This document shows positions 1 to 64,000 of a DNA stretch of 64,000 nucleotides, piece by piece. The DNA lies in contig NC_012491.1 of assembly GCF_000010165.1 (NCBI RefSeq), positions 6,200,001-6,264,000 of the forward strand. The letters are read 5' to 3'. This DNA is from Brevibacillus brevis NBRC 100599 (GTDB lineage Bacteria; Bacillota; Bacilli; Brevibacillales; Brevibacillaceae). The first letter of the stretch is position 1; each line of letters starts with the position of its first letter. Made by a program: the position numbers and the translations under genes. Under the pieces are notes generated by a model. That model did not search any database. It was not told where the DNA came from and saw nothing but the letters and a program-made list of their open reading frames with translations.

Positions 1-231
1 ATAGGCCGGCTCCAGCTTCTGTTTACTCCGTTCATTGCGAAGATCCCGATCATCCTGCATGTAGCTGCCATGAAATTTCATCAGGCGGTTATCATCCTCA
101 GGGATAGAGCCCGAAATCCTGTCTTCCAGCGTTTCCGCCAGACTTCCCCGCAAGTAATCGCTTTTGCGTTTAATGTCCTCTACGTCGCTGTGAGGAGCAC
201 TGTTTGACGAAAGCAAATGATTTTCTGACAT
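1..231 (-). CDS. cysI: Sulfite reductase hemoprotein beta subunit, N-terminal part (cut by window edge)
   Basis: Reading right to left from an ATG at 231, the frame stays open to the window edge and gives 77 residues beginning [20 protein letters not shown]. The stretch containing [11 protein letters not shown] and [18 protein letters not shown] is the characteristic N-terminus of the assimilatory NADPH sulfite reductase hemoprotein, which reduces sulfite to sulfide with siroheme and a 4Fe-4S cluster in the cytoplasm. The gene starts 34 bases after the stop of cysJ on the same strand, which is the usual cysJ-cysI operon order. The catalytic C-terminal half lies outside the window. Confidence 0.93.
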
Positions 232-265
232 GGTTCCTATCTCCCCTCTCATTCTTTCTCGAAAA

Positions 266-2092
266 TCAGTAGACATCTCGCTGATAGCGTTTTTCCTGCT
301 GCAACCGTTTCAAGTACGCAACGACCTCCTCTGAATCAAGTCCACCCTCTTGTTGGAGAATGGTGACCAGAGCTGCGTGAACGTCATGCGCCATCCTTTT
401 CTCATCTCCGCATACGTATACGTGCGCCCCATCCTGTAGCCATTGATAAAGCTCCTTACTCTTCTCAAGCATCCGGTGCTGAACATACACTTTTTCGCTC
501 GTATCTCGAGAGAACGCGACATCCATATGCGTCAGTACGCCCTGTTTGAGCCAACGCTGCCATTCGAGCTGATAGAGAAAATCTGTGGAGAAATGCTGGT
601 CGCCAAAGAAAAGCCATGTCTTGCCCGTCGCCCCAAGCTCCTCCCGTTCCCCCAAAAACGCACGGAATGGAGCGACACCCGTTCCGGGACCAATCATGAT
701 CAACGGGGTGTCCGGGTTGGCTGGAAGCTTAAAGTTGGGGTTATGCTGCACAAATACTGGCAGCGTATCCCCCGCCTCCAAACGATCCGCGATATAGCTC
801 GAACAAACGCCGTACCGATCTCGACCATGAGCCTGATAGTGAACATTGCGAATTGTAAGATGAACTTCGTCTGGGTAGGACTTCAAACTGCTTGAGATCG
901 AATAGAGACGAGGCGGCAGCTTTCTAAGGATGGAAACAAATTCTTTGGAAGACACGCCCTTCAAATCGTAGTCCTCCACCAGGTCTAGCAAATCCCGATT
1001 TCGAACATACTCGCGAAGCTTTTGCTCCTGTCCTTCCGCAAGCAGTTCCCGCAACCCGTTTCCTGATGATAGCTTTACGGCTTGTTCCAAGAGAGGCTTG
1101 GTGAGAACCGTGATTTCAAAATGACTGGATAAGGCCTCTTCCAACGTGCGCTCTTCCCCGCTTTTATGAATGGGAACAAGTTCTTCCGGCTTCCAGCCCA
1201 TCGCGTCTATCAGCTCACGGACAAGGTCAGGATGATTTTTAGGATAGATCCCCAAACAGTCACCCGGTTCATACTCGAGACTGGAACCCTCAAGGGAGAT
1301 TTCCAGGTGGCGAGTTTCCTTATCTGATCCCCGTCCGTTCAGATTCAAGTTCTCCAAGACCACAGCCTGAAAGGGATTCGACCGTGAATATTCGGTCTGT
1401 GACGCTGACCCGATCACTGCGCCGCCCACGATTGCGCTTGCCGCAGCAGCCTGGGTTGCCGAAGTTTCACTGAGAGAAGCCAGGACCTGATTCATCCATT
1501 CGGAGGCGTGCTCGTCGTAATCCACATCGCAATCAACCCGGGGAGTAAGACGCTTGCCGCCTAACTCTTCCAACCGCTTGTCGAACTCCTTGCCAGTTTG
1601 GCAGAACCATTCATAAGAGGTATCGCCCAATGCCAGCACAGAAAAACGCAGGCCCTCCAATTGCGGTGCTCTTTTGCTGTGTAAGAATTCATGGAAGGAA
1701 ATGGCGTTGTCCGGTGGTTCACCATCTCCGTGTGTGCTTACCACAACAAGCAGGTTTTCAACCTTTTTCAACGCATTCGTCTTGAAGTCGCTCATAGAGG
1801 AAAGTGTTGCGTGGAAGCCGTGCTCCTGAAGCTTTCCGGTCAGCACCTTGGCAAGCTTTTGGCTGTTCCCGGACTGAGATCCGAAAAGCACTGTCACCTC
1901 TTTGGAAATGACTGGCCCATTCGTAGCTGAAGTGGCTTGAAACCCAGCGGCCATCGGTGCTTCCACTTTGTGAAAAGCTGCAAGATATCCGCTCAGCCAA
2001 ACCTTTTGCACTTCTGAAAGCGTGGGCAGCAACTGATTTAGGAGCTCTACTTGTTCCTGACTAAAAGGACTGTCTGTCACCTTAAGTACCAA
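266..2092 (-). CDS. cysJ: Sulfite reductase [NADPH] flavoprotein alpha subunit
   Basis: About 609 residues, full length for CysJ, which passes electrons from NADPH through FAD and FMN to CysI. The N-terminal flavodoxin domain carries GSQSGNSQ near residue 71 and the [14 protein letters not shown] loop. The FAD-binding part has RLYSISSS, the NADPH part has [13 protein letters not shown], and the protein ends in the family-typical RYQRDVY. I chose a TTG start at 2092 because a good GAGGTG ribosome site lies 7 bases upstream and the result ([10 protein letters not shown]) matches the short N-terminus of Bacillus CysJ. An upstream in-frame GTG at 2107 lacks such a site. It forms an operon with cysI. 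Confidence 0.95.
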
Positions 2093-2238
2093 CGATATGC
2101 ACCTCACACGAGAAAAGTTAATTCCGAGTAATCTTATATGATTATTTACTTTAAGCTACCACAGTGAGTAGAACCCGAGCAATTGGAATTCGTTATTGTC
2201 ATCATAAGTTTTCCTAATCGTTGGAAAACAACAAAGAA

Positions 2239-2270
2239 CCCCGATCCTACGATAAGGAATCGGGGTATTT
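2239..2270. terminator. Bidirectional terminator hairpin overlapping a stop codon
   Basis: CCCCGAT pairs with ATCGGGG around an 11-base centre. T-rich runs follow on both strands (TATTTTT to the right, TTCTTTG to the left). The TAG stop of the leftward hybrid kinase lies in the loop, so the terminator starts inside the coding region. Confidence 0.7.
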
Positions 2271-5200
2271 TTCACTCAAATTCTTACTATTCAACTTGTT
2301 GCGTACATGAAAAGTTACCTTTGTCCCTGTACCTTGCGTACTTTCGATATGAAGCCCTGTTCCGAAATGCCGTTTTAAACGCTGATCGGTATTGATCAAT
2401 CCGACTCCTGACCTGCTATCTGCTTTTCTTTCTAACAGTCGTTGTATTTGATCTTCGTCCATTCCAATCCCATCGTCTTCAACGGTTATTTCCACATGCG
2501 TTTCCTGAACAGAAATCCGAATCGTAATTTCCCCCCCACGAATGCGGTTCATCACACCATGTTTGATCGCATTTTCAACGAGAGGCTGGATCGTAAGAAA
2601 GGGGATTTTTACGTCCTCACAGTCATCTATCTCCCAAACAACTTGCAGTCTTTCTTCAAACCGAACCTTTTCAATATACAAGTAAGAGCGCACCAGACTT
2701 AGCTCCGTTTCGATCGGAACAAGCCCGTCCATATCTTCAAATTTGAATTTATTCCTCAAAAAATTGCTAAACTCGTAAAGCAAATCGCGCATCTTATCCA
2801 AATTAATGTCACTTAAAGCTGTTACCGCGCTCAACGCATTAAATAAAAAATGAGGCTGGATTTGCGCTTGTAGCCATGCAGCTTCTAATCGCAGTTGTTC
2901 CCGGACAGATTGTTTAATCGTAGTGAGCGCCTCGATCCGCGATTTTATTTCCATTCCCTCTATTGGTTTGGTCACGTAATCGTTTGCTCCCGCTAAAAAA
3001 CCACTTTGAATATCTTTTGGTTGGCTTCTTGCGGTAAGGAGCAAAACAGGGAGCTCTGTGAGTGTAAACCGCTCGCGGATCATTCTTGTCAGCTCATAAC
3101 CGGACATCTGCGGCATCATAATATCGGAGATGACCAGATCCCATTCCCCTGTACCCAATATGGCTAATGCTTCCTTCCCACTGGTCACCATTGTTACCTC
3201 ATATTCGTCTGGAGGCAGTATGGCTTCCAGCACCTGAAGGTTAACAGGGTCATCATCCACAATTAACAGGCGCGGACGATCGCGATTTACTTCCAATAAA
3301 GTTGTTGGTTTCGTAGCCCAAGAGCTCTCCGCTTTATCCTGAATCGGCATAGGTTGTACGACTGACGGTTCGAATGACCGAGAAACAGCTACCCCTTCCT
3401 CCGCTTCCATATGTGCCCATTGTAACGAAAAGGTAAATGTCGAGCCTTCCCCTAAAACGGAGGACACATCAAACGTACCTCCATGGAGCTCAACCAGCTG
3501 CTTGCTTATACTAAGACCCAACCCAAAGCCACCTTCAATCATGGTCTCGCTCGTGCTGGCTTGTTCATACGGGTGGAACAGGCGCTTTTTCATGTCCTCG
3601 TCCATTCCGATTCCTGTATCATGAATCTCAATAAAAGCTCTTCCGTCCTTGGCAAACGCTTGAATGGAAACGATCCCTTCATTCGTATATTTCACAGCAT
3701 TGTGAAGTAAATTGAAAACGATTTGAATCACCCGGTTCTCATCCGCGTGTACGGGTGGAAAATCTTCAGGGATTTCATTTACGATTTTTACAGACTTCAC
3801 ATCTGCGTTAAATTGCAGCATATCAAGTACCCCAGTCACGATGGGCTGAATCCATATGGCTTTTTTCTGTAAGCGCGGGTTGCCTTCCTGTAAACTCATC
3901 ACATCAATTAAATCATTTAATATCAAGGTCAGCCGTCTTCCTACAGATAAAACCGTTTCAAGCTCCTTGATACTCCTTTCCTGCAACAAATGTCGCTCCC
4001 GATTTAAAACGGATTGTGACATATTCAGAATGCTATGGAGTGGATTTTTAAATTCATGTGAAGTGTTGGCCAGAAATTGATCCTTATGGTCATTCATTCT
4101 TTGCAAGGTTGCAGCAATTTCTTTTGTGTTGGCATGCATGATGAAATAACCCTTAAACCATACAGTGGCTAAGCACCCCATCGAAATAATCAGATCAAAT
4201 GGATAGTAGACAAGACTCATACCGCTTTCCCGCCAGATTAACGACCAAATAAAATGGTGAAGCAACGCAAGAAATGAAAAAAGCAGTAAAAGATTGCCCT
4301 TGATGTCTTTGATCAATTTCCTAAGGATGGTTATCAACGTGATCACTGCAGCAATACCGGCCACCAGAAAATAAACTGGAAATAACATCGTCACCTGATC
4401 AGGGTCTAAAAACAACGTAATGCCAGCAATCCCAAAATTCATCACCCTGTATACAGGATACACCCTGCTCCAATAAGGAAGTTCGCGATGATTCATACAC
4501 TCCAACAAAGCATAGGCCCCAATGACGAGGGCGAAATTCGTTAATCGAAAATCCCACTCAATGCCGATGTAAAATAATTGGTGGAACAGCTTCTCATCAT
4601 TGCTTAACACGCTAGTTAGCGCTATACAAAATGTCAGCAAAGAAAAATACAGCAGATTCTTTTTCTTATCTCCCAGTAAAAATAAAATAAACGCATAAGC
4701 AGAATGTATGAGAAATATCATGGCTGCCAGAAGCTGCGTAGAAACGGAGACTTTTATTTCCTTTGCAATGGCTTCTTCTGAACCAAATTTAATGGATCGA
4801 ACAATGCCGCTGCTTCGACCATCCACATAATTTGCCGCCTGAATGACGATGTCGATTACGCCGTTTTCATCTGCCGTAAAGGTTGAAGAATAAGGCAGAT
4901 TCTTCGCAATATATTCATCCTCCGACTCGCCCACCTGCCCGGATTTCGCAAGCAAACGACCGTTTACATATAATTCCGATGCCGTGCGCACGCTGGGTAC
5001 ACGAATGCTATAATTCAGGTCCTTTTCTGGATCCACATACAGACGCAAGCGATAAGAAGCAAATCCATAGGGAGTTGACTTGTCTGTATGCAAAGCTTCA
5101 TTCCATCTTCCCGGAACCTGAATAAGCGATGGCCCCTTCTCGTTTACACCTTGTTGCCGTCTGCCATCCATCAGCCATTGAGAGGGATAAAACTCCCACT

Positions 5201-5399
5201 CTCCATCTAGCAAGAGAGTGTCGCCACCTTCTGCATTCCAATCACGCAAATCGAATTGCCCATTCTTAATGTCCGCTTGTTGATCACGAAACGATTCCAT
5301 CCACAAAATCCGCGCACCGGATAAGATGATAAGTAATAACCCGAGTAATAGTAGGATATGGCTCTTTTTTATTTGGTATTTGGGTGAATGATTTACCAA
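2247..5399 (-). CDS. 7TM-DISM hybrid sensor kinase with internal receiver and a second LytS-type kinase core
   Basis: A 1050-residue membrane signalling protein. In order: a transmembrane helix (about 13-32), an extracytoplasmic 7TMR-DISMED2-like jelly roll (about 45-205, with LDGEWEFYPSQ), seven membrane helices (about 220-420), a HisKA domain with SHEFKNPLHS (phospho-acceptor His448), an HATPase with NLLHNAVKYT and FGLGLSISKQL, a receiver (about 709-825, acceptor Asp759 in VISDIMM), then a second kinase core of the His_kinase/LytS type with QPHFLFN (His850) and [10 protein letters not shown]. The start is TTG, with AGGAGAGG 8 bases upstream. No response regulator gene is adjacent, so its output is unknown. 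It is paralogous to the kinase at 25779-28853. Confidence 0.9.
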   Translation of the reverse strand: MVNHSPKYQIKKSHILLLLGLLLIILSGARILWMESFRDQQADIKNGQFDLRDWNAEGGDTLLLDGEWEFYPSQWLMDGRRQQGVNEKGPSLIQVPGRWNEALHTDKSTPYGFASYRLRLYVDPEKDLNYSIRVPSVRTASELYVNGRLLAKSGQVGESEDEYIAKNLPYSSTFTADENGVIDIVIQAANYVDGRSSGIVRSIKFGSEEAIAKEIKVSVSTQLLAAMIFLIHSAYAFILFLLGDKKKNLLYFSLLTFCIALTSVLSNDEKLFHQLFYIGIEWDFRLTNFALVIGAYALLECMNHRELPYWSRVYPVYRVMNFGIAGITLFLDPDQVTMLFPVYFLVAGIAAVITLITILRKLIKDIKGNLLLLFSFLALLHHFIWSLIWRESGMSLVYYPFDLIISMGCLATVWFKGYFIMHANTKEIAATLQRMNDHKDQFLANTSHEFKNPLHSILNMSQSVLNRERHLLQERSIKELETVLSVGRRLTLILNDLIDVMSLQEGNPRLQKKAIWIQPIVTGVLDMLQFNADVKSVKIVNEIPEDFPPVHADENRVIQIVFNLLHNAVKYTNEGIVSIQAFAKDGRAFIEIHDTGIGMDEDMKKRLFHPYEQASTSETMIEGGFGLGLSISKQLVELHGGTFDVSSVLGEGSTFTFSLQWAHMEAEEGVAVSRSFEPSVVQPMPIQDKAESSWATKPTTLLEVNRDRPRLLIVDDDPVNLQVLEAILPPDEYEVTMVTSGKEALAILGTGEWDLVISDIMMPQMSGYELTRMIRERFTLTELPVLLLTARSQPKDIQSGFLAGANDYVTKPIEGMEIKSRIEALTTIKQSVREQLRLEAAWLQAQIQPHFLFNALSAVTALSDINLDKMRDLLYEFSNFLRNKFKFEDMDGLVPIETELSLVRSYLYIEKVRFEERLQVVWEIDDCEDVKIPFLTIQPLVENAIKHGVMNRIRGGEITIRISVQETHVEITVEDDGIGMDEDQIQRLLERKADSRSGVGLINTDQRLKRHFGTGLHIESTQGTGTKVTFHVRNKLNSKNLSEKYPDSLS

Positions 5400-5496
5400 G
5401 AAGTATTCCTCTCCTAGTCAGTTTCTTCTCTGACATTCAAATAGAATCTTTCCATAATTTAGCATATAGATTATGACAGAGAAATACAGTTGCCAT

Positions 5497-5532
5497 AGAA
5501 AAAGCTACGTTTATCTGAAAGACAACGTAGCT
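5497..5532 (-). terminator. Rho-independent terminator of the methyltransferase gene
   Basis: On the minus strand AGCTACGTT pairs with AACGTAGCT around a 12-base loop and is followed by TTTTTC. It lies 20 bases after the stop of the leftward methyltransferase gene. Confidence 0.8.
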
Positions 5533-5552
5533 TATCAATAGAAGTTATCACT

Positions 5553-6410
5553 CTATGTAGTGGCTATCAGGAATTCTTCTCCGCTTGGCAGCGAAAGACC
5601 ATCGGTGCGGCCGGTAAAGTAGCGCTGGTTAAGTTCTGCCGAGGATACATGCTGGACTTTTCGGAAACCAGCTTCGCGGGCCAATGACAGCATCTCCGGC
5701 GGTGTGAAAAAGCTGATGAAAGGCGTGCCGCTTGACCGCGCTCCCTTTTCTGCCTCTTCAACTTCGGGACGTTTCTCCGTTTCTGTAAAGGTAAAGGGGA
5801 GCAAAAACGTCATAGCCAGCGTGGAGCCTGGAGCAAGCGTCGCTACTTGGCGCAGCGTAGCCATAATCGCATCCTTCGTAAGGTACTGGGTGACGCCAGT
5901 GGATGCTACCACCGCTGGTCGGCTAGCATCAAAACCGGAGTCCTTTAGTTGCTCCCACCAGGACCAGCCTGCCTCGAAGTCAACGGGTACGAGTCGTAAC
6001 CACTCGGGGATGCCAAAGCCCAGCTCGTTCAAGCGTTGCTTCTTCCAACCCTGCGTGTCTGGCTGATCGACCTCGAAAATCCGCATCTGAGAGGCGATTT
6101 CCGGTCGTCGCTGAGCAAAGGTGTCCAGGCCAGCGCCGAGGATAACGTACTGGGTGACGCCTTGTCCGAGCTGTTCGGTGACCAAATCCTCAATAAAGCG
6201 AGCACGAGCCACGATAGATGCTCGAAACCCGCTGGTGCTCTTTGGGTCCATGTCGGGACGTTGGCGCCAGTCGTCTTCCGGAGCCACCAGTCGCAGACCG
6301 ATCTCGTCTTCTAGTACATGCGGTGGAGAATCGATCTGTGCGTGCAACGCCCGCCACAACGCGACCCGCACCGCCGTGTGGTCTGGCACCGTAGTTTGCT
6401 TATCATGCAT
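5553..6410 (-). CDS. SAM-dependent methyltransferase, LCM/TIGR00027-like family
   Basis: About 285 residues. The SAM-binding loop is visible as VILGAGLDTFAQRRPE, followed by the acidic strand IFEVDQPDTQ, both typical of the leucine carboxyl methyltransferase-like family that includes many mycobacterial O-methyltransferases. PAVVASTGVTQYL is the family's motif after strand 4. The substrate cannot be told from sequence. I chose the ATG at 6410 (MHDKQTTVPD) because GAGAGGAGAGAG lies just upstream. A longer frame reaching to 6467 has no good ribosome site. It is a single-gene unit with its own terminator. GC-rich codon use differs from the AT-rich gene on its right, which may suggest separate acquisition. 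Confidence 0.82.
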   Translation of the reverse strand: MHDKQTTVPDHTAVRVALWRALHAQIDSPPHVLEDEIGLRLVAPEDDWRQRPDMDPKSTSGFRASIVARARFIEDLVTEQLGQGVTQYVILGAGLDTFAQRRPEIASQMRIFEVDQPDTQGWKKQRLNELGFGIPEWLRLVPVDFEAGWSWWEQLKDSGFDASRPAVVASTGVTQYLTKDAIMATLRQVATLAPGSTLAMTFLLPFTFTETEKRPEVEEAEKGARSSGTPFISFFTPPEMLSLAREAGFRKVQHVSSAELNQRYFTGRTDGLSLPSGEEFLIATT

Positions 6411-6693
6411 GGCTGCTCTCTCCTCTCGATTCGTTTCCTTCTCGTTTTCGATACAAAATGACTTCATTTTAATATGCTCCCATTTAATAGGACCATCCTG
6501 ACAAATAGCAATTCAATACTTCTAGACCACTCTCCTCCCTAGACTTAGCTTCACCTAGTCTCAGTTGCATCGATGAAAGGTACTGTCCGCACCATCACCT
6601 TCACAGGAGTTCCCGTTTTTAGTCCTTTCCTGCACTGCCTTTTACACGCTGTTTTATGTGGCCTCTGGAAGGTTAAGACCATTTCCGAAAATG
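6411..6693. other. Intergenic region without a recognisable gene
   Basis: A leftward open frame of 86 codons crosses this stretch (6551-6811). However, it runs through the terminator at 6694-6739 and over the end of the neighbouring gene, so it is not credible. The first 60 bases upstream of the methyltransferase probably hold its promoter, but I could not identify clear -35 and -10 boxes. Confidence 0.5.
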
Positions 6694-6739
6694 AAAAAAG
6701 GCCATTCCCCCGGCCGTTTGGCCGATGGGGAATAACCTT
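6694..6739 (-). terminator. Strong terminator of the CsxC-like gene
   Basis: On the minus strand a long interrupted stem (GGTTATTCCCC with GGGGAATGGCC, inner CGGCC with GGCCG) is followed by TTTTTT. It lies 14 bases after the stop of the leftward gene. Confidence 0.85.
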
Positions 6740-6752
6740 CTTAGATAAAAAC

Positions 6753-7502
6753 CTATTCTTCACAACCAACTGTACCTGCAGGAGGAATTGCAATTTGTTG
6801 TGTAGCAGCAATTAATAACTGTTGTGTTTGTAACACTTTTACAGTAAGGTCTAGGACAATTTTTTCAGTCAGGCTATTAAACGTTCCCTCAGGTGTTGCT
6901 ATAACCGGTGAAAAATCAAGTTCATAGAAGTTAGCAGCTACCAACTCACCAAATGGTTGTTCGTTGTATTTCACAAGATTTTGGAAGAAATTTTTATCCA
7001 AACGTGGAACCTGGCCATCCGTCTCATTAAGGAAAAATGCTTTACTCGCCTCAGAGATACCAATAATTGGCCTTGTTAAAAATGTTGTGATATCAGCAAA
7101 ACCTGTAAAAGGAACATCCGCAATTGTATCTAAAAGTGCTCCAGTACATGCAGCAGAAGCATATTCAATATTTTTGCGAATGAATCCTCCTACAAATAAC
7201 TTGGCTCTTGTAACATTGAAAAAGTCTGTAGTACCAATACGCGTAAATGCGACAGGAACAAGTTTAACCTGATTGAGGAATACATTTTTTACCACTCTCT
7301 TAATCTCAGTTGCTGGTGGGTTAAGTGGAATATTTGCTTCTACAACGATTTGAAGAGTTGGCTCTACAAGTACAACTGGAACTTTAATGGTTGGTACAGC
7401 TGCTTGAGAAATGATCGTAGTTGGTTCGACGGTTAATGGAATTTGTTCTGTCGAAATCACTGGACATGCGGGGGTCACTTGCTCTGGTTTGATGACGCTC
7501 AT
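6753..7502 (-). CDS. CsxC-like / DUF3794-like spore-surface protein (tentative)
   Basis: 249 residues, rich in Val, Ile, Thr and Pro, without a signal peptide or membrane helix. The central part (IRKNIEYASA near residue 110, preceded by AKLFVGGF) is the kind of segment seen in DUF3794/SPOCS-type and CsxC-type proteins, which are found on clostridial and bacillar spore coats or exosporium. The N-terminal 60 residues are a low-complexity PTI/V-rich lead and the protein ends in GCEE. The start is ATG at 7502. A short GGAG lies some distance upstream. It stands alone with its own strong terminator, and a decayed relative follows at 7709-7861. The family assignment rests on recall of the motif and is moderate; the spore location is inferred. 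Confidence 0.55.
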   Translation of the reverse strand: MSVIKPEQVTPACPVISTEQIPLTVEPTTIISQAAVPTIKVPVVLVEPTLQIVVEANIPLNPPATEIKRVVKNVFLNQVKLVPVAFTRIGTTDFFNVTRAKLFVGGFIRKNIEYASAACTGALLDTIADVPFTGFADITTFLTRPIIGISEASKAFFLNETDGQVPRLDKNFFQNLVKYNEQPFGELVAANFYELDFSPVIATPEGTFNSLTEKIVLDLTVKVLQTQQLLIAATQQIAIPPAGTVGCEE

Positions 7503-7708
7503 AATTGGAAATCAACTCCAATTTTAAAATTTGAGTGTTTTAAACTCACTATCACTATATTCCGCATTCCTTTTTTAGTAAGGGCAATTCTCTTAGATAA
7601 CATAACCATTTTACATGAGTAGGTGTTTGATTACGTTATCACTTAAATTTTAGTGCCATCACAACTAATTCGAACTGATTGAATTTGTAGTATGTGAACA
7701 ACTAATTT

Positions 7709-7861
7709 TCATGCTATTTTTTGACGTAATTGGTAAAAATTCATTACTGCCTCTTTTTGAATTGTAGTACCATTTGCTTTGTCAGCGACAGAATACTCGA
7801 TATTTTGATGCATATATCCCTCCAGGAACAAATTCCCCCCGGGCCTTTCTTGTTTTTCCCC
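7709..7861 (-). pseudogene. Fragment of a second CsxC-like gene
   Basis: An open frame of 50 codons after an in-frame TAG reads ...NLFLEGYMHQNIEYSVAD. This aligns with KLFVGGFIRKNIEYASAA of the intact gene at 6753-7502 (LF.GG/EG, then NIEY). The frame has no start region and ends at a TGA, so only the central part of a paralog survives. The remaining bases from 7503 to 8055 show no other gene. Confidence 0.6.
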
Positions 7862-8055
7862 CTAATAATGGATGCAATTAGGTAGGATAGGATATATTAG
7901 CACCGGTTCTGCTACTACCTGTTCACGTTTTTTTCCATTGTCTGTTCATCAACTTCTTATTTTTTGCATACAAAAAGACTCACTCTATCTACAACAAATA
8001 GAACAAGCCTTGATTACAGCATTGTTATTCCTTGTTAGAAACCGATGGTGTAGAA

Positions 8056-8793
8056 TCAGCTTCTTAAATAGTCTTTCGTCCCTGTTAATTCCGACCATCT
8101 GGCTGAAAGAAACTTCGCATAGTTTAAAGGAGCGATTCCATATGTCCCTAAAGAATGACCATCATTAATCTCCACCAGCTTCATATTCCCATCTCGATCA
8201 ATTCCAAAATCTAAACCATAGGCAGCTGGCGCATCAATAAAATCATTAACCGCACTTTTTATAATACGTAGATCTAATTTTGAATCCCAAACACCTTTGT
8301 ACTGCCTAATATCAAGTATTTCTCCATATCGTATGAAGCAACGCCATTCTGTTACAAAATTAACGATTTCCGAACACCAAATTCTCGTATCCTCATCCTG
8401 TTCAATCAATCCGATAAAATCTTTATATTCTTTTACCACTTTTCCAGCAAATTTTTTTGTTATGTCTTTCGGTTTTATAAAAACGTTCCAATCCTGTTTA
8501 TTTTCAAAAAGCTGTTGAATCGTTGAAGTCCATATTTTCCTGCCAAAATAACTAGATAAAGAATCTGGGTAATCTATCTCTCCTTGGCTTCTTTCTATCC
8601 CCAATATTTCAAGACGTTTTCTCACGTTGCCAATACCGCCAACTACTATGTCTTCTGGATTCTTTTCTTTTATTTCATGAATATCATGGAACTTAATGAT
8701 CTCCCATCCTAATGAACTGAAACCTTCAAAAGCAATAAATGCATTTACATTGTAGAATTCTCCACTTTTGTTTGCCTGTATATACGCTCTCAT
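8056..8793 (-). CDS. ATP-grasp ligase of the R2K type
   Basis: 245 residues. ATP-grasp landmarks are visible: VFIKPKD (nucleotide-binding Lys) near residue 105, EIVNFVTEWRCFIRYG, DFGIDRDGN and LVEINDG (Mg-binding Glu and Asn). The compact size and these motifs fit the R2K clade of small ATP-grasp proteins (PF14243-like), predicted to form amide bonds on proteins or peptides and often carried by phage or mobile DNA. The substrate is unknown. It starts 5 bases after the stop of a small gene (8799-8990) on the same strand, so the two are surely cotranscribed. The small protein could be partner or substrate, but that is inference. Low GC relative to the Ter region suggests transfer. Confidence 0.75.
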   Translation of the reverse strand: MRAYIQANKSGEFYNVNAFIAFEGFSSLGWEIIKFHDIHEIKEKNPEDIVVGGIGNVRKRLEILGIERSQGEIDYPDSLSSYFGRKIWTSTIQQLFENKQDWNVFIKPKDITKKFAGKVVKEYKDFIGLIEQDEDTRIWCSEIVNFVTEWRCFIRYGEILDIRQYKGVWDSKLDLRIIKSAVNDFIDAPAAYGLDFGIDRDGNMKLVEINDGHSLGTYGIAPLNYAKFLSARWSELTGTKDYLRS

Positions 8794-8798
8794 TCATA

Positions 8799-8990
8799 TC
8801 ACTCCATCATTTCATACGGGTTTTTCTTTCTCCATCGCCTGCTTGAGCCATCAACTTCGTTTTCATAATCTGACCATTCCATAATGTCATTTTCGAAGCC
8901 AGCAATATCAAACAACTCACTTTCCATCCTAATGCGCTCTGATACGCCTTTGCATACTCCGCACGCTAAGGCAACGAGCTCTTGTTCCAT
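8799..8990 (-). CDS. Small acidic/basic protein of unknown function, coupled to the ATP-grasp gene
   Basis: 63 residues starting MEQELVALACGVCKG, from an ATG preceded by GGGGGTG 6 bases upstream. An ATG five codons further upstream (9005) has a poorly placed ribosome site. The N-terminal half is helical with a CGVC pair. The middle is acidic (DIMEWSDYENEVDG) and the tail is basic and polar (SSRRWRKKNPYEMME). I recognise no family. Its position directly before the ATP-grasp gene makes it a candidate substrate or cofactor protein. Confidence 0.55.
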   Translation of the reverse strand: MEQELVALACGVCKGVSERIRMESELFDIAGFENDIMEWSDYENEVDGSSRRWRKKNPYEMME

Positions 8991-9047
8991 TTGCTTCACC
9001 CCCATCCTTTCATCTTGCCAATCCCGTCTCTATGAAATAGCGTTGCT

Positions 9048-9890
9048 TCATGCTAAACGAGACTCGTCTATCAGATCTTTTAACTGTTCATCAGTCCCCG
9101 TGTTCTCGATTGGTGTATATACTCTCATCACGAAGTCACCACTTTCGGGCAAGGCAAAAGAATGGTAACGAAAACTCAACAGGCCAGCTTTAGGATGCTG
9201 TATCACTTTTTCCCCTTTCGAAGTCCCGGATACATCATGTCTTCGCCACCACACTCTAAACTCCTCACTCTGTTCACACAATTTGTCAACGAATTCCCGA
9301 TACCACGAATCATTCATGTACAAAGCGTATCGGCTTCTAAAATGAGCCAACAGCATCGTGGCGACGTTTTCCCAATTCACAATGCGAGCCTCGGTCTCCT
9401 TCATCATGAAGACTCTCCAAAGTATATTTCTCTCAATCTCTGCTATCTGATTAAAGTCTCCGCAAAGCGTACTTGTCATTTTGTTCCACGCTGTTACGTT
9501 CCAGTGTCTATCGATGACATAGGCAGGGTAGCTCCCCATCCTGTCGAGAATTTGTTGCAGGGCTGGAGAATTTGATTCGCCTACTGTGACGTATGGAACT
9601 ACAGAACTATTTGCCAATACAAACAAATGATTGCGCTCGTCATGGCTGAGTTGGAGCGTCCGCACCAAACTCTCCAGCACTTGTTCTGATACCTGAATAT
9701 CCCTCCCCTGCTCCAGTGCCGTGTACCAAGGCAAAGAAATCCCTGACAGAGTCGCCACTTCTTCCCGCCTAAGACCAGGCGTACGACGACGTGCATTTTC
9801 AACAGGTATTCCCGCCTCTTGCGGGGAAAGACGGGAACGACGGGTCCGGAGAAAATCAGCTAGCTCCCTTCGCCTTCTTTCATCATTCAT
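9048..9890 (-). CDS. XRE-family regulator with MmyB-like ligand domain
   Basis: About 280 residues. The N-terminal helix-turn-helix (residues about 5-80) has the family signature RTRRSRLSPQEAGIP...RRTPGLRREEVATLSGISLPWYTALEQG. The remainder is the MmyB-like ligand-binding domain (SNSPALQQILDRMGSYPAYVIDRHWNVTAWNK). I chose the ATG at 9890 because GAGGTG lies 9 bases upstream. It is divergent from the SDR gene at 10024, as is typical for this family, which usually controls the oxidoreductase next door. A relative with the same architecture lies at 40657-41496. Confidence 0.88.
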   Translation of the reverse strand: MNDERRRRELADFLRTRRSRLSPQEAGIPVENARRRTPGLRREEVATLSGISLPWYTALEQGRDIQVSEQVLESLVRTLQLSHDERNHLFVLANSSVVPYVTVGESNSPALQQILDRMGSYPAYVIDRHWNVTAWNKMTSTLCGDFNQIAEIERNILWRVFMMKETEARIVNWENVATMLLAHFRSRYALYMNDSWYREFVDKLCEQSEEFRVWWRRHDVSGTSKGEKVIQHPKAGLLSFRYHSFALPESGDFVMRVYTPIENTGTDEQLKDLIDESRLA

Positions 9891-9944
9891 ACGATCATAC
9901 ACCTCAATATCCTACTAGGATTTATACTACTTTTCCGAATCGTA

Positions 9945-9989
9945 CTGTAAATACAGAGCTGTTTGTCAATTTATGAAGCTGATTATAAT
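9945..9989 (+). promoter_or_regulatory. Candidate promoter and operator of the SDR gene
   Basis: TTGTCA (9963-9968) and TATAAT (9984-9989) are 15 bases apart, a little short for a sigma-A promoter. The perfect palindrome CTGTAAATACAG (9945-9956) lies just upstream, between the two divergent genes, and is a plausible binding site for the XRE regulator. Confidence 0.45.
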
Positions 9990-10023
9990 CGACTCATCAC
10001 CTATAGAGAAGGAGGACGATCTT

Positions 10024-10764
10024 ATGGGAAATCTGGAACTTTGCAGCAGTTTGAAAGGCAAGCGTGTTATCCTGCTCGGAGGAACTTCTGGAATGGGATT
10101 TGCGACAGCGGAAGCCGCTGCGCGTGAAGGGGCATATGTTGTTGTAGTATCCAGTCGAAAAGAGAGAGTGGACGATGCTGTCTCGCGTCTCCCCAAAGGT
10201 ACGGAAGGATATGTGGTTGATCTATCGAATGAGGAGCAGATTCGCGTATTTTTCAGCCGTATTGGTGAATTCGATCACTTGGTTTTCACCGCTGGAGAGC
10301 CATTTCAGCCCGAAAATCTCAACACGGTAGACATGGACAAGGCACGCCAATTCTTTACCATCAGGTACTGGGGTGCAGTTATGGCAGCGAAATATGGCTC
10401 AGAGAAAATCAGGCAGAATGGTTCCATGATTTTTGCTTCCGGCACCGCTTCAGTTCGGCCTCCAAAAGGATTGACGATCGCAGCCAGCATTTGTGGTGCT
10501 ATCGAGTCTCTGACAAGGGCGCTAGCCGTCGAACTGAGTCCACTTCGTGTCAACGCCATACGTTTCGGATTCATGCGCACTGAGTTATGGGACAATATTC
10601 CTGAAGAAGAACGAAACACCATGTACGAGACTGTCGGGAAATCCCTCCCCGTTGGCCGAGTGGGCGAACCCGAGGACGCGGCCGAAGCGTTTCTCTATTT
10701 AATGCGTGAGAAATACTCAACCGGTCAGGTCATCGTCGTAGATGGCGGTTCTTCGCTGGTATGA
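10024..10764 (+). CDS. Atypical short-chain dehydrogenase/reductase
   Basis: 246 residues of the classical SDR fold. The nucleotide-binding loop GGTSGMGFATAEAAA is near residue 16 and an NAIRFG motif comes late in the protein. The start at 10024 is set by GAAGGAGG about 8 bases upstream. An ATG at 9973 is too far from any ribosome site. The segment where classical SDRs carry the catalytic YxxxK reads GLTIAASICGAIESLTRAL, so both Tyr and Lys are missing. It therefore belongs to a divergent SDR group whose chemistry is not obvious, or it may only bind nucleotide. Probably controlled by the divergent XRE regulator. A terminator follows. Confidence 0.85.
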   Translation: MGNLELCSSLKGKRVILLGGTSGMGFATAEAAAREGAYVVVVSSRKERVDDAVSRLPKGTEGYVVDLSNEEQIRVFFSRIGEFDHLVFTAGEPFQPENLNTVDMDKARQFFTIRYWGAVMAAKYGSEKIRQNGSMIFASGTASVRPPKGLTIAASICGAIESLTRALAVELSPLRVNAIRFGFMRTELWDNIPEEERNTMYETVGKSLPVGRVGEPEDAAEAFLYLMREKYSTGQVIVVDGGSSLV

Positions 10765-10793
10765 CAACGAATCCATTCAGCTTTCATCGGCGA

Positions 10794-10817
10794 AATGCCC
10801 TCTTATCGAGGGCATTT
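10794..10817 (+). terminator. Terminator after the SDR gene
   Basis: AATGCCCTC pairs with GAGGGCATT around TTATC and is followed by TTTT. Confidence 0.8.
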
Positions 10818-10882
10818 TCCATGTCGGTCATCCCCCCTTATGATATGGCTCACTGGGTTGTCTGTAACAACAGCACTTGAAA

Positions 10883-10900
10883 AAAAGAGTCTCCGGTTTG
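10883..10900. other. Left half of a terminator split by the insertion sequence, with target duplication
   Basis: AAAAGAGTCTCC followed by GGTTTG (10895-10900). GGTTTG is repeated at the other end of the insertion sequence. If the element and one copy are removed, AAAAGAGTCTCC faces GAGACCTCTTTT across the loop and restores a bidirectional terminator hairpin. Confidence 0.75.
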
Positions 10901-10972
10901 GAGAGCCGTGCAAAATACTCTCTATCTTGAAAAGAGACGTTCTCTTTTGGAAATTTTCGGTCCGTAGAACCT

Positions 10973-11013
10973 AAAAAATGGAGGCTACCTCATGCTGAGG
11001 TGGCCTCCATTTT
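10973..11013 (-). terminator. Terminator of the transposase gene, overlapping its stop codon
   Basis: On the minus strand ATGGAGGCcACCTC pairs with GAGGTaGCCTCCAT and is followed by TTTTTT. The TGA stop of the transposase lies in the loop, so the last codons of the gene form the 5' arm. Confidence 0.85.
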
Positions 11014-12477
11014 GGCTTGGAGTTTTATCATTCGCTTTACATTTACTGTAAAGGCAGTTAATATGGCTTGGATTTGCATACGAAAGAGACCACGGTACTT
11101 GGCCCTGGTTAATCCATGATACCTTTTTAACTCAGCATTTTTATGTTCAATAATCGGTCTACGACGGATACGCTCTTGGAACACTTCGCTGTTCTCAAAT
11201 TCGATATGCTCCTTGTAATGTTCCGCCATAATCCTGAAGGAATAGGTCTTGTTCTTTGCACCCGGTTTTAAACAGCCTTCTTTCAGCGGACATGCTGTGC
11301 ATTTGTGTATATCAAAGTAGAACACGAGAGAACGACTATCGCCACTTTTTTTGCTGCCTTGCACAGCTTTACGGACACTGTTTTGTCCTGCCGGACAAAT
11401 AACAAAATCTGCATCTTTGTTGTATGTAAAACCCTCTTGCCTTGATCCGCCATTATGGACGACAGGGTTTAAAGGAACTACGGGTTGAATCTTTTTAGAT
11501 TTCATTTCAGCTAAGTTGTCTTTACCTGAATATGCAGTGTCAGCAATGATTTCATGGACTTCTATTCCTGTGGATATCGTTTGACTTAGAAGCTCTTTGA
11601 ATTGCTTTCCATCATCCGAACTTCCCCCAGTAACTTCTACAGCCGTAATGATCTCTTCCTCCGTCATGGCGATATGTTCTTTGTAACCAAAAAAAGATTT
11701 CGTATAGCTTTTCCATCCAAAGCGTGCGTCTGGATCAATAGCCGACAGAATCCCTTTTTGGGAAAGAAGGCGCTCGTCTTCTACAATCCTCTTGGCGATC
11801 TGAAGTTTTTCTGAGATAGAACCCTCATGATCAGGTATTAGCGTCTCGACAGCTTCTCCCAGCTCCGCTAAGTAATGTAGCATGACTTTTTCCGCATTTT
11901 CCTGTTCTTTCTTTATCACTGGCATCCGAGGAAGTTTCTTTTCAAGTTTGGAATGCTTTTTTACAACGACACGAAATAGACGTTTTGCCGCATCTCGTAA
12001 AACGCCAAGTGGCTTTTGTTTTTGCGAAGCTGCCAATGTATGAGTAGAATCCATGATAATCGTCTTCGACTTGACGAGTCCTTTCTCGATGCACTGGCGC
12101 ACAACTGATCGAAGCACCTCATCCACACCCGCTGCTCCCAATCGATGGTTACGAAATCGGGATAATTGAGAAGGGGCTGGTAGCGTGTCTTCTGGATTAA
12201 GGCCAATAAACCACTTGTAAGCAAGATTCACCTGAGCTTCTTGAATCATGCGCTCATCCGAAAGATTGTACAGAACTTGCAAGAATAACAAACGAAACAG
12301 AAGCTCTGGCTCGTTGGCAGGTCTACCGTAATATTCACAGTACGAAGAACGAACCAGATCATGAATGAACGTGAAGTCGACGACTTCATTTATTTTACAC
12401 AATGGATGATCTCCTGGAATGAGTTTGTATAATTCGGCATGGAAGGACGCCGTCAATTGTTTGGCAGGCTGTAGCAC
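10990..12477 (-). CDS. IS1182-family transposase
   Basis: About 496 residues. The N-terminal DUF772-type domain reads YCEYYGRPANEPELLFRLLFLQVLYNLSDERM. The catalytic DDE domain contains IIMDSTHT, a central IIADTAYSGKDN and a late RRPIIEHKNAELKRYHG with the Glu. A Cys-rich segment (HKCTACPLKEGC) is typical of the family. No in-frame ATG follows the inverted repeat. A GTG at 12477 gives a protein starting at LQPAKQL and is preceded by GGGAC. Frames further upstream would begin outside the element and are not credible. It is the only gene of the element. Confidence 0.9.
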   Translation of the reverse strand: MLQPAKQLTASFHAELYKLIPGDHPLCKINEVVDFTFIHDLVRSSYCEYYGRPANEPELLFRLLFLQVLYNLSDERMIQEAQVNLAYKWFIGLNPEDTLPAPSQLSRFRNHRLGAAGVDEVLRSVVRQCIEKGLVKSKTIIMDSTHTLAASQKQKPLGVLRDAAKRLFRVVVKKHSKLEKKLPRMPVIKKEQENAEKVMLHYLAELGEAVETLIPDHEGSISEKLQIAKRIVEDERLLSQKGILSAIDPDARFGWKSYTKSFFGYKEHIAMTEEEIITAVEVTGGSSDDGKQFKELLSQTISTGIEVHEIIADTAYSGKDNLAEMKSKKIQPVVPLNPVVHNGGSRQEGFTYNKDADFVICPAGQNSVRKAVQGSKKSGDSRSLVFYFDIHKCTACPLKEGCLKPGAKNKTYSFRIMAEHYKEHIEFENSEVFQERIRRRPIIEHKNAELKRYHGLTRAKYRGLFRMQIQAILTAFTVNVKRMIKLQAKMEATSA

Positions 12478-12520
12478 TAGTCCCAGCTTCTTTCGTTTTA
12501 TGTTTATTATACAACGAGAC

Positions 12521-12540
12521 CCAGTACCTAACGGTACTGG
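12521..12540. other. Perfect hairpin between the IS end and the transposase start
   Basis: CCAGTACC and GGTACTGG form an 8-bp stem with a TAAC loop, 43 bases upstream of the transposase start codon. Several IS families place a stem-loop here to block translation or transcription entering from outside the element. That role is inferred. Confidence 0.6.
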
Positions 12541-12584
12541 ATCAGTCTTTTTACATATTATAGGAGTCGTTTTGCACGGCTCTC

Positions 12585-12602
12585 GGTTTGGAGACCTCTT
12601 TT
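12585..12602. other. Right half of the split terminator, with target duplication
   Basis: GGTTTG (12585-12590) followed by GAGACCTCTTTT, the partner of the half hairpin at 10883-10900. Before insertion this was the shared terminator between the SDR gene and the leftward channel gene ending at 12630. Confidence 0.75.
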
Positions 12603-12629
12603 CGCTTCCCATACTTTTCTCGGGTCCAA

Positions 12630-13208
12630 TTATTCGCTTCTCAAAATGTGCTCGATTCGCTTTTCCGGCACGACCCAAATCGCGGCAACGAGTACGTAAA
12701 AGAAGCCGGATACCCATGGACCCACATACGCGGTCAATATCGCGAGCAAATAGAGAACAGGCGATATTTTCACCTTCCAGTCTCTGCCCATTGACTTCAC
12801 GAATGCAGAATCTCCAGAATGCTGGCTAATGATTGCGAGCTGAAGCATTCTGTAAGAAATCGCTGCAAGCAGAAGGATAATCCCGTACAATGCCATCGGA
12901 GTGGGCGCAAACTGGCTTTCCCCCATCCACGCGGTCGTGAATGGAATAAGGGATAGCCAGAAGAGCAATTTCAAATTCAGCCACATGAGCCGCCCGTTCA
13001 TTGTGCGAACCATATGCAGCAGATGATGATGGTTGTTCCAGTAAATGCCGACATAAACGAAACTGAAGATATAACTAAGAACTTTTGGGCCTAGTTCGAT
13101 TAACGAATGCCAATCGTGGCCTTCTGGTACTTTGAATTCCAGTACCATAATCGTAATGATAATTGCCAGCACGCCATCGCTAAACGCTTCCATCCGGTTT
13201 GCTCTCAT
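12630..13208 (-). CDS. TMEM175/DUF1211-family potassium channel subunit
   Basis: 192 residues with six hydrophobic helices. The first helix carries the FSDGVLAI signature (residues 9-16) that defines the TMEM175 family. HHHLLHMVR follows the second or third helix. Prokaryotic members form tetrameric potassium-selective channels in the cytoplasmic membrane. The start is ATG at 13208, preceded by AGGTGATCACCAA. The insertion sequence sits 28 bases downstream and has split the terminator of this gene, so transcription may now read into the element. Confidence 0.88.
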   Translation of the reverse strand: MRANRMEAFSDGVLAIIITIMVLEFKVPEGHDWHSLIELGPKVLSYIFSFVYVGIYWNNHHHLLHMVRTMNGRLMWLNLKLLFWLSLIPFTTAWMGESQFAPTPMALYGIILLLAAISYRMLQLAIISQHSGDSAFVKSMGRDWKVKISPVLYLLAILTAYVGPWVSGFFYVLVAAIWVVPEKRIEHILRSE

Positions 13209-13386
13209 TTGGTGATCACCTATTTCCCGCTTCTCGCGCTGAATTGATCGAATAGATATCCATAGTTTATTCTAACTTTTCTTCATACTGTCAAGCACAA
13301 CCTTTCCCTCATTCGGGATCGTTTTAATGGACCTAATGGATTCATTTATTATGGGAACTAGAACATTTACATATTATGTATCTCTT

Positions 13387-13415
13387 TTGCCAAAATATAT
13401 CTATTGATGTAAGAT
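13387..13415 (+). promoter_or_regulatory. Probable sigma-A promoter of terB
   Basis: TTGCCA (13387-13392) and TAAGAT (13410-13415) are separated by exactly 17 bases, and the gene starts 47 bases downstream. The spacing is ideal and the boxes are moderate. Confidence 0.5.
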
Positions 13416-13462
13416 TGTAGAATAAACGTATAAGTGAGAAATTTGTCGATGGAGGTAATAGA

Positions 13463-13918
13463 ATGTCATTTTCTGGCACATTTACGAATTGGCTTAAAAA
13501 CACACAAGCATCCTTGCGAGACCAGGTAAAGAAGTTTCAGAATCGTGACTTCATGGATGCAGTCGTTGCCGGATGCGCATTGGTTGCCGCCGCTGATGGA
13601 CACATTGAATCCTCTGAAAAGCAAAAGATGGCCTCTTATATCAATCGAAGTGAAGAATTGAAAGTTTTTGATATGAACGATGTAATTAGCCGCTTCAACC
13701 ATTTTGTCAGTGGATTTGAATTTGACCACGGCGTCGGGAAGATGGAAGCACTCAAGGCAATCGGCAAATTAAAAAATAACCCAGAAGCAGCGCGAATTCT
13801 TATCGGCGTCTGTTGCGCAATCGGTGCCGCTGACGGTGACTTTGACGAAAAAGAGAAAATAATCGTTCGGGAAATCTGCCAGACCGTTAATTTGAATCCA
13901 GCTGATTTCCAGTTGTAA
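13463..13918 (+). CDS. terB: TerB-family protein
   Basis: 151 residues, all-helical. Two repeats of the TerB acidic motif are visible, ALVAAADGHIESSEKQ (about residues 39-54) and CCAIGAADGDFDEKEK (about 117-132), each with the metal-coordinating Asp-Gly-x-x-x-x-x-Glu pattern. TerB is a cytosolic, membrane-associated partner of TerC and TerD in the Ter stress system. GGAGGTAATAG precedes the ATG. It has its own terminator at 13925 and is thus a separate first unit of the Ter island, although readthrough is possible. Confidence 0.9.
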   Translation: MSFSGTFTNWLKNTQASLRDQVKKFQNRDFMDAVVAGCALVAAADGHIESSEKQKMASYINRSEELKVFDMNDVISRFNHFVSGFEFDHGVGKMEALKAIGKLKNNPEAARILIGVCCAIGAADGDFDEKEKIIVREICQTVNLNPADFQL

Positions 13919-13924
13919 CAAGCG

Positions 13925-13960
13925 AGATTGCCTCGGGCCAAGGGGGCAGTCTTGTTTTTT
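13925..13960 (+). terminator. Terminator between terB and the biosynthetic genes
   Basis: AGATTGCCTC pairs with GGGGCAGTCT (two G-U pairs) and is followed by TTGTTTTTT. Confidence 0.7.
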
Positions 13961-14001
13961 ATCAATGGCGAGTTGGGATGAAGAGGGGAGCCGTTTCTTT
14001 T

Positions 14002-15207
14002 ATGAGGCATTTTGATTACTTGCTCGAGAACGAAAAAGAAGAATTATTCAGTGTACACCCCCTTCCTATCAATCGAAACACCGAGAAGGAAGTGCTAGCC
14101 CACGCGTTGGGAGCTACACTCTACATGCCCGCCATACGAACCACCATCTCTCATGATGTAATGACGCAAAAGCACGAGGGCTTGGTCTCCATGGTCATCT
14201 GCCTGGAAGACGCTATCGGCGATCATGAGGTTACTGAGGCAGAGCAATCGCTGATTCGGCAGGTCCGTGATATTTCCAGCCGTCTACGAAACGGCTTGAT
14301 CCAGCAGGACGATATACCGATCATGTTCGTGCGTGTCCGGGATGTCCACCAAATGAACCGGCTTGTGGAAGAACTGCAAGAAGATTTGATCAGCCTGACT
14401 GGGTTTGTGTTCCCGAAGTTTACGAGCCGCAACGCTGAGGAGTATCTGGAAGCGCTGCAATCGTGCAACCGATACGTTCCTTTCCCTGTGTACGGCATGC
14501 CGATTCTGGAGTCCGCCGACATTATTTACAGAGAATCCCGAACAGCCGAGCTGCTCTCGATCAAAAAAATTTTGGACAAATACCGGCACCTCGTCCTGAA
14601 CGTGCGCATGGGAGCAACCGATTTTTCCAGCCTGTTCGGATTGCGCCGTGGACCGGATGTGTCTATTTATGAGATTTCCACGATTCGCGATTGCATTGGC
14701 GACATTGTGAACATGTTTACACGACAGGGCAGTGAATACGTCGTATCTGGTCCAGTCTGGGAGTATTTCAGCAACGGTGAAAGGTTGCTCAAACCACAGC
14801 TCCGCCAGTCTCCGTTTGAACAAAAGCTGGGCGGCGCATCAGGGCGCAGACTTCGCCAGCAATTGTTGAATCAATGGCAAGATGGGCTGATCAAAGAAGT
14901 CTTGCTGGACAAGGAAAACGGCCTGACCGGCAAAACGATCATCCACCCAAGCCATATCAAAATTGTCCACTCACTTGCCGTGATTACACGTGAAGAGTAC
15001 GAGGACGCCAGGGCAATCCTGCAAAGCCAAACAAACGGAGTAACGAAAAGTCACTACGCTAACAAAATGAACGAAATCAAGCCACATACGAGCTGGGCGA
15101 AAAAAATAATGATCAAATCAAAAGTGTACGGGGTGTTCCATGAGCATAACAACTTTATCAACCTGCTCGCTCGAACAGCAAATATCCAGTTTCAATATTC
15201 TCGGTGA
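14002..15207 (+). CDS. HpcH/HpaI-type C-C bond lyase of the Ter biosynthetic arm
   Basis: About 401 residues with a TIM-barrel of the HpcH/HpaI aldolase and citrate-lyase-beta superfamily (C-C_Bond_Lyase, PF15617-like). Visible landmarks are ICLEDAIGDHEV, PIMFVRVRD with a substrate Arg, FVFPKFTS, PILESADI and NVRMGATDFS. In the Ter systems analysed by Anantharaman, Iyer and Aravind, this enzyme with PRTase, StiP and HAD partners is predicted to make a nucleoside-like metabolite. The ATG at 14002 has GAGGGGAG about 11 bases upstream. An ATG at 13978 has no site. The next gene starts inside its 3' end (68-base overlap), so translation is coupled. Confidence 0.85.
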   Translation: MRHFDYLLENEKEELFSVHPLPINRNTEKEVLAHALGATLYMPAIRTTISHDVMTQKHEGLVSMVICLEDAIGDHEVTEAEQSLIRQVRDISSRLRNGLIQQDDIPIMFVRVRDVHQMNRLVEELQEDLISLTGFVFPKFTSRNAEEYLEALQSCNRYVPFPVYGMPILESADIIYRESRTAELLSIKKILDKYRHLVLNVRMGATDFSSLFGLRRGPDVSIYEISTIRDCIGDIVNMFTRQGSEYVVSGPVWEYFSNGERLLKPQLRQSPFEQKLGGASGRRLRQQLLNQWQDGLIKEVLLDKENGLTGKTIIHPSHIKIVHSLAVITREEYEDARAILQSQTNGVTKSHYANKMNEIKPHTSWAKKIMIKSKVYGVFHEHNNFINLLARTANIQFQYSR

Positions 15208-16519
15208 TTTGAATATCACCATCCACGTTCGACAAAATCCGTACCATCTTCCATTGGAAGCGCTATTCCAAATGGCTGCCCGAATCAATAAGAAACGAAG
15301 CTTCCTGTTTGTCAGCAAGGTTCTGGGAAAGCATTTGCCCGTGCGGCCGTCAGCGTCTGTGCTAAGCGGTATGGCATTGGCGGCACGTCTCCTTGAAGAG
15401 TTTTATTCTCATGAAGTCAGTGATCTTCCAGAGATCGTGCAAGGTATCATTCAGCAGGAGAAGAGCGAAGAGATTCTTCACAAACTGCTGCAACATCCCC
15501 TCGAATTACCCGAGCCCTTGTTATTCATCGGATTTGCCGAGACTGCCACTGCACTTGGACACAGCATGTTCAGCGCTTTTGGCACCAAGGCAGAATACAT
15601 CCATACAACAAGAGAACTGATCAAAGAGGTTCCGTCAACAATTGATTTTGAAGAAGAGCATTCTCACGCAGTAGCCCATCACTTTTATCCATTGGATAAA
15701 AACTTGCTACATTCTGCGTGTCCGATCGTATTAGTAGATGATGAGATTACGACAGGGAAAACAGCGCTTAACATCATTCGCGAGATTCAGCAGCATTTTC
15801 CGAGAAAGCAATACATCGTTGCTTCCTTATTGGATTGGCGCTCGCCTGACGATCACCGCAAGTTTCTGGAGCTTGAAGCCGAGCTGGGTATCGAGATCAC
15901 AGCCATCTCTCTAATTAAGGGAGAGATTGAGGTGAACGGCGTTCTTGACGAACAGCAGGCTGAGCAGACGAAGCCTGCCTTTGTCGAACCAGAAGCTGAG
16001 CCGACTGTCATCACGCTGGAGACCGCTGCGCTAACCAAACTGTCCTTTTCTTCCATCGATCAGACAGGCTTTGTGAATACCTTGCCGTATTTGCAGCAAA
16101 CTGGACGCTTTGGCATGACTTCCGAGCAGCAGCTTCAATTGCATGACACACTTCGGGAGCAGGGCCAGTTTTTGCAGCAATATCGTAAGGGTACGACCTT
16201 GTGTATGGGAACAGGCGAGTTTATGTACGTGCCGATGATGATCGCCGCTTCTATGGGCGATGGGGTTTGGTATCAATCAACGACGAGAAGCCCGATTCAT
16301 CCGGCAACAAAGGAAACATATGCCGTTCAAAATGCATTTGCGTACGAAAGTCCGGATGATCCCACTGTTCGCAACTTTATGTACAATATCCCGGAGCAAC
16401 GGTATGACGAGCTGTTCCTGTTCCTTGAACGCGGGACAAGCGTGGAGCGGCTCAATAGTCTTTATGCGGCCTTGGCCCAACTGCCGATTCCGAACAAGTA
16501 TCTCGTAATGTTTCGCTAA
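15140..16519 (+). CDS. Phosphoribosyltransferase with TRSP domain, Ter biosynthetic arm
   Basis: 459 residues. A type I PRTase fold in the first half has the PRPP loop CPIVLVDDEITTGKTALN near residue 195 and LLFIGFAETATALGHSMF before it. The C-terminal part (from about residue 295) is the TRSP domain, with FGMTSEQQLQL, LCMGTGEFMYVPMM and YQSTTRSPIHP, which carries the conserved Thr-Arg-Ser-Pro. Predicted role: attaching or removing a base on a phosphoribosyl group in the Ter-linked nucleoside pathway. It starts within the preceding lyase gene (ATG at 15140, with GGGGTG before it) and is followed after 21 bases by the StiP-type gene. Confidence 0.85.
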   Translation: MSITTLSTCSLEQQISSFNILGDLNITIHVRQNPYHLPLEALFQMAARINKKRSFLFVSKVLGKHLPVRPSASVLSGMALAARLLEEFYSHEVSDLPEIVQGIIQQEKSEEILHKLLQHPLELPEPLLFIGFAETATALGHSMFSAFGTKAEYIHTTRELIKEVPSTIDFEEEHSHAVAHHFYPLDKNLLHSACPIVLVDDEITTGKTALNIIREIQQHFPRKQYIVASLLDWRSPDDHRKFLELEAELGIEITAISLIKGEIEVNGVLDEQQAEQTKPAFVEPEAEPTVITLETAALTKLSFSSIDQTGFVNTLPYLQQTGRFGMTSEQQLQLHDTLREQGQFLQQYRKGTTLCMGTGEFMYVPMMIAASMGDGVWYQSTTRSPIHPATKETYAVQNAFAYESPDDPTVRNFMYNIPEQRYDELFLFLERGTSVERLNSLYAALAQLPIPNKYLVMFR

Positions 16520-16540
16520 CTGCAGAGAGGGGTAAACCGA

Positions 16541-17686
16541 ATGGAGCAAGGCTCATTATACACAGCAGAACTCATGCAGCCGATTAAAATGGGGAGCTAC
16601 CCTGCAGAGGATGTTACATTCCTGTTGAAAGAAATCAGCGGATTGATGGAAGAAACCAACACGGAGGACCGGGAAGAATTGATTCAGGCGGGGACACATT
16701 ACTCCGAGATGCTGCCTGTTGAGTATCAGCCCTCCGCCGAGTACATCTCATTGTTTCATCAGGCCTTGCAGACGACAGCACGAAAAGTGGCGCTTGCGTC
16801 AGGAGTAGTGGCTGAATCCATCCTTGCACGCAAAGGCAAGGGGGTTGTGCTTGCCTCGCTTGCAAGAGCAGGAACGCCGATCGGTGTTTTGATCCGCCGC
16901 TATTTGAGACAAATTCACCAGCTGGATACGCCGCATTACAGCATCTCCATCATTCGCGGCAAAGGTATTGACGAGAATGCCCTGCGCTATATTCTTGAGC
17001 ATCATCAGGGCAAAGGAATTCAGTTCGTAGATGGTTGGACAGGCAAGGGCGCTATTACATCGGTCTTGCACGAGTCGATCTCCCGCTTTAACCAGAAATT
17101 CCATACGCGGCTTGATGCCGATTTGGCTGTTCTCGCTGACCCAGGGCATTGCGTGCAGACGTTTGGCACTCGCGAAGATTTTTTGATCCCGAGCGCTTGC
17201 CTGAACTCGACCGTGTCCGGTTTGATCAGTCGTACCGTGCACCGTGACGACCTCATTGCGGCTGGTGAATTTCACGGAGCCAAATTTTATCGGGAATGGG
17301 CTGACGAAGATGTTTCCAACCTGTTCGTCAATACGATTTCGGCGTATTTTACGGATATTGCCGACGAGGCAAAGGTAAAAGCAGCTGAATTGATCAGCCA
17401 CGAGGACGACCACGTGCCGACCTGGAAGGGAATGCGCGATATTGGGCGGATTCAGCAAGAGCTGCAAATTGATGATGTGAATCTAATTAAACCGGGAGTT
17501 GGCGAAACGACACGCGTGCTTTTGCGCAGAGTCCCCTGGAAAATTCTTGTCGATTCAGTCGAAAACCCTAACCTTGCTCATATCATCATGCTTGCCAAGG
17601 ATCGTGGTGTATTAGTGGAGGAACGTTCGGATATGAGCTATTCCTGCTGTGGTATTATCCGATCGATGGGAGGGGAAAAACAATGA
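16541..17686 (+). CDS. StiP-type PRTase/PELOTA protein of the Ter biosynthetic arm
   Basis: 381 residues. The main part belongs to the family named StiP or PRTase_1 (PF11202-like), with KGKGVVLASLARAGTPIGVLIRR and GIQFVDGWTGKGAI as conserved loops. The last 70 residues resemble the PELOTA RNA-binding fold (VPWKILVDSVENPNLAHIIMLAKDRGVLVEE). The protease label sometimes attached to StiP is not supported by any motif I can see. AGAGAGGGG lies 8 bases before the ATG. Its stop overlaps the start of the HAD gene (ATGA), so the pair is translationally coupled. Confidence 0.85.
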   Translation: MEQGSLYTAELMQPIKMGSYPAEDVTFLLKEISGLMEETNTEDREELIQAGTHYSEMLPVEYQPSAEYISLFHQALQTTARKVALASGVVAESILARKGKGVVLASLARAGTPIGVLIRRYLRQIHQLDTPHYSISIIRGKGIDENALRYILEHHQGKGIQFVDGWTGKGAITSVLHESISRFNQKFHTRLDADLAVLADPGHCVQTFGTREDFLIPSACLNSTVSGLISRTVHRDDLIAAGEFHGAKFYREWADEDVSNLFVNTISAYFTDIADEAKVKAAELISHEDDHVPTWKGMRDIGRIQQELQIDDVNLIKPGVGETTRVLLRRVPWKILVDSVENPNLAHIIMLAKDRGVLVEERSDMSYSCCGIIRSMGGEKQ

Positions 17687-18498
17687 TTTTTGCAAGTGAC
17701 CTAGACCAGACCCTCCTATACGGGAAACGATTTCTCACGGACGAAATGCAGTCGTTTCAGGTAGTCGAAGTGCTTGAAGGCGAACCAATCTCGCACATGT
17801 CTGACAGGGCAATCGAACTTCTTCATGAAGTCCATCAAAAGTCTCTGTTTATACCCGTGACAACAAGAACGATTGAGCAGTATCAGCGAATTTTGATTTT
17901 CCAGAATGAGCTTTTACCTCGCTATGCAATTACCAGCAACGGCGGCAATGTAATCCGTGACGGACGAATAGACGAGCAGTGGAGTCGTCAGGTACATAGC
18001 CGAATGGTCAACGAATGCGCGCCGTTTCCCGACATGCTGGCCGGTTTCGCCCAGATTAGCAATGACAGTTGGGTGATTCGGGAGAGAATGGCAGAGGATC
18101 TGTTCTTCTACAGCATCATTGATCGAGAAAAAATGCCTGTCGACGAGCTGCGCGACTTCGAGCGCTGGGTGGCGCAACAAAACTGGAGCATGTCCATTCA
18201 GGGCCGAAAGCTCTACCTCGTGCCCCAGGCGGTCAACAAGCGCGATGCGACCTTGTACGTGTGCGAGCTGGAGCAGGATGAGCAGCTGATCGCAGCTGGT
18301 GATTCGCTACTGGACCTTCCTCTGCTGGAAGCAGCGCAACTGGCGATCGTTCCGCCGCATGGGGAGATTTATCAGATTCGTAACCATGGTGGCGCTGTGG
18401 GCAACTTCCACTTTACGCAGGCGTCGGGAATCAGCGCTGCAGAAGAGATTTTGCAAACCGTTCTGTCATGGTATCACCAACTGGTCAAAGCAACATAA
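17683..18498 (+). CDS. HAD-family phosphatase of the Ter biosynthetic arm
   Basis: 271 residues of the HAD superfamily with motif I FASDLDQTLLY (nucleophile Asp, residues 5-7), motif II VTTRT, and motif IV AAGDSLLDLPLLE. The cap insert lies between residues about 90 and 190, as in Cof-type or sucrose-phosphatase-like members. In this context it probably dephosphorylates the nucleoside-like product of the preceding three enzymes. It is the last gene of the four-gene unit and overlaps StiP by 4 bases. About 190 bases of non-coding DNA follow before the terD genes. Confidence 0.87.
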   Translation: MIFASDLDQTLLYGKRFLTDEMQSFQVVEVLEGEPISHMSDRAIELLHEVHQKSLFIPVTTRTIEQYQRILIFQNELLPRYAITSNGGNVIRDGRIDEQWSRQVHSRMVNECAPFPDMLAGFAQISNDSWVIRERMAEDLFFYSIIDREKMPVDELRDFERWVAQQNWSMSIQGRKLYLVPQAVNKRDATLYVCELEQDEQLIAAGDSLLDLPLLEAAQLAIVPPHGEIYQIRNHGGAVGNFHFTQASGISAAEEILQTVLSWYHQLVKAT

Positions 18499-18637
18499 AA
18501 CGAGTGGAGAACTTGCGGCACTTTGATCCTGAGAAATGAAAAAACACTCCCGCTCATAAAAAGACACAAAACTGATGTAATTTGTTGTTTTTTGCAAAAA
18601 AATGTAGATTTTATTGGATAGCAATGGAATAATCGAA

Positions 18638-18666
18638 TTGTAATCTGCAAAATACTGGGGTATAGC
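18638..18666 (+). promoter_or_regulatory. Candidate promoter of the terD operon
   Basis: TTGTAA (18638-18643) and TATAGC (18661-18666) are 17 bases apart. The first terD start codon is 23 bases downstream, with AGGAGGG before it. The -10 box is weak, so an alternative sigma factor is possible. No sigma-W-like TGAAAC/CGTA pair was found. Confidence 0.35.
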
Positions 18667-18688
18667 CCGGACAGAGTAGGAGGGTGAC

Positions 18689-19294
18689 ATGTCAGTTATC
18701 AGTTTGCAAAAAGGGCAAAAAATTGACCTGACCAAAGGAAATGCCGGCTTGAGCAAAGTGCTGGTTGGACTTGGCTGGGACCCGGTAAAAAAATCCGGCG
18801 GACTACTTGGTGGACTGTTTGGTGGTGGACAAGCCAACATCGATTGCGATGCGTCCGTAATCATGCTGAACGAAAATGGAAAATTTACAAAAGAAACAAA
18901 TCTCGTCTATTTCGGAAATAAGCGAAGCGGTTGCGGAAGCGTCAATCACTCGGGGGACAATCTTACCGGTGAAGGGGAAGGCGACGATGAGCAGATATCT
19001 GTCGAGCTTTCACGTGTCCCTTCCGATGTTCACAAGCTGATTTTCGTGGTCAATATCTACGATTGTGTCAGTCGCCGTCAGGATTTCGGAATGATTGGCA
19101 ACGCATATATCCGCATCATGAATCCATCTTCTCGTCAGGAACTGTGCAAGTTCAATCTGACGGAGAATTACTCAGGGAAAACCTCACTGATCGTGGGTGA
19201 ACTGTATCGCCACTCAGGTGAATGGAAATTTGCTGCTATTGGTGAAGGAACAACCGATACGTCGATTTCCCAGCTGGTCAGACGCTACACATAG
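18689..19294 (+). CDS. TerD-family protein, first copy (divergent)
   Basis: 201 residues with the TerD beta-sandwich. It starts with [15 protein letters not shown]. The calcium-binding loop motifs read ANIDCDASVIMLNENGK and [15 protein letters not shown]. It differs from the next two copies by a Gly-rich insert near residue 35 (KKSGGLLGGLFGGGQ) and by Cys residues (IDCDAS, RSGCGSV, IYDCVS) where the others have Leu or Ala, so its metal loop may behave differently. TerD proteins bind calcium and act at the membrane with TerC. AGGAGGGTGAC precedes the ATG. It is the first gene of the terD-terC operon. Confidence 0.92.
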   Translation: MSVISLQKGQKIDLTKGNAGLSKVLVGLGWDPVKKSGGLLGGLFGGGQANIDCDASVIMLNENGKFTKETNLVYFGNKRSGCGSVNHSGDNLTGEGEGDDEQISVELSRVPSDVHKLIFVVNIYDCVSRRQDFGMIGNAYIRIMNPSSRQELCKFNLTENYSGKTSLIVGELYRHSGEWKFAAIGEGTTDTSISQLVRRYT

Positions 19295-19351
19295 CACCTA
19301 TCAGATTATCCTTACTACAATAAAAAATCCAAACTTCGGGAGGAATAACAC

Positions 19352-19933
19352 ATGGCAGTATCTTTGCAAAAAGGACAAAAGGTTGATTTGACAAAAACGA
19401 ACCCTGGCTTGACCCAAATCAAGGTAGGTCTTGGCTGGGATACCAACAAGTATGATGGCGGCGGCGAATTCGACCTGGATGTGTCCGTATTCCTGCTGAA
19501 CGACCAAGGCAAAGTGGAAGACGACAAACATTTCGTATTTTTCAACAATCCATCCAGCCCTGACGGCTCCGTTGTTCACTCCGGTGACAACCGCACTGGT
19601 GATGGCGACGGTGATGACGAAGTGATCGAAATCGACTTGTCCAAAGTTTCCGCGAATATCCAAAAGGTTGCTTTCACCATCACGATCTACGATGCGGCTA
19701 CCCGCAACCAAAACTTTGGTCAGGTTTCCAATGCGTATGCGCGTGTACTGAGCGCAGGCACTGGCGAAGAACTCATTCGCTACGACCTTGGAGAAGATTT
19801 CTCCGTTGAAACCGCTGTTGTAGTTGGCGAACTGTATCGTCACGGCAGTGAGTGGAAATTCAGCGCAATCGGATCAGGCTACAAAGACGGTCTTGCTGGT
19901 CTGGCGCGTGATTTTGGTGTTAACATCGGCTAA
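19352..19933 (+). CDS. terD: TerD-family calcium-binding protein, second copy
   Basis: 193 residues, a canonical single TerD domain: [28 protein letters not shown], then the acidic loop GGEFDLDVSVFLLND and NRTGDGDGDDEVIEIDL, both calcium-binding. It ends AIGSGYKDGLAGLARDFGVN, as in Bacillus YceD/YceE-type proteins. GGGAGG stands 8 bases before the ATG. Closely similar to the third copy at 19970, so the pair arose by tandem duplication. Confidence 0.94.
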   Translation: MAVSLQKGQKVDLTKTNPGLTQIKVGLGWDTNKYDGGGEFDLDVSVFLLNDQGKVEDDKHFVFFNNPSSPDGSVVHSGDNRTGDGDGDDEVIEIDLSKVSANIQKVAFTITIYDAATRNQNFGQVSNAYARVLSAGTGEELIRYDLGEDFSVETAVVVGELYRHGSEWKFSAIGSGYKDGLAGLARDFGVNIG

Positions 19934-19969
19934 TTAACCAGTACGAAACGTGGAAAGGATGAACTTACC

Positions 19970-20554
19970 ATGTCAGTAATCAGCTTATCCAAAGGTCAAA
20001 AAATTGATCTGACGAAAGGCAATCCGAATCTGACCAAACTGATCGTTGGACTCGGTTGGGATACGAACAAATATAACGGTGGATTTGATTTTGACCTCGA
20101 CGCAGCGGCGTTTTTGCTCCATGCAGACGGCAAAGCAACTAACATTCAGCACTTTGTTTTCTACAACAACCTACAAGGCGGCAACGGTTCCGTTATTCAT
20201 ACTGGTGACAATCTGACGGGTGAAGGCGATGGCGATGATGAACAGATCAAGATCGACCTGACCAAAGTACCGTCCGAGATTGAAAAAATCGCCATTACGA
20301 TTACGATTCACGATGCAGAAAATAGACGCCAAAATTTTGGACAAGTCTCCAACGCATTCGTTCGTGTCGTTGATGAAAATACGAACCAAGAAGTTCTTCG
20401 TTACGACTTGGGCGAGGATTTCTCCGTTGAAACCGCTATTGTCGTATGCGAATTGTATCGCTACCAGGGCGAGTGGAAGTTTGCTGCGGTGGGCAGTGGT
20501 TTTTCCGGCGGCCTCCAAGCGCTTTGCAATAACTTCGGATTACAAGCAGGTTAA
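19970..20554 (+). CDS. terD: TerD-family calcium-binding protein, third copy
   Basis: 194 residues, a canonical TerD domain with [19 protein letters not shown], the loop [19 protein letters not shown] and the acidic [19 protein letters not shown]. It lies 36 bases after the second copy. The two share the segment [11 protein letters not shown] exactly. Like its neighbours it is cytosolic with no signal peptide. The following 120 bases contain a stretch without a clear hairpin, so transcription likely continues. Confidence 0.94.
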
Positions 20555-20683
20555 TTCGTACAAGCCAAAGGATGCTAGTTTGATAGTAGGGACTAGCATC
20601 CTTCCTTCATTTTTTCGGCAAGACGCAACCAAGGCAACGCCACGGACTTGGCGGAACCGAGTTTTCTGAAATAGGTGATAGTG

Positions 20684-21919
20684 ATGACGATGATGGTTGT
20701 TAAGGGACAAAAGGTTGATGTAACGAAGCAGTTTCCAGGGCTGACCAAGGTGATTGTCGGCCTTGGCTGGCATACCGGTAGCGAACTTGATCTGGATGCA
20801 TCGGCATTTCAGTTGGGCGCAACCGGGAAAGTGAATCGTGAGGAGGATTTCATATTCTACGGAAATCCTAAATCAACGAACGGAGCTGTCTCCCTGCGGG
20901 ACGGCACTGGAGATAAACAGCAATTCGAACTGGAACTTTCCGCAATTCCGCTTAACGTAGAAAAGATCGCCTTTACGATTACCATTTACGACGCCATTTC
21001 ACGTGGCCAAACGTTTCGACAGGTTTCCGATCTTTATTTGCGAATCTTGCATCCTGTCACATTCACTGAAATGATCCGATTTCCATTAGTTGATTTTTCT
21101 ACAGAAAATTCGATCGTGACAGGTGAATTATACCGCTACAATGGCGAATGGAAGTTTAATGCGATTGGAAGCGGCTTTAACGGTGGACTTACTGCCTTAT
21201 GCGGTAATTTCGGCGTAGAGGTGGCACAGGAGCAAGCCTCTTCACCACAACCGAGTCCAACCACTCCTGCGCCACCTCCAAAGGTTGAGCAACCACCGGC
21301 ACCGCCGATCAATCTATCCAAGGTTGAGCTGACGAAAAAAGGTGAAACGATCAGCTTGCGAAAATCAAGCGGGGCGTTGGGGCAAATCAGTGTGAACCTA
21401 AACTGGAATAGAAAAGCCAAGAAATCAGGCGGTTTTTTGGGCTTTAATAAATCCGATGGCATCGACCTTGATCTTGGATGTTTGTATGAGATGTCAGACG
21501 GGAATAAAGGTTGTATCCAAGCGCTGGGCCGACTTTTTGGTGAATATCTCCATTTTCCGTTTATCGAGCTGGACGGTGATGACCGTACAGGATCCAGAAC
21601 TGATGGGGAAAATCTCCGCATTAACGGCAACCACTTGAGAGAGTTTAATCGTGTCCTTATCTATGCCTATATCTATGAAGGTGTAGCAAAATGGGCCGAA
21701 ACGGATGGCGTTGTCACGATCAAACAGGCCGACAACCCGGAAATTGTGGTCCGCATGGACGTGCACGACCCTCGGAAGATTACGTGTGCCGTTGCCATGA
21801 TCGAGAGAAAAGGAGATACCTTCGAGATCAAGCGTCTGGTTGAATATTTCAACGGACATGTACAGATGGATCGCTACTACGGTTGGAACATGCGTTGGGG
21901 CGCAGCAGGCAGCAAATAA
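20684..21919 (+). CDS. Two-domain TerD/TerA-like protein
   Basis: About 411 residues. Domain 1 (to about residue 180) is a TerD domain, VVKGQKVDVTKQFPGLTKV, with the metal loop SELDLDASAFQLG. Its second acidic loop is shortened to RDGTGDKQQFELEL, so it may bind less calcium. A Pro-rich linker (SSPQPSPTTPAPPPKVEQPP) leads to domain 2 (about 215-411), a TerA-like variant with SDGIDLDLGCLYEMSDG and ELDGDDRTGSRTDGENL. I prefer the ATG at 20684, which has AGGTGA 6 bases upstream. ATGs at 20690 and 20693 are possible. It is followed after 17 bases by terC. Confidence 0.9.
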   Translation: MTMMVVKGQKVDVTKQFPGLTKVIVGLGWHTGSELDLDASAFQLGATGKVNREEDFIFYGNPKSTNGAVSLRDGTGDKQQFELELSAIPLNVEKIAFTITIYDAISRGQTFRQVSDLYLRILHPVTFTEMIRFPLVDFSTENSIVTGELYRYNGEWKFNAIGSGFNGGLTALCGNFGVEVAQEQASSPQPSPTTPAPPPKVEQPPAPPINLSKVELTKKGETISLRKSSGALGQISVNLNWNRKAKKSGGFLGFNKSDGIDLDLGCLYEMSDGNKGCIQALGRLFGEYLHFPFIELDGDDRTGSRTDGENLRINGNHLREFNRVLIYAYIYEGVAKWAETDGVVTIKQADNPEIVVRMDVHDPRKITCAVAMIERKGDTFEIKRLVEYFNGHVQMDRYYGWNMRWGAAGSK

Positions 21920-21936
21920 CCTAGGAGGAAAAAAGA

Positions 21937-22827
21937 ATGGAGTTTTTGAATGGGCTTATTGAAACCTATTCAAGTTTTTTTTCATGGGAGGTTTTGCAGG
22001 GGGTACTGACCAATCCTGCTAACTGGACAATTATTCTCTCATTGGTCATCCTGGAAGGATTACTTTCAGCTGACAATGCACTGGTATTAGCAGTAATGGT
22101 AAATCATTTGCCAGAAAAGCAAAAGAAACGCGCATTGTTTTACGGCTTGCTCGGTGCCTATTTATTCCGTTTCCTGGCAATCGGTTTAGGCGTTTTCCTG
22201 GTCAAGATGACCGCGATCAAAGTAATGGGTGCACTCTACCTGCTCAAGATTGCAGCAGACCACTTCTTTGGCCATAATGAAAAAGCGCAAAAAGCAATCG
22301 ATTTGCTGCTATACCTGGGAATGGCAGCGTGCTTGTACTTTATCCCAATCCCGGTTGTACAAATTCTCGGTGGATTGCTTATCGTCTGGCTGCTCTACCG
22401 CTTATTCAAGTCTGGTGGGGAAGAAGAAAACGAGACCGAGAACAAAGGAAAAGGCTTCTGGCAAACTGTACTTGCAGTTGAAATGATGGATATTGCCTTC
22501 TCCATCGACTCCGTTTTAGCTGCATTTGGTGTCAGCAACCAAGTCTGGGTTCTGTTCCTGGGCGGAATTCTCGGTGTCCTGATGATGCGGGGGGTTGCTC
22601 AAATCTTCCTGAAACTGATCGAGCGAATTCCGGAATTCGAAACAACCGCATTCGTACTTATTGCGCTCATCTCCGTGAAAATGTTCTTGGGCGCAGCAGG
22701 CATCCACATCGAGTCATACCTCTTCTTCGGCGTTCTGGTTCTCACCTTCCTTGGTACCTTCATCGTGCATAAGATGAAAAAAGGAAAACATGGGGAACAA
22801 GAAGACTCGAAGGAAAACGTTGCGTAA
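21937..22827 (+). CDS. terC: TerC-family integral membrane protein
   Basis: 296 residues with about eight to nine hydrophobic helices. The TerC signature residues are visible: EGLLSADNALVLAVMV in helix 2 and VEMMDIAFSIDSVLAAFGVS in the second half, which place acidic residues inside the membrane for metal binding. Members export or handle metal ions (manganese in related proteins) and form complexes with TerD proteins. The C-terminus is a charged cytosolic tail. AGGAGG precedes the ATG by 8 bases. Equivalent to Bacillus YceF. Confidence 0.93.
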   Translation: MEFLNGLIETYSSFFSWEVLQGVLTNPANWTIILSLVILEGLLSADNALVLAVMVNHLPEKQKKRALFYGLLGAYLFRFLAIGLGVFLVKMTAIKVMGALYLLKIAADHFFGHNEKAQKAIDLLLYLGMAACLYFIPIPVVQILGGLLIVWLLYRLFKSGGEEENETENKGKGFWQTVLAVEMMDIAFSIDSVLAAFGVSNQVWVLFLGGILGVLMMRGVAQIFLKLIERIPEFETTAFVLIALISVKMFLGAAGIHIESYLFFGVLVLTFLGTFIVHKMKKGKHGEQEDSKENVA

Positions 22828-22844
22828 ATAGCATGAGGTAAAGG

Positions 22845-22876
22845 AAAGCGAGGTCGAACAGACACTCGCTTTTCTT
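22845..22876 (+). terminator. Hairpin between terC and the ATP-grasp gene, possibly an attenuator
   Basis: AAAGCGAG pairs with CTCGCTTT around a 12-base loop and is followed by TCTTTT. The next gene starts 27 bases after the stem, so partial termination is likely. Confidence 0.6.
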
Positions 22877-22898
22877 TTCGAATAAAGGAGGGCAACCA

Positions 22899-23921
22899 AT
22901 GAGAAAACGGATTTGGTTCAATCGAACGTTCGCTACGGCTTATCCAATCGTCGAAATGATTCGCAATAACCCGGATAACTTCACTTTCGAGATCTATGTA
23001 ACTCACCCGAAACGTCATAGTGTGATGCTACAAATCGCCGACTATGCTGAACTGGAGCCCACGCTGGATGTGCCAGAATACATCGACTATTGCCTGTCGT
23101 TTTGTAAAAAACACCGGATCGACGTATTTCTCCCCAACTATCGATTGGTGGAAATCTCCAGGCATATCAAAGAGTTTGAGCGGCAGGGCACGCAGGTTAT
23201 GATTGCTCAGGAACATCAGTTGCTGGAGGATATTTCGGATAAGGGGAAGCTGTTTCAACTGTTTCAGGACGTACCGGAAGTACCGATACCCGCCTATGCG
23301 ATTGTGAATACAGCTGAACAATTCCAAATCGCATATGAACAACTGAAACAAGACGGAAACAAGGTTTGCTTCAAGCCCGCCCGAGGCGAAGGCGGAGCAG
23401 GCTTTTATATTGTGGAGGAGCAGCTTGATCCGATTGACCGACTGTTTCGATCAACCCACCAGCAAATCACGATAGAAGAAGTAGTCCGCACACTGTCCAC
23501 ACGGGAGACGTTTGAGGATATAATGGTCATGGAGTATTTGGACTCGTATGAGTACAGCATCGATTGCCTCGCCTATGAAGGGCAGTTGCTGGCAGCGGTG
23601 CCCCGCAAGAAAGTAGAAGGGCGTATTCGCGAGCTTGAGGACAACGATGAACTGCTACGAATTGCCGAAGCCGTGCAGCAGCGGTTGCAGCTTTCCTATT
23701 TGTTTAATGTGCAAATCAAATACAAGGAAGGTATCCCCAAGCTGCTGGAAATCAATCCGCGAGCTTCCGGTGGCATGTATATCTCTTGCCGGTCCGGAGT
23801 GAATTTTCCTTACTTGGCACTAAAACTGCTATTGACTGGAAAGGCGGACGTTCCTGTTCCAAAGCTTGATATTTTAATGACCCACGTTGAACGAGAGAGA
23901 GACTTGACTAGAATATTGTAA
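22899..23921 (+). CDS. ATP-grasp ligase of the Ter island
   Basis: 340 residues of the carbamoyl-phosphate-synthase-like ATP-grasp fold. The N-terminal pre-ATP-grasp domain covers about 1-110. VCFKPARGEGGAGFYIVEE (residues about 155-175) holds the ATP-binding Lys and Gly-rich loop, MVMEYLDSYEYSIDC the adenine-contacting part, and KLLEINPRASGGMY the Mg-binding Glu and Asn. ATP-grasp ligases are regular members of the Ter gene neighbourhoods and may attach the pathway's metabolite or an amino acid to a carrier. That role is inferred. AAAGGAGGG lies before the ATG. Confidence 0.87.
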   Translation: MRKRIWFNRTFATAYPIVEMIRNNPDNFTFEIYVTHPKRHSVMLQIADYAELEPTLDVPEYIDYCLSFCKKHRIDVFLPNYRLVEISRHIKEFERQGTQVMIAQEHQLLEDISDKGKLFQLFQDVPEVPIPAYAIVNTAEQFQIAYEQLKQDGNKVCFKPARGEGGAGFYIVEEQLDPIDRLFRSTHQQITIEEVVRTLSTRETFEDIMVMEYLDSYEYSIDCLAYEGQLLAAVPRKKVEGRIRELEDNDELLRIAEAVQQRLQLSYLFNVQIKYKEGIPKLLEINPRASGGMYISCRSGVNFPYLALKLLLTGKADVPVPKLDILMTHVERERDLTRIL

Positions 23922-24026
23922 AATATAGGAAAAAATAAAATTTATCAAGGGAGAAACCCTCCCTGCCCATGTGTGGGGAAAGTACAAAAAACGTTGCCTA
24001 GTATATTATGAAGGGGTAGGGTTTCG

Positions 24027-24401
24027 TTGAAAACAGCGAGTGAGATACTTTCGATAATCAGTCATGACAGTTTCTTAGAGAATGTCTTCCATAAAGACGA
24101 TGATTGGGACGCTAAATTAGACGCTAGGGATGCTGTTGAATTTGATGTAGCCTGGATTTCTAGTTACAAAAAAGTTGATCAAATTGCCCCCTCTGAAAAT
24201 ACGGTGATCAGAGAAATTAGGGAATTTGTGTTCAAAGAAACTTTTCGGATAACCCAGAATTCGGAAGTAGCAGGGTATGCATCGGACGACTTTGGCCTCA
24301 TTTCCAAGGCGTTTGAAAACAAGATCAATATTGAGTTTATCAATAAACTATGGGATTCCTACCTGCAAGGGGAATTCCCCGACTCCAGTATATGTGAATG
24401 A
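24027..24401 (+). CDS. Hypothetical acidic protein of 124 residues
   Basis: Starts with TTG at 24027 after AAGGGGTAGGG. No ATG is available nearby. The protein is acidic and probably alpha/beta (TASEILSIISHDSFLENVFHKDDDWD at the N-terminus) with no signal peptide, membrane helix or Cys. I recognise no family. It stands alone between the Ter island and a bidirectional terminator. Size and acidity resemble small immunity-type proteins, but nothing proves that. Confidence 0.6.
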   Translation: MKTASEILSIISHDSFLENVFHKDDDWDAKLDARDAVEFDVAWISSYKKVDQIAPSENTVIREIREFVFKETFRITQNSEVAGYASDDFGLISKAFENKINIEFINKLWDSYLQGEFPDSSICE

Positions 24402-24433
24402 ATCTTCATACGTTGCGATTATGAGAGTAGTCG

Positions 24434-24477
24434 AAAAAGACCGGAGAAGCATATAAAATATGCACTCCGGTCTTTTT
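24434..24477. terminator. Strong bidirectional terminator between convergent genes
   Basis: AAAAAGACCGGAG pairs with CTCCGGTCTTTTT around a loop that itself contains GCATAT/ATATGC. T runs follow on both strands. Confidence 0.9.
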
Positions 24478-24480
24478 GGA

Positions 24481-25510
24481 TTAGGAAAGAGAGTTCCCTT
24501 TACTTTTTGGTTGCTGCTTCAATATCTTTGTACGCCCAATGGGTTGGAGGTACTCCGGCCAGCTTTGTCCAGTTACCGGACTTAACTGTTCATGGTTCAG
24601 CAAACGATTGATAATAGTGACTGTTTCTGCTCGAGTCAATGTCTTTTGGGGATGGAATGTACCATCTGGATAGCCGGCCAAGTAGCCATCTTTACTTACT
24701 GCCGCAATAATCTGAGTTGCCCAGTGATCTGCTGGTACATCGTAGAAGTTGTTCGGCATACCGTCTCCATTTAATCCCAAATACTTATATACAATGGTCG
24801 CCATTTCCGCGCGCGTGATTCCGCCTCCCGGATTGAACGTGCCATTCGCATAACCGTTCATCAGACCTGCTTCATTTGCTCTTCTAATCGCAACTGCCGC
24901 CCAATGCTGGTCGGCTACGTCCATAAACATTCCGCTTGCGGATGTAGTCTTGACCATTCCTGTGTTTACAAGAATCATGGCCATTTCTGCACGAGTCACT
25001 TGGCGATTTGGATCGAAGTTTCCGGTTGGATAGCCGTTCATGTAGCCTGTTTGGTCGTTTTTCTCTTTTGCTGGCTCACTTGGCTTCGGTTCTACATAAC
25101 TGGAGCTGCCTCCAGTAAAGAACGGATTTTGAACTTGATGAGTGTTTTTCCGATCTTTTTTCCGTTCTTTATCTCGGTCTCTGTCTCGTTTATCGACAGA
25201 TTCTAAATCTCTTCTTGCTTTTTTAAGCTCAGCCAGTGCTTCGTCTACCTCTTCTTGGGTTGCGTCAGGATCTTCTAGTACGTCTTTTGCTCGCTTCAAT
25301 GCTTTTTCGAGCTTTCTCCAACTTGAAGATGTATAGTCATCTTCATCCAAATCTTCATCGTCGATTTCATCTACTTTTGCTTGCAGCTTTGATTTGTCGA
25401 CGGTAGGTGTAGGCTCAAGAATCAACCGCCTGCACGCCTTCTGCTTGCACTAGCGCTAACAAAAGCATGAGCGCCAGTGGGACGCTTCCACCAATTTTGT
25501 AGCTTCGCAA
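24481..25510 (-). pseudogene. SLH-domain surface protein with signal peptide out of frame
   Basis: The main frame (24481-25425) encodes about 314 residues: a helical FIVAR-like segment (TSSSWRKLEKALKRAKDVL...EEVDEALAELKKAR), a very basic/acidic DRDRDKERKKDRKN stretch, then three SLH repeats (GYMNGYPTGNFDPNRQVTRAEM, GLMNGYANGTFNPGGGITR, GYLAGYPDGTFHPQKTLTR) that bind secondary cell-wall polymer. No in-frame export signal exists. Just upstream, in a different frame, a TTG at 25510 after GAGGAAGAAAGG opens MRSYKIGGSVPLALMLLLAL, a clear signal peptide, which runs into TGA at 25415. One base must be gained or lost near 25420-25470 to join them. Either a frameshift mutation, a sequencing error, or programmed slippage. 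No homopolymer is present there. Confidence 0.75.
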
Positions 25511-25778
25511 TTTTTTATAGCCCTTTCTTCCTCTCCCCTCGGATTCTGGATATTTTGTTGAAACTATCTATTTTTCAATAGACTTCCATCCAATATGTCA
25601 TCTTAACAGGGACACCTCTACATAACCTCTACAGCTTCCCTAGTCTACCTTGATATATTCTTTTTAAGAGGTGTCCTGAATATCTTGTCGAAGAGTATTC
25701 ATTATGAAAAAATTGATATTCTTCGGATTTGTGAACTAACAATCTTCTTACTACTATTCATTGAGGGTAATCATTAAT

Positions 25779-28700
25779 ATGAAAACAGTCGCCTGGAAAT
25801 GGACGAAAATGATCGTTGTTGCTCTACTAGTGGTAACAGCCGTTCGCTTACTCTGGATGAGTTTCCTTACCACCTTTGACTACGCTGAAAAACCAGTGGC
25901 TGTACAAGGTGTGCTTGATTTACGCGGATGGGAATTCTCGGAATACCAAACATTACGGTTGGATGGGGAGTGGGAGTTCTTCCCTTCTCAGTTCATAGAG
26001 GGAAACGGTCTAAAGAAACCTGAGGGACAGACATACCTTCAAGTACCCAATAAGTGGGATGAGGCATTTGTTCATGAGCAGGGTTTATCGGACTCTTTCC
26101 ACTTCGGCACCTATCGACTACGCATCTTGCTTGATCCGGAACAGGAACAGACACTTGGTTTCAGGATCAATGAGCTTCGAACTGCCTCGACCGTCTATGC
26201 CAATGGGAAATTAGTGGCCCAGGCGGGACAACCGGCAACCAGCAACATAGAGCATCAAGCACGCAATATTCCCTATACTGTCAAACTGACACCACAACAA
26301 GGCCAAGTAGAGTTGCTTATCCATGTTTCCAATGATGCCGGGGCAGGAGGAATTACAAAACCTATTCGCTTCGGTACGATAGAAGCTGTACAGATGCGGA
26401 CGATCCTCTCCATCAGTTTGCAACTATTATTACTCGTCGTGTTTCTGATCCATAGTTTATATGCCTTGCTCCTGTACTTCTTGGGTGCCAGAAATAAAGG
26501 CTTGGTATATTTCTCATTGGTCATGGTTTGTGGAATATTTACCGTGGTGACAGCCGATGACAAGTTATTATTTGTCTGGTTGCAGTTCGATTATGATTGG
26601 ACAGTTAAGTTGACGTATCTCGTCTATGTTGGTGCAGTCGCCTTCATCCCTCCCTTGTTTCATCATCTGCTTCCTGCTTATCTAAACAGAAGGATTTTAC
26701 AAGGTTTCAGTGGCTTGTGCAGCTTATACGCCATCTTCATCCTCCTTGTACCTGCTGGAACTATCTTAGCGATGATCAGAATGCTCTCTATCGTGCTGCT
26801 CCTATCCGTCATTATTTCTGCTTACATACTCTGGAAGGCCATTCGGGACAAGGAAGACATTATATTTCTCCTGCTAGCTTGCTTGTTTGTAGGGGTGAAT
26901 GTGATCTGGACGATCGCTTATAGCATATTAGGATGGGAATTTATTCACTACCCCTTCAACCTGATCTTTGCCGTACTTGCTTTTGCGGCATATTGGTTTA
27001 GACGATTTTTCCGGGCAACGACTGAGACGAAACATCTTGCTGAGAAATTACAGCAAGAGGATAAGCGCAAGGACGAATTTTTGGTGAATACTTCCCATGA
27101 ACTGAGAAATCCATTACATGGCATCATCAATATCACACAAGCGATTATCGAGGATACAAACAATCCCCTTCATGAAGAACACAAAAAGCGTCTGGATATT
27201 CTCCTGCATGTCAGCAGACGTCTGACACTCATGCTAGATGATTTGCTGGATGTAACCCGATTAAAGGAGAACAGCATTCGCCTGCATGAGAAAAAATTAA
27301 ACCTGCAGTCTATCTTCGCTGGTGTTTTCGATATGGCGAAACTAATGCTGGACGGAAAACCGATTGCTTTACAAGTGGAAATAGACGATTCGTTTCCTGC
27401 TGTTCGGGGAGATGAAAACCGGCTGATTCAAATTCTTTTTAATTTGGTGCATAATGCCATTAAATTTACAGATGAGGGAACTATCACGATTCGCGCGACA
27501 ACGTCTAACGGATTTGCGCAGATCCAAGTAGAGGATACTGGGGTCGGTGTCGAGGAAAAGGCTCTACAAACTATTTTTCAACCTTATGAACAAGCGGAAC
27601 TGAATGCAATCAGAGCTAGTGGCGGATTCGGGCTTGGCTTACACATTTCCAAACAGTTAGTTGAGCTGCACGGCGGTACTCTATCGGTTCAGTCCACCCT
27701 GGGAAAAGGCTCTGCCTTTACTTTTACACTCCCACTTGCTTCAGATTCCGTTCTAATAGAAGAAAACAGCGCTCAGACATGGATGCAGACTTCACTAGAA
27801 ATGGCCGCTGCAACGACTGATCGAATCATTACATCGACAGAAACCGTTTCTTCTATGAATAGAAGAGCAAGAATTATCGTTGTAGATGACGACAGTATTA
27901 ACCTGAACATCCTTAGCAAAATGCTTGAATCAGATCAATACGAAGTAAGCACGGCAACCAGCGCTCAGCAAGCCCTGTCCATACTGGAACGTAACCCGGT
28001 CGATCTGGTCATCTCAGACGTCATGATGCCTCACGTATCCGGCTATGAACTTACACGCATCATTCGGGAACGATTCTCTGTTTTAGAACTGCCTGTCCTG
28101 CTCTTGACCGCGCGCAGTCGTTCCGAGGATATTATCGCCGGCTTTCAAGCAGGGGCGAACGACTATGTTAAGAAACCCGTCGATGCTTGGGAATTAAAAG
28201 CAAGGGTAAAAGCCTTAACAGAGTTTAAAATATCCTTCGATGAACGTTTGCGTATGGAAGGAGCATGGTTACAATCACAAATTGAACCTCATTTTTTGTT
28301 TAACGCATTAAATTCAATTGCCGCCTTGGGACTTCAGGACTTCACGAAAATGCAGACACTGCTTGAAGAGTTTAGCAACTATTTGCGTTTGAGCTTTGAC
28401 TTTCATAATTCTGAACCCGTTATTTCGCTTCACGATGAACTTGATCTTGTTCGATCTTATTTGTATATCGAGAAGCAACGATTTGGCGATCGCTTGCAAG
28501 TGGAATGGGATCTGGACCCTGATCTCGATTTTTGCTTACCACCCTTATCCATACAACCGCTAGTCGAAAATGCCATCAAACACGGCTTAATGCAACGCAC
28601 AAGTGGGGGAACTGTCTGGATTCACATCAAAGACAACGAGGAGTATTTCGAAATCTCAATCCAAGACGATGGGGAAGGCATAGCAGAGGAAGATCTGAAT

Positions 28701-28853
28701 CAACTATTCAGCCAAACAAGGCATGGCAAGAAAAGAGCAAGCGTAGGTCTGCGAAATATTGAACGGCGACTAAGACAACTATATAACCAGGGATTAACGA
28801 TTAATAGCTCACCTGAACAAGGTACGATCGTCACTTTTGGAATCCCCAAATAA
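25779..28853 (+). CDS. 7TM-DISM hybrid sensor kinase with receiver and LytS-type kinase core, second paralog
   Basis: About 1024 residues with the same plan as the kinase at 2247-5399. After a membrane anchor comes a DISMED2-like domain ([12 protein letters not shown]), seven membrane helices (about 205-410) and His[12 protein letters not shown] (His near 440). HATPase follows with [10 protein letters not shown] and [11 protein letters not shown], then a receiver with [11 protein letters not shown] and [12 protein letters not shown], and a second core with [12 protein letters not shown] and [10 protein letters not shown]. The two paralogs share long exact strings such as [12 protein letters not shown] chose the ATG at 25779, with GAGGG 11 bases upstream. 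A TTG at 25761 is the alternative. It converges with a SAPR-type response regulator, its likely partner. Confidence 0.9.
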
Positions 28854-28884
28854 GGAATAAGCCACTTGGTTTATTCCTTATTTT
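28848..28884. terminator. Bidirectional terminator between kinase and response regulator
   Basis: AAATAAGGAATAA pairs with TTATTCCTTATTT around a short GC-closed loop and is followed by TT on the plus strand. It serves both convergent genes and overlaps both ends. Confidence 0.85.
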
Positions 28885-30001
28885 TCTGCTTCCAAAGTTG
28901 ATACCATTCTGTAATTGCCGGATTAGGCTGTTCTTGCAATTCGTTCCATAACACACTCGTTAAATGATCGTATTGCTTATGAACCGAAGAGTGCCTACCC
29001 GTGTCAGCAAATATTTTCATAAGGAAAAAATAGGCTTCTTCCTCGAGCGGATAACGCTGACAAATGTCCAAACATAGCGTGATGGCTTTGTCCCATTCAT
29101 CATTGGCGTAATACCAATCCACCATTTTCAAAGCGGTTTGCACCCATTGCAGTTGTAATCTTTGACGCTCGCTTTCTGCCCATATGTAATTATGCTCTTG
29201 CAAATAATCTCCTTTACACAGAGCCATGGCTTGTTCATACTCGTCAATTGTCTCCGCAGTTAAGGATAAGTCAGAGCGAAAAAAACGCTCAAACTGATCT
29301 ACATCTAAGATGGTTTGTTCTAGTTTTACCTTGTACCCTTCTGATGTATTGCTAATTTGAAAGTATTTGCTAAATGGCGCCAAGGTTTTGCGAATATGAT
29401 AGATAGCCGTATACAACTGATGATTGGCTTTTTCCGGTTCAAGCTCTGGCCAAAGCAACTCAATGATCGCCGTTTTATTAACCGTAGTTCCCCTGTGTTG
29501 AACCAAATATAAGAACAACTGCTGCACCTTGGCAGTTCGCCAACGAAGTGGGATTTCCTGGCCTCCATCTACAAACGTTACTTGTTGAAACAGACTCATT
29601 TGTAAATTCTCCGATTTCTGAGGGGAGAAGGTCTTATGTTCCTCCATCATCGATTGAATTCGTTTCATGGTATTTTGCAGACGTTTCTTGCCAACCGGCT
29701 TTAATACATAGTCAAGGGCGTTCAGCTCAAATGCTTTAATCGCATATCTCTCATATGCGGTGACGAAGACAATTTGCAATTGAGGTTTCACTTCCAAAAG
29801 CTGTTCGGCCAACTCGATACCGTTTAGCTTTGGTGTTTGAATATCCAAAAAGACAATATCAATCTCTTTTTTTTCAATCTCTCGTTTGCCGATCATCGGA
29901 TCCGTAAACTTGCCAACAATTTCAAAATCGCCGATATTTAATAACTGATGCTCCAAATAATTTAATGCCAACTCTTCATCGTCGATTAAGATCGCTTTCA
30001 T
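28871..30001 (-). CDS. SAPR-type response regulator (REC, winged helix, BTAD)
   Basis: About 376 residues. The receiver domain begins KAILIDDEELALNYLEHQLL, has acceptor Asp near residue 53 in IVFLDIQTPKLNG and the conserved Lys in YVLKPVGKKR. A winged-helix output domain (about 150-220, AIIELLWPELEPEKANHQLYTAIYHIRKTL) is followed by a helical BTAD domain (about 225-365, DVDQFERFFRSD). Such regulators accompany DISM-type kinases in Bacillales. The ATG at 30001 has GTGGGGAAC just upstream, and a GTG at 30013 overlaps that site. Convergent with the kinase at 25779. Confidence 0.9.
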   Translation of the reverse strand: MKAILIDDEELALNYLEHQLLNIGDFEIVGKFTDPMIGKREIEKKEIDIVFLDIQTPKLNGIELAEQLLEVKPQLQIVFVTAYERYAIKAFELNALDYVLKPVGKKRLQNTMKRIQSMMEEHKTFSPQKSENLQMSLFQQVTFVDGGQEIPLRWRTAKVQQLFLYLVQHRGTTVNKTAIIELLWPELEPEKANHQLYTAIYHIRKTLAPFSKYFQISNTSEGYKVKLEQTILDVDQFERFFRSDLSLTAETIDEYEQAMALCKGDYLQEHNYIWAESERQRLQLQWVQTALKMVDWYYANDEWDKAITLCLDICQRYPLEEEAYFFLMKIFADTGRHSSVHKQYDHLTSVLWNELQEQPNPAITEWYQLWKQKNKE

Positions 30002-30106
30002 ACTGTTCCCCACTTTAATATTCTATCTATTCTCTAAACTATTCCCTCCCTGAACATTTGCTCAAACATTCCCGCTCCACTACTTAGGTTACTACTCAAC
30101 TTACCT

Positions 30107-30484
30107 TTAACTCTGCTCCCCTTGTATCGTTGGATTTTCATTAAGCCGCGCTTTATAAGACTCGCCCCATACTTTCATTGACATAATGACCGGTTCAAGA
30201 GTCCTTCCAAGATCAGTAAGGGAGTATTCCACTCTTGGAGGAACCTCTTTATATATTTCGCGATGAATGATGCCATCCCGTTCAAGCTCTCTTAACTGCA
30301 AGGTGAGCATAAACTGCGTGATTCCCGGATTGAGGCGCCTGAATTCATTGAATCTTTTCGTTCCGTTTAGGAGCTGATAGAGAATGATCCCCTTCCACTT
30401 TCCACCAATAACATCCAGCGTTGTTTCAACCGGACATGCTTGCATATCTGGACTCACTCCATATTTATTTCTTCGGTCTCCCAT
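30107..30484 (-). CDS. HxlR-family transcriptional regulator
   Basis: 125 residues with the HxlR winged helix. It contains CPVETTLDVIGGKWKGIILYQLLNGTKRFNEFRRLNPGITQFMLTLQLRELERDGI, and the conserved Cys before the helix (residue 16) is often redox- or quinone-sensing. GGGGGTAAGCTG precedes the ATG. It is divergent from the oxidoreductase gene at 30609, which is its likely target; this gene pair is common in Bacillales. Confidence 0.93.
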   Translation of the reverse strand: MGDRRNKYGVSPDMQACPVETTLDVIGGKWKGIILYQLLNGTKRFNEFRRLNPGITQFMLTLQLRELERDGIIHREIYKEVPPRVEYSLTDLGRTLEPVIMSMKVWGESYKARLNENPTIQGEQS

Positions 30485-30538
30485 CAGCTTACCCCCAATG
30501 GTTTGATTTTTAATACTATACCATAAAAATATGCGTAC

Positions 30539-30551
30539 TTACTTAAAGTAA
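30539..30551. promoter_or_regulatory. Candidate HxlR operator
   Basis: TTACTTAAAGTAA is a palindrome with one mismatch at its centre, preceded by GTAC. It lies in the divergent promoter region and resembles HxlR/YodB-type sites. Confidence 0.45.
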
Positions 30552-30608
30552 TTGAATCGTTTTACAATGCAACTGTACAACATTTCCTATTTGAGAGGAT
30601 GGATACCC

Positions 30609-31655
30609 ATGAATAATACTCACCAAAAGATGAAAGCTGTCGGTGCTTACCGATACCTCCCTATATCTAATCCGGAAAGCCTTATTGATTTGCACGTGGA
30701 TAAACCGGAACCTACAGGCCGTGATTTGCTTGTACGTGTAAAAGCAATCTCCGTCAACCCTGCAGACGTAGGCGTCCGCGAAAGTCATAACTACGAAGCC
30801 GATTCACCGAAAATTCTTGGTTGGGATGCTGCTGGAATCGTAGAACAAGTTGGTCCTGACTGCCAATTGTTTAAACCTGGGGACAAGATCTATTATGCGG
30901 GCAGTGTGTCCCGACCAGGCAGCAACAGCGAATTTCACTTAGTTGATGAACGAATTGTGGGAAATATGCCGCGAAGTTTGGATTTCGCTGCCGCTGCCGC
31001 ATTACCGCTTACCTCGATAACTGCATGGGAGGGTCTTTTTGATCGCTTAGGAGTTAGCGTAAATACAGGTGAAAACAAAAGCATACTGATTATCGGTGCA
31101 GCTGGAGGAGTAGGATCGATTGCTATTCAACTTGCAAAATTAGCAGGTTTGACGATCATCGGTACTGCTTCACGTCCAGAGTCAATTCAATGGGCTAAAG
31201 GTCTCGGTGCGGATTTTATCATAAACCACAACAACCCTTTTCTCCCTCAACTCAAGGAAGTTGGTATTGACGCCGTCGATTATATCCTTTGCTTGAATGA
31301 TACGGTTGAACATCTTGAGAATATGGCAGAAGTCATTGTCCCCCAAGGTAAAATTTGCGCTATCGTTCCTGCAAATAAGGCTACCTGGGCAGGGAGCTTG
31401 AAAATGGACTTGCTGTTTTCTAAGAGTGTAACGTTTGTATGGGAGTTCATGTTTACACGGTCCTTGCTTCAAACCAATGACATGATCAAACAACACGAAT
31501 TGTTGAATGAACTGGCGGATTTAATCGATGATGGAAAAATAAAGACTACGCTGACTGAACGACTGGAGCCCATCAATGCAGCAAACCTGCGTCTCGCGCA
31601 TGAGAAGTTGGAATCTGGGCGGACCATTGGAAAAATTGTTTTAGAAAACTTCTGA
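30609..31655 (+). CDS. Zinc-type alcohol dehydrogenase-like / quinone oxidoreductase family protein
   Basis: About 348 residues of the medium-chain dehydrogenase superfamily. The GroES-like half has VKAISVNPADVGVRESHNY and ILGWDAAGIVEQVG. The Rossmann half has SILIIGAAGGVGSIAIQLAKLAGL. Structural-zinc Cys residues are absent, as in zeta-crystallin-like NADPH:quinone oxidoreductases. The ATG at 30609 follows GAGAGGATGG. A start at 30552 would overlap the operator. It is controlled in all likelihood by the divergent HxlR protein, in a quinone- or aldehyde-stress response. Confidence 0.88.
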   Translation: MNNTHQKMKAVGAYRYLPISNPESLIDLHVDKPEPTGRDLLVRVKAISVNPADVGVRESHNYEADSPKILGWDAAGIVEQVGPDCQLFKPGDKIYYAGSVSRPGSNSEFHLVDERIVGNMPRSLDFAAAAALPLTSITAWEGLFDRLGVSVNTGENKSILIIGAAGGVGSIAIQLAKLAGLTIIGTASRPESIQWAKGLGADFIINHNNPFLPQLKEVGIDAVDYILCLNDTVEHLENMAEVIVPQGKICAIVPANKATWAGSLKMDLLFSKSVTFVWEFMFTRSLLQTNDMIKQHELLNELADLIDDGKIKTTLTERLEPINAANLRLAHEKLESGRTIGKIVLENF

Positions 31656-31717
31656 TACGATGAAGGCGAAGTAGGTATGTTTGGTTCCAAAAAGTGTTAA
31701 TGTGAATAAATAGCTCT

Positions 31718-31743
31718 AAGGCCCCTGCTAATATGGGGCCTTT
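31718..31743 (+). terminator. Terminator after the oxidoreductase gene
   Basis: AAGGCCCC pairs with GGGGCCTT around a 9-base loop. The T run is short (TTT). The rest of 31656-31914 shows no gene. Confidence 0.65.
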
Positions 31744-31914
31744 ACATCCACGCCGTTCCTATTGTCCTATCAACCTGTTGCCTCTCCATAAATGTTCTGC
31801 TGCAAGTAAGCTCATGCTTCTCCACTTTCTAGATCGCGGTCCACTTGATATTCTGACTTCTCTATATCCATAAGAGCAACTCTGCGCTGGTAAGAGGATC
31901 CATATGCGCGCGAC

Positions 31915-32508
31915 CTAGTCAACAATATTAACACCAGGAATTATTTGCAAGAGCGCACGTATTTCGCTTAAAGATAACCCGCTTTCCTTAGCCAACACAC
32001 TCGCATCACCAATTATAGCGACACATTCCCGATCCGAATCCGTATAAATGTCCAAAGTCAGACCGATTTTTTTCGGCCATTGTTGTGAGATCACAAAATC
32101 CCGAGCTTCAGCCGGATTCAACAAGCAAAAGCATGGCCATTTGGGAATAAGAATTCCCTTCATGTCACAATTCAACAAACGGCAATCTTGCAAACGTGCA
32201 GATGAAAAATCGCACTCTGACACGGATGATCTGTCCATGTCTTCCCAGTCGCCAAAATCACAGCCAATATACTTGCCCATAAACCTGACGCGTAAGAAAT
32301 GTACACCCTGAAAATGAAAGTTCCTTAAGGCTTGCTTTTGATCGAAAATACCTCCATGCATCCTCAATCCAGCAAAAACCATTCCTTGCCCATCGGTATC
32401 TGAAATGACGGTGCAATTATGCAGTTCCAGTTTCGGACCCAAAATACTTACCTGATCCCTTTCAAGCTCAATCGTTTGACTAGAAAGCACTTGAGAATTC
32501 ATTTTCAC
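31915..32508 (-). CDS. Pentapeptide-repeat-like protein of unknown function
   Basis: 197 residues. The middle (about 55-135) shows pentapeptide-style repeats with a central Phe or Leu every fifth residue, for example NFHFQGVHFLRVRF and CDFSSARLQDCRLLNCDMKG, which predicts a right-handed beta-helix. The C-terminal 60 residues (NPAEARDFVISQQWPKKIGLTL...LAKESGLSLSEIRALLQIIPGVN) form a separate helical domain. The start is GTG at 32508 or ATG at 32502. No signal peptide. It is followed upstream on the same strand by the 97-residue gene. The pair is flanked by an 11-bp direct repeat. Confidence 0.65.
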   Translation of the reverse strand: MKMNSQVLSSQTIELERDQVSILGPKLELHNCTVISDTDGQGMVFAGLRMHGGIFDQKQALRNFHFQGVHFLRVRFMGKYIGCDFGDWEDMDRSSVSECDFSSARLQDCRLLNCDMKGILIPKWPCFCLLNPAEARDFVISQQWPKKIGLTLDIYTDSDRECVAIIGDASVLAKESGLSLSEIRALLQIIPGVNIVD

Positions 32509-32554
32509 CTTGTTATCTTCCTTTCAATAATCTTGCTCCTCTATTATTGGGATT

Positions 32555-32848
32555 CTAAGAAGAAAAGTCAGCCACACAGATTTCGTTAAATATCAAATCG
32601 AGTGGCATATGCTCCACAGCATCAGCAATTTCGTCATAAGGCTGAGGAATTACAAAAGAAAATTCAAAGTCATCATCAATGATCAGCGATCCATTAAAAA
32701 TACGCTGCCTGGATGTCAGCCCGATTATATCCCTCATGGATTGCCCGGCAAACAAGCACTCCTTATAGCGCCCCGTATAACTTTGATTGCAACCAATCGA
32801 GACAATCAGGCCACTAGAATCCACTACAATTGTCAAAGTGCCATCCAA
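32555..32848 (-). CDS. Hypothetical protein, probably truncated at its N-terminus
   Basis: 97 residues from a TTG: LTIVVDSSGLIVSIGCNQSY and so on to CVADFSS. The frame remains open for seven more codons upstream (RSAYT..) before a stop. No ribosome site precedes the TTG, so the original start is likely lost. I recognise no family. It is acidic, without export signal. Together with the pentapeptide-like gene it lies between copies of TATGCGCGCGA and next to the rlmH-end repeat at 32945. Confidence 0.4.
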   Translation of the reverse strand: MDGTLTIVVDSSGLIVSIGCNQSYTGRYKECLFAGQSMRDIIGLTSRQRIFNGSLIIDDDFEFSFVIPQPYDEIADAVEHMPLDLIFNEICVADFSS

Positions 32849-32944
32849 TGTATACGCAGATCTTACCTAAGGTCGGCTTATGCGCGCGATTAGAAGCGCG
32901 CGAATGCTCTCCGACTACACCATTTTTCAGACAATAAGTAACAG

Positions 32945-32975
32945 TTTTTCGCCGTCACTTATACTACGGTTCCCC
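32945..32975. repeat. Distal copy of the rlmH 3' end (att-like site A)
   Basis: TTTTTCGCCGTCACTTAT followed by ACTACGGTTCCCC matches the end of rlmH (54472-54502) at 27 of 31 positions, in the same orientation, including the rlmH stop codon. No rlmH coding sequence accompanies it. It is the leftmost of five related sites and could be the outer boundary of DNA inserted at rlmH. Confidence 0.7.
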
Positions 32976-33013
32976 GCATTGACTGTAACGGCAAGCAGAA
33001 TGGGCTCCAACTT

Positions 33014-34765
33014 TCATCCCACGCTCTGGTCCGTCTGAGGAAACCGCAGGACGATTCGTGTTCCCGATCCCTCCCTGGATTCCACTTCAATTCCACCCTT
33101 ATGAGCAATACTAATCGCCTTGGCGATACTCATGCCAAGTCCCGCGCCGTCCGTTCTATCCTCCGTATGCGTGCCCCGGTAATATCGTTCGAACAAATTG
33201 CGCCTCGTCTCTTCATCCATCCCGATCCCATTATCCTCCACGATAATGAGAGCATCGTCTCCTGCAGTTTCCGTTCTCACCGTAATCACTGTTCCAGGGG
33301 GATTGTGCTTGATTGCATTCGAGATCAAGTTGTCCAACATCCGCTTAAACCATTTCACACTCGCTTTCACAACCAATTCTTCTTTCGACTCCTCAAATGC
33401 AAAAGTCACATGCTGGATCGTCACATCGTTCACATAACGCAGCACGACCCTGCGCACAAGCTCATTCAACTTACTATTTTCTAATGAAAAGCTGATGGCG
33501 TTATTTTTCAATTGGAACGTGAGGGAGAAATCCTGCAGCAATTCAAGCATGTAGTCCCCTTTTTCCCGAATCATCTTGCCCATCCCCTGAAGCTCCGCGC
33601 CGGTCCACTCGTATTGACTGCTCTCAAGCAGATGCCCATACCCATGAATCGTAGAGAGCGGGGTTCTAAGATCATGGGAGATTCCCGTCATCCATTCCTC
33701 CCGTGTACTCTCCAGGCGCCTCCGTTCCTGCTCTAAAGCATCGAGCCTTGCAGCCATTTCGTAAAATTCGGCAATTACTTCCTTATACAGTCGGTAACGC
33801 AAGCGGATTTTGCCGTTTTTGCGGAACACCTTTTTTCGTTCTTTCTCCGTTAAAGCCTCATCATAACGCCCTTGTCCCATTCGATCAAACCAATCGACAA
33901 ACAGTTGCAGTGGCTCACCATACCGATATCCATGCCAAAGCGAGAAAGCAAATGTCAGCAGCAGCATGACAACTCCCGTAACAATGAGCACTATGATGAA
34001 TTCATGAAGAATCGGCTGGTTAACAAAGACGATTCCTTTCTTGGTCGTATGTAGAATCCATGTATTTCTGGATGCCGGCTCATAATTGATGAAAATATCA
34101 TTCGGATAAATGCCGGGCTCCATTCGCATTGCGATCATTTCAAGCGGACGGTATTGTTCCTTGGGCGTAGAATTACCGATAGACTGGACTATCCGCCCGT
34201 TTTCATCCATTATCTCCAGGTATTCCTTTGATCGTTCAAGCTGCTGTTCCAGCTCTTTCACTGCAGTTGGACGGATCAACCCTTGTGTTCCTAGGGAGCG
34301 ATTCCATTCCTTCAACCGGACCGCCCCGCTGTCTTCAACTCCCAGCATATAAAAGAGAGGCGTCTGATCCGTCGTATCCAGCATCGTTATTACTCGAAAA
34401 GATTCATAGCGTCCAGTTTCCTCAATCTGCAGCAGTTCGTTCGCACTGTAAGACGATTTCAGCAGGCTAGGGGCGTTCACCGAATAAACGACTTTTCCCT
34501 TGTCGTCCACAATCTGCAGCCAGTAGCCGCCTTCCGTGAGCTGTTCTATCCACCTCTGAGGTATCGTCAGAACCCCGTCTTCTTTTGTGGTTTCCACGGA
34601 AATGTTATCCAGGGCGCTTAGGGGGAAATTTTTTTTCATATCCTGATTCGTGAAATATTGAATGAGCAGAAACAGGACGGCAGCCAAAATAACAAAAATA
34701 AATACCCCCTGCAGGAAAAACCGATACGTGAAATGAACCGCAAGCCTTCGCCGAATTCGGTTCAT
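33014..34765 (-). CDS. Two-component sensor histidine kinase
   Basis: 583 residues. A membrane helix at about 14-36 is followed by an extracytoplasmic sensor (about 37-255) and a second membrane helix (about 257-280). A HAMP-like linker and coiled coil (ALEQERRRLESTREEW) precede HisKA with GISHDLRTPLSTIHG and HATPase with NLISNAIKHNPPG, ENGIGMD-like N and G boxes and GAGLGMSIAKAI. The start ATG overlaps the stop of the response regulator gene by 4 bases, so the pair is translationally coupled. Likely target: the divergent S41-protease region. Confidence 0.92.
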   Translation of the reverse strand: MNRIRRRLAVHFTYRFFLQGVFIFVILAAVLFLLIQYFTNQDMKKNFPLSALDNISVETTKEDGVLTIPQRWIEQLTEGGYWLQIVDDKGKVVYSVNAPSLLKSSYSANELLQIEETGRYESFRVITMLDTTDQTPLFYMLGVEDSGAVRLKEWNRSLGTQGLIRPTAVKELEQQLERSKEYLEIMDENGRIVQSIGNSTPKEQYRPLEMIAMRMEPGIYPNDIFINYEPASRNTWILHTTKKGIVFVNQPILHEFIIVLIVTGVVMLLLTFAFSLWHGYRYGEPLQLFVDWFDRMGQGRYDEALTEKERKKVFRKNGKIRLRYRLYKEVIAEFYEMAARLDALEQERRRLESTREEWMTGISHDLRTPLSTIHGYGHLLESSQYEWTGAELQGMGKMIREKGDYMLELLQDFSLTFQLKNNAISFSLENSKLNELVRRVVLRYVNDVTIQHVTFAFEESKEELVVKASVKWFKRMLDNLISNAIKHNPPGTVITVRTETAGDDALIIVEDNGIGMDEETRRNLFERYYRGTHTEDRTDGAGLGMSIAKAISIAHKGGIEVESREGSGTRIVLRFPQTDQSVG

Positions 34766-35475
34766 GCGTCCTTCTCCTTGATCAGCTTATAGCCCAGCCC
34801 ACGTACCGTTACAAGATAACGGGGTGCCCCCAGGTCCGATTCGATACGCTCACGGATTTTATGGATATGAACCATAACCGTATTATCGTCCCCCATGCCA
34901 TCGATACCCCAAACCGCTTCATACAACTGCGCTTTGGAGAACACCATGTTCGGATTCTTGCATAAGTACAGCAGCAGTTGATACGCTTGTGCCGGACATG
35001 GCACCGCCTCCCCTCCCACCAACAGTTCGCCCTCGTACTCATCCAGCACAAACCCTCCGAAATCATAGCGGCGCCGGGTTTCCTCCGCATGCTGCACAGG
35101 CATAAGAACGCCGCGGCGCAGCCCGGCCTTGGTTCTTGCTACAATTTCAAGCGGATTGAATGGTTTGGTCACATAATCGTCTCCACCGATGGCAAACCCG
35201 GACAGCACATCCAGATCCGACGCTCTTGCCGTTAAATAAATGATATACGCAGATGAGATCTCCCGTATTTGGGGGCATAGGTCAAACCCCGACTGATCAG
35301 GGAGCATAACATCCAATATGATGATATCTACTTCATTTTTGGCTAGCAGCCGTAGCGCTTCCTGGGCCGTGCCCGCTGTGTAAATATGACGGAAGCCTTC
35401 TTTTTTCAGCACCGTTTCAAGCAATTGGATAATCGATTTTTCATCGTCAACAATCAAGATTTTCGAGTTATACAT
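34762..35475 (-). CDS. OmpR-family response regulator
   Basis: About 237 residues. Receiver: ILIVDDEKSIIQLLETVLKKEG, acceptor Asp near residue 54 in IIILDVMLPDQSG, Lys in [10 protein letters not shown]. Output: OmpR/PhoB winged helix with VFSKAQLYEAVWG and DDNTVMVHIHKIRERIE. The ATG at 35475 has AAAGGGGGG 6 bases upstream. An earlier frame start at 35508 lacks this. Divergent from the gene fragment and S41 protease at 35618-37212, which are probable targets. Confidence 0.93.
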   Translation of the reverse strand: MYNSKILIVDDEKSIIQLLETVLKKEGFRHIYTAGTAQEALRLLAKNEVDIIILDVMLPDQSGFDLCPQIREISSAYIIYLTARASDLDVLSGFAIGGDDYVTKPFNPLEIVARTKAGLRRGVLMPVQHAEETRRRYDFGGFVLDEYEGELLVGGEAVPCPAQAYQLLLYLCKNPNMVFSKAQLYEAVWGIDGMGDDNTVMVHIHKIRERIESDLGAPRYLVTVRGLGYKLIKEKDA

Positions 35476-35617
35476 CCAATCCCCCCTTTTGCTATCGTAA
35501 CAAATCAACTTTAATTCCAGCTAAACATTTCCAATTCCGTTAAGTAAACATTAAGGCAGACTTTAAGTGGATTTCAATCGTCGGTGCTACAATCGCTTTT
35601 GAGGTGATCGAATTTGG

Positions 35618-35821
35618 TTGGGCAACAACAACATTTGCACGACAATCTTTTATGGCTACGGGCTTGGAAGGTTCGGCAAGCTTGGCGTATTGGCCGGCTG
35701 CGGACTGACGCTTGTCATTTACACCGCGCAACTCTTCGCTAGCCACTGGTACTTTCGTGACCGAAGCACAGGCCACTTTGCTTTACTTGGGCTTAAAGAA
35801 GATCAGAAAAATGGGAGGTAG
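35618..35821 (+). pseudogene. C-terminal fragment of a DUF418 (YeiB-like) membrane protein
   Basis: 67 codons reading ICTTIFYGYGLGRFGKLGVLAGCG and TAQLFASHWYFR, which is the last part of DUF418 proteins (final two membrane helices). Full-length members have about 350-400 residues, so the N-terminal four-fifths are gone. A TTG at 35618 could still start it, and a GAGGTG lies 14 bases before. Its stop is two bases before the S41 gene, so it may serve as a leader frame for that gene. Confidence 0.65.
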
Positions 35822-35826
35822 TTATG

Positions 35827-37212
35827 ATGAAAAGCAGAGTCTGGATCGCGTTACTTATCTTTCTGTTTGCTAGCGTATCGGGAGCGGGTGCATACACTTC
35901 ATCCAATGTGAACCAGGGGAAAGAGGCAAAGCCTGCCGTTGATGGTGCCAAGCGACAGCTTTGGCAGTCGAGAGGGTACGGGTGCATAATGGAGATAAAC
36001 GGGAAGTCGGTTACTATGTACAACTACACGCGTGACAGCCTGCTGCTGTTTGCGATCGGTGATCTGGATGAGCAAGGGAACCTCAATCTGAAATTCCAGC
36101 TCGGCGACTCCAAACAGTTACCGGAAAGTGCGCGGGAGCGAATTTGGATGGGACGCTTTCAAAACGGCAGCCTGACCGACAAAATGGGTTATGTGAAACA
36201 GTTTAAGCAAATCAAGCAATTTCCCGCAGTGAAGGTAAAAGAGCTCAGCAAGGACCCGGTCGCCAATTTCGAGGTGTTCTGGCAAACCTTCGAAGAGAAT
36301 TTCAGTTTCTTCCCGCTCGTAAAAGTAGATTGGAAAGAGGTATACAAGACTTACAGACCAAAGGTAACCGCGGCCACTTCCGAGAAGGAGCTGGAGAACA
36401 TCTTCAAGGAAATGCTCGGAAAGCTGAAAGACGGGCATACCAATATGATTACCAACGAAAACTTTTTCTCTGCCATGCCTAAGATGGAGCGGGCAGAATT
36501 TTATGAAATCAATCTGAAAGCCATCCAGGGTACCATCGAATCAAACTATATGAACGGAGCGTTAAAGAGCAAGCTCGAGGGACGCATCCAGTACGGCCGG
36601 ACGAAAAACGGTGACGCTTATATCCAACTGCGCGAATTTGACGTGTCTGACGAGAAGCTGATTGACGAAGCCCTTGCCGACATGGTGCAAGACCTGGCAG
36701 ACTGCCGGAACTTTGTGATCGATATGCGCTTCAACAGGGGTGGCGATGATATCTTCGGGTTGAAAGTCGCCGGACTGTTCACGGGCGAAAAAAGGCTGGC
36801 GTATAACAAACAGGGCAGAATTGGCGGATACGATCAATTTTCCGAGCCGACAAAAATTTTTATCGAGCCGGGAGCCAAGCGTTTTACAGCCAACAAGATC
36901 ATCGTCCTATCCGGGCCGTTGACGGTAAGCGCGGGAGAGACGGGCACGATGGCCTTGAAAAAACTGGACAAGGTGACGGTCATCGGCGAAAAGACAAGTG
37001 GATTCTTTTCCGACGTGCTGTTCAAAACGCTACCGAACAATTGGGTAATCATGCTCAGCAATGAACGTTATACTTCTCCCGAAGGCATCAATTACGAGCA
37101 GCTCGGTCTGCCACCGGACGAACAGATTATACTGAAACAAGCCGATGTGGATGCCCACAAAGATTCGGTAATCATCCGGGCTATGGAGCTATTGAAAGTG
37201 GCGAGTAAATAA
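35827..37212 (+). CDS. Secreted or membrane-anchored S41-family (C-terminal processing) peptidase
   Basis: About 461 residues. An N-terminal signal sequence (MKSRVWIALLIFLFASVSGAGA) is followed by a lipocalin-like or tricorn-core-like lead. The S41 domain has KLKDGHTNM, FVIDMRFNRGGDD and the catalytic Ser in LTVSAGETGTMALKKLDKVTVIGEKTSG, with the downstream Lys of the Ser-Lys pair. No PDZ domain is evident. GGGAGG lies 8 bases before the ATG at 35827. The ATG at 35824 is the other option. It follows the DUF418 remnant directly and is divergent from a two-component system. Terminated at 37219-37280. Confidence 0.87.
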   Translation: MKSRVWIALLIFLFASVSGAGAYTSSNVNQGKEAKPAVDGAKRQLWQSRGYGCIMEINGKSVTMYNYTRDSLLLFAIGDLDEQGNLNLKFQLGDSKQLPESARERIWMGRFQNGSLTDKMGYVKQFKQIKQFPAVKVKELSKDPVANFEVFWQTFEENFSFFPLVKVDWKEVYKTYRPKVTAATSEKELENIFKEMLGKLKDGHTNMITNENFFSAMPKMERAEFYEINLKAIQGTIESNYMNGALKSKLEGRIQYGRTKNGDAYIQLREFDVSDEKLIDEALADMVQDLADCRNFVIDMRFNRGGDDIFGLKVAGLFTGEKRLAYNKQGRIGGYDQFSEPTKIFIEPGAKRFTANKIIVLSGPLTVSAGETGTMALKKLDKVTVIGEKTSGFFSDVLFKTLPNNWVIMLSNERYTSPEGINYEQLGLPPDEQIILKQADVDAHKDSVIIRAMELLKVASK

Positions 37213-37218
37213 GGATTC

Positions 37219-37280
37219 AACAAGGAAAGAGCATCCCTGCTCCTGGGAATCGAGGTGCGGGGTGCTCTTTCCTTGTTATT
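37219..37280 (+). terminator. Long terminator hairpin after the S41 gene
   Basis: AACAAGGAAAGAGCATCCC pairs with GGGGTGCTCTTTCCTTGTT and is followed by ATTTT. Confidence 0.85.
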
Positions 37281-37419
37281 TTGGTCTGTTGCAGGAGGGG
37301 TATCAGCGAAAAATCCGTCACACACTTGGCTACCGCATGAAAACACAGTCAATTTTGACAAATAAAGTGAGTGAATGGTAGATTCTTCTTATATTAAATT
37401 CTTTCATTTGGGTGGGCTT

Positions 37420-37986
37420 ATGAGAAAAAAATTACAAATATACATATCGTCTACTTATTACGATCTTATTGAAGAAAGACATACCGCTGTTGAAGCCGTA
37501 CTTCAAGCCGGTCATATCCCTGCTGGAATCGAGCAATTTTTCAAGGAAAGTCCAATGAAAATGAGGAAGAGATGGATCGACGAGTCCGATGTATATATCC
37601 TGATTCTCGGAGGATTCTATGGTTTAACACTTCCTGATGAATCCATGAGCTATACGCATTGGGAATATGAGTATGCCGGAGAAGCAGGCAAACCTAGATT
37701 TGCTTTTGTTGTCACAGATGAAGCATTGAGACAACAGCCATACGACTTCACAGCAATTGAATACTATCAGAAGTTTCAAGAGTTTAAGCAATCGGTCATG
37801 GAACAAGTTCCCACCTATTATGTTGAAGATGTACGGCACATTAAAATGGTACTTCGTGATCAATTGCCGGAGTATGCAGCAAGAGACGATTTGTATGGCT
37901 GGTTTTCCGGCAAGGATGTCCCGGACGTTCAAAAGCTGTTGGAAGAGAATGCAAGATTAAAGGCGGAGTTGGAGAAAAAGAAATGA
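37420..37986 (+). CDS. DUF4062 (TIR-like) protein
   Basis: About 188 residues. The N-terminal DUF4062 domain reads LQIYISSTYYDLIEERHTAVEAVLQAGHIPAGIEQF, then RWIDESDVYILILGGFYG and YTHWEYEYAGEAGKP. This family has a TIR/nucleoside-deoxyribosyltransferase-like fold and usually forms the N-terminal sensor or effector of large defence or NLR-like proteins. Here it stands alone with only a short coiled-coil tail (LLEENARLKAELEKKK). The ATG at 37420 follows TTGGGTGGG. A GTG-type start at 37375 has no site. Confidence 0.8.
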   Translation: MRKKLQIYISSTYYDLIEERHTAVEAVLQAGHIPAGIEQFFKESPMKMRKRWIDESDVYILILGGFYGLTLPDESMSYTHWEYEYAGEAGKPRFAFVVTDEALRQQPYDFTAIEYYQKFQEFKQSVMEQVPTYYVEDVRHIKMVLRDQLPEYAARDDLYGWFSGKDVPDVQKLLEENARLKAELEKKK

Positions 37987-38016
37987 AAGAGGGGCTGGCA
38001 CAACCAGTCCCTTTCT
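37986..38016 (+). terminator. Terminator after the DUF4062 gene
   Basis: AAAGAGGGGCTGG pairs with CCAGTCCCTTT around CACAA and is followed by CTTCC; the T run is poor. Confidence 0.6.
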
Positions 38017-38135
38017 TCCGTCTTCCATTAATATTCTCCTTGAATGACAATATTGCGGGTTTTTGGGGTAGTGGATATAATTACCGATCAACCTGCTAAC
38101 GAGACGATACGGTACACCATGAATAGGGACTTAGA

Positions 38136-38921
38136 TTAGATTTCAAGCAATTCCGCTATCGTTTCACCGAGCACTCTTCTCTCGACCTCTTTGCTCGGTG
38201 CACAACGTTGAACTGCGATTTTTGCCAAGTAAGGATCGCCGTATGGATGGTCCGAACTAAACAACGTTCTGTCAGGAAGCTCTTTCATCGCAAGGCTCAA
38301 GGCAAAAACCGTATATACCGCTGAGGTATCCAAAAAAGCATTGTCTATGTCCTTCGTTAAGTTGATTGTATCCAACCAGTTCAAGCCACCCAAATGTCCG
38401 AAAATGACTGGCACATTCGGATTCTTTTGAACAAGATAGGCAAGGTCCCGAATATCTACCATTTTTAATGGTTCGAACGTATGAACCCAAATCGGGAGGC
38501 CATGCCACTCGTTCGCAGCCTTGAATACGGGGTCGAGCAATCCGATCTGGCCTGACCCCAACGTAAATTCACCAAACCCTCTCAACCCGTTGTTGACGAT
38601 TTTGGTTTCCACCCATTCCATCGTTTCCGTCTCGGAAAAACCGAGCGGTACGCTTCCGAAACCGATAAAGCGATCGGGATATTGCCGCACCGTCCGAATC
38701 AATTCGTCCATTGCCTTTATACGTGCCTCTGAGCTATTTATCCGATTGGCCAATATGTTTGACAATTTTCCCATCTCTTCAACAAACTCAGAATACGACT
38801 CGCTTTTTTCCGGATGAACAAGCGTCGAGAACAAAACTGTTTTATCGATGTTCGATTCGTCCATGATATTCAAGTGAGATTCTACTGACGAATGAACGTG
38901 TGAGTGGCTGTCAATAATCAT
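38136..38921 (-). CDS. Amidohydrolase (metal-dependent hydrolase, Amidohydro_2 type)
   Basis: 261 residues of the TIM-barrel amidohydrolase superfamily. Metal ligands are visible as DSHSHVH (HxH, residues 4-8), IWVHTF, IFGHLGG and FSSDHPYGDP (Asp). Members decarboxylate or hydrolyse aromatic and related acids. It overlaps the carboxymuconolactone decarboxylase-like gene by 4 bases and is the last gene of an MFS - CMD - amidohydrolase operon. A role in breaking down an imported aromatic or lactone compound is likely but inferred. Confidence 0.87.
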   Translation of the reverse strand: MIIDSHSHVHSSVESHLNIMDESNIDKTVLFSTLVHPEKSESYSEFVEEMGKLSNILANRINSSEARIKAMDELIRTVRQYPDRFIGFGSVPLGFSETETMEWVETKIVNNGLRGFGEFTLGSGQIGLLDPVFKAANEWHGLPIWVHTFEPLKMVDIRDLAYLVQKNPNVPVIFGHLGGLNWLDTINLTKDIDNAFLDTSAVYTVFALSLAMKELPDRTLFSSDHPYGDPYLAKIAVQRCAPSKEVERRVLGETIAELLEI

Positions 38922-39328
38922 TCGGAGCCCCCCTTATTTGATTTTGTTTTTCGTTCTGCAAACACTTCTGCAGCAACGGTCAGAATCGAATTTAAAGCAA
39001 CAGGAAAACCAGCGTAAATTAACATTTGCATCATGCACTCCACAATCTCTTCTTCCGTCCATCCAAGGTTTAATGCTCCGTTAATATAAAACCTCAACTG
39101 CTGCGTATTTCCCATCGCCGTCAGACCTGCCACTGTAGCGAGAAGCCTAGATTTCAAATCGAGACCTGGACGGGAAAATATTTGGCCGTAATTGAATTCT
39201 ACAGCGAGCTGTCCCAAATCTGGGGCCACTGTGTCTTTAAAACTATCAACAATGCTCTGGTAATGCTCGCTATCTATTTTTTTCAGGATTTCCATTCCTT
39301 TATTATAGGTATCATCATGAATTTGCAT
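38918..39328 (-). CDS. Carboxymuconolactone decarboxylase family protein
   Basis: 136 residues, all-helical, with the family pattern DLKSRLLATVAGLTAMGNTQQLRFYINGALNLGWTEEEIVECMMQMLIYAGFPVALNS. The CxxC pair of AhpD-like peroxidases is absent, so it belongs to the lactone-decarboxylase-like side of the family. It overlaps both neighbours (14 bases with the MFS gene, 4 with the amidohydrolase), so the three are coupled. Confidence 0.88.
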   Translation of the reverse strand: MQIHDDTYNKGMEILKKIDSEHYQSIVDSFKDTVAPDLGQLAVEFNYGQIFSRPGLDLKSRLLATVAGLTAMGNTQQLRFYINGALNLGWTEEEIVECMMQMLIYAGFPVALNSILTVAAEVFAERKTKSNKGGSE

Positions 39329-40541
39329 TTGTATTTTTCATCCTTTCAATTTTCGTATGGTTTACATTTTTTATGCCCGCCGATGTACTCATTCCGACAA
39401 AGACCATGATCAATCCAACCACGCAAACACCGGACCACTGCCAGTTGCTCCATGCCCACACTCCCACATAGGACCCAAGTGCACCCCCTATAAAGGTGAA
39501 AACCATATACAACCCGTTCAATCTGCTTCTAGCAGCAGCAGAAAGTTCGAATATTTTCGCCTGACAGGCAACCTGATTTGCTTGTGTGGAAACCGTTAGC
39601 AACAATGCGCTGCCAATCAATCCCGGCAGCCAATTAGCGGCAACCGCGGAGATCAGGAACGAAGCCATAGCTGCAAGCATGCAAATTTTATTGGCGAGTG
39701 CTGCCCCTTTCCTGTCAATGATCAGTCCAATCAATGGAGTTGCGACAGCGCCTCCGATTCCGACCAACCCAACCAATCCAACAACGGCACTGCCGTATTC
39801 GTACGGGGGTGATTGAAGCAAGAATCCTATAGTAGTAAAAAAGACACTAAACGATCCAAACACCATACCTTGACTCAAACAGGCGCTCTGGAGTGCTTTT
39901 TGCTTCACGAACAGAGGCCCCAACGAAAGCAACAACTGGCGGTATGGTAATGCTGTCTCACCTTGGCTTTGGGGAAGCCGAAACCGAATTAGGAGAGTAA
40001 GCAACAACATGAAGCCAAAGGAAATCCAATACATCACTCTCCAGCCCCATATGCTATCAACAATGCCGCTAACTATCCTCGCCCCCAATATTCCGCAGAC
40101 AAGACCGATCGCCACTGTCCCTAGTAACTTCCCCCGATTGCGATCATTTGCCATACTGGCAGCTAATGGAACGATAAGCTGCGGTATAATCGTCGTTATG
40201 CCTATCGCAAAATGACTCACGATTAACCACGTTAAAGAACTAGATAATGCGGCCGATAAGAGCGACAATGAAACCGCCAACAACAAGAAGACAATCATTC
40301 GACGTCTTTCAAACATGTCTCCCAAAGGCACTAGCAGGAGATTCCCGATTGCATAGCCTACCTGGGTAAGAGTCGTCACACCTCCTATCTCTGCTACGGT
40401 TGAGTCGAATGTTTTCGCCATATCGACTAGTAAGGTCTGGTTTAAATAAACGTTTGCCACGGTAAACCCGCAGGTTATCACCATAAGAGCGATCAGACCT
40501 TTCGATGGACCAGATCTGATTAAGTCCTCCAGAACGATCAC
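39315..40541 (-). CDS. MFS transporter
   Basis: 408 residues with 12 predicted membrane helices. It has the MFS loop motif GDMFERRRMIVF between helices 2 and 3 and its weaker repeat IDRKGAALANK between 8 and 9. DHA1-type or aromatic-acid-type substrate specificity cannot be read from sequence. The frame opens with a GTG at 40541 that overlaps a strong AAGGAGG, so the true start may be the CTG at 40532. First gene of the operon and divergent from the XRE regulator. Confidence 0.88.
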   Translation of the reverse strand: MIVLEDLIRSGPSKGLIALMVITCGFTVANVYLNQTLLVDMAKTFDSTVAEIGGVTTLTQVGYAIGNLLLVPLGDMFERRRMIVFLLLAVSLSLLSAALSSSLTWLIVSHFAIGITTIIPQLIVPLAASMANDRNRGKLLGTVAIGLVCGILGARIVSGIVDSIWGWRVMYWISFGFMLLLTLLIRFRLPQSQGETALPYRQLLLSLGPLFVKQKALQSACLSQGMVFGSFSVFFTTIGFLLQSPPYEYGSAVVGLVGLVGIGGAVATPLIGLIIDRKGAALANKICMLAAMASFLISAVAANWLPGLIGSALLLTVSTQANQVACQAKIFELSAAARSRLNGLYMVFTFIGGALGSYVGVWAWSNWQWSGVCVVGLIMVFVGMSTSAGIKNVNHTKIERMKNTNANS

Positions 40542-40563
40542 CTCCTTGTCTTTATTCGTAAAC

Positions 40564-40577
40564 CTTACAGTTGTAAG
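40564..40577. promoter_or_regulatory. Candidate operator of the XRE regulator
   Basis: CTTACA-GT-TGTAAG is a perfect 6-2-6 palindrome in the divergent region. It shares the TGTAA half with the palindrome in front of the SDR gene at 9945-9956, which is next to a paralogous regulator. Confidence 0.45.
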
Positions 40578-40656
40578 ATTAAAGTGCGAACAAACCTACA
40601 AATAGAAGCCTATTAATCATAGTATTAAAAGTAACAGGATTAGGCGGAGGGATTAG

Positions 40657-41496
40657 ATGAACAACGATAAGGACAAGCGAAAAGAATTGGGGTTGTTTTT
40701 AAAATCGCGGCGTTCCCGGCTTTCTCCAGAGCAATTTGGCTTGTCCAAAGGTCCAAGAAGGAAGGTCCAAGGCTTACGGAGAGAAGAATTAGCGCAGATT
40801 GCTGGGATCGGGCTTACGTGGTATACGTGGCTGGAGCAGGGAAAAGACATTCAAGTATCGACCCAGGTGCTTGATAGTCTTGTGACGGTAATGAAGCTCG
40901 ATACTGAGGAGCGAAATCATTTGTTTATGCTCGCCCACGGGCAACTGCCTGTTGAACAAACAACCTCATTTGAAGCAGGAATTACAAAGATCATGCAAAA
41001 CTTCATGAACGATTTCGAAATGTGTCCGGCTTATGCAACGGATCAGCGGTGGGATATATTGATGTGGAATAAAGCTGCACAGTTGGTGTTCGGGGATTTT
41101 GAAAAAATGAATAAGAAAGAACGTAACGCAGTCTGGCGATGTTTCGCGTCAACCGACTATCGAAAACTTATGGGCGATTGGGAAAGCCACGCCAAACGTC
41201 TTCTAGGGCAATTTCGTTCTACCAGTACACCGTTCGTCGGGGAGGACTGGTTTAAAGAGCTCGTCGGCGAACTGATGGAACTCAGTCCTGAATTCAGAGA
41301 ATGGTGGCCGCGTTACGATATACAGGGTACTCCCATCGGGACAAAACAGATCAATCATCCGACTGCGGGTACAATGACGATGGAGCATATGACATTTCGG
41401 GTGTACGATGCCCCCGAGTTGAAATTAACCATTTATCGCCCTTTGAAAGAGAACGATTCAATAAATAAATTGAACCTCTTGATGAATGGTGGGTAA
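40657..41496 (+). CDS. XRE-family regulator with MmyB-like ligand domain, second copy
   Basis: 279 residues. The N-terminal helix-turn-helix reads LFLKSRRSRLSPEQFGLSKGPRRKVQGLRREELAQIAGIGLTWYTWLEQGKDIQVS. The MmyB-like domain follows (MCPAYATDQRWDILMWNKAAQLVFGDF). It has the same architecture as the protein at 9048-9890. GGCGGAGGG precedes the ATG. Divergent from the MFS-CMD-amidohydrolase operon, its probable target. Confidence 0.9.
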   Translation: MNNDKDKRKELGLFLKSRRSRLSPEQFGLSKGPRRKVQGLRREELAQIAGIGLTWYTWLEQGKDIQVSTQVLDSLVTVMKLDTEERNHLFMLAHGQLPVEQTTSFEAGITKIMQNFMNDFEMCPAYATDQRWDILMWNKAAQLVFGDFEKMNKKERNAVWRCFASTDYRKLMGDWESHAKRLLGQFRSTSTPFVGEDWFKELVGELMELSPEFREWWPRYDIQGTPIGTKQINHPTAGTMTMEHMTFRVYDAPELKLTIYRPLKENDSINKLNLLMNGG

Positions 41497-41579
41497 AGTC
41501 TGTGCCTCACCAAAAGATCGGTGAGGACATCCAATTTGGTACATTGTAACAATTAATTCAAATTTTACACAAAAAAGTC

Positions 41580-41607
41580 TAATTTTTGTAAACCCTTATA
41601 CCGATAC
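41580..41607 (+). promoter_or_regulatory. Candidate sigma-D (motility) promoter of the chemoreceptor
   Basis: TAAT (41580-41583) and ACCGATAC (41600-41607) are 16 bases apart, close to the TAAA / GCCGATAT pattern of flagellar sigma-D promoters. Chemoreceptor genes usually use this sigma factor. The start codon is 49 bases downstream. Confidence 0.45.
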
Positions 41608-41655
41608 ACTGAAATATAAAGATAAATAAACAAATCTGGATGGAGAGAATTCATT

Positions 41656-43680
41656 ATGGCTGGAGTGGACATTAAAAAAGGGTTTCAGTGGAAAATCGGT
41701 CAAAAATTATTTGCGGTTTTTCTCATTTTGGTTTTGGTCCCAAGTATTCTGATTGGCTACTTCTCGTATCGTTCAGCTACTCAAACATTAGATGTTCAAC
41801 TACTCAATTCAGCTAATAAACAGGTCGAAAACCTCAGCACGATTATTGATCGTGTAGTTGTGCCCATCATGAAAGACACAGATGTTCTAGCAAGATCACT
41901 GCCTCAAAGCGTTTATCAAGACATGATAAAGGATGAAAAGACGAATTTGGCGTCAAATCAACAGGTGCAATCGACCCTTAAGCAGTTTAAAGCTGTGCAT
42001 ACCGATGATACCGAAGTGATTGGACTTGCCACCGAAGATGGACGCTTTGCGATGGAGCCGCAAAGTCCATTATCAAAAGAGTATGATGCTCGCACGCGAG
42101 AATGGTACACAAAAGCGATGGAACAGAAGGGTCAAGTGATTATTTCCAAACCCTATGTATCAGCCGCCTCTAAAAATATTGTGGTATCGGTAGCAAAAAC
42201 TACGGACGATGGCCATGGAGTTGCCGTAGTAAATTTATCGTTGAAAAAGTATGTGACTGATACCGTTAATGCGGCAAAAGTAGGGACGCAAGGTTTCGCG
42301 TTTATCCTGGATGAGAGTCAGAAGGTTATTACCCATCCAACCATTGCTGCTGGAGAAGTGCCTCAAGATGACAGCTACAAATCATTTTATGAGCAGCAAT
42401 CGGGAGTACTGTCAGCCCAAATCGACGGAAAACCTTCCCGGATCGTCTTTACCACGAACAAGATAACCGGCTGGAAAATAGCCGGCGTGCTTTATGACAG
42501 CGAACTTGACGAGCTGAAGAAGCCAATTATTACACAAACAGTTGGGATGATTATCAGCTCCGTTTTATTGTCGCTTGTCATTTTGTACGTGATCAACCGG
42601 ATTTTTGTACACCCGTTAAAACAAATGACGCGTTTATCCAAGCAATTGGCAGCAGGGAACCTTGCAGAAACCCACATTACTGTGAAAAACAGAGATGAGT
42701 TGGGAGATTTGGCGCAAGCCTTCAACTCTCTTGCCCTCCAATTGCACCAACTCATCGAAGACCTGCTGAAAAATGCGCAAAATCTTAATCAAGTTACGGA
42801 CGTGTTAAATTCGGAAGTGACTGAGGTTGCCAATGCCTCCTCAAAAATCGCTGAAATGAACAGCCGGGTTACCAAGGGTTCGATGGATCAGGCCCAGGGA
42901 ATTTCGGAGATATCCCGGACGATGCAAGAAAGCGTGCTTGCTGTGAGCAATTTTGCCGAAGTAGCTTCAGAAATCGGCGAAATTACGGAACAAACGCATC
43001 AGAGAGCAAAAGAAGGAACTTCGATTGTCTCAGATTCACTGAATCAAATGAGGACAATTAATTCGGCTGTTTTGCACTCTTCCAATCTCGTGGAAACACT
43101 CATGCAAAAAACAATGGAAATTGATAATTTTGCCACTGTCATTAATGAAATCGCCAATCAAACCAATCTCTTGTCTCTCAACGCCAGCATAGAAGCAGCG
43201 CGTGCGGGAGAACATGGCAGAGGTTTTGCCGTTGTTGCTGAAGAAGTGAAAAAGCTTGCCGTACAATCCGCTGATTCTGCTACACAAATTACCAATCTGA
43301 TTTTGGAGATCAATAAAGAAACCAGAAAATCTGTGGAATCGTTGACGATGGTGCAGCAGGAAGTTGAAGACGGATTGAACCTAAGCTCCAAAGTGGAAAC
43401 CCTGCTTTCCGATATCATTGAAGATATGGCTAAAATCAATGATGAAATACAAAATCTAAGCAGCATTTCGGAAGAGGTTGCAGCGGGTTCCGAGGAAGTG
43501 AGCGCATCGGTTGAAGATCTTTCGAATATTGCCAATTCCAACTCCAGAGATTCCAGCGATACTCTGTCCAATATTGAAAAACAACAAGAATCTTTGCATG
43601 AATTAATGGAACAAGTGAAAATTGTCCTGGATACCGCACAACAAATCAGGAATAATGTGCAAAACTATAAACTTCGTTAG
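41656..43680 (+). CDS. Methyl-accepting chemotaxis protein with dCache sensor
   Basis: 674 residues. A membrane helix (about 16-38), a large periplasmic-type dCache domain (about 40-285, with [32 protein letters not shown]), a second helix (about 290-312) and a HAMP domain. The signalling domain has the hairpin tip [38 protein letters not shown]. The dCache ligand motif (R-E-W-Y, then D later) resembles amino-acid or amine sensors, but the ligand is unknown. GGAGAG precedes the ATG. The gene for secreted acetolactate decarboxylase follows after 35 bases with no terminator, so they are probably cotranscribed. Confidence 0.93.
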
Positions 43681-43715
43681 CAACAAATTTTATATATAAA
43701 GGTGGAGTGAAAAAC

Positions 43716-44573
43716 ATGAAAAAAAATATCATCACTTCTATCACATCTCTGGCTCTCGTTGCCGGGCTGTCTTTGACTGCTTTTGCAGCTACAACGGCTA
43801 CTGTACCAGCACCACCTGCCAAGCAGGAATCCAAACCTGTGGTTGCCGCTAATCCGGCACCAAAAAATGTACTGTTTCAATACTCAACGATCAATGCACT
43901 CATGCTTGGACAGTTTGAAGGGGACTTGACTTTGAAAGACCTGAAGCTACGAGGCGATATGGGGCTTGGTACCATCAATGATCTCGATGGAGAGATGATT
44001 CAGATGGGTACAAAATTCTACCAGATCGACAGCACCGGAAAATTATCCGAGCTGCCAGAAAGTGTGAAAACTCCATTTGCGGTTACTACACATTTCGAGC
44101 CGAAAGAAAAAACTACATTAACCAATGTGCAAGATTACAATCAATTAACAAAAATGCTTGAGGAGAAATTTGAAAACAAGAACGTCTTTTATGCCGTAAA
44201 GCTGACCGGTACCTTTAAGATGGTAAAGGCTAGAACAGTTCCAAAACAAACCAGACCTTATCCGCAGCTGACTGAAGTAACCAAAAAACAATCCGAGTTT
44301 GAATTTAAAAATGTTAAGGGAACCCTGATTGGCTTCTATACGCCAAATTATGCAGCAGCCCTGAATGTTCCCGGATTCCATCTCCACTTCATCACAGAGG
44401 ATAAAACAAGTGGCGGACACGTATTAAATCTGCAATTTGACAACGCGAATCTGGAAATTTCTCCGATCCATGAGTTTGATGTACAATTGCCGCACACAGA
44501 TGATTTTGCCCACTCTGATCTGACACAAGTTACTACTAGCCAAGTACACCAAGCTGAGTCAGAAAGAAAATAA
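43716..44573 (+). CDS. alsD: Secreted alpha-acetolactate decarboxylase
   Basis: 285 residues. It converts 2-acetolactate to acetoin. A signal peptide (KKNIITSITSLALVAGLSLTAFA) precedes an Ala/Pro-rich linker. The enzyme part has LMLGQFEGDLTLKDLKLRGDMGLGTINDLDGEM, ARTVPKQTRPYPQLTEV, NVKGTLIGFYTPNYA and the Zn-binding GFHLHFITEDKTSGGHVLN (His-x-His plus later His). The exported enzyme of Bacillus (Brevibacillus) brevis used in brewing has this layout. The ATG at 43716 has GGTGGAG 9 bases upstream. No alsS is nearby. A strong terminator follows. Confidence 0.93.
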   Translation: MKKNIITSITSLALVAGLSLTAFAATTATVPAPPAKQESKPVVAANPAPKNVLFQYSTINALMLGQFEGDLTLKDLKLRGDMGLGTINDLDGEMIQMGTKFYQIDSTGKLSELPESVKTPFAVTTHFEPKEKTTLTNVQDYNQLTKMLEEKFENKNVFYAVKLTGTFKMVKARTVPKQTRPYPQLTEVTKKQSEFEFKNVKGTLIGFYTPNYAAALNVPGFHLHFITEDKTSGGHVLNLQFDNANLEISPIHEFDVQLPHTDDFAHSDLTQVTTSQVHQAESERK

Positions 44574-44606
44574 AGCAGCCTCATGCGAGAAATTTAGCGA
44601 GGACAT

Positions 44607-44641
44607 GAAAAAGCTGGCCTATTATAAGTGCCAGCTTTTTC
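44607..44641. terminator. Terminator after alsD
   Basis: GAAAAAGCTGGC pairs with GCCAGCTTTTTC around an 11-base loop; T runs lie on both strands. Confidence 0.88.
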
Positions 44642-44719
44642 ATATCTAGGAGTCCCCGACTTCTGCCTGGTAATTGGTGCTCTTTCCTGTACCAATAGTG
44701 TTTTTCTAATCCTGAAACT

Positions 44720-45142
44720 TCAAATCTCTATTTTTGTCTCCAAAAACTCAAGGTATTTTGGGTCATCTTCCATAAAGATCGCAATCCCGGCACCCATGTA
44801 AGCCCGGGTCAGCTCGTCTGCCGCTTTTTCAAGGTTGTCCTGTTCGTAATACAATTGCCCTAACCGAAGATGAATGTAAGGATTCCCCAGCCCCTCCGGA
44901 CACTGTACAGCATTAAAGAAACACTTGAATGCCTTATCGTAATTCTTCATTTGAAAATGGACATCCCCAATAGCCACATATATCCACGTTGCGGCCTCCC
45001 ATTCTCGATGATTTTCCGGCAATAATCGGAGAGCCGCGACGTACTTATTCTTGCCCTCCTCAAGATTGCCTGCTTTCACCAAATCATCGCCTTGTTTACA
45101 CAGCACGGTAATTTCGGCATGGGTGGAATCTGAAAGTTGCAT
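44720..45142 (-). CDS. Small TPR-repeat protein
   Basis: 140 residues made of about three tetratricopeptide repeats (AGNLEEGKNKYVAALRLLPEN, YDKAFKCFFNAVQCPEGLGNPYIHLRLGQLYYEQDNLEKAADELTRAYM). No signal peptide or catalytic domain. TPR scaffolds of this size are common in the unannotated immunity-like clusters of Bacillales. It is the last gene of a leftward run of small proteins (44720-46781). AGGATAGGAGAG precedes the ATG. Confidence 0.75.
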   Translation of the reverse strand: MQLSDSTHAEITVLCKQGDDLVKAGNLEEGKNKYVAALRLLPENHREWEAATWIYVAIGDVHFQMKNYDKAFKCFFNAVQCPEGLGNPYIHLRLGQLYYEQDNLEKAADELTRAYMGAGIAIFMEDDPKYLEFLETKIEI

Positions 45143-45196
45143 TGTCGATCTCTCCTATCCTTCTGCGATTTGACGCCGCCGTAGGTATTCGCCTCT

Positions 45197-45613
45197 TTAC
45201 CAGCCACGCACTATTGTTTTTTGACTTTCATCAAAAATGATTGCGCTTGGTATTTCCGCCAAATAGTCTATCGCCCAAATGATATGATTCGTGAATTCCC
45301 GTCCTTCATCAGGCGAGAATACGAAGCGGATGCGTTCGGTACAATCTGTGATTTCAGGCGGGCAATCCTTGATGGTGCTTGCAATGTAATTTACATCTGC
45401 GGCTACATTACTGCCAGTTTCAAAATGAGCTGTAAAATTCCATCCCGGCCAACGGAGAATCAAGTATTTCTGTTTCGTAAACGGATTTGCTGATGCTCCT
45501 ATTTCCAGTCCATTCTTTGTTTCAAAATCAAAGTAGGCGCTTAACTCAGAAGCAAGACGCTCATGGGAGTAAGGATCGGACGACTTCGCAAGGTAGGCAT
45601 GTATTACGGACAT
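45197..45613 (-). CDS. Hypothetical protein of 138 residues
   Basis: Starts at ATG 45613 (MSVIHAYLAKSSDPYSHERL) with GGGGAGATATT directly upstream. A longer frame to 45682 would overlap the preceding gene without a site. The sequence is alpha/beta with ILRWPGWNFTAHFETG and IRFVFSPDEGREFTNHIIWAID. I recognise no family. It lies 28 bases after the DUF4303 gene and is probably in the same transcript. An immunity-type role is a guess from context. Confidence 0.65.
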   Translation of the reverse strand: MSVIHAYLAKSSDPYSHERLASELSAYFDFETKNGLEIGASANPFTKQKYLILRWPGWNFTAHFETGSNVAADVNYIASTIKDCPPEITDCTERIRFVFSPDEGREFTNHIIWAIDYLAEIPSAIIFDESQKTIVRGW

Positions 45614-45641
45614 AATATCTCCCCAATCGTATTGGATGTTC

Positions 45642-46160
45642 TCAACCGCCAATCCAATTCTGAAATTCTTGAGCAAGTTCATTTCGGTTCAATCGGGCAA
45701 TCCAATCACATTCCAGTGCATTTGTATCATCCGATACAGTAAAGACTAATACTCCCGATTCGCTCATATCGGAGAAAAAACCTTCCTTTTTCAGTGATTC
45801 AAGAGCAGCCACGCAACACTCATAAACCTTCTCTTTATAGTCCCTGTGTCTTTCCGCCGACTGCATACTCATCACTTCGTTATACAATAGATTGGATATA
45901 TCTTTAAAACATTCAGCACCTTCAAATTCATGATCCCATTCCCCTGGACTCCAGCGATAATAAATCGCATCATCAGGGTCTCCGGCAATCATTTTGTTCA
46001 AGTGATCGGTAGAGTTTACCGCCGGACATACGGTGATTGCATCCGAGTCGGAATACAAGGCGTAACCGCAAAAGCTTTGTCCTGCATATTTGTTTCTTAC
46101 TTGCTCGAATGCAGCCCTCGCAGCCGCCTCGATTTTTAATTGCAGCACTTGAAAATCCAT
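45642..46160 (-). CDS. DUF4303 family protein
   Basis: 172 residues. The combination of an N-terminal helix (LKIEAAARAAFEQVRNKY), CGYALYSDSDAITVCPAVNS, YYRWSPGEWDHEFEGAECFKDISNLL and a closing FTVSDDT is that of the DUF4303 family. This is an uncharacterised cytosolic family often found beside SUKH/SMI1-type and other immunity-like genes. No catalytic motif is evident. Part of the leftward small-gene run. Confidence 0.72.
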   Translation of the reverse strand: MDFQVLQLKIEAAARAAFEQVRNKYAGQSFCGYALYSDSDAITVCPAVNSTDHLNKMIAGDPDDAIYYRWSPGEWDHEFEGAECFKDISNLLYNEVMSMQSAERHRDYKEKVYECCVAALESLKKEGFFSDMSESGVLVFTVSDDTNALECDWIARLNRNELAQEFQNWIGG

Positions 46161-46267
46161 GTTCTCTCCTTTGTCCTACTTTAGTCGAGCATGTAACGAC
46201 AGGATTGGAGGAGACTTCCCCCTCCGGCTTCGAGGCAACTCTCGCGGTTAAGGATAAAAATTTCGCT

Positions 46268-46311
46268 ATTACTTGTGGTATGGTCAGCTTAACGGTGCCA
46301 GCTCATCTGCG
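46268..46311. repeat. att-like repeat E
   Basis: ATTACTTGTGGTATGG then TCAGCTTAACGGTGCC matches repeat C (53104-53136) at 27 of 33 positions with one gap. It covers the stop codon of the gene at 46284-46781. Its right part, four bases displaced, resembles the GCGA tail of repeats C and D. Confidence 0.55.
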
Positions 46312-46781
46312 ATCATTTTTTCCTTTTCCGCAAGCTCTTTCATATCATCCACCGGAACAAGCTCGGCTAATTCGTAAGCCAGCGGATCACGGGAAAACTT
46401 GTACAACTCATCCCGAAGCAGGTTCCTTTTTTCTTCGGAGGCATCTATATAAAGTTTGCGCGACTTCCTATCCTCATCCAAATCATGCAAATCGACATAG
46501 CCTGATTTTTGAGATTCCAACACAATGGCTGAAAGATCGATTAGAGCTGAGCAGGCAATATCAAGTTCTGCTCGAAACGTACCGTTAGCATTTTTGATAT
46601 CAAATCCAATACTTCCACCGCTTTTCAAGTCTCCCTCGGAAAGCAGGACATCCAGACCCAAGTCCTTTAAAATCTGATTGAGCGTCACATTCGTTGAGTC
46701 CAATTGTTCCAAATAGTCGACTAATGCCAGCGAATCATCGGACCCGCCAATTAAATCTCCCCACCATTTGCTTATGTACAT
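46284..46781 (-). CDS. Hypothetical protein of 165 residues
   Basis: Starts at ATG 46781 (MYISKWWGDLIGGSDDSLALVDYLEQL) after GTGGGAGAAG. The sequence is mixed alpha/beta and acidic: GGSIGFDIKNANGTFRAELDIACSALIDLSAIV in the middle and ELAEKEKMIADELAPLS at the end. No family recognised. The last codons (ADELAPLS and stop) lie inside repeat E. The C-terminus may therefore have been recut by a recombination event. Confidence 0.6.
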   Translation of the reverse strand: MYISKWWGDLIGGSDDSLALVDYLEQLDSTNVTLNQILKDLGLDVLLSEGDLKSGGSIGFDIKNANGTFRAELDIACSALIDLSAIVLESQKSGYVDLHDLDEDRKSRKLYIDASEEKRNLLRDELYKFSRDPLAYELAELVPVDDMKELAEKEKMIADELAPLS

Positions 46782-46877
46782 GTTCTTCTCCCACTTTCTT
46801 TTAAGCATGGTAATTATGCAAATAAGATCGTTTCACTCAAAAGCATACTTATCAATGCGGCTTTCACCGAGCCACCG

Positions 46878-48551
46878 TCAGGCTATCCCCACCGACTTTT
46901 GCAGACGAATGATCAGCTCCTTGCGCGATCCCTCCGCCTTTCGAGCCAATACAGCCAGCTTCTCCACCTTGCCCCAGATCGGGTACAGTACCCGCTCGGC
47001 CTCGTCATCTGACAGAGTCTCTATTTGCTGTACGAATAACGATAGCTTGTCTTCGCTTTCCAGCTCCGGCTGAATCTTCAGCTTTAGCGAATCGTGGGAG
47101 CGCAGCAGGCAGGCGATCAAGGTGGGAGTCGAGCGTTCCGTTATGCCATAGGTTTCGGCAAAAACGGCTGTGAACTTGTCATGCACCAGTTGATGCTCAT
47201 CATCCACTAGGTTCATGTAAGCTTCAACAAGCGGAAAATACCGTTCGGACGAAAGCCCCAGCCCGAACACAGCATAGCTGCCCGGCATTACGCTTTTTTC
47301 GCTTTCCGTATCCTCGTACCATTCAAACTCTTTCATCGCCTCACGAGCATATTCCTCCAATAAAGGATGTAGCTCGGGATAAGCCAGAGCATTTGCAAAA
47401 AAACGGTGCGTGTCCGATTTGGCTAGCCCTTTGATGGGCAAATACTCCTTCACGCTGGATTTCAACTTGATTTTGTAGCTTTTCGGGAAGTCCTTTCGGA
47501 GCAGGGAGAGAATAAACGAAATTGCCCGCTCGTACGCCCCGGCTTCTTCCTTGCGAATAACGATTGTGAAAAGGGAAAAAACATCGTTAGCCTTGCATTC
47601 GACCAATTCATGGCGCAAATGGACGTCTTCTTTCGAGAAGCTATCGCTGCCATCCTTCAGCATACGCGCGGCTTTACCGCTGCCAAGCTGCTTCGCCATC
47701 TCCAAAAAAGTCTGACCCTTGAGTTTGTTGAAGTCCGGCTCGTAACGAATAATCATTACCGCTCCGTACAGCAAAAGGTCAATAGGCTGATTCGGCTCAT
47801 CCTTGTCCTCAAAAACAGCATCTGGCTTGATTACATACTCATTGGTCCTGTATTCAGAACGAGTGACATCATAGTAACGCGGCAAAAATACATTCTCGAC
47901 CCAGTCAGTCAAAGCCCTAATGATATCTCTTCGATGCTCCGCGAGAGCCTCAACCTGCTCTTTATTCAACTCCTGAATCCGGTCAAATAAAGCTATCGTC
48001 TTTGCGGCTTGCAGTTCGGGGAACAAATGCGGATCGAGTAGATGACGCGCCAAAAAGAAGGTTTCCAGTCTGTTTGTCGGGTTAGACCCCTTCTCCAGTT
48101 TTTCCTCCATATAGGACTGAATTCGCTCCAAAAGCTGCCGCTTTTTCTCTTCATATACAGTCTCCAACACCGTTAATTCCACAAGCCCGTCCGTCGTTGC
48201 GAAGGTTCCTTGGAAGGTAAAACGGTAGTTGATCAACGGTGACGTTTCCAGCTTGTCCAGCCTCTCCCTAACGATTTCCACCAGCAGGGGCTGAACCTCA
48301 TGCAATATCTGCTCCTGGGTAAAGGGTGAGGCTTTCATCGACTTTTTTCCTGCGGCACTTCCCACAGATTTCGAAGTTTCAATCCTAGTCCTGCCCGGCC
48401 GATAATCTAGCGTGACAAAGTTAAAGATGCCTACTTGCAGCGTGGTGCGTAAGACTACGTCCTCCGTGTCCTTTCTATTTTCTTGTTCGTCAAACCATTT
48501 ATGAATCGCCGTTTTCATCTCTTCCAGCGCTTCTATTTGTAATTTGTTCAT
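46878..48551 (-). CDS. Large uncharacterised protein, possibly DUF6138 type
   Basis: 557 residues, soluble and helix-rich. Landmarks are TSPLINYRFTFQGTFATTDGLVEL, FFLARHLLDPHLFPEL, ADTHRFFANALAYPELHPLLEEYAREAMKEFEWYEDTESEKSVMPGSYAVFGLGL and VDDEHQLVHDKFTAVFAE. I associate this pattern with proteins annotated DUF6138 in Paenibacillus and Brevibacillus, but that is recall only. No known function. GGCGGGAGACA precedes the ATG. Codon use is more GC-rich than the neighbours, so it may have arrived separately. Confidence 0.7.
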   Translation of the reverse strand: MNKLQIEALEEMKTAIHKWFDEQENRKDTEDVVLRTTLQVGIFNFVTLDYRPGRTRIETSKSVGSAAGKKSMKASPFTQEQILHEVQPLLVEIVRERLDKLETSPLINYRFTFQGTFATTDGLVELTVLETVYEEKKRQLLERIQSYMEEKLEKGSNPTNRLETFFLARHLLDPHLFPELQAAKTIALFDRIQELNKEQVEALAEHRRDIIRALTDWVENVFLPRYYDVTRSEYRTNEYVIKPDAVFEDKDEPNQPIDLLLYGAVMIIRYEPDFNKLKGQTFLEMAKQLGSGKAARMLKDGSDSFSKEDVHLRHELVECKANDVFSLFTIVIRKEEAGAYERAISFILSLLRKDFPKSYKIKLKSSVKEYLPIKGLAKSDTHRFFANALAYPELHPLLEEYAREAMKEFEWYEDTESEKSVMPGSYAVFGLGLSSERYFPLVEAYMNLVDDEHQLVHDKFTAVFAETYGITERSTPTLIACLLRSHDSLKLKIQPELESEDKLSLFVQQIETLSDDEAERVLYPIWGKVEKLAVLARKAEGSRKELIIRLQKSVGIA

Positions 48552-48946
48552 TGTCTCCCGCCTTTTTGCTGATCCATCTTAGCTCAATATAATCATACTA
48601 TGAAAATGGGAAAGCTTGTTGGAATTGTATACGTCTGCCTGAAATCGACCAAAGCAAGCCTTAGCCCGTTCCTTTATACGAATATGCGAAGAAACTTAAG
48701 AGCGCAATGCCACTCATATGACCGTGGAATCAATTTGCTTGGGTGAGGCTTATGCACAAACGGAAGATAAGTGGGGCTATATAATAAGAAGAATCGGGAT
48801 TGAAAAAAACACATTATCATCCCCGCAGAGCAAAAGGGAGAACGCCATAGAGGCCGTTCTCCCTTTTACGATTTTCCAAGCCTTGTATTCGCTCAGAAAA
48901 AGCTGTGTTAGACTTTGCAATAAAGCAGCTTTCGGAAAGAATGAAT
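48552..48946. other. Intergenic region of about 400 bases with one terminator
   Basis: Holds a strong hairpin at 48832-48867 and the upstream region of the leftward 557-residue gene. A rightward open frame at 48718-48999 passes through the hairpin and into the end of the DUF2785 gene and is not supported. Confidence 0.5.
48832..48867. terminator. Terminator after the DUF2785 gene
   Basis: AAAAGGGAGAACG pairs with CGTTCTCCCTTTT around a 10-base loop. It is symmetric, so it works in both directions; the leftward DUF2785 gene ends 80 bases before it. Confidence 0.82.
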
Positions 48947-49774
48947 TCAATGTCTTCCAGTCGCAAACTTGTTCAATTTCGTCTCTGCAGCAAGTATGAC
49001 AGCGGCAAGAACATTTCCGCGGCTTCCCTGTCCTCTTCTGAAATAGAGACTACGCAGAAAATTTTTACTATTCACACGGGCGATCGTCTGAACGTAGTTT
49101 CTCTGCCAGTCGACGCATTTTGTCAAACCGCTTATCCAGTCAGCAATCTCCTGCTGTGGAAGCAAACCCTCTTCAATCATGGTATCCACGATACTGGCGA
49201 TCCGCTCATCATCCTCATCGCTAAAAATTTGTTTCCCATTATGGAGCATCCCCTCAATAGCAGCAAGTACTTCAAGCTGTACCGCTGTATCGCTCTCCGG
49301 ACACTTGACCAGCTCCAGCAAAGCATCCGCACCGTGTGACGCACCATGAGCCCAGCCTCCTTCAGGCAGATAGCCGCGCAGATCCTTTTCCTCCTTATAA
49401 TAGCGGAGCAGTGAATGCTTGAGATTTTGGAATTCAGCATAATCCAGAAAAGGCTTCTTGCTGTGAAGCCGTACTATTAAAGCAACTGGTAGAACAGAGA
49501 ACGTCCTTGTAAATACAGACTGGTCACCTTCGCTACCAATATGATAGAACAAATGATGCTCATCGGTCAGAATGGCCAGAAGATTGCTCAATTCCGTTTC
49601 CGTAAACCGATTGTCTTCATAAATCCATGTATACAGTGTCGGATAGATCAGTCCATCCCGTAATTCCGGTTGAGGATCCCCGATAAATTGCAGCATGAGA
49701 GTTAAAAAATCCTGAGTCCGCTCACCTTCACGAAGCTGGTAATGTTCCTTCTCAATTCTTTGCAGGTCTATCAT
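48947..49774 (-). CDS. DUF2785 family protein
   Basis: About 275 residues, all-helical. The family pattern is clear: LTLMLQFIGDPQPELRDGLIYPTLYTWI, LHSKKPFLDYAEFQNLKHSLLRYYKEEKDLRGYLPEGGWAHGASHGADALLELVKCPESD. The function is unknown. The ATG at 49774 has AAGGACG 6 bases upstream. An upstream frame to 49885 overlaps the next gene and is not needed. A damaged relative lies at 52813-53100. Small-gene run of the rlmH-proximal accessory region. Confidence 0.8.
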   Translation of the reverse strand: MIDLQRIEKEHYQLREGERTQDFLTLMLQFIGDPQPELRDGLIYPTLYTWIYEDNRFTETELSNLLAILTDEHHLFYHIGSEGDQSVFTRTFSVLPVALIVRLHSKKPFLDYAEFQNLKHSLLRYYKEEKDLRGYLPEGGWAHGASHGADALLELVKCPESDTAVQLEVLAAIEGMLHNGKQIFSDEDDERIASIVDTMIEEGLLPQQEIADWISGLTKCVDWQRNYVQTIARVNSKNFLRSLYFRRGQGSRGNVLAAVILAAETKLNKFATGRH

Positions 49775-49877
49775 GAGTTTCGTCCTTGTATTGCTCACTA
49801 TCTCATCCCCTTGAATAAACGCTATTTCCGGACTACTTACACCCCTACTATAAAACAAAATGACTGACACCTGTATG

Positions 49878-50798
49878 TCAGTCATTGTATGGTAGTAATA
49901 TTGTTTTTATATATTCTTGTAATTCATTTCTCAAATAACAGGGCTCCACTATCTCGCATTCCTTACCAAAGCTTAAAATAAATTTCAGTAATCCCTCCTC
50001 ATATGGAAATTGATCCACAACGATATATTGATTGTTAGGTGTTTTAGTTATTTTCTCTTTTTGAAAATACTCCGTTAATTGCTCTCCCATTTTATGAGTA
50101 AACTTTAAGGTAACAGTTATGCCTCGCGTAAGATAGCTATTCCTAATGACTTCCTCGATTTCTTTATTTGAGATATCCTTTTTTTCGAAGTCCTCACCCA
50201 TTTTCAAATTCTTGATCCGTACTAGTTTGAACCTTCTGTAGCCATTTCTTTCTTTGCAAAAGCCCACTAAATACCATTGACCGGCGGAAAATGTAATTTG
50301 AAACGGTTCTACTGTTCTTTCTAGATACTCCATACTTCTGTTGATATATTCGAATACCACTAGCTTATTTTTTTCAATAGCATTGTTTAATAGAAGCAGG
50401 TATTCCTTTAATTCATTTTCCATACTGAAATGAGACAGATTAATGTCTAACTTGCTTGTATTCTTTTCTTGTTTAAGCGTATTCTCGATCTTTAAAACAA
50501 TATCATGAAACGTTGTATTTTTCCCAAATAGAAAACTTAGATTATTCATTATCGCCATGAAAGTAGAGGCTTCATCTTTGTTTAAAAAAAGATTGTCCAC
50601 ATTATAGTCTTCCATAATGTAATAGCCCCCACCTTTACCACCAATGGATGCGATTGGGATACCTGCTTCACCTAACTTTTCTATATCTCTGTAAATTGTT
50701 CGTATGGACACCTCAAAATGTTCCGCAAGCTCTTTGCCTGTAACCGTACCTTTTTTTGAGATAATCAGTAACATGGATAGTAATCGATCTACGCGCAT
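49878..50798 (-). CDS. WYL-domain transcriptional regulator (YafY type)
   Basis: 306 residues. The N-terminal winged helix is of DeoR type (LLSMLLIISKKGTVTGKELAEHFEVSIRTIYRDIEKLGEAGIPIASIGGKGGGYYI). The WYL domain (about 140-220) has VVFEYINRSMEYLERTVEPFQITFSAGQWYLVGFC and ends in a WCX-type extension. WYL domains sense nucleic-acid or nucleotide ligands and often sit in defence or accessory islands. The start is ATG at 50798. AT-rich compared with its neighbours. Its target is not obvious; the DUF2785 gene downstream is a candidate. Confidence 0.9.
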   Translation of the reverse strand: MRVDRLLSMLLIISKKGTVTGKELAEHFEVSIRTIYRDIEKLGEAGIPIASIGGKGGGYYIMEDYNVDNLFLNKDEASTFMAIMNNLSFLFGKNTTFHDIVLKIENTLKQEKNTSKLDINLSHFSMENELKEYLLLLNNAIEKNKLVVFEYINRSMEYLERTVEPFQITFSAGQWYLVGFCKERNGYRRFKLVRIKNLKMGEDFEKKDISNKEIEEVIRNSYLTRGITVTLKFTHKMGEQLTEYFQKEKITKTPNNQYIVVDQFPYEEGLLKFILSFGKECEIVEPCYLRNELQEYIKTILLPYND

Positions 50799-50994
50799 TT
50801 ATATATTACGTTGATTTGCAACGTATCCTCTCTTATTCTTTTTTACAATGGTGTTAAATGGCCAATTCATATTATGTATTCAAATGACCGAACGGAGTCT
50901 TCCTTGCCCACCTCCGGTCATTTTGTTCTTTTCTCAAGTAAATACTACTTTCTTATCTGATTCAACTGTACTTCTAGCTCGATCCACTACTTTA

Positions 50995-51037
50995 CCACTA
51001 TTTGTGATAAGGTTCAGCTTAACGGGTCTATCAGCGA
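50995..51037. repeat. att-like repeat D
   Basis: Matches repeat C (53102-53144) at 34 of 43 positions; shared core GATAAGG then TTCAGCTTAACGG. Read on the minus strand it starts ACCTTATCACAAATA-like after the core, similar to rlmH-end sequences. It also falls in a minus-strand open stretch (FADRPVKLNLITNSGKVVDR) that may be a gene remnant. Confidence 0.55.
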
Positions 51038-51106
51038 ATTTATTAGGAAAACCTGACAGACTCCAACCCTCTGAGCAAGCATCGTCGGAGAAACACCCTT
51101 TTCATA

Positions 51107-51134
51107 TTTACAAATCTATAAAAATAGATATAAT
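51107..51134 (+). promoter_or_regulatory. Promoter and operator of the arsR-like gene, giving a probably leaderless mRNA
   Basis: TTTACA (51107-51112) and TATAAT (51129-51134) are 16 bases apart. The spacer contains the perfect palindrome ATCTAT-AAAA-ATAGAT (51114-51129), a typical ArsR site. The start codon at 51142 is only 7 bases after the -10 box, so transcription should start at or next to it. Confidence 0.65.
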
Positions 51135-51141
51135 GATCTAT

Positions 51142-51453
51142 ATGGAACCTTCATTGATTTATAAAGCTTTGTCTAACGAGACTCGTAGTCAAATTATGCA
51201 ATGGTTAAAGAATCCAGAGGAATTCTTTGATGAAAAGCTCTATTTACAACAAGGCCTCAATTTTCGGATTGGTGTATGCGTGGGAGATATTCAGGCAAAA
51301 TCGGGACTTGCACAATCTGTTATCTCGAGTTATTTGTTGACTATGCAAAAAGCTGGTTTGCTAGAATCCGAGCGAATTGGGAAGTGGACGTACTATCGTC
51401 GGAACGAAAAGATAATACAGGAATTTTCCGAGTACATCAAAACGAAACTATAA
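51142..51453 (+). CDS. ArsR-family winged-helix regulator
   Basis: 103 residues: MEPSLIYKALSNETRSQIMQWLKNPEEFF, then a recognition region QAKSGLAQSVISSYLLTMQKAGLLESERIGKWTYYRRNE. No metal-binding Cys cluster is present (one Cys, GVCVGDIQ), as in the ArsR group controlling MFS drug efflux genes. A longer rightward frame begins at 50848, but the promoter at 51107-51134 lies inside it, which excludes that start. The gene is followed after 78 bases by an MFS transporter, with a related operator in between. Confidence 0.88.
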   Translation: MEPSLIYKALSNETRSQIMQWLKNPEEFFDEKLYLQQGLNFRIGVCVGDIQAKSGLAQSVISSYLLTMQKAGLLESERIGKWTYYRRNEKIIQEFSEYIKTKL

Positions 51454-51484
51454 ACGGAAAGGAGCTCTTTTTTTGTTTATTTAT

Positions 51485-51513
51485 ATCTATAATTCTATAT
51501 ATATGAATATAAT
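51485..51513 (+). promoter_or_regulatory. Candidate second ArsR operator and promoter of the MFS gene
   Basis: ATCTATAA (51485-51492) repeats the left half of the upstream palindrome and is followed by TTCTATAT. TATAAT at 51508-51513 may be a -10 box, but no good -35 box is visible. Confidence 0.35.
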
Positions 51514-51531
51514 CGGAGGCTTACATTTAAC

Positions 51532-52707
51532 ATGAAACAGGTTAACCCTTTGCTTATTATGATTCTGGCTTTAGGCGTATTCGGCATTATTACAACGGAA
51601 ATGGGAATTATAGGTGTTTTACCCCAGGTCACTCAAAAATTCAATATTTCGACCGCGCAGGCCGGATGGCTTGTAAGCATATTTGCGTTAGTTGTTGCCA
51701 TTTCAGGTCCATTCCTGACATTACTCGTTTCTGGTATTAATCGTAAAGTCATTTTATTAACCGCTGTGCTTATTTTTGCGATTTCAAATATTGTTTATGC
51801 CTTCACAACCCGGTTCGATGTGATGCTAGTTTTCCGTATTCTCCCTGCTATTTTTCATCCCGTCTTTTTCTCGATTGCCCTTGTGACCGCAGCCAAACTT
51901 GTCCCTCCGGAAAAAAGCAGCAAAGCGGTCACAAAGGTTTTCGCCGGAATAACGGTCGGATTTGCTTTTGGCGTGCCTTTGACTTCTTATCTCGCGGACA
52001 AGATATCGTTAGAAGCTGCTTTCCTATTTGGAGCTGTTGTAAGCATGATTGCCTTTGTAGGAATACTAGCTTGGCTTCCTTCCATGCCTGTTACGGAAAA
52101 AATGTCTTACGACCAGCAGCTTGGTATATTACGCAAACCTCAATTGTGGTTAACGATCGCGACCGTTATTTTTATCTTTGCAGCTATGTTTTCTGTGTAC
52201 AGCTACTTTGCTGAATATTTAGGACAAGTAACACATATGAACGGGTCATGGATTAGTATCATGTTGATGGCCTTTGGAATCATCATGATTTTCGGAAATT
52301 TTTTATTTGGGGGCTTTTTGCATAAAAGCATTACAAAGACCGTTATCTTGTATCCTCTGCTCTATGCGGTCATTTACTTATTCACTTATTATTTAGGTTC
52401 TTCTTTCTTTCCAATGGCTGTTATCGTATTCCTTTGGGGGACAGTGCATTCCGGAGGGCTTATTGTCAGTCAAGCATGGTTAACAATTGAGGCAAAAGAA
52501 GCTCCTGAATTCGGCAACAGCTTGTTTGTCTCATTTTCCAATCTTGGAATTACTGTAGGGACTTTTATCGGCGGTTGGTTTATTTCTCACTGGGGCATAC
52601 ATCAACTCATGTGGAGCGGCATTACGTTTTCACTTCTAGCTTTCTTATTGATCATGGTAAAAATAAAAATTTCCAAATCGAACGCAGAGGAAGTAAACGT
52701 TCGTTAA
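51532..52707 (+). CDS. MFS transporter (DHA1/AraJ-like efflux)
   Basis: 391 residues with 12 predicted membrane helices. MILALGVFGIITTEMGIIGVLPQV in helix 1 and RILPAIFHPVFFSIALVTAAKLVPPEKSSKAV are typical of the sugar/drug efflux group (AraJ, YdhP, YbcL). It ends in IKISKSNAEE. CGGAGG lies 12 bases before the ATG. With the ArsR-type gene it forms a self-regulated efflux pair. The substrate is unknown. Confidence 0.88.
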   Translation: MKQVNPLLIMILALGVFGIITTEMGIIGVLPQVTQKFNISTAQAGWLVSIFALVVAISGPFLTLLVSGINRKVILLTAVLIFAISNIVYAFTTRFDVMLVFRILPAIFHPVFFSIALVTAAKLVPPEKSSKAVTKVFAGITVGFAFGVPLTSYLADKISLEAAFLFGAVVSMIAFVGILAWLPSMPVTEKMSYDQQLGILRKPQLWLTIATVIFIFAAMFSVYSYFAEYLGQVTHMNGSWISIMLMAFGIIMIFGNFLFGGFLHKSITKTVILYPLLYAVIYLFTYYLGSSFFPMAVIVFLWGTVHSGGLIVSQAWLTIEAKEAPEFGNSLFVSFSNLGITVGTFIGGWFISHWGIHQLMWSGITFSLLAFLLIMVKIKISKSNAEEVNVR

Positions 52708-52812
52708 ACGAGCGGAATCGATCAATATAACGTGGCAGTCTAGAACATTGTTTCCGTGTTCAGGACTGCCAAACGGCAAACAAGGTACTCCAAGATCATT
52801 CCCTCGGCTAGT

Positions 52813-53100
52813 TGCCGCACTGTGCCAAGCCGTTTATCCAGTCAGCGATCTTCTACTGCGGAAGCAGACCTTTGTCAATCATGGTATCCACGATGCTAGC
52901 GATCCACTCATCTTCCTCCGCTAAAAATTTGTATCCCGATATGAAGCATCCCTTGAATAGCGCCAAGAACCTTGAGTTGCACCGCTGCACCACTCTCCGG
53001 GCAATGCTTCAGGTGCTGGAAATCAGCTTGATCCAGAAAATGCTGCTTCCTGTGATATTGCATAATCAAAGCATGTATGTTTGTTCGTACTAAAACTGTT
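52813..53100 (-). pseudogene. Degraded copy of the DUF2785 gene
   Basis: Read leftward it gives HRKQHFLDQADFQHLKH joined directly to CPESGAAVQLKVLGAIQGMLHIG, matching the intact gene at 48947-49774. However, it lacks about 36 residues (RYYKEE to LLELVK) and then shifts frame after IFSGG into DEWIASIVDTMIDKGLLPQ, stop, KIADWINGLAQC. So there is an internal deletion, a frameshift and a stop. The N-terminal half is missing, and the copy is cut off at repeat C. Confidence 0.85.
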
Positions 53101-53144
53101 GCCATCACTTATGATAAGGCTCAGCTTAACGGAGCCATCGGCGA
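53101..53144. repeat. att-like repeat C, closest copy of the rlmH end
   Basis: GCCATCACTTATGATAAGGCTC (53101-53122) matches the end of rlmH (54478-54499) at 21 of 22 positions in the same orientation. The next bases (AGCTTAACGGAGCCATCGGCGA) are shared with repeats D and E instead of rlmH, and GGCTC/GAGCC can form a small hairpin. Confidence 0.75.
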
Positions 53145-53227
53145 GAAATGCGAAAAGAGCTGCCGCGGCGCATAGTCTCTCCTACATTTTCCGCTTGGCC
53201 CAAGAGCTATGATTATGCCTTTATAAA

Positions 53228-53341
53228 CATGCAAAGAAGGCCACCAAAGTATTCGGCGGTCTGATTGTCGGTGATTCAACTATCGTACCCGTTAGCAAAA
53301 ACACGAATGCAGCCTGGCACCTACTCCACAATCGATTTTAG
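53228..53341 (+). pseudogene. Possible remnant of a GerW/YtfJ-like spore protein
   Basis: A 37-codon open stretch reads KKATKVFGGLIVGDSTIVPVSKNT. The segment GDSTIVPVSK is typical of GerW (YtfJ) family spore germination proteins, but no start or remainder of the family is present. It overlaps the end of the leftward gene at 53321. Weak, based on a short motif. Confidence 0.3.
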
Positions 53342-53536
53342 AGCTTCTGCGGCAATTATCTTAGCTGCCTCGTTGTCTTGCGGTGAGCTTTCCACAATAG
53401 TTTGGAGCGCTTTCTTTGCGATCTCCAGCTGTGTGGTTAAACGGTCAGCCATTTTGGCGATATAGACGGTAAAGTCGTCTGTTGACTCGCCATTGCCTAT
53501 TAAGACGACCGCAATAAATTCAAATCTATTCTTCAC
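53321..53536 (-). CDS. Small helical protein of unknown function
   Basis: 71 residues from GTG at 53536, with a strong GGGAGGTG 7 bases upstream: FEFIAVVLIGNGESTDDFTVYIAKMADRLTTQLEIAKKALQTIVESS. The first 15 residues are hydrophobic, the rest amphipathic helix. No family recognised. Its start lies inside the 3' end of the damaged small gene at 53526-53763, so the two were once coupled. Confidence 0.5.
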   Translation of the reverse strand: MKNRFEFIAVVLIGNGESTDDFTVYIAKMADRLTTQLEIAKKALQTIVESSPQDNEAAKIIAAEALKSIVE

Positions 53537-53763
53537 TTTTGTTCACCTCCCTCAGCTTGATTTCATTGCGGTGAGGTACCCTACCCCAATTATTTATTAT
53601 CTCTTCACGTGTAACACTGGGCTTGTTCAAATCATATTTAGCATTGAAATGACGTTTGCAAGCCCAACAACATGGCACCCCCAGTCAAATCCCCTCTTAT
53701 CCAACCAGTCCATCCAATGTTAATCTGGGTTTTTGTTGGCATAGTTTTTGAAGTGTCAATCAT
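53526..53763 (-). pseudogene. Small CxxC protein gene with a one-base frameshift in a G run
   Basis: The first frame starts at ATG 53763, overlapping the stop of the DUF4375 gene (ATGA), and reads MIDTSKTMPTKTQINIGWTG. A run of five G (C on the plus strand, 53678-53682) follows. Removing one G joins it to a second frame reading GVPCCWACKRHFNAKYDLNK and on to KLREVNKSEE, stop at 53526. The joined protein would have about 78 residues with a CCxxC-type cluster, which could bind zinc. Either a mutation, a sequencing error, or slippage at the G run. Confidence 0.45.
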
Positions 53764-54188
53764 TTGCTTGCCTCGTATCTTTCTTTCTCCGCTTCGACAT
53801 AAGCCTCCAATAGCGGCCATATATCAAAATCGATATAAAGGTATAGACTGCCAGCCAGTTCGTCTATTTTCTCACTGTCAAGGTCACTTTGATAGATTTG
53901 GTATATTTGAGCCAGGGTTTCAGCTTCTTTATCCGCTGAAATATGGCGCAACGCGTCGATCATTTTGTCAGCATAGCGCCCGGTGCTGTTTTCCAACAGA
54001 CCGCCAATCCCATTCATCGCCAACTCGGTGTCCATGTCGATGATCCAAATAATATCCTGTATGAATTGTGGATAGGCGGACAGCGCGTCACGGTCAACCG
54101 GTTCATCGTAAATCCGGGACATAGACTGTATCACATCGTTCGCACTCATGACACTAATATTGCTCAAAACTTCGTCAATAAAGCTCAT
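53760..54188 (-). CDS. DMP19 / DUF4375 family protein
   Basis: 142 residues. The family pattern is DALSAYPQFIQDIIWIIDMDTELAMNGIGGLLENSTGRYADKMIDALRHISADKEAETLAQIYQIY, helical and acidic. The name-giving Neisseria DMP19 is a DNA-mimic protein. Bacillus-group members are uncharacterised and are often found in immunity-type gene clusters. GGAGCACCAC precedes the ATG. Its stop overlaps the next small gene by 4 bases. Confidence 0.78.
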   Translation of the reverse strand: MSFIDEVLSNISVMSANDVIQSMSRIYDEPVDRDALSAYPQFIQDIIWIIDMDTELAMNGIGGLLENSTGRYADKMIDALRHISADKEAETLAQIYQIYQSDLDSEKIDELAGSLYLYIDFDIWPLLEAYVEAEKERYEASK

Positions 54189-54216
54189 GTGGTGCTCCTT
54201 TTGTTATGCCACGCTC

Positions 54217-54357
54217 TCAATCCAGCTGGCGCAACGCTTTTTCGATTGATTCCCTAACATCATTATTTTTCAACTGGGGATAAATTGCTTGAAGCTCAGA
54301 ACGGAAGGATTCCGTCTGTACATCCGATAACCCTTGTGGATGATATGCAATGCCCAT
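54217..54357 (-). CDS. Short hypothetical protein or C-terminal remnant
   Basis: 46 codons from ATG 54357 (MGIAYHPQGLSDVQTESFRS) to TGA at 54217. The frame remains open for nine more codons upstream (KRLDRFLNE) before a stop. The sequence ELQAIYPQLKNNDVRESIEKALRQLD is protein-like. No ribosome site before the ATG, so it is probably the tail of a lost gene. Located directly between rlmH and the DUF4375 gene. Confidence 0.4.
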   Translation of the reverse strand: MGIAYHPQGLSDVQTESFRSELQAIYPQLKNNDVRESIEKALRQLD

Positions 54358-54471
54358 CTCATTAAGAAATCTATCAAGTCGCTTCTAATTTTTTGTAGAG
54401 TTGTATCTTTGGTCTTTTTTTCGTTATTTTTCACACGACTTCTTGATTGCGAACTTCACTAACAACCAACA

Positions 54472-54502
54472 TTTTTCGCCGTCACTTATGATAAGGCTCC
54501 CC
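54472..54502. repeat. att-like site B at the rlmH stop codon
   Basis: Covers the last codons and stop of rlmH (PYHK, TGA) and 10 bases beyond. Repeated with 27/31 identity at 32945-32975 and over its first 22 bases at 53101-53122. This is the position where staphylococcal SCC cassettes integrate. Confidence 0.7.
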
Positions 54503-54961
54503 CCGACTAATCCGAAACGCTCGATAAACCTGCTCCAACAACACCAACCGCACCAACTGATGCGGAAACGTCATCTTCGAAAACGACAACAACGCATCTG
54601 CCCGCTTCAACACCTGATCAGCCAACCCCAACGATCCGCCAATCACAAATGCCACCTGACTGCGCCCATGCAAAGCCAGTTTGTCCATCTCCGCAGACAG
54701 CTTCTCCGATGACCACATTTGCCCATCAATCGCCAGCGCGATCACATACTGATCCTGCTTGATCTGCGCCAGGATACGCTCGCCTTCCTTGCGCTTCACC
54801 TGCTCCATCTCCGCCGCACTCATCTCTTCTGGCGCCTTTTCATCATTGACCTCGATCACTTGAAGCTTGCAATAAGCAGACAGACGCTTGCTATATTCAT
54901 CAATGCCCTCACGCAAATATTTCTCCTTCAGCTTCCCTACTGTAATAATCGAAATTTGCAT
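54482..54961 (-). CDS. rlmH: 23S rRNA (pseudouridine1915-N3)-methyltransferase
   Basis: 159 residues, full length. SPOUT-fold enzyme that methylates pseudouridine 1915 of helix 69 on assembled ribosomes. Visible are [26 protein letters not shown], the SAM-knot region [14 protein letters not shown], and the conserved C-terminus [36 protein letters not shown] precedes the ATG. In Bacillales it sits next to the wal operon, as here. Its 3' end is the likely attachment site for the accessory DNA to the left. Confidence 0.97.
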
Positions 54962-54964
54962 GCC

Positions 54965-55207
54965 CTACATTCCCTTCTCTTTCAAAAGCGCAATCTGCGC
55001 TGGCTCTCCACATTCCCGACAACGCTTGTCTACTCCATCGCCCTCAACCGCCTGTGCCGCATACGTATCCGGGGCGGCCTCAAAATCGTTTACGTAATCA
55101 TCCAACTCCTGCTCCAAATGCTCCATGCAAGCAAACCGCACCGGATATTCCGCCAACAACTCAACTTCTTTCCCTTCTATTTGCAAGCTTTTCATCTTCA
55201 TGTCCAT
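54965..55207 (-). CDS. yyzF: CxxH/CxxC small protein (YyzF-like)
   Basis: About 80 residues with two metal-ligand pairs, FACMEHLEQELDDYV and KRCRECGEPAQIAL, which define the CxxH/CxxC protein family located beside rlmH in Bacillales. Probably binds zinc. The function is unknown. The ATG at 55207 has GAGGC about 7 bases upstream; further in-frame Met codons at 55201 and 55195 are possible. It ends 3 bases before rlmH starts, so the two are cotranscribed. Confidence 0.85.
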   Translation of the reverse strand: MDMKMKSLQIEGKEVELLAEYPVRFACMEHLEQELDDYVNDFEAAPDTYAAQAVEGDGVDKRCRECGEPAQIALLKEKGM

Positions 55208-55370
55208 ATCAAATGCCTCTTTTCCGTTCATAATTGTCGCTTCTATTCTACCCCAGAACCGCAACAAAACAAATGAATCCACCAAAAAGACCTCGATGAG
55301 TTTACAATCATAAGCCTTTATATTTTATAGCTTTTATTTTGAAAACCTCGTCGGACAGTGAAAGCTGTAG

Positions 55371-55704
55371 AGAGAAAAAAGAAGAAAACGGCGAAAGTCT
55401 TTGGGATACCATCCGAAGCGCAATGGAAAAAGGGAAACCTGCCTTTAGCGTCCACCTCTGAGACACTACGTAGCTGCGCGACTTTGGACGCGGGTTTCAC
55501 TTTTTCCACCGTGTAGGAAAGTTTAACTACTTCATTGTGAACACGCTGTTATGCTTAAACTTTCTGGAACGCATAAAAACTTTCCTCTAAAACGCGGTCG
55601 CTCCTCCGTGAATTAGCTTCGTATAGGAGTTTTTTTATGGAGCTGGGCAGAACCACCTCCAGCAGGTATCCCAAGAACTTGAGCGTTTTCTTCTTTTTTC
55701 TCTC
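55371..55704. repeat. MITE-like or structured non-coding element bounded by 40-base inverted arms
   Basis: The left arm (55371-55410) and the complement of the right arm (55665-55704) share AGAGAAAAAAGAAGAAAACG exactly, diverge for about 10 bases and end in the same TGGGATACC. Inside are a 16-bp stem (55424-55439 with 55493-55508), a nested GCGTCC/GGACGC pair and GAAAGTTTAA/TTAAACTTTC. No credible gene lies in it. It could be a miniature transposable element or a folded RNA. Confidence 0.6.
55424..55508. other. Long stem-loop inside the inverted-repeat element
   Basis: TGGAAAAAGGGAAACC pairs with GGTTTCACTTTTTCCA at 15 of 16 positions. GCGTCC (55448-55453) and GGACGC (55486-55491) extend the fold inward. 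Confidence 0.7.
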
Positions 55705-55729
55705 CTCCACCAAAGCCCAGTCAACGAAC

Positions 55730-55764
55730 AAAAAAAGAGAGCGCCGTATCAGCTCGGCGCTCTT
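55730..55764 (-). terminator. Terminator after the HtrA-like protease gene
   Basis: On the minus strand AAGAGCGCCG pairs with CGGCGCTCTC-type bases and is followed by TTTTTTT. Confidence 0.85.
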
Positions 55765-55902
55765 AAGAAGGGATCTATTTAAAATAGATAGAGGGGGGGA
55801 ACTTAGATACTGCATATATGCAAACGGGACAAAATGCATCCCGGAATTGCCCGTCAACGTTTGATTCCTTCACATGCCTGCCCACAAAATGGTCAGTGCT
55901 TC

Positions 55903-57138
55903 TTACTGCTGTGGCGGAGCGGTCAGCTTCACTTTGGCAGTCTTCAGGAGACCGTCACGATAGTACGTAACGTCCATCGTATCGCCCGGCTTTTTGTTCA
56001 TCGTCAAATACTTCCGCAGCTGAGCGCTGGTGGAAATGTTCTTGTCATCCAGCTTGACAATGACGTCGAGTTGTCTCAAGCCCGCTTGACCCGCAGGAGA
56101 GAATTTGCCTACGTCAGTCTGAACGACAACGCCACTTTGCACTTGATCAGGCAGATTCAAGGTTTCTTTCCATTCGTTGCGCGGCACATTGGCCAAGTCG
56201 AGTGGCTGCACACCGAGGTAAGAACGTTGCAGCGTGCCTTTTTCCATCAGCTGGTCCACGATTACTTTGACATCATTGATCGGGAGGGCAAAACCTAACC
56301 CTTCGACACCTGTTTTGGAAATCTTCAAGGTGTTAATCCCGATGACCTGTCCCTCAATGTTTACGAGGGCACCACCGCTGTTACCAGGGTTGATTGCTGC
56401 GTCTGTTTGAATGACGTCCAGCTCCCAGTCGTCCTGGCCATCTTCGTTAAAGTCCATGGGCATGGAGCGTTCTTTGGAACTGATGATACCTTGTGTAACG
56501 GTCCGGGAGAACTGCATACCCAATGGGTTCCCGATAGCAATGGCCGGTTCGCCCACCTGTAAGGTAGAGGAATCCCCAAACTCAGCAACGTCCGTAACCT
56601 TGGAGGCGTCGATTTCCAGTACAGCCAGATCGGCGTAACCATCGGCGCCGACTACTTTCGCCGATACTTTTTCACCTGTTGGCAGGGCGACCTCCAGCTT
56701 TTGCGCTTTATCGATTACGTGGTAGTTGGTAACGATGTAGGCTTTTCCGCCTTTTTTCTGAAAGATGACACCAGAGCCTTGGCCCTGCTCTACATCCGTC
56801 GAGTTCTGCATCCAACTGTTTCTGCGCTGACCGATGTTGATTACACCAACGATCGCGTTTTCTACTTGTTTCACCGCCTCTACTGTACCCGATCCTACAC
56901 TCACAGATACTGGCTTAGCAAACAGGCTAGAGGCGGAGGAGGCATTGCTGCTTATCGCATTTTCTGTTCCAGGCTTAACCATATTAATATATCCCGCATT
57001 GGAGAGAGTCGGCAGCGTGAGCAGGACGACCATCCCCCCAATTACCGCGGATGTTACCGACGTCACGACCATACGTCCAATGTTAGAACCGCGTTGTTTT
57101 TTTCGCTCCACGTGAGTGAAATCATCATAGAAACCCAT
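55903..57138 (-). CDS. htrC: Membrane-anchored HtrA/DegP-like serine protease
   Basis: 411 residues of the S1C family. A short cytosolic lead, then a membrane helix (about 22-42). The trypsin-like domain has the triad His in IVTNYHVID, Asp in YADLAVLEID and Ser in INPGNSGGALVN. A C-terminal PDZ domain follows (about 310-405, SGVVVQTDVGKFSPAGQAGLRQLDVIVKLDDKNIS). It degrades or refolds damaged exported proteins. The ATG at 57138 follows GGAGAGG. It is the usual downstream member of the wal region (YyxA/HtrC in Bacillus). Confidence 0.94.
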   Translation of the reverse strand: MGFYDDFTHVERKKQRGSNIGRMVVTSVTSAVIGGMVVLLTLPTLSNAGYINMVKPGTENAISSNASSASSLFAKPVSVSVGSGTVEAVKQVENAIVGVINIGQRRNSWMQNSTDVEQGQGSGVIFQKKGGKAYIVTNYHVIDKAQKLEVALPTGEKVSAKVVGADGYADLAVLEIDASKVTDVAEFGDSSTLQVGEPAIAIGNPLGMQFSRTVTQGIISSKERSMPMDFNEDGQDDWELDVIQTDAAINPGNSGGALVNIEGQVIGINTLKISKTGVEGLGFALPINDVKVIVDQLMEKGTLQRSYLGVQPLDLANVPRNEWKETLNLPDQVQSGVVVQTDVGKFSPAGQAGLRQLDVIVKLDDKNISTSAQLRKYLTMNKKPGDTMDVTYYRDGLLKTAKVKLTAPPQQ

Positions 57139-57329
57139 GATTCATACCTCTCCTTTCTATCTTCTACTATTAATAGCTTTGCAGGTTTTTCATGCTCGTA
57201 TACACAATGACATGCGCCGTATTTGGTTTGCATGATTGATTCCGTTGATGTCTGTTCCTTTTGACACCCTTAGTATACGACCCGCTTTCGGCAAAATGGC
57301 GTGAGAATTATGGAAAGGTTGTGGAATAC

Positions 57330-57360
57330 AAAAAAGCTCCCGGAATATTTCTCCGAGAGC
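57330..57360 (-). terminator. Terminator downstream of walJ
   Basis: On the minus strand GCTCTCGGA pairs with TCCGGGAGC and is followed by TTTTTT. It lies beyond the rightward small gene at 57404-57640, so wal transcripts cross that gene in antisense before ending. Confidence 0.8.
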
Positions 57361-57403
57361 ACGGATATGATAGATTAAAAGCTTTTAGAAAGGATTGATA
57401 GAC

Positions 57404-57640
57404 TTGAAAGAAGTCCACCTCATCGCCAAACTGGCTGATCTTCAGGAAGTAGACTACCACAATACGCTTGTCCTGCATGCTTTAATCGAGCTGCTCGTAG
57501 CCAAAGGACTGCTGACACATGACGAGCTGACTGCCAAAGTGAATGAGCTCGATACACAATTAACTTTCCATATCGATACGTATGCGGAGCTCACAGAGCG
57601 CATCGCCAGTCGTCAAGCAGGGATCAAACCGATCTTATAG
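57404..57640 (+). CDS. Small helical protein, opposite to the wal operon
   Basis: 78 residues from TTG 57404 (AAAGG 10 bases upstream): KEVHLIAKLADLQEVDYHNTLVLHALIELLVAKGLLTHDELTAKVNELDTQL. The central HALIELLVAKGLLT..EL pattern resembles the small helical segment of nitrile hydratase beta-like or accessory proteins. I do not assign a function. Its 3' end overlaps the 3' end of walJ by 6 bases. Confidence 0.6.
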   Translation: MKEVHLIAKLADLQEVDYHNTLVLHALIELLVAKGLLTHDELTAKVNELDTQLTFHIDTYAELTERIASRQAGIKPIL

Positions 57641-58423
57641 CTCTTCCAGCTTGGTAGGTCGATCCGGGTACGTATCGCGCAGATGCACATCGTTACCAAC
57701 AGACAGCCCCCGCTCCTCCAAGATGTTTTTGACCGTCAGTCGGGCCAAATCAATCATGTTGTTTTCCTTACTCAAGTGAGCGAGGTATACACGCTCTGCT
57801 CCACCTGTTAGACAATCGAGCAAAGCATCGCCCGCCGCTTCATTGGACAAGTGCCCGACATCACTTAAGATACGTCGCTTGATGCTCCAAGGATACTGGG
57901 ACATGCGCAGCAGCTCAACGTCATGATTGGACTCGAACACATACGCATCTGCTCCACGAATCGTCTCCTTGATCCGATCGCTGACATACCCCAGATCTGT
58001 TGCGACACTGAGCTTTTTCTTGCCATCATAAAAACAGAAGCCCATGGGCTCGGCGGCATCATGCGAGATTCCGAATGACTCGATGCCCAAATCCTCCAAC
58101 TCTTTCTTTTCCCCCACAGAAAAGAAGCGTCGCTGATCTTCCTTGATCGTCCCGATTTGCCCATCCAGCTCCGACCATGTCTTTTCATTGGCGTAAATCG
58201 GCAATCCATATCGCCGCGCCATGACACCGACTCCTTTAATATGGTCGACGTGCTCATGGGTGACGAGAATGGCGCTAAGCTCTGCGGGATTGACACCAAT
58301 GGTCTCCAGTGCCGCTTCTGCTTGCTTTCCAGTAATCCCTACATCGATCAACACGGAAACACGGTCTGTTGCCACATAAATGGCGTTGCCCGTACTCCCG
58401 CTTGCTAACACACTAAATCTCAC
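57635..58423 (-). CDS. walJ: MBL-fold hydrolase WalJ (YycJ)
   Basis: 262 residues of the metallo-beta-lactamase fold. Metal ligands VTHEHVDHIKGVGVMA, then SHDAAEPMGF, FESNHDVELL and VYLAHLSKENN. VLASGSTGNAIYVATD is the typical N-terminus. WalJ has 5'-3' exonuclease-type activity in relatives and is always part of the wal operon. Last gene of walRKHIJ here. The start is ATG at 58423. Confidence 0.95.
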   Translation of the reverse strand: MRFSVLASGSTGNAIYVATDRVSVLIDVGITGKQAEAALETIGVNPAELSAILVTHEHVDHIKGVGVMARRYGLPIYANEKTWSELDGQIGTIKEDQRRFFSVGEKKELEDLGIESFGISHDAAEPMGFCFYDGKKKLSVATDLGYVSDRIKETIRGADAYVFESNHDVELLRMSQYPWSIKRRILSDVGHLSNEAAGDALLDCLTGGAERVYLAHLSKENNMIDLARLTVKNILEERGLSVGNDVHLRDTYPDRPTKLEEL

Positions 58424-58466
58424 CGAACATCCCTCTTCCCGTATCTATCCCAGGTTGTCTATCTAT

Positions 58467-59240
58467 TCAGCGCTGCGTGACCATCGGACGCTCCAGAGCC
58501 CCTGTAATCGCGTTGACAAAATGCCATTTGCCATCGTGAACCACACGCCATACAGGCACCAGCGTCTGAATATCCGCATCGTAAGAACCGTAATAACCCA
58601 GGCTCACATTCTCAATCCGTTCCCCTGGTGTAATGATTTGCTTGTCCACCAGAGAGCGTAGGGCCGCATAACCAGAGATCACCTGTCGTTCCCCCTGCTG
58701 CTTGCGAAGGTGGAAAAAGGTCTGCCTGTAGCCAAGTACCGCTCCGTTGTCCAAATACATTTCTAACGGTGCAACGAATACTGGCATTTTATCATAGACC
58801 TGCCAATACAAAAGCCGCGCTTGATTCGATTGATACGGATCGGCTACGTATTGATCGGAATAAATCAGCCTCGGCCCAATTTGACGCAAGAGCTCCTGAG
58901 GATTCAACTGACCACGAATCTGCATCGGTGGGTTCAGCTTGGCAGCTAACGCCATCTTTTCTACCGTTGCCTGAAGCTCTGATATCTCATGCAAGGAAAT
59001 CGGATTAATCCCGACATACTCCGCATCCAAATTGGACATTGCTGGTGTATCCTGCGGCACTTCTGTATCCAATGTGATATTTTGCTGATTCAAGTACAGC
59101 TCTGTATTCCATTTCTCACTTTGTGCGACTTCCTTATCATTCCACAGGCTAATGCGCGTCACATACACCTGATACAGGAGAAACAAATCGAGGAGAAGAA
59201 AGGCCCAGATCAGAATCGTCTTGGTTCTACTCCAATCCAT
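58467..59240 (-). CDS. walI: WalI regulator of WalK
   Basis: About 257 residues with a single N-terminal membrane helix (MDWSRTKTILIWAFLLLDLFLLY) and an extracytoplasmic YycH/YycI-type domain (LLRQIGPRLIYSDQYVADP, SGYAALRSLVDKQIITPGERIENVSLGYYG). With WalH it binds WalK in the membrane and tunes its activity. The ATG at 59240 has GAGGAGGG before it and overlaps the end of walH by 14 bases. Confidence 0.93.
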   Translation of the reverse strand: MDWSRTKTILIWAFLLLDLFLLYQVYVTRISLWNDKEVAQSEKWNTELYLNQQNITLDTEVPQDTPAMSNLDAEYVGINPISLHEISELQATVEKMALAAKLNPPMQIRGQLNPQELLRQIGPRLIYSDQYVADPYQSNQARLLYWQVYDKMPVFVAPLEMYLDNGAVLGYRQTFFHLRKQQGERQVISGYAALRSLVDKQIITPGERIENVSLGYYGSYDADIQTLVPVWRVVHDGKWHFVNAITGALERPMVTQR

Positions 59241-60609
59241 GCGCCTTCCCTCCTCCCTGCTTGGTGTGCGCAGAAATATACAGGCTCGCCTGATTCGCCA
59301 ATTCCACAACCCAGATTGGCATCAAGTCCACGTTTCCCTCGCCTACTTTGGTATGGTAAGCCAAATAAGCGTTCGTGATTTTTTCTGTGTCCGCCAGTTT
59401 TTTGTCACGAATATATTGATACAGCTCCGGACCAGACATGATCGTCCACTCTTTATTGTCGATATACTTGTCCAAATCCAGCAGCGATCGGCTCATCGTC
59501 ACAACCTGGCCTGCCTCCGAGGTCATTTGGATTGTATCGATTTGCTTGGCTTCCCCCTCACTAATCAAGGGATACGCCCCCACGTACTGGCGGAATGTGA
59601 TCAAGTCTTTTTCATTGTAGCTCTTCTTGATTCGTTCAAAATGATACTCATCAAGCCAGCCCAGGTGTTTATTCATAAAGGTAACGGCACTCTGCACTTT
59701 TTCTTCATCAGACAGCTGCTGATCACGCTGTTGATACGCCGGATCAGTAAACGTGAACGCCTTCTGTTCCGACCTTAATTGAATCGATCTGCTGCCATCT
59801 GTAAAAATAACCGTTTTGTCACGCTCCATGATCTGTCTGACGAGCGATTGATCGATAAAGTAAGACTCGATTAGTCTATCATTCGTAACAGGTACGTAGC
59901 TGTAGCGGAATTGCTGCATGCGCATCTGATTCTTGGGCAAATAGTAAGTGCTCCACATCAGCGCCGATCCTTCCAAATCTACGAAGCTTCGCTCTGGTTT
60001 GACGATTTTCATGATTTGCTCAGGCATTAAATCACCAGAAGCCAAATACGATTCTCGCAAATCCTTAGGGCTGATCGATGTTCGAGAACGCATCATGCGA
60101 CCTTCCTCAGTCGACAAAAACAACGCGTAGACGACATCCTCGTCCTTCTCGTAATACAGCCACAATCGGTCAATCCCTTTCATTCGGTTGTCAAACTCAT
60201 CCCGAAAGGTTACCAGCCGACCTACAATTGACAAGGGAACCGTGCTCCGAAAGCGCACTTCCAACCCCATCTTTTCCCGGGCAATATCTTCCCATTTCTC
60301 ATTGGAGATGGTGAGCGGAGAAAAATCGAGGAAGATCCATTTCGACATTTCTCGCACGATCAAACTGTAAGGAGCATCGGTTGCGGATGCTTTCGTATGG
60401 CGATCTTCCCCATAGTGAAAAACAACGGATTCCGGCGTAACGAGCTGTTCGAGTTGTTTTTCCTGAACAGGCTTAGACTGCGTGTACTCTGCCGGTTCAA
60501 TAAATTGAAGGTTGGGTTGATTCGACCACAACATCGCTGTCAAAACAAAGCTGGCTAGCACTAGCAGATTGAGTAAGACGGTCTTGGCAGGCTCTAGCAT
60601 CCGCTTCAT
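59227..60609 (-). CDS. walH: WalH regulator of WalK
   Basis: About 460 residues. A membrane helix (VLLNLLVLASFVLTAMLWSNQP) is followed by a long extracytoplasmic YycH domain, including YYLPKNQMRMQQFRYSYVPV and SQPL-type repeats. WalH and WalI inhibit or activate WalK depending on species. The ATG at 60609 follows AAGGAGGAAAAACGGG. It overlaps the 3' end of walK by 4 bases. Confidence 0.93.
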   Translation of the reverse strand: MKRMLEPAKTVLLNLLVLASFVLTAMLWSNQPNLQFIEPAEYTQSKPVQEKQLEQLVTPESVVFHYGEDRHTKASATDAPYSLIVREMSKWIFLDFSPLTISNEKWEDIAREKMGLEVRFRSTVPLSIVGRLVTFRDEFDNRMKGIDRLWLYYEKDEDVVYALFLSTEEGRMMRSRTSISPKDLRESYLASGDLMPEQIMKIVKPERSFVDLEGSALMWSTYYLPKNQMRMQQFRYSYVPVTNDRLIESYFIDQSLVRQIMERDKTVIFTDGSRSIQLRSEQKAFTFTDPAYQQRDQQLSDEEKVQSAVTFMNKHLGWLDEYHFERIKKSYNEKDLITFRQYVGAYPLISEGEAKQIDTIQMTSEAGQVVTMSRSLLDLDKYIDNKEWTIMSGPELYQYIRDKKLADTEKITNAYLAYHTKVGEGNVDLMPIWVVELANQASLYISAHTKQGGGKAHGLE

Positions 60610-62429
60610 CCCGTTTTTCCTCCTTGGGCAAATGGCACCCAGAACGTGACTGTCGTTCCCACGTTCCATTCACTCGTAATCTCGATATCTGCACCGTGTG
60701 CCTGTACTAATTCGCGGGCAATCGCCAATCCCAGACCTGTTCCACCCTGACCGCGCGAACGCGCCTTGTCTACGCGGTAGAAGCGCTCAAAGATTCGCTT
60801 CAGATCGCGGCTGGGAATACCAATTCCTGTGTCGGTGATAGAGATTTGAACCCGCCTTTGCTTGTGGTTCTCTTTTGCCATGAGAACCACAGTGCCTCCT
60901 TGAGGCGTATACTTAATCGCATTGGACAAAAGATTATCCAATACTTGATTGATCGCATCCAGATCAATGTAAACCAGCGGAAGCTTGCTCGGCATATCCA
61001 GACTGAGCTGAACCTCCTGTTGCTCACTGAACATGGAAAAACGATCAGCAGCGTAGTGAAGCAATCGATTGAGGTCCGCTTCCTTGCAATGCAAACGGAC
61101 CCCTTGTGAATCAAAACGCGATAGCTGCAACAAATCGTTTACCAAGCGAATCATGCGCTCTGTCTCCGACGACGTAACCTTCAAGAACCGTTGGGATAGC
61201 TCCGGCTCTTCCACTGCACCATCCAGGAGCGCTTCCACGTAGCTTTTAATGGTCGTCAGTGGTGTCCGCAGCTCATGCGATACATTCGCCACGAATTCAC
61301 GGCGCTGCTGCTCCAGTCGCTGCTGATCCGTCACATCGGCTACGACAGCAATGATTCCACCCATTTTTTTGCTATCGTGCTGCAAGGGTGTAAACGTCAC
61401 ACGCAGGATGACTTCTTCCTTATTCGGCAGCGTCATCTCAATGATAAGCGGTTCTTCCTGCGCATAGAGCGACATCTCATCTTCTGGCGGCAGACCCAAC
61501 AGATCGTACAAGGTGCGCCTCTTGAGAAGGACGTCAGCCATCGTCACCTGCAACATATCTTCTGCGGCTCGATTAAACAGGATGATCTGTCCATTTCGGT
61601 TAGCGGCAATAACACCGTCCGTCATGTTGCTCAAAATTCCTGCGAGCTTCTCACGCTCTTCCTCTTGCTGCAAGATGGCTTCCTGCAAACGCAAGGTCAT
61701 ATGATTAAAGGCCATACCGAGTTGGCCAATTTCATCATCGCTATAGATACGTACACTACTGTTAAAATCCCCGTCTGCCACCAATCGCGCCTGACGGGTC
61801 ATCTCCTTCACAGGCTTGGTGATGGTGCGGGCCAATACGACCCCGAGCACCGCCGTAATGACCATCGCGATCATTGTACCTGTCCCCAAGATGCCGTTCA
61901 TTTTACCAATCGTCGCATAAGTGCCTTCCATCGAAGCGACCATGTAGACCGCACCGTATACAATCTGATCGCCCTTAACAGGTAATGCCAATACTTTCAC
62001 CCGCGCCCCCGTCTTCGGGTCGATCCGCATCGATTCACTGCGCGTCCCGAGCAAGGCAACCGTCACCTCAGGCTGCGAGGTTCGCTGTCCAATTGTACTT
62101 TTGTCCTCTGTCGTCGCGACCACCGTTCTTGTCTGATCGATGACCTGCACATTGGCTCCATTGATTTTTACCAGGTTGTTGATCAGGTTGTCGATGTACT
62201 GACGATTTTGTTCGGTGTTGGATTCCTTCCCGTCATGCGGGCGCAAATCGCTTTCCAGCAAACTCGCTAACAAACTGGCTTGTCCATTCAAGGCCTCGGA
62301 AAAGTTGTTGATGTAGTAACTCTCGACTTCCCGGGCAAAATACGCGCTAATAAATTGCATCGCAAGCAAAATTAACAGCATGTAAATGATGACCATTTTC
62401 CACTGAACAGTTTTGAACAGCCGCCTCAT
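60606..62429 (-). CDS. walK: Essential cell-wall sensor kinase WalK
   Basis: 607 residues with the full WalK layout. Membrane helix 1 (12-32), extracytoplasmic sensor (33-180), helix 2 (183-203), HAMP (204-257), PAS (about 262-370), HisKA with [16 protein letters not shown] (His385), HATPase with [14 protein letters not shown] and [16 protein letters not shown]. It senses the state of peptidoglycan synthesis and phosphorylates WalR. The ATG overlaps the walR stop by 4 bases. Confidence 0.97.
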
Positions 62430-63136
62430 CCAGGCTGGCCTCCCATGCCGGGATTACGTAATGTATAACCCAAACCACGCCGCGTGATAATGTACTTCGG
62501 CTGACTTGGATCATCCTCGATTTTTTCACGCAAACGACGGATGGTCACATCTACCGTCCGCACATCGCCAAAATAGTCAAATCCCCAGACCGACTGCAGG
62601 AGATGCTCTCTCGTCAATACTTGTCCTTGATGGCGAGCGAGGTACACCAGCAGCTCAAACTCACGGTGCGTCAGCTCTAATGCTTCTCCCACCTTTTCGA
62701 CGGTATACGAGTTCAAATCGATTTCCAGCTCATGCACGCGCAGTACATGCTGGCTATCCTTCTCTTCCACTTTCGAGCGGTTACGGCGTAAATGTGCCTT
62801 TACACGGGCTACCAGCTCACGCGTACTAAATGGCTTTGTCACATAATCGTCCGCGCCCAATTCCAGCCCGAGTACTTTATCCAATTCAGAGTCTTTGGCA
62901 GTCAGCATGATGATCGGAACATCATACGTTTGGCGAACGGTTCGGCATACGTCCATTCCGTCTCTGCCCGGAAGCATAACATCTAATAAAATCAGATCCG
63001 GTCGCTCATCCTTGACCACGACAAGTGCCTCATCACCATCGTAGGCACATACAACCTGATATCCTTCTTTTTCAAACGTGAATTTCAAAATATCTGCAAT
63101 CGGTTTTTCATCGTCAACTACGAGGAGTTTTGCCAT
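62426..63136 (-). CDS. walR: Essential cell-wall response regulator WalR
   Basis: 236 residues. Receiver with [23 protein letters not shown], acceptor Asp52 in [13 protein letters not shown] and Lys in [12 protein letters not shown]. OmpR-type winged helix with [31 protein letters not shown] and [17 protein letters not shown]. Controls autolysin genes such as the peptidase located upstream. The ATG at 63136 follows AAAAAGGAGGG; the longer frame to 63331 has no site. Confidence 0.97.
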
Positions 63137-63291
63137 CCTGCGCCCTCCTTTTTCTGTAAGTACGTGTTCAACAATCTTTTGTTTCCTCTCAAACTGCCTC
63201 TTCAAGGATTCCACTTCGACCGTCACTATTCCTCTACAATACACCATGTATGCCACGTAAAGAAGGGCTTGGCATTCAATCCCTGCCAGCA

Positions 63292-63328
63292 AAAAAAGGG
63301 CCCCTCCTAAGAGTTGCCCTTTCCTATC
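63292..63328 (-). terminator. Terminator of the M23 peptidase gene
   Basis: On the minus strand AAAGGGCAACTC pairs with the GAGGGGCCCTTT side (one bulge) and is followed by TTTTTTT. It separates the peptidase gene from walR. Confidence 0.85.
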
Positions 63329-63342
63329 CATAAATTACTAGT

Positions 63343-64000
63343 CTATTTTAAGTAACGAATTGGGTTTTGATTTCGTCCATTCTGTAGAACCTCAAAATGC
63401 AGGTGGACGCCGGTCGATTGCCCAGTAGAACCCTTTACGCCGATTTTCTTTCCTTGGCTAACAACATCGCCGGCCTTCACATTAATAACGCTCATGTGAC
63501 CGTACAATGTCTTCATTCCATTGCCGTGGTCGATGATAACCGATTTTCCATAGTCACCATTCCAACCAGCGAATGTGACACGTCCATTGTCTGCCGCCAT
63601 GACAGAACCAGCACCGGCAATATCAATCCCTTTATGCATGCTTCCCCAGCGTTGTCCGAAGCCGCTGCTAATATAACCGCTAGCAGGCCAGCTCAAACGA
63701 CCTGTACCGCGCGATGGGATAACTTTTGTACCGCGCTCCATAATTTGGGTTACAGGCTGCACAGTTACATCTTGTTTGATGACTTTGCGATTAACGACTT
63801 GTCCATTTTCTTTCACAACTTCGTACTTAACTGTTTTACTGCCGTTTTTACCTTCTTGTACGACCTTCGTTTCGCCTTTAGGAACCTTGTCATTGTTTTT
63901 AATTTGGGTATTAAAAGCAATAACCTCTTGCTGATCTACTTCTTCTTTGACTTGTACAGTAACCAGTGGACGCACTGCGGTTACATTGATTTCTTGTCCT
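63343..64000 (-). CDS. G5-domain M23 cell-wall endopeptidase (cut by window edge)
   Basis: The frame stays open to the right edge, giving at least 219 residues. A G5 domain (VTVQVKEEVDQQEVIAFNTQIKNNDKVPKGETKVVQEGKNGSKTVKYEVVKENGQVVNRK) precedes an M23/LytM peptidase domain with zinc ligands MHKGIDIAG (HxxxD) and STGVHLHFEV (HxH). It cuts peptidoglycan cross-links. The N-terminus, probably signal peptide and LysM repeats, is outside the window. Peptidases of this kind upstream of walR are usual in Brevibacillus and are likely under WalR control (inference). Confidence 0.93.
   Translation of the reverse strand, partial: GQEINVTAVRPLVTVQVKEEVDQQEVIAFNTQIKNNDKVPKGETKVVQEGKNGSKTVKYEVVKENGQVVNRKVIKQDVTVQPVTQIMERGTKVIPSRGTGRLSWPASGYISSGFGQRWGSMHKGIDIAGAGSVMAADNGRVTFAGWNGDYGKSVIIDHGNGMKTLYGHMSVINVKAGDVVSQGKKIGVKGSTGQSTGVHLHFEVLQNGRNQNPIRYLK

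Follow-up and report, generated by a model that had tools for sequence, protein, structure and literature searches.

The DNA examined here (the window) is a stretch of 64,000 nucleotides from Brevibacillus brevis NBRC 100599, in which rlmH is followed on its downstream side by further copies of its own stop-codon region. In staphylococci, SCC and SCCmec cassettes insert at the 3' end of rlmH (orfX) and leave direct repeats of the stop-codon region, and a preliminary description of the window had proposed that stacked or decayed SCC-like cassettes occupy the same site in this chromosome. The 26 genomes of the genus group, among them the source genome, each have one RlmH at 82–100% identity. The repeat at its stop region is an attachment-site-like (att) motif of about 40 bp. 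The features are given below in order from rlmH outward.

54482..54961, reverse strand: rlmH open reading frame; the insertion site is its last codons (GEPYHK-stop)
54482..54499, reverse strand: att site 1, the rlmH end; exact GRRCCKTAYCAYAARTRR; 36.1 bits
53123..54481: cassette 1, about 1.4 kb; DMP19-like gene at 53760-54188, reverse strand (Pfam PF14300)
53105..53122, reverse strand: att site 2; exact GRRCCKTAYCAYAARTRR pattern; 46.0 bits
51016..53104: cassette 2, about 2.1 kb; MFS transporter at 51532-52707, forward strand (Pfam PF07690)
50998..51015, reverse strand: att site 3; exact GRRCCKTAYCAYAARTRR pattern; 47.2 bits
46287..50997: cassette 3, 4.7 kb; WYL regulator, DUF2785, DUF6138 and Imm68 (Pfam)
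46269..46286, reverse strand: att site 4, diverged; 2 mismatches to the GRRCCKTAYCAYAARTRR pattern; 26.6 bits
32973..46268: cassette 4, 13.3 kb; DUF4303, acetolactate decarboxylase, chemoreceptor, MFS, two-component pair, S41 peptidase, DUF4062 and others (Pfam)
32955..32972, reverse strand: att site 5, diverged; 2 mismatches to the GRRCCKTAYCAYAARTRR pattern; 29.7 bits
30094..31743: segment homologous to an att-bounded 1.8-kb cassette of genomes G017 and G018; assigned by homology
10834..10851, reverse strand: possible sixth att site; 2 mismatches to CRCTTATGATAAGGCTC; 18.1 bits

On recount, the copies at 53101-53122 and 32945-32975 were identical to the rlmH end at 21/22 and 27/31 positions, and that at 50995-51037 matched the 53.1-kb copy at 34/43, all as previously stated. 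The similarity of 46268-46311 to the same copy also stood, at 28/33 when aligned with a one-base gap (20/44 ungapped) rather than the 27/33 claimed, and the block sizes of 13.3, 4.7, 2.1 and 1.4 kb were as described. The 17-mer CRCTTATGATAAGGCTC at the rlmH stop codon has a second copy without mismatch at 53106-53122, and, when up to three mismatches were allowed, gave 3 window matches where 0.26 were expected. When a weight matrix was built from 44 sites of other genomes, its top five window scores fell at the five sites already described, all of which lie on the rlmH strand, in keeping with the common orientation attributed to them. The best score on the opposite strand was 9.5 bits and the maximum for both strands of 200 simulated first-order Markov windows was 16.3 bits; the test is not wholly independent, since the training sites were chosen with a pattern and a matrix partly shaped by the sites of this genome. 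A chance origin of the repeats was rejected on both the expected matches and the simulated windows. The weak candidate at 10851-10834 scored barely above the simulated maximum; it is possibly a sixth att site and, if so, the oldest of the array. A genome-wide IS or repeat family does not account for the repeat in its long form, as GATAAGGCTCAGCTTAACGG with up to three mismatches occurs only twice in the whole 6.3-Mb genome, both times inside the rlmH array. A relic of rlmH coding sequence at the inner sites was also rejected: RlmH coding sequence precedes only the rlmH-end sites, which agrees with the earlier statement that the other copies lack it. An Rfam scan of 30-56 kb gave nothing that reached the gathering threshold.

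Cassette 1 gave no match over 50% of its length in the stretches from 25 other genomes. Cassette 3 is 91% identical to positions 564-5251 of G022, a stretch that begins at rlmH; the match stops short of the next att site by 13 bp in the window and by 59 bp in G022, and the G022 counterpart has an extra att site (2676) inside it, i.e. comprises two cassettes. Parts of cassette 3 are also found in G002, G006, G011 and G012, and the rlmH-near 1.6 kb of cassette 4 matches a separate interval in G023 (9839-11642) and, in G002, the beginning of an interval. The 1.8-kb cassette to which 30094..31743 corresponds carries an HxlR regulator and a zinc alcohol dehydrogenase (domains read in G018). In the window this segment retains no clear att sites, and its boundary is drawn from homology because the residual site at 30097-30080 scores just 2.3 bits. 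Since the segment is att-bounded in G017 and G018 and there is a weak site at 10834, the accessory array extends past 32945, the left end given in the preliminary description. No transposase and no tyrosine integrase was detected among 20 window ORFs scanned, and no mec genes appeared among them in what was not a dedicated mec search.

Across the 26 whole genomes the exact pattern gave 67 matches. Of these, 22 coincided with the end of rlmH, 24 fell in the 50 kb downstream of it and 21 lay elsewhere, while a backward control pattern gave 1 match in the same genomes. All of the exact sites within 50 kb downstream were in the orientation of the rlmH strand (24/24). Because 21/67 exact sites lie elsewhere (surroundings were retrieved for 14 of the 21), the motif occurs mainly, though not exclusively, at rlmH; in the source genome the long form of the repeat is confined to the array, and the 21 outlying matches are to the short core. 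Second RlmH genes (45–50% identity) were considered as alternative targets and rejected, as L036, L037 and L038 show no TAYCAYAAG core at their 3' termini. A matrix scan at 12 bits or more over 505 kb from the 26 genomes gave 72 forward and 2 reverse sites, training sites among them, and additional sites near rlmH were present in 22/26 genomes. In a site list that includes weak sites, 46 of the 48 closed att-bounded intervals contained no ccr gene. The median interval length was 3.0 kb, and the 46 ccr-less intervals held 108 ORFs directed with rlmH and 41 against. The weak sites retained were G002 18788; G008 614 and 3574; G010 549 and 19411; G011 17113; G014 1549; G021 10043; G023 11642; G024 13021; and G006 11152, and those omitted were G005 18824 (11.2 bits) and a reverse site in G015.

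No ccr gene or ccr-neighbour helicase was detected in the window by tblastn with 24 recombinases and one helicase, as the preliminary description had reported for the recombinases. No large serine recombinase (LSR) of the Ccr clade was found among those tested from the source genome, which were L001-L006 with NCBIfam and L001, L003, L004 and L005 in the tree; the short L007 was in neither test, and L002 and L006 were outside the tree set. The suggested search for ccr-like LSRs close to rlmH in relatives was productive, giving full-length CcrB-like genes in 4/26 genomes (G001, G005 with two, G013 and G016), a 302-aa fragment about 9 kb from rlmH in G008, and a 51-aa C-terminal remnant beside rlmH in G011. 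In other Bacillota, rlmH-linked CcrB-like genes were found at at least 16 loci in at least 14 further genera among the best 80 of 470 matches. All five full-length genes near rlmH encode resolvase, recombinase and zinc-ribbon domains, and CcrB (NF047343) was their top NCBIfam family at 306–433 bits, the six LSRs L001-L006 scoring 230 bits or less. The weakest of the five, at 306 bits, is not far over an ordinary source-genome LSR at 230, and none reached the family cut-off of 900 bits (Staphylococcus epidermidis CcrB, 1137). In the tree, 19 LSRs including four of the source genome formed a separate clade (99/95), with 22/22 rlmH-linked LSRs and Staphylococcus CcrB outside it, as were six unlinked LSRs (L076, L077, L079, L083, L091 and L094). 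The rlmH-linked genes of the relatives thus appear to fall on the CcrB side, separate from other LSRs; the inner branches near CcrB are open in this tree, and CcrA is on a very long branch. For one LSR locus of the source genome the nearest tree neighbour was from B. borstelensis, at about 67% DNA identity. A P4/D5-type primase-helicase beside ccr in G013 was the sole ccr partner identified; several of the other ccr neighbours scanned had no family match.

Block content and order varied among the genomes, and many blocks ended at att sites. The preliminary description had anticipated both such variable blocks and relatives in which rlmH joins directly to DNA at an inner repeat. In G022 rlmH directly abuts cassette 3 (left of 51015), with cassettes 1 and 2 absent between them, and G018 has the same junction with about 50 bp of the cassette end left. 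G019 has a shorter array, in which rlmH directly adjoins DNA that is found behind one further block in G020 and behind two in G024. The homology in these comparisons changes at the att core, between unrelated flanks (rlmH to the left, cassette sequence to the right). Whole cassettes also changed position: G017 4129-5975 corresponds to G018 775-2599, the match ending 1 bp before att and 15 bp into att with different neighbours on both sides, and a 3.3-kb cassette is common to G002, G011 and G023 at 96–97%. Many shared stretches stop within intervals rather than at a site. Sharing showed a polarity: the proportion of intervals shared with another genome was 4/19 for the first position, 8/14 for the second and 10/14 for the third and later, in counts that pool genomes of unequal relatedness and drop intervals below 300 bp (one, in G018). 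The 3 kb beyond the last site were shared in just 12/26 genomes, six of the 26 being without an inner site in the interval list. Between genus groups, the recombinase-bearing stretch G034 28731-36359 aligned with G013 717-8801 piecewise, 4.9 kb at 93% identity and 2.8 kb at 82%, starting at att, with rlmH at 78%, and recombinase-bearing G038 matched G001 at 95–98% over about 7 kb, with one further 376-bp piece at 70% and rlmH at 81%. As read from these alignments, two recombinase-bearing elements, mostly 82–98% identical where aligned, have spread between genus groups whose rlmH genes are 78–81% identical.

The region is very probably an SCC-type array, built of cassettes that entered by site-specific insertion. 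A CcrB-like LSR would join the att of a circular DNA packet to the att made of the last codons of rlmH; as every packet would bring the same end sequence, rlmH would keep its C-terminus and the site would remain usable. A new packet would enter beside rlmH and shift older packets outward. Since the window cassettes contain no recombinase and no Ccr-clade LSR was found among those tested in the genome, the most likely agent of their insertion is a recombinase that acted in trans or has since been lost. The array lies at the rlmH 3' end, as in SCC, and the cassettes are flanked by direct repeats whose core is of the TATCATAA type, two of the five window sites being diverged. Cassettes 1-4 have the attributes of pseudo-SCC, being att-bounded, at rlmH and ccr-less. 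SCC elements have a ccr gene of their own, which is lacking in the window, and a host in Staphylococcus or its close kin, which the source organism is not: its genome is of 6.3 Mb and its RlmH is 60% identical to that of two records labelled Staphylococcus. The original proposal thus stands for the array and the use of the site, and for want of a recombinase the blocks are pseudo-SCC-like rather than SCC.

The ccr-less blocks could instead be immobile fossils of SCC-like elements that were once complete and from which ccr was deleted, a serious reading that we nevertheless consider rather doubtful. Sites 4 and 5 have diverged and may be dead, the boundaries at 30.1-31.8 kb lack clear att, the ccr remnants in G011 and G008 are in keeping with loss, and G018 contains a 205-bp remnant block flanked by two good sites. 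Decay alone does not readily produce whole ccr-less cassettes with att at both ends between different neighbours (G017/G018; G002/G011), or blocks gained or lost exactly at rlmH among G019, G020 and G024. Homologous recombination between shared cassettes or flanks, shifting blocks past passive att sites, is unlikely as the explanation; runs of adjacent cassettes common to close relatives provide its substrate and it may well contribute, but the homology changes at the att core between unrelated flanks, and the G013/G034 match between genus groups starts at att. A transposon or IS that favours a particular target and has the repeat as its end is highly improbable: transposase genes do lie within blocks of G023 (Mutator family) and G001 (IS110 family), but the exact sites have a single orientation downstream of rlmH, the repeats contain rlmH end codons, the long form was not found elsewhere in the source genome, and the scanned window ORFs include no transposase. 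Site-specific insertion at the rlmH end is the preferred reading. A broader proposal treats the end of rlmH as a general capture site worked by serine recombinases, similar to that of integrons, at which small, mostly recombinase-less cassettes are stacked newest-first by Ccr supplied in trans from occasional complete elements, loaded with defence genes near rlmH and exchanged between genera, SCCmec being one late member; this is tentative, and falls a little short of an even chance.

SCC-like rlmH islands outside Staphylococcus have already been published (PMC6222049, PMC10061031). The Enterococcus cassette chromosome (ECC) inserts at rlmH, has an att of about 50 bp with TATCATAA, ccrAB and variable cargo, and was shown to transfer (PMC6222049). 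It resembles the present arrays in insertion site, in att repeats with TATCATAA and in variable cargo, whereas a complete ECC is defined by ccrAB, attL and attR (PMC6222049) and most att-bounded intervals here are ccr-less. The SCC-like islands of Bacillota described in 2023, 17 of which were examined for polymerase-SSB pairs, likewise lie downstream of rlmH and contain LSRs, tandem composites and restriction-modification cargo (PMC10061031); one tandem composite, in Paenibacillus pinistramenti, is on the same contig as locus L072. The main text of that report does not mention Brevibacillus (PMC10061031), and it is not known to describe genus-wide arrays, polarity or ccr-less stacks. Staphylococcal SCC share with the arrays the rlmH-end insertion, the TATCATAA-type core (PMC6222049) and stacks split by direct repeats, and staphylococcal SCC, taken with composite SCC islands and pseudo-SCC elements, include ccr-less members, as in Staphylococcus stepanovicii, where a region split by 15-bp repeats has no ccr homologues (PMC4723332). 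The arrays differ from staphylococcal SCC in belonging to another branch of Bacillota, in their small intervals (median 3.0 kb), in their distantly CcrB-like recombinases and in the additional sites near rlmH in 22/26 genomes.

Integron arrays consist of many small exchangeable cassettes with a fixed entry site, the newest first, and a recombinase outside the cassettes. The rlmH arrays are alike in this outline and differ in having a serine recombinase, an att at a gene end, and cassettes with one or several genes that may point either way. As far as the open-licence literature was searched, the genus-wide arrays, the predominance of ccr-less intervals (46/48), the newest-near-rlmH polarity and the several defence cargos are new. 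Accounts of SCCmec usually centre on staphylococci; in the present data the same entry point and a related branch of recombinases appear to act throughout a different genus group and, as judged from linkage, in at least 14 more Bacillota genera among the best 80 of 470 matches. This provides a natural setting for questions about SCC: how ccr-less segments move, how stacks form, and where SCC and their recombinases originate. The rlmH end is also a place to look for defence systems. PADLOC applied to eight ORFs of the window's own array gave only the WYL regulator and a weak kinase match, and applied to some ORFs of seven first-position cassettes it identified Lamassu, Wadjet and type III restriction-modification systems.

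The rlmH gene lies on the minus strand of the window, and a motif formed by the final codons of the gene together with the bases flanking its stop codon, GRRCCKTAYCAYAARTRR, was found again by pattern search at four further places in the same orientation:

54482-54961, minus strand, rlmH open reading frame, with att site 1 at its end (54482-54499)
53122-53105, minus strand, att site 2
51015-50998, minus strand, att site 3
46286-46269, minus strand, att site 4, with 2 mismatches
32972-32955, minus strand, att site 5, with 2 mismatches

The blocks between these sites are referred to as cassettes 1–4, counted outward from rlmH (about 1.4, about 2.1, 4.7 and 13.3 kb). The recurrence of the rlmH stop region, reported in the preliminary description, was upheld by a weight matrix of 46 columns, whose training set of 44 inner sites came from other genomes and which ranked the same five sites best (26.6 to 47.2 bits); the pattern and matrix used to pick the training sites were partly shaped by the window genome's own sites. 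The top score on the opposite strand was 9.5 and the maximum in 200 first-order Markov windows was 16.3. A possible sixth site at 10851-10834, 43.6 kb from rlmH, scored 18.1 bits. The conserved att length is about 40 bp, extending past the rlmH codons on either side, and a repeat common to three window sites, CAGCTTAACGG, lies rlmH-ward of the core within the adjoining cassette, as an element end would.

RlmH was present in all 26 genomes of the genus group (own included), and the DNA directly 3' of its stop differed in nearly all of them. Stretches of up to 19.9 kb downstream of rlmH in the 25 other genomes, three of whose contigs end after 6.7, 9.2 and 19.5 kb, were compared together with 32 kb of the window. 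Within the compared stretch 20/26 genomes have one or more additional listed sites oriented like rlmH, and genomes G005 and G016 have one outside it, at 30.4 and 20.3 kb respectively. Matrix matches of at least 12 bits in these stretches numbered 72 forward versus 2 reverse, training sites counted in. Across the 26 whole genomes the exact pattern matched 67 times and a backward control pattern once. Of the 67 matches, 22 are at rlmH, 24 fall in the 50 kb downstream of it, every one of these 24 on the rlmH strand, and the other 21 lie elsewhere. A strong site of 44.7 bits in G015 (locus L059, 5424) is inverted, 4.9 kb from rlmH. In G001 three additional sites (contig C1, 619869, 628395 and 634988; L161, L162) take the array out to 43 kb from rlmH; at the last of them ends a second fragment, of 315 aa and without the N-terminal part, of the ccr type (ccr, large serine recombinase (LSR) gene of the staphylococcal cassette chromosome, SCC).

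All-against-all blastn of the rlmH-downstream stretches revealed cassettes common to several genomes but in changed order, with homology in the clearest cases beginning and stopping at att sites. A 1.8-kb HxlR/alcohol-dehydrogenase cassette has different neighbours in G018 (776-2584) and G017 (4130-5960), G002, G011 and G023 have in common, at 96–97%, a 3.3-kb cassette encoding a binding protein and an AraC regulator, and window cassette 3 matches two consecutive G022 cassettes at 91% identity. Many other matches end within intervals rather than at sites, which is what indels and decay would give. About 6 kb common to the window's genome and G023 starts in G023 44 bp past the last listed site, one of 16.5 bits, and 1.2 kb outward of site 5 in the window. 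The empty sites expected in relatives, with rlmH joined directly to inner-block DNA, were present in three genomes, and in each comparison the homology switch was located in the att core. In G022 the rlmH end is joined straight to the cassette found behind site 3 in the window, so that cassettes 1 and 2 are absent there; G018 shares this junction, although the cassette is reduced there to a 205-bp remnant. The rlmH end of G019 adjoins DNA that lies behind a site 7.6 kb away in G020 and behind the third site, 14.2 kb away, in G024.

The 48 closed intervals had a median length of 3.0 kb, 36 being at most 5 kb, and 46 were free of ccr, the exceptions being those of G001 and G013. A PADLOC scan of some ORFs of first-position cassettes from seven genomes identified Lamassu (G002 and G011), Wadjet type II (G024), type III restriction-modification (G012), a strong NsnA match (G017), a partial mad3 match (G007) and a weak match only (G020). 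At the end of the ccr-less Lamassu cassette of G011, its first interval, a 51-aa ccr C-terminal remnant adjoins rlmH (L047, 608-760). In G013 the ccr element includes genes for a cytosine methylase and an AIPR protein, and a G006 cassette holds a single gene, Mrr. The window ORFs scanned encode regulators, transporters, immunity-like and metabolic functions, with no clear defence system among them.

A search for Ccr-type recombinases close to rlmH found full-length CcrB-like genes in 4/26 genomes (G001, G005 with a pair, G013 and G016), their near ends 0.1–12.4 kb from rlmH. All five proteins contain the three expected Pfam domains; their best NCBIfam family was CcrB at 306–433 bits, below the equivalog cut-off of 900, with CcrC second, while six other LSRs from the window's genome gave at most 230 bits with CcrB. 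In a plasmid collection the best of the matches listed were staphylococcal (40.5% over 90%; named 'recombinase family protein' in their records), and an S. epidermidis protein among those matches is CcrB (1137 bits). A wider scan used one genome per species, and rlmH was within the fetched flank, in some cases shorter than 10 kb, at 16 of the best 80 of 470 loci; all 16 were among the 20 best by E-value, with 0/60 in the rest. These belong to Paenibacillus, Cohnella, Tumebacillus, Thalassobacillus, Aneurinibacillus, Alkalihalobacterium, Terrilactibacillus, Ureibacillus, Rossellomorea, Virgibacillus, Planococcus, Amphibacillus, Domibacillus and Bacillus, and a Paenibacillus cellulosilyticus replicon (L071) is an additional case. 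In an LSR tree of 49 rows, including 17 of the 60 unlinked loci, 19 LSRs including four from the window's genome formed one clade (99/95) that includes neither Staphylococcus CcrB nor any of the 22 rlmH-linked LSRs. The linked LSRs are not one clean clade, because CcrA (on a very long branch) and six unlinked LSRs (L076, L077, L079, L083, L091 and L094) also lie outside. The ccr-like ORF of G016 (L042, 137-2398; 753 aa) continues through the att site into rlmH antisense, so that insertion or excision would alter its C-terminus. In Virgibacillus alimentarius (L087, 7396-12130) a ccr-like gene lies between tandem rlmH copies, of which only the far one retains the usual att end.

By homology to SCC, circular cassettes would be inserted at the rlmH att site by a Ccr-type recombinase, each insertion restoring the end of the rlmH reading frame. 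No such enzyme was found among the tested LSRs of the window's genome; the cassettes were therefore most likely inserted by a recombinase acting in trans or since lost, and the evidence fits either. Some blocks are clearly decayed. The proposal of SCC-like cassettes at rlmH holds for their working, whereas the window segments, unlike SCC, are without ccr and by that criterion are pseudo-SCC-like. Elements of the SCC-like type, among them tandem composites, are already described from bacteria other than Staphylococcus in two papers (PMC6222049, PMC10061031). No description was found in the open-licence literature of arrays of small cassettes without a recombinase across a whole genus, of the order of such cassettes, or of their exchange between genus groups, and as far as that literature was searched these are new.

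Intervals with at least 50% of their length matched in another genome (one interval below 300 bp left out) made up 4/19 of those adjoining rlmH, 8/14 of the second and 10/14 of later ones, a contrast inflated because the long-array genomes are also closest relatives. The increase fits addition at rlmH with outward ageing. The 3 kb past the last listed site was shared in 12/26 genomes, a figure whose 26 genomes include six that lack inner sites and which is no further rise beyond later intervals.

When the G013 recombinase was used as query across the family (39 genomes, 7 genus groups), six genomes gave matches at E 1e-75 or better. G034, from another genus group, has a counterpart at 99% protein identity, in an element 28 kb from rlmH between sites 28734 and 40332; that of G013 is directly at rlmH. 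From att on, the two elements match at 93% across a 4.9-kb piece and at 82% across one of 2.8 kb, with rlmH at 78%. About 7 kb is common to G038 and G001 at 95–98%, along with a single 376-bp piece at 70%; their rlmH genes are 81% identical.

Away from rlmH in the window's genome (L152, contig C1, 3574000-3580500; 3276-4561), an APH-family phosphotransferase gene lies between two oppositely oriented att sites; a 1.46-kb stretch of this locus is 98% identical in G002 (L153), with different flanks. G022 and G006 (L154 and L155) have in common a 1.2-kb stretch with an aldo/keto reductase gene that adjoins one att site. In G023, 1.7 Mb from rlmH, locus L156 (contig C1, 4434000-4446000) contains four same-orientation att-like sites (45.7, 36.9, 28.6 and 16.9 bits) and the remnant (161 aa) of a ccr gene like that of G001, and is perhaps a second array; no further att sites were found in 14 and 20 kb on its two sides. 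Second, diverged RlmH genes or fragments (39–58% identity by piece) occur in G019, G022, G023 and G012 (L036–L039) and in G002, G018 and G020, the att core being absent from the 3' ends of L036–L038. In G004 an rlmH 3'-end fragment with an att site lies at about 3262-3336 of L163 (contig C60), on a contig other than that of rlmH.
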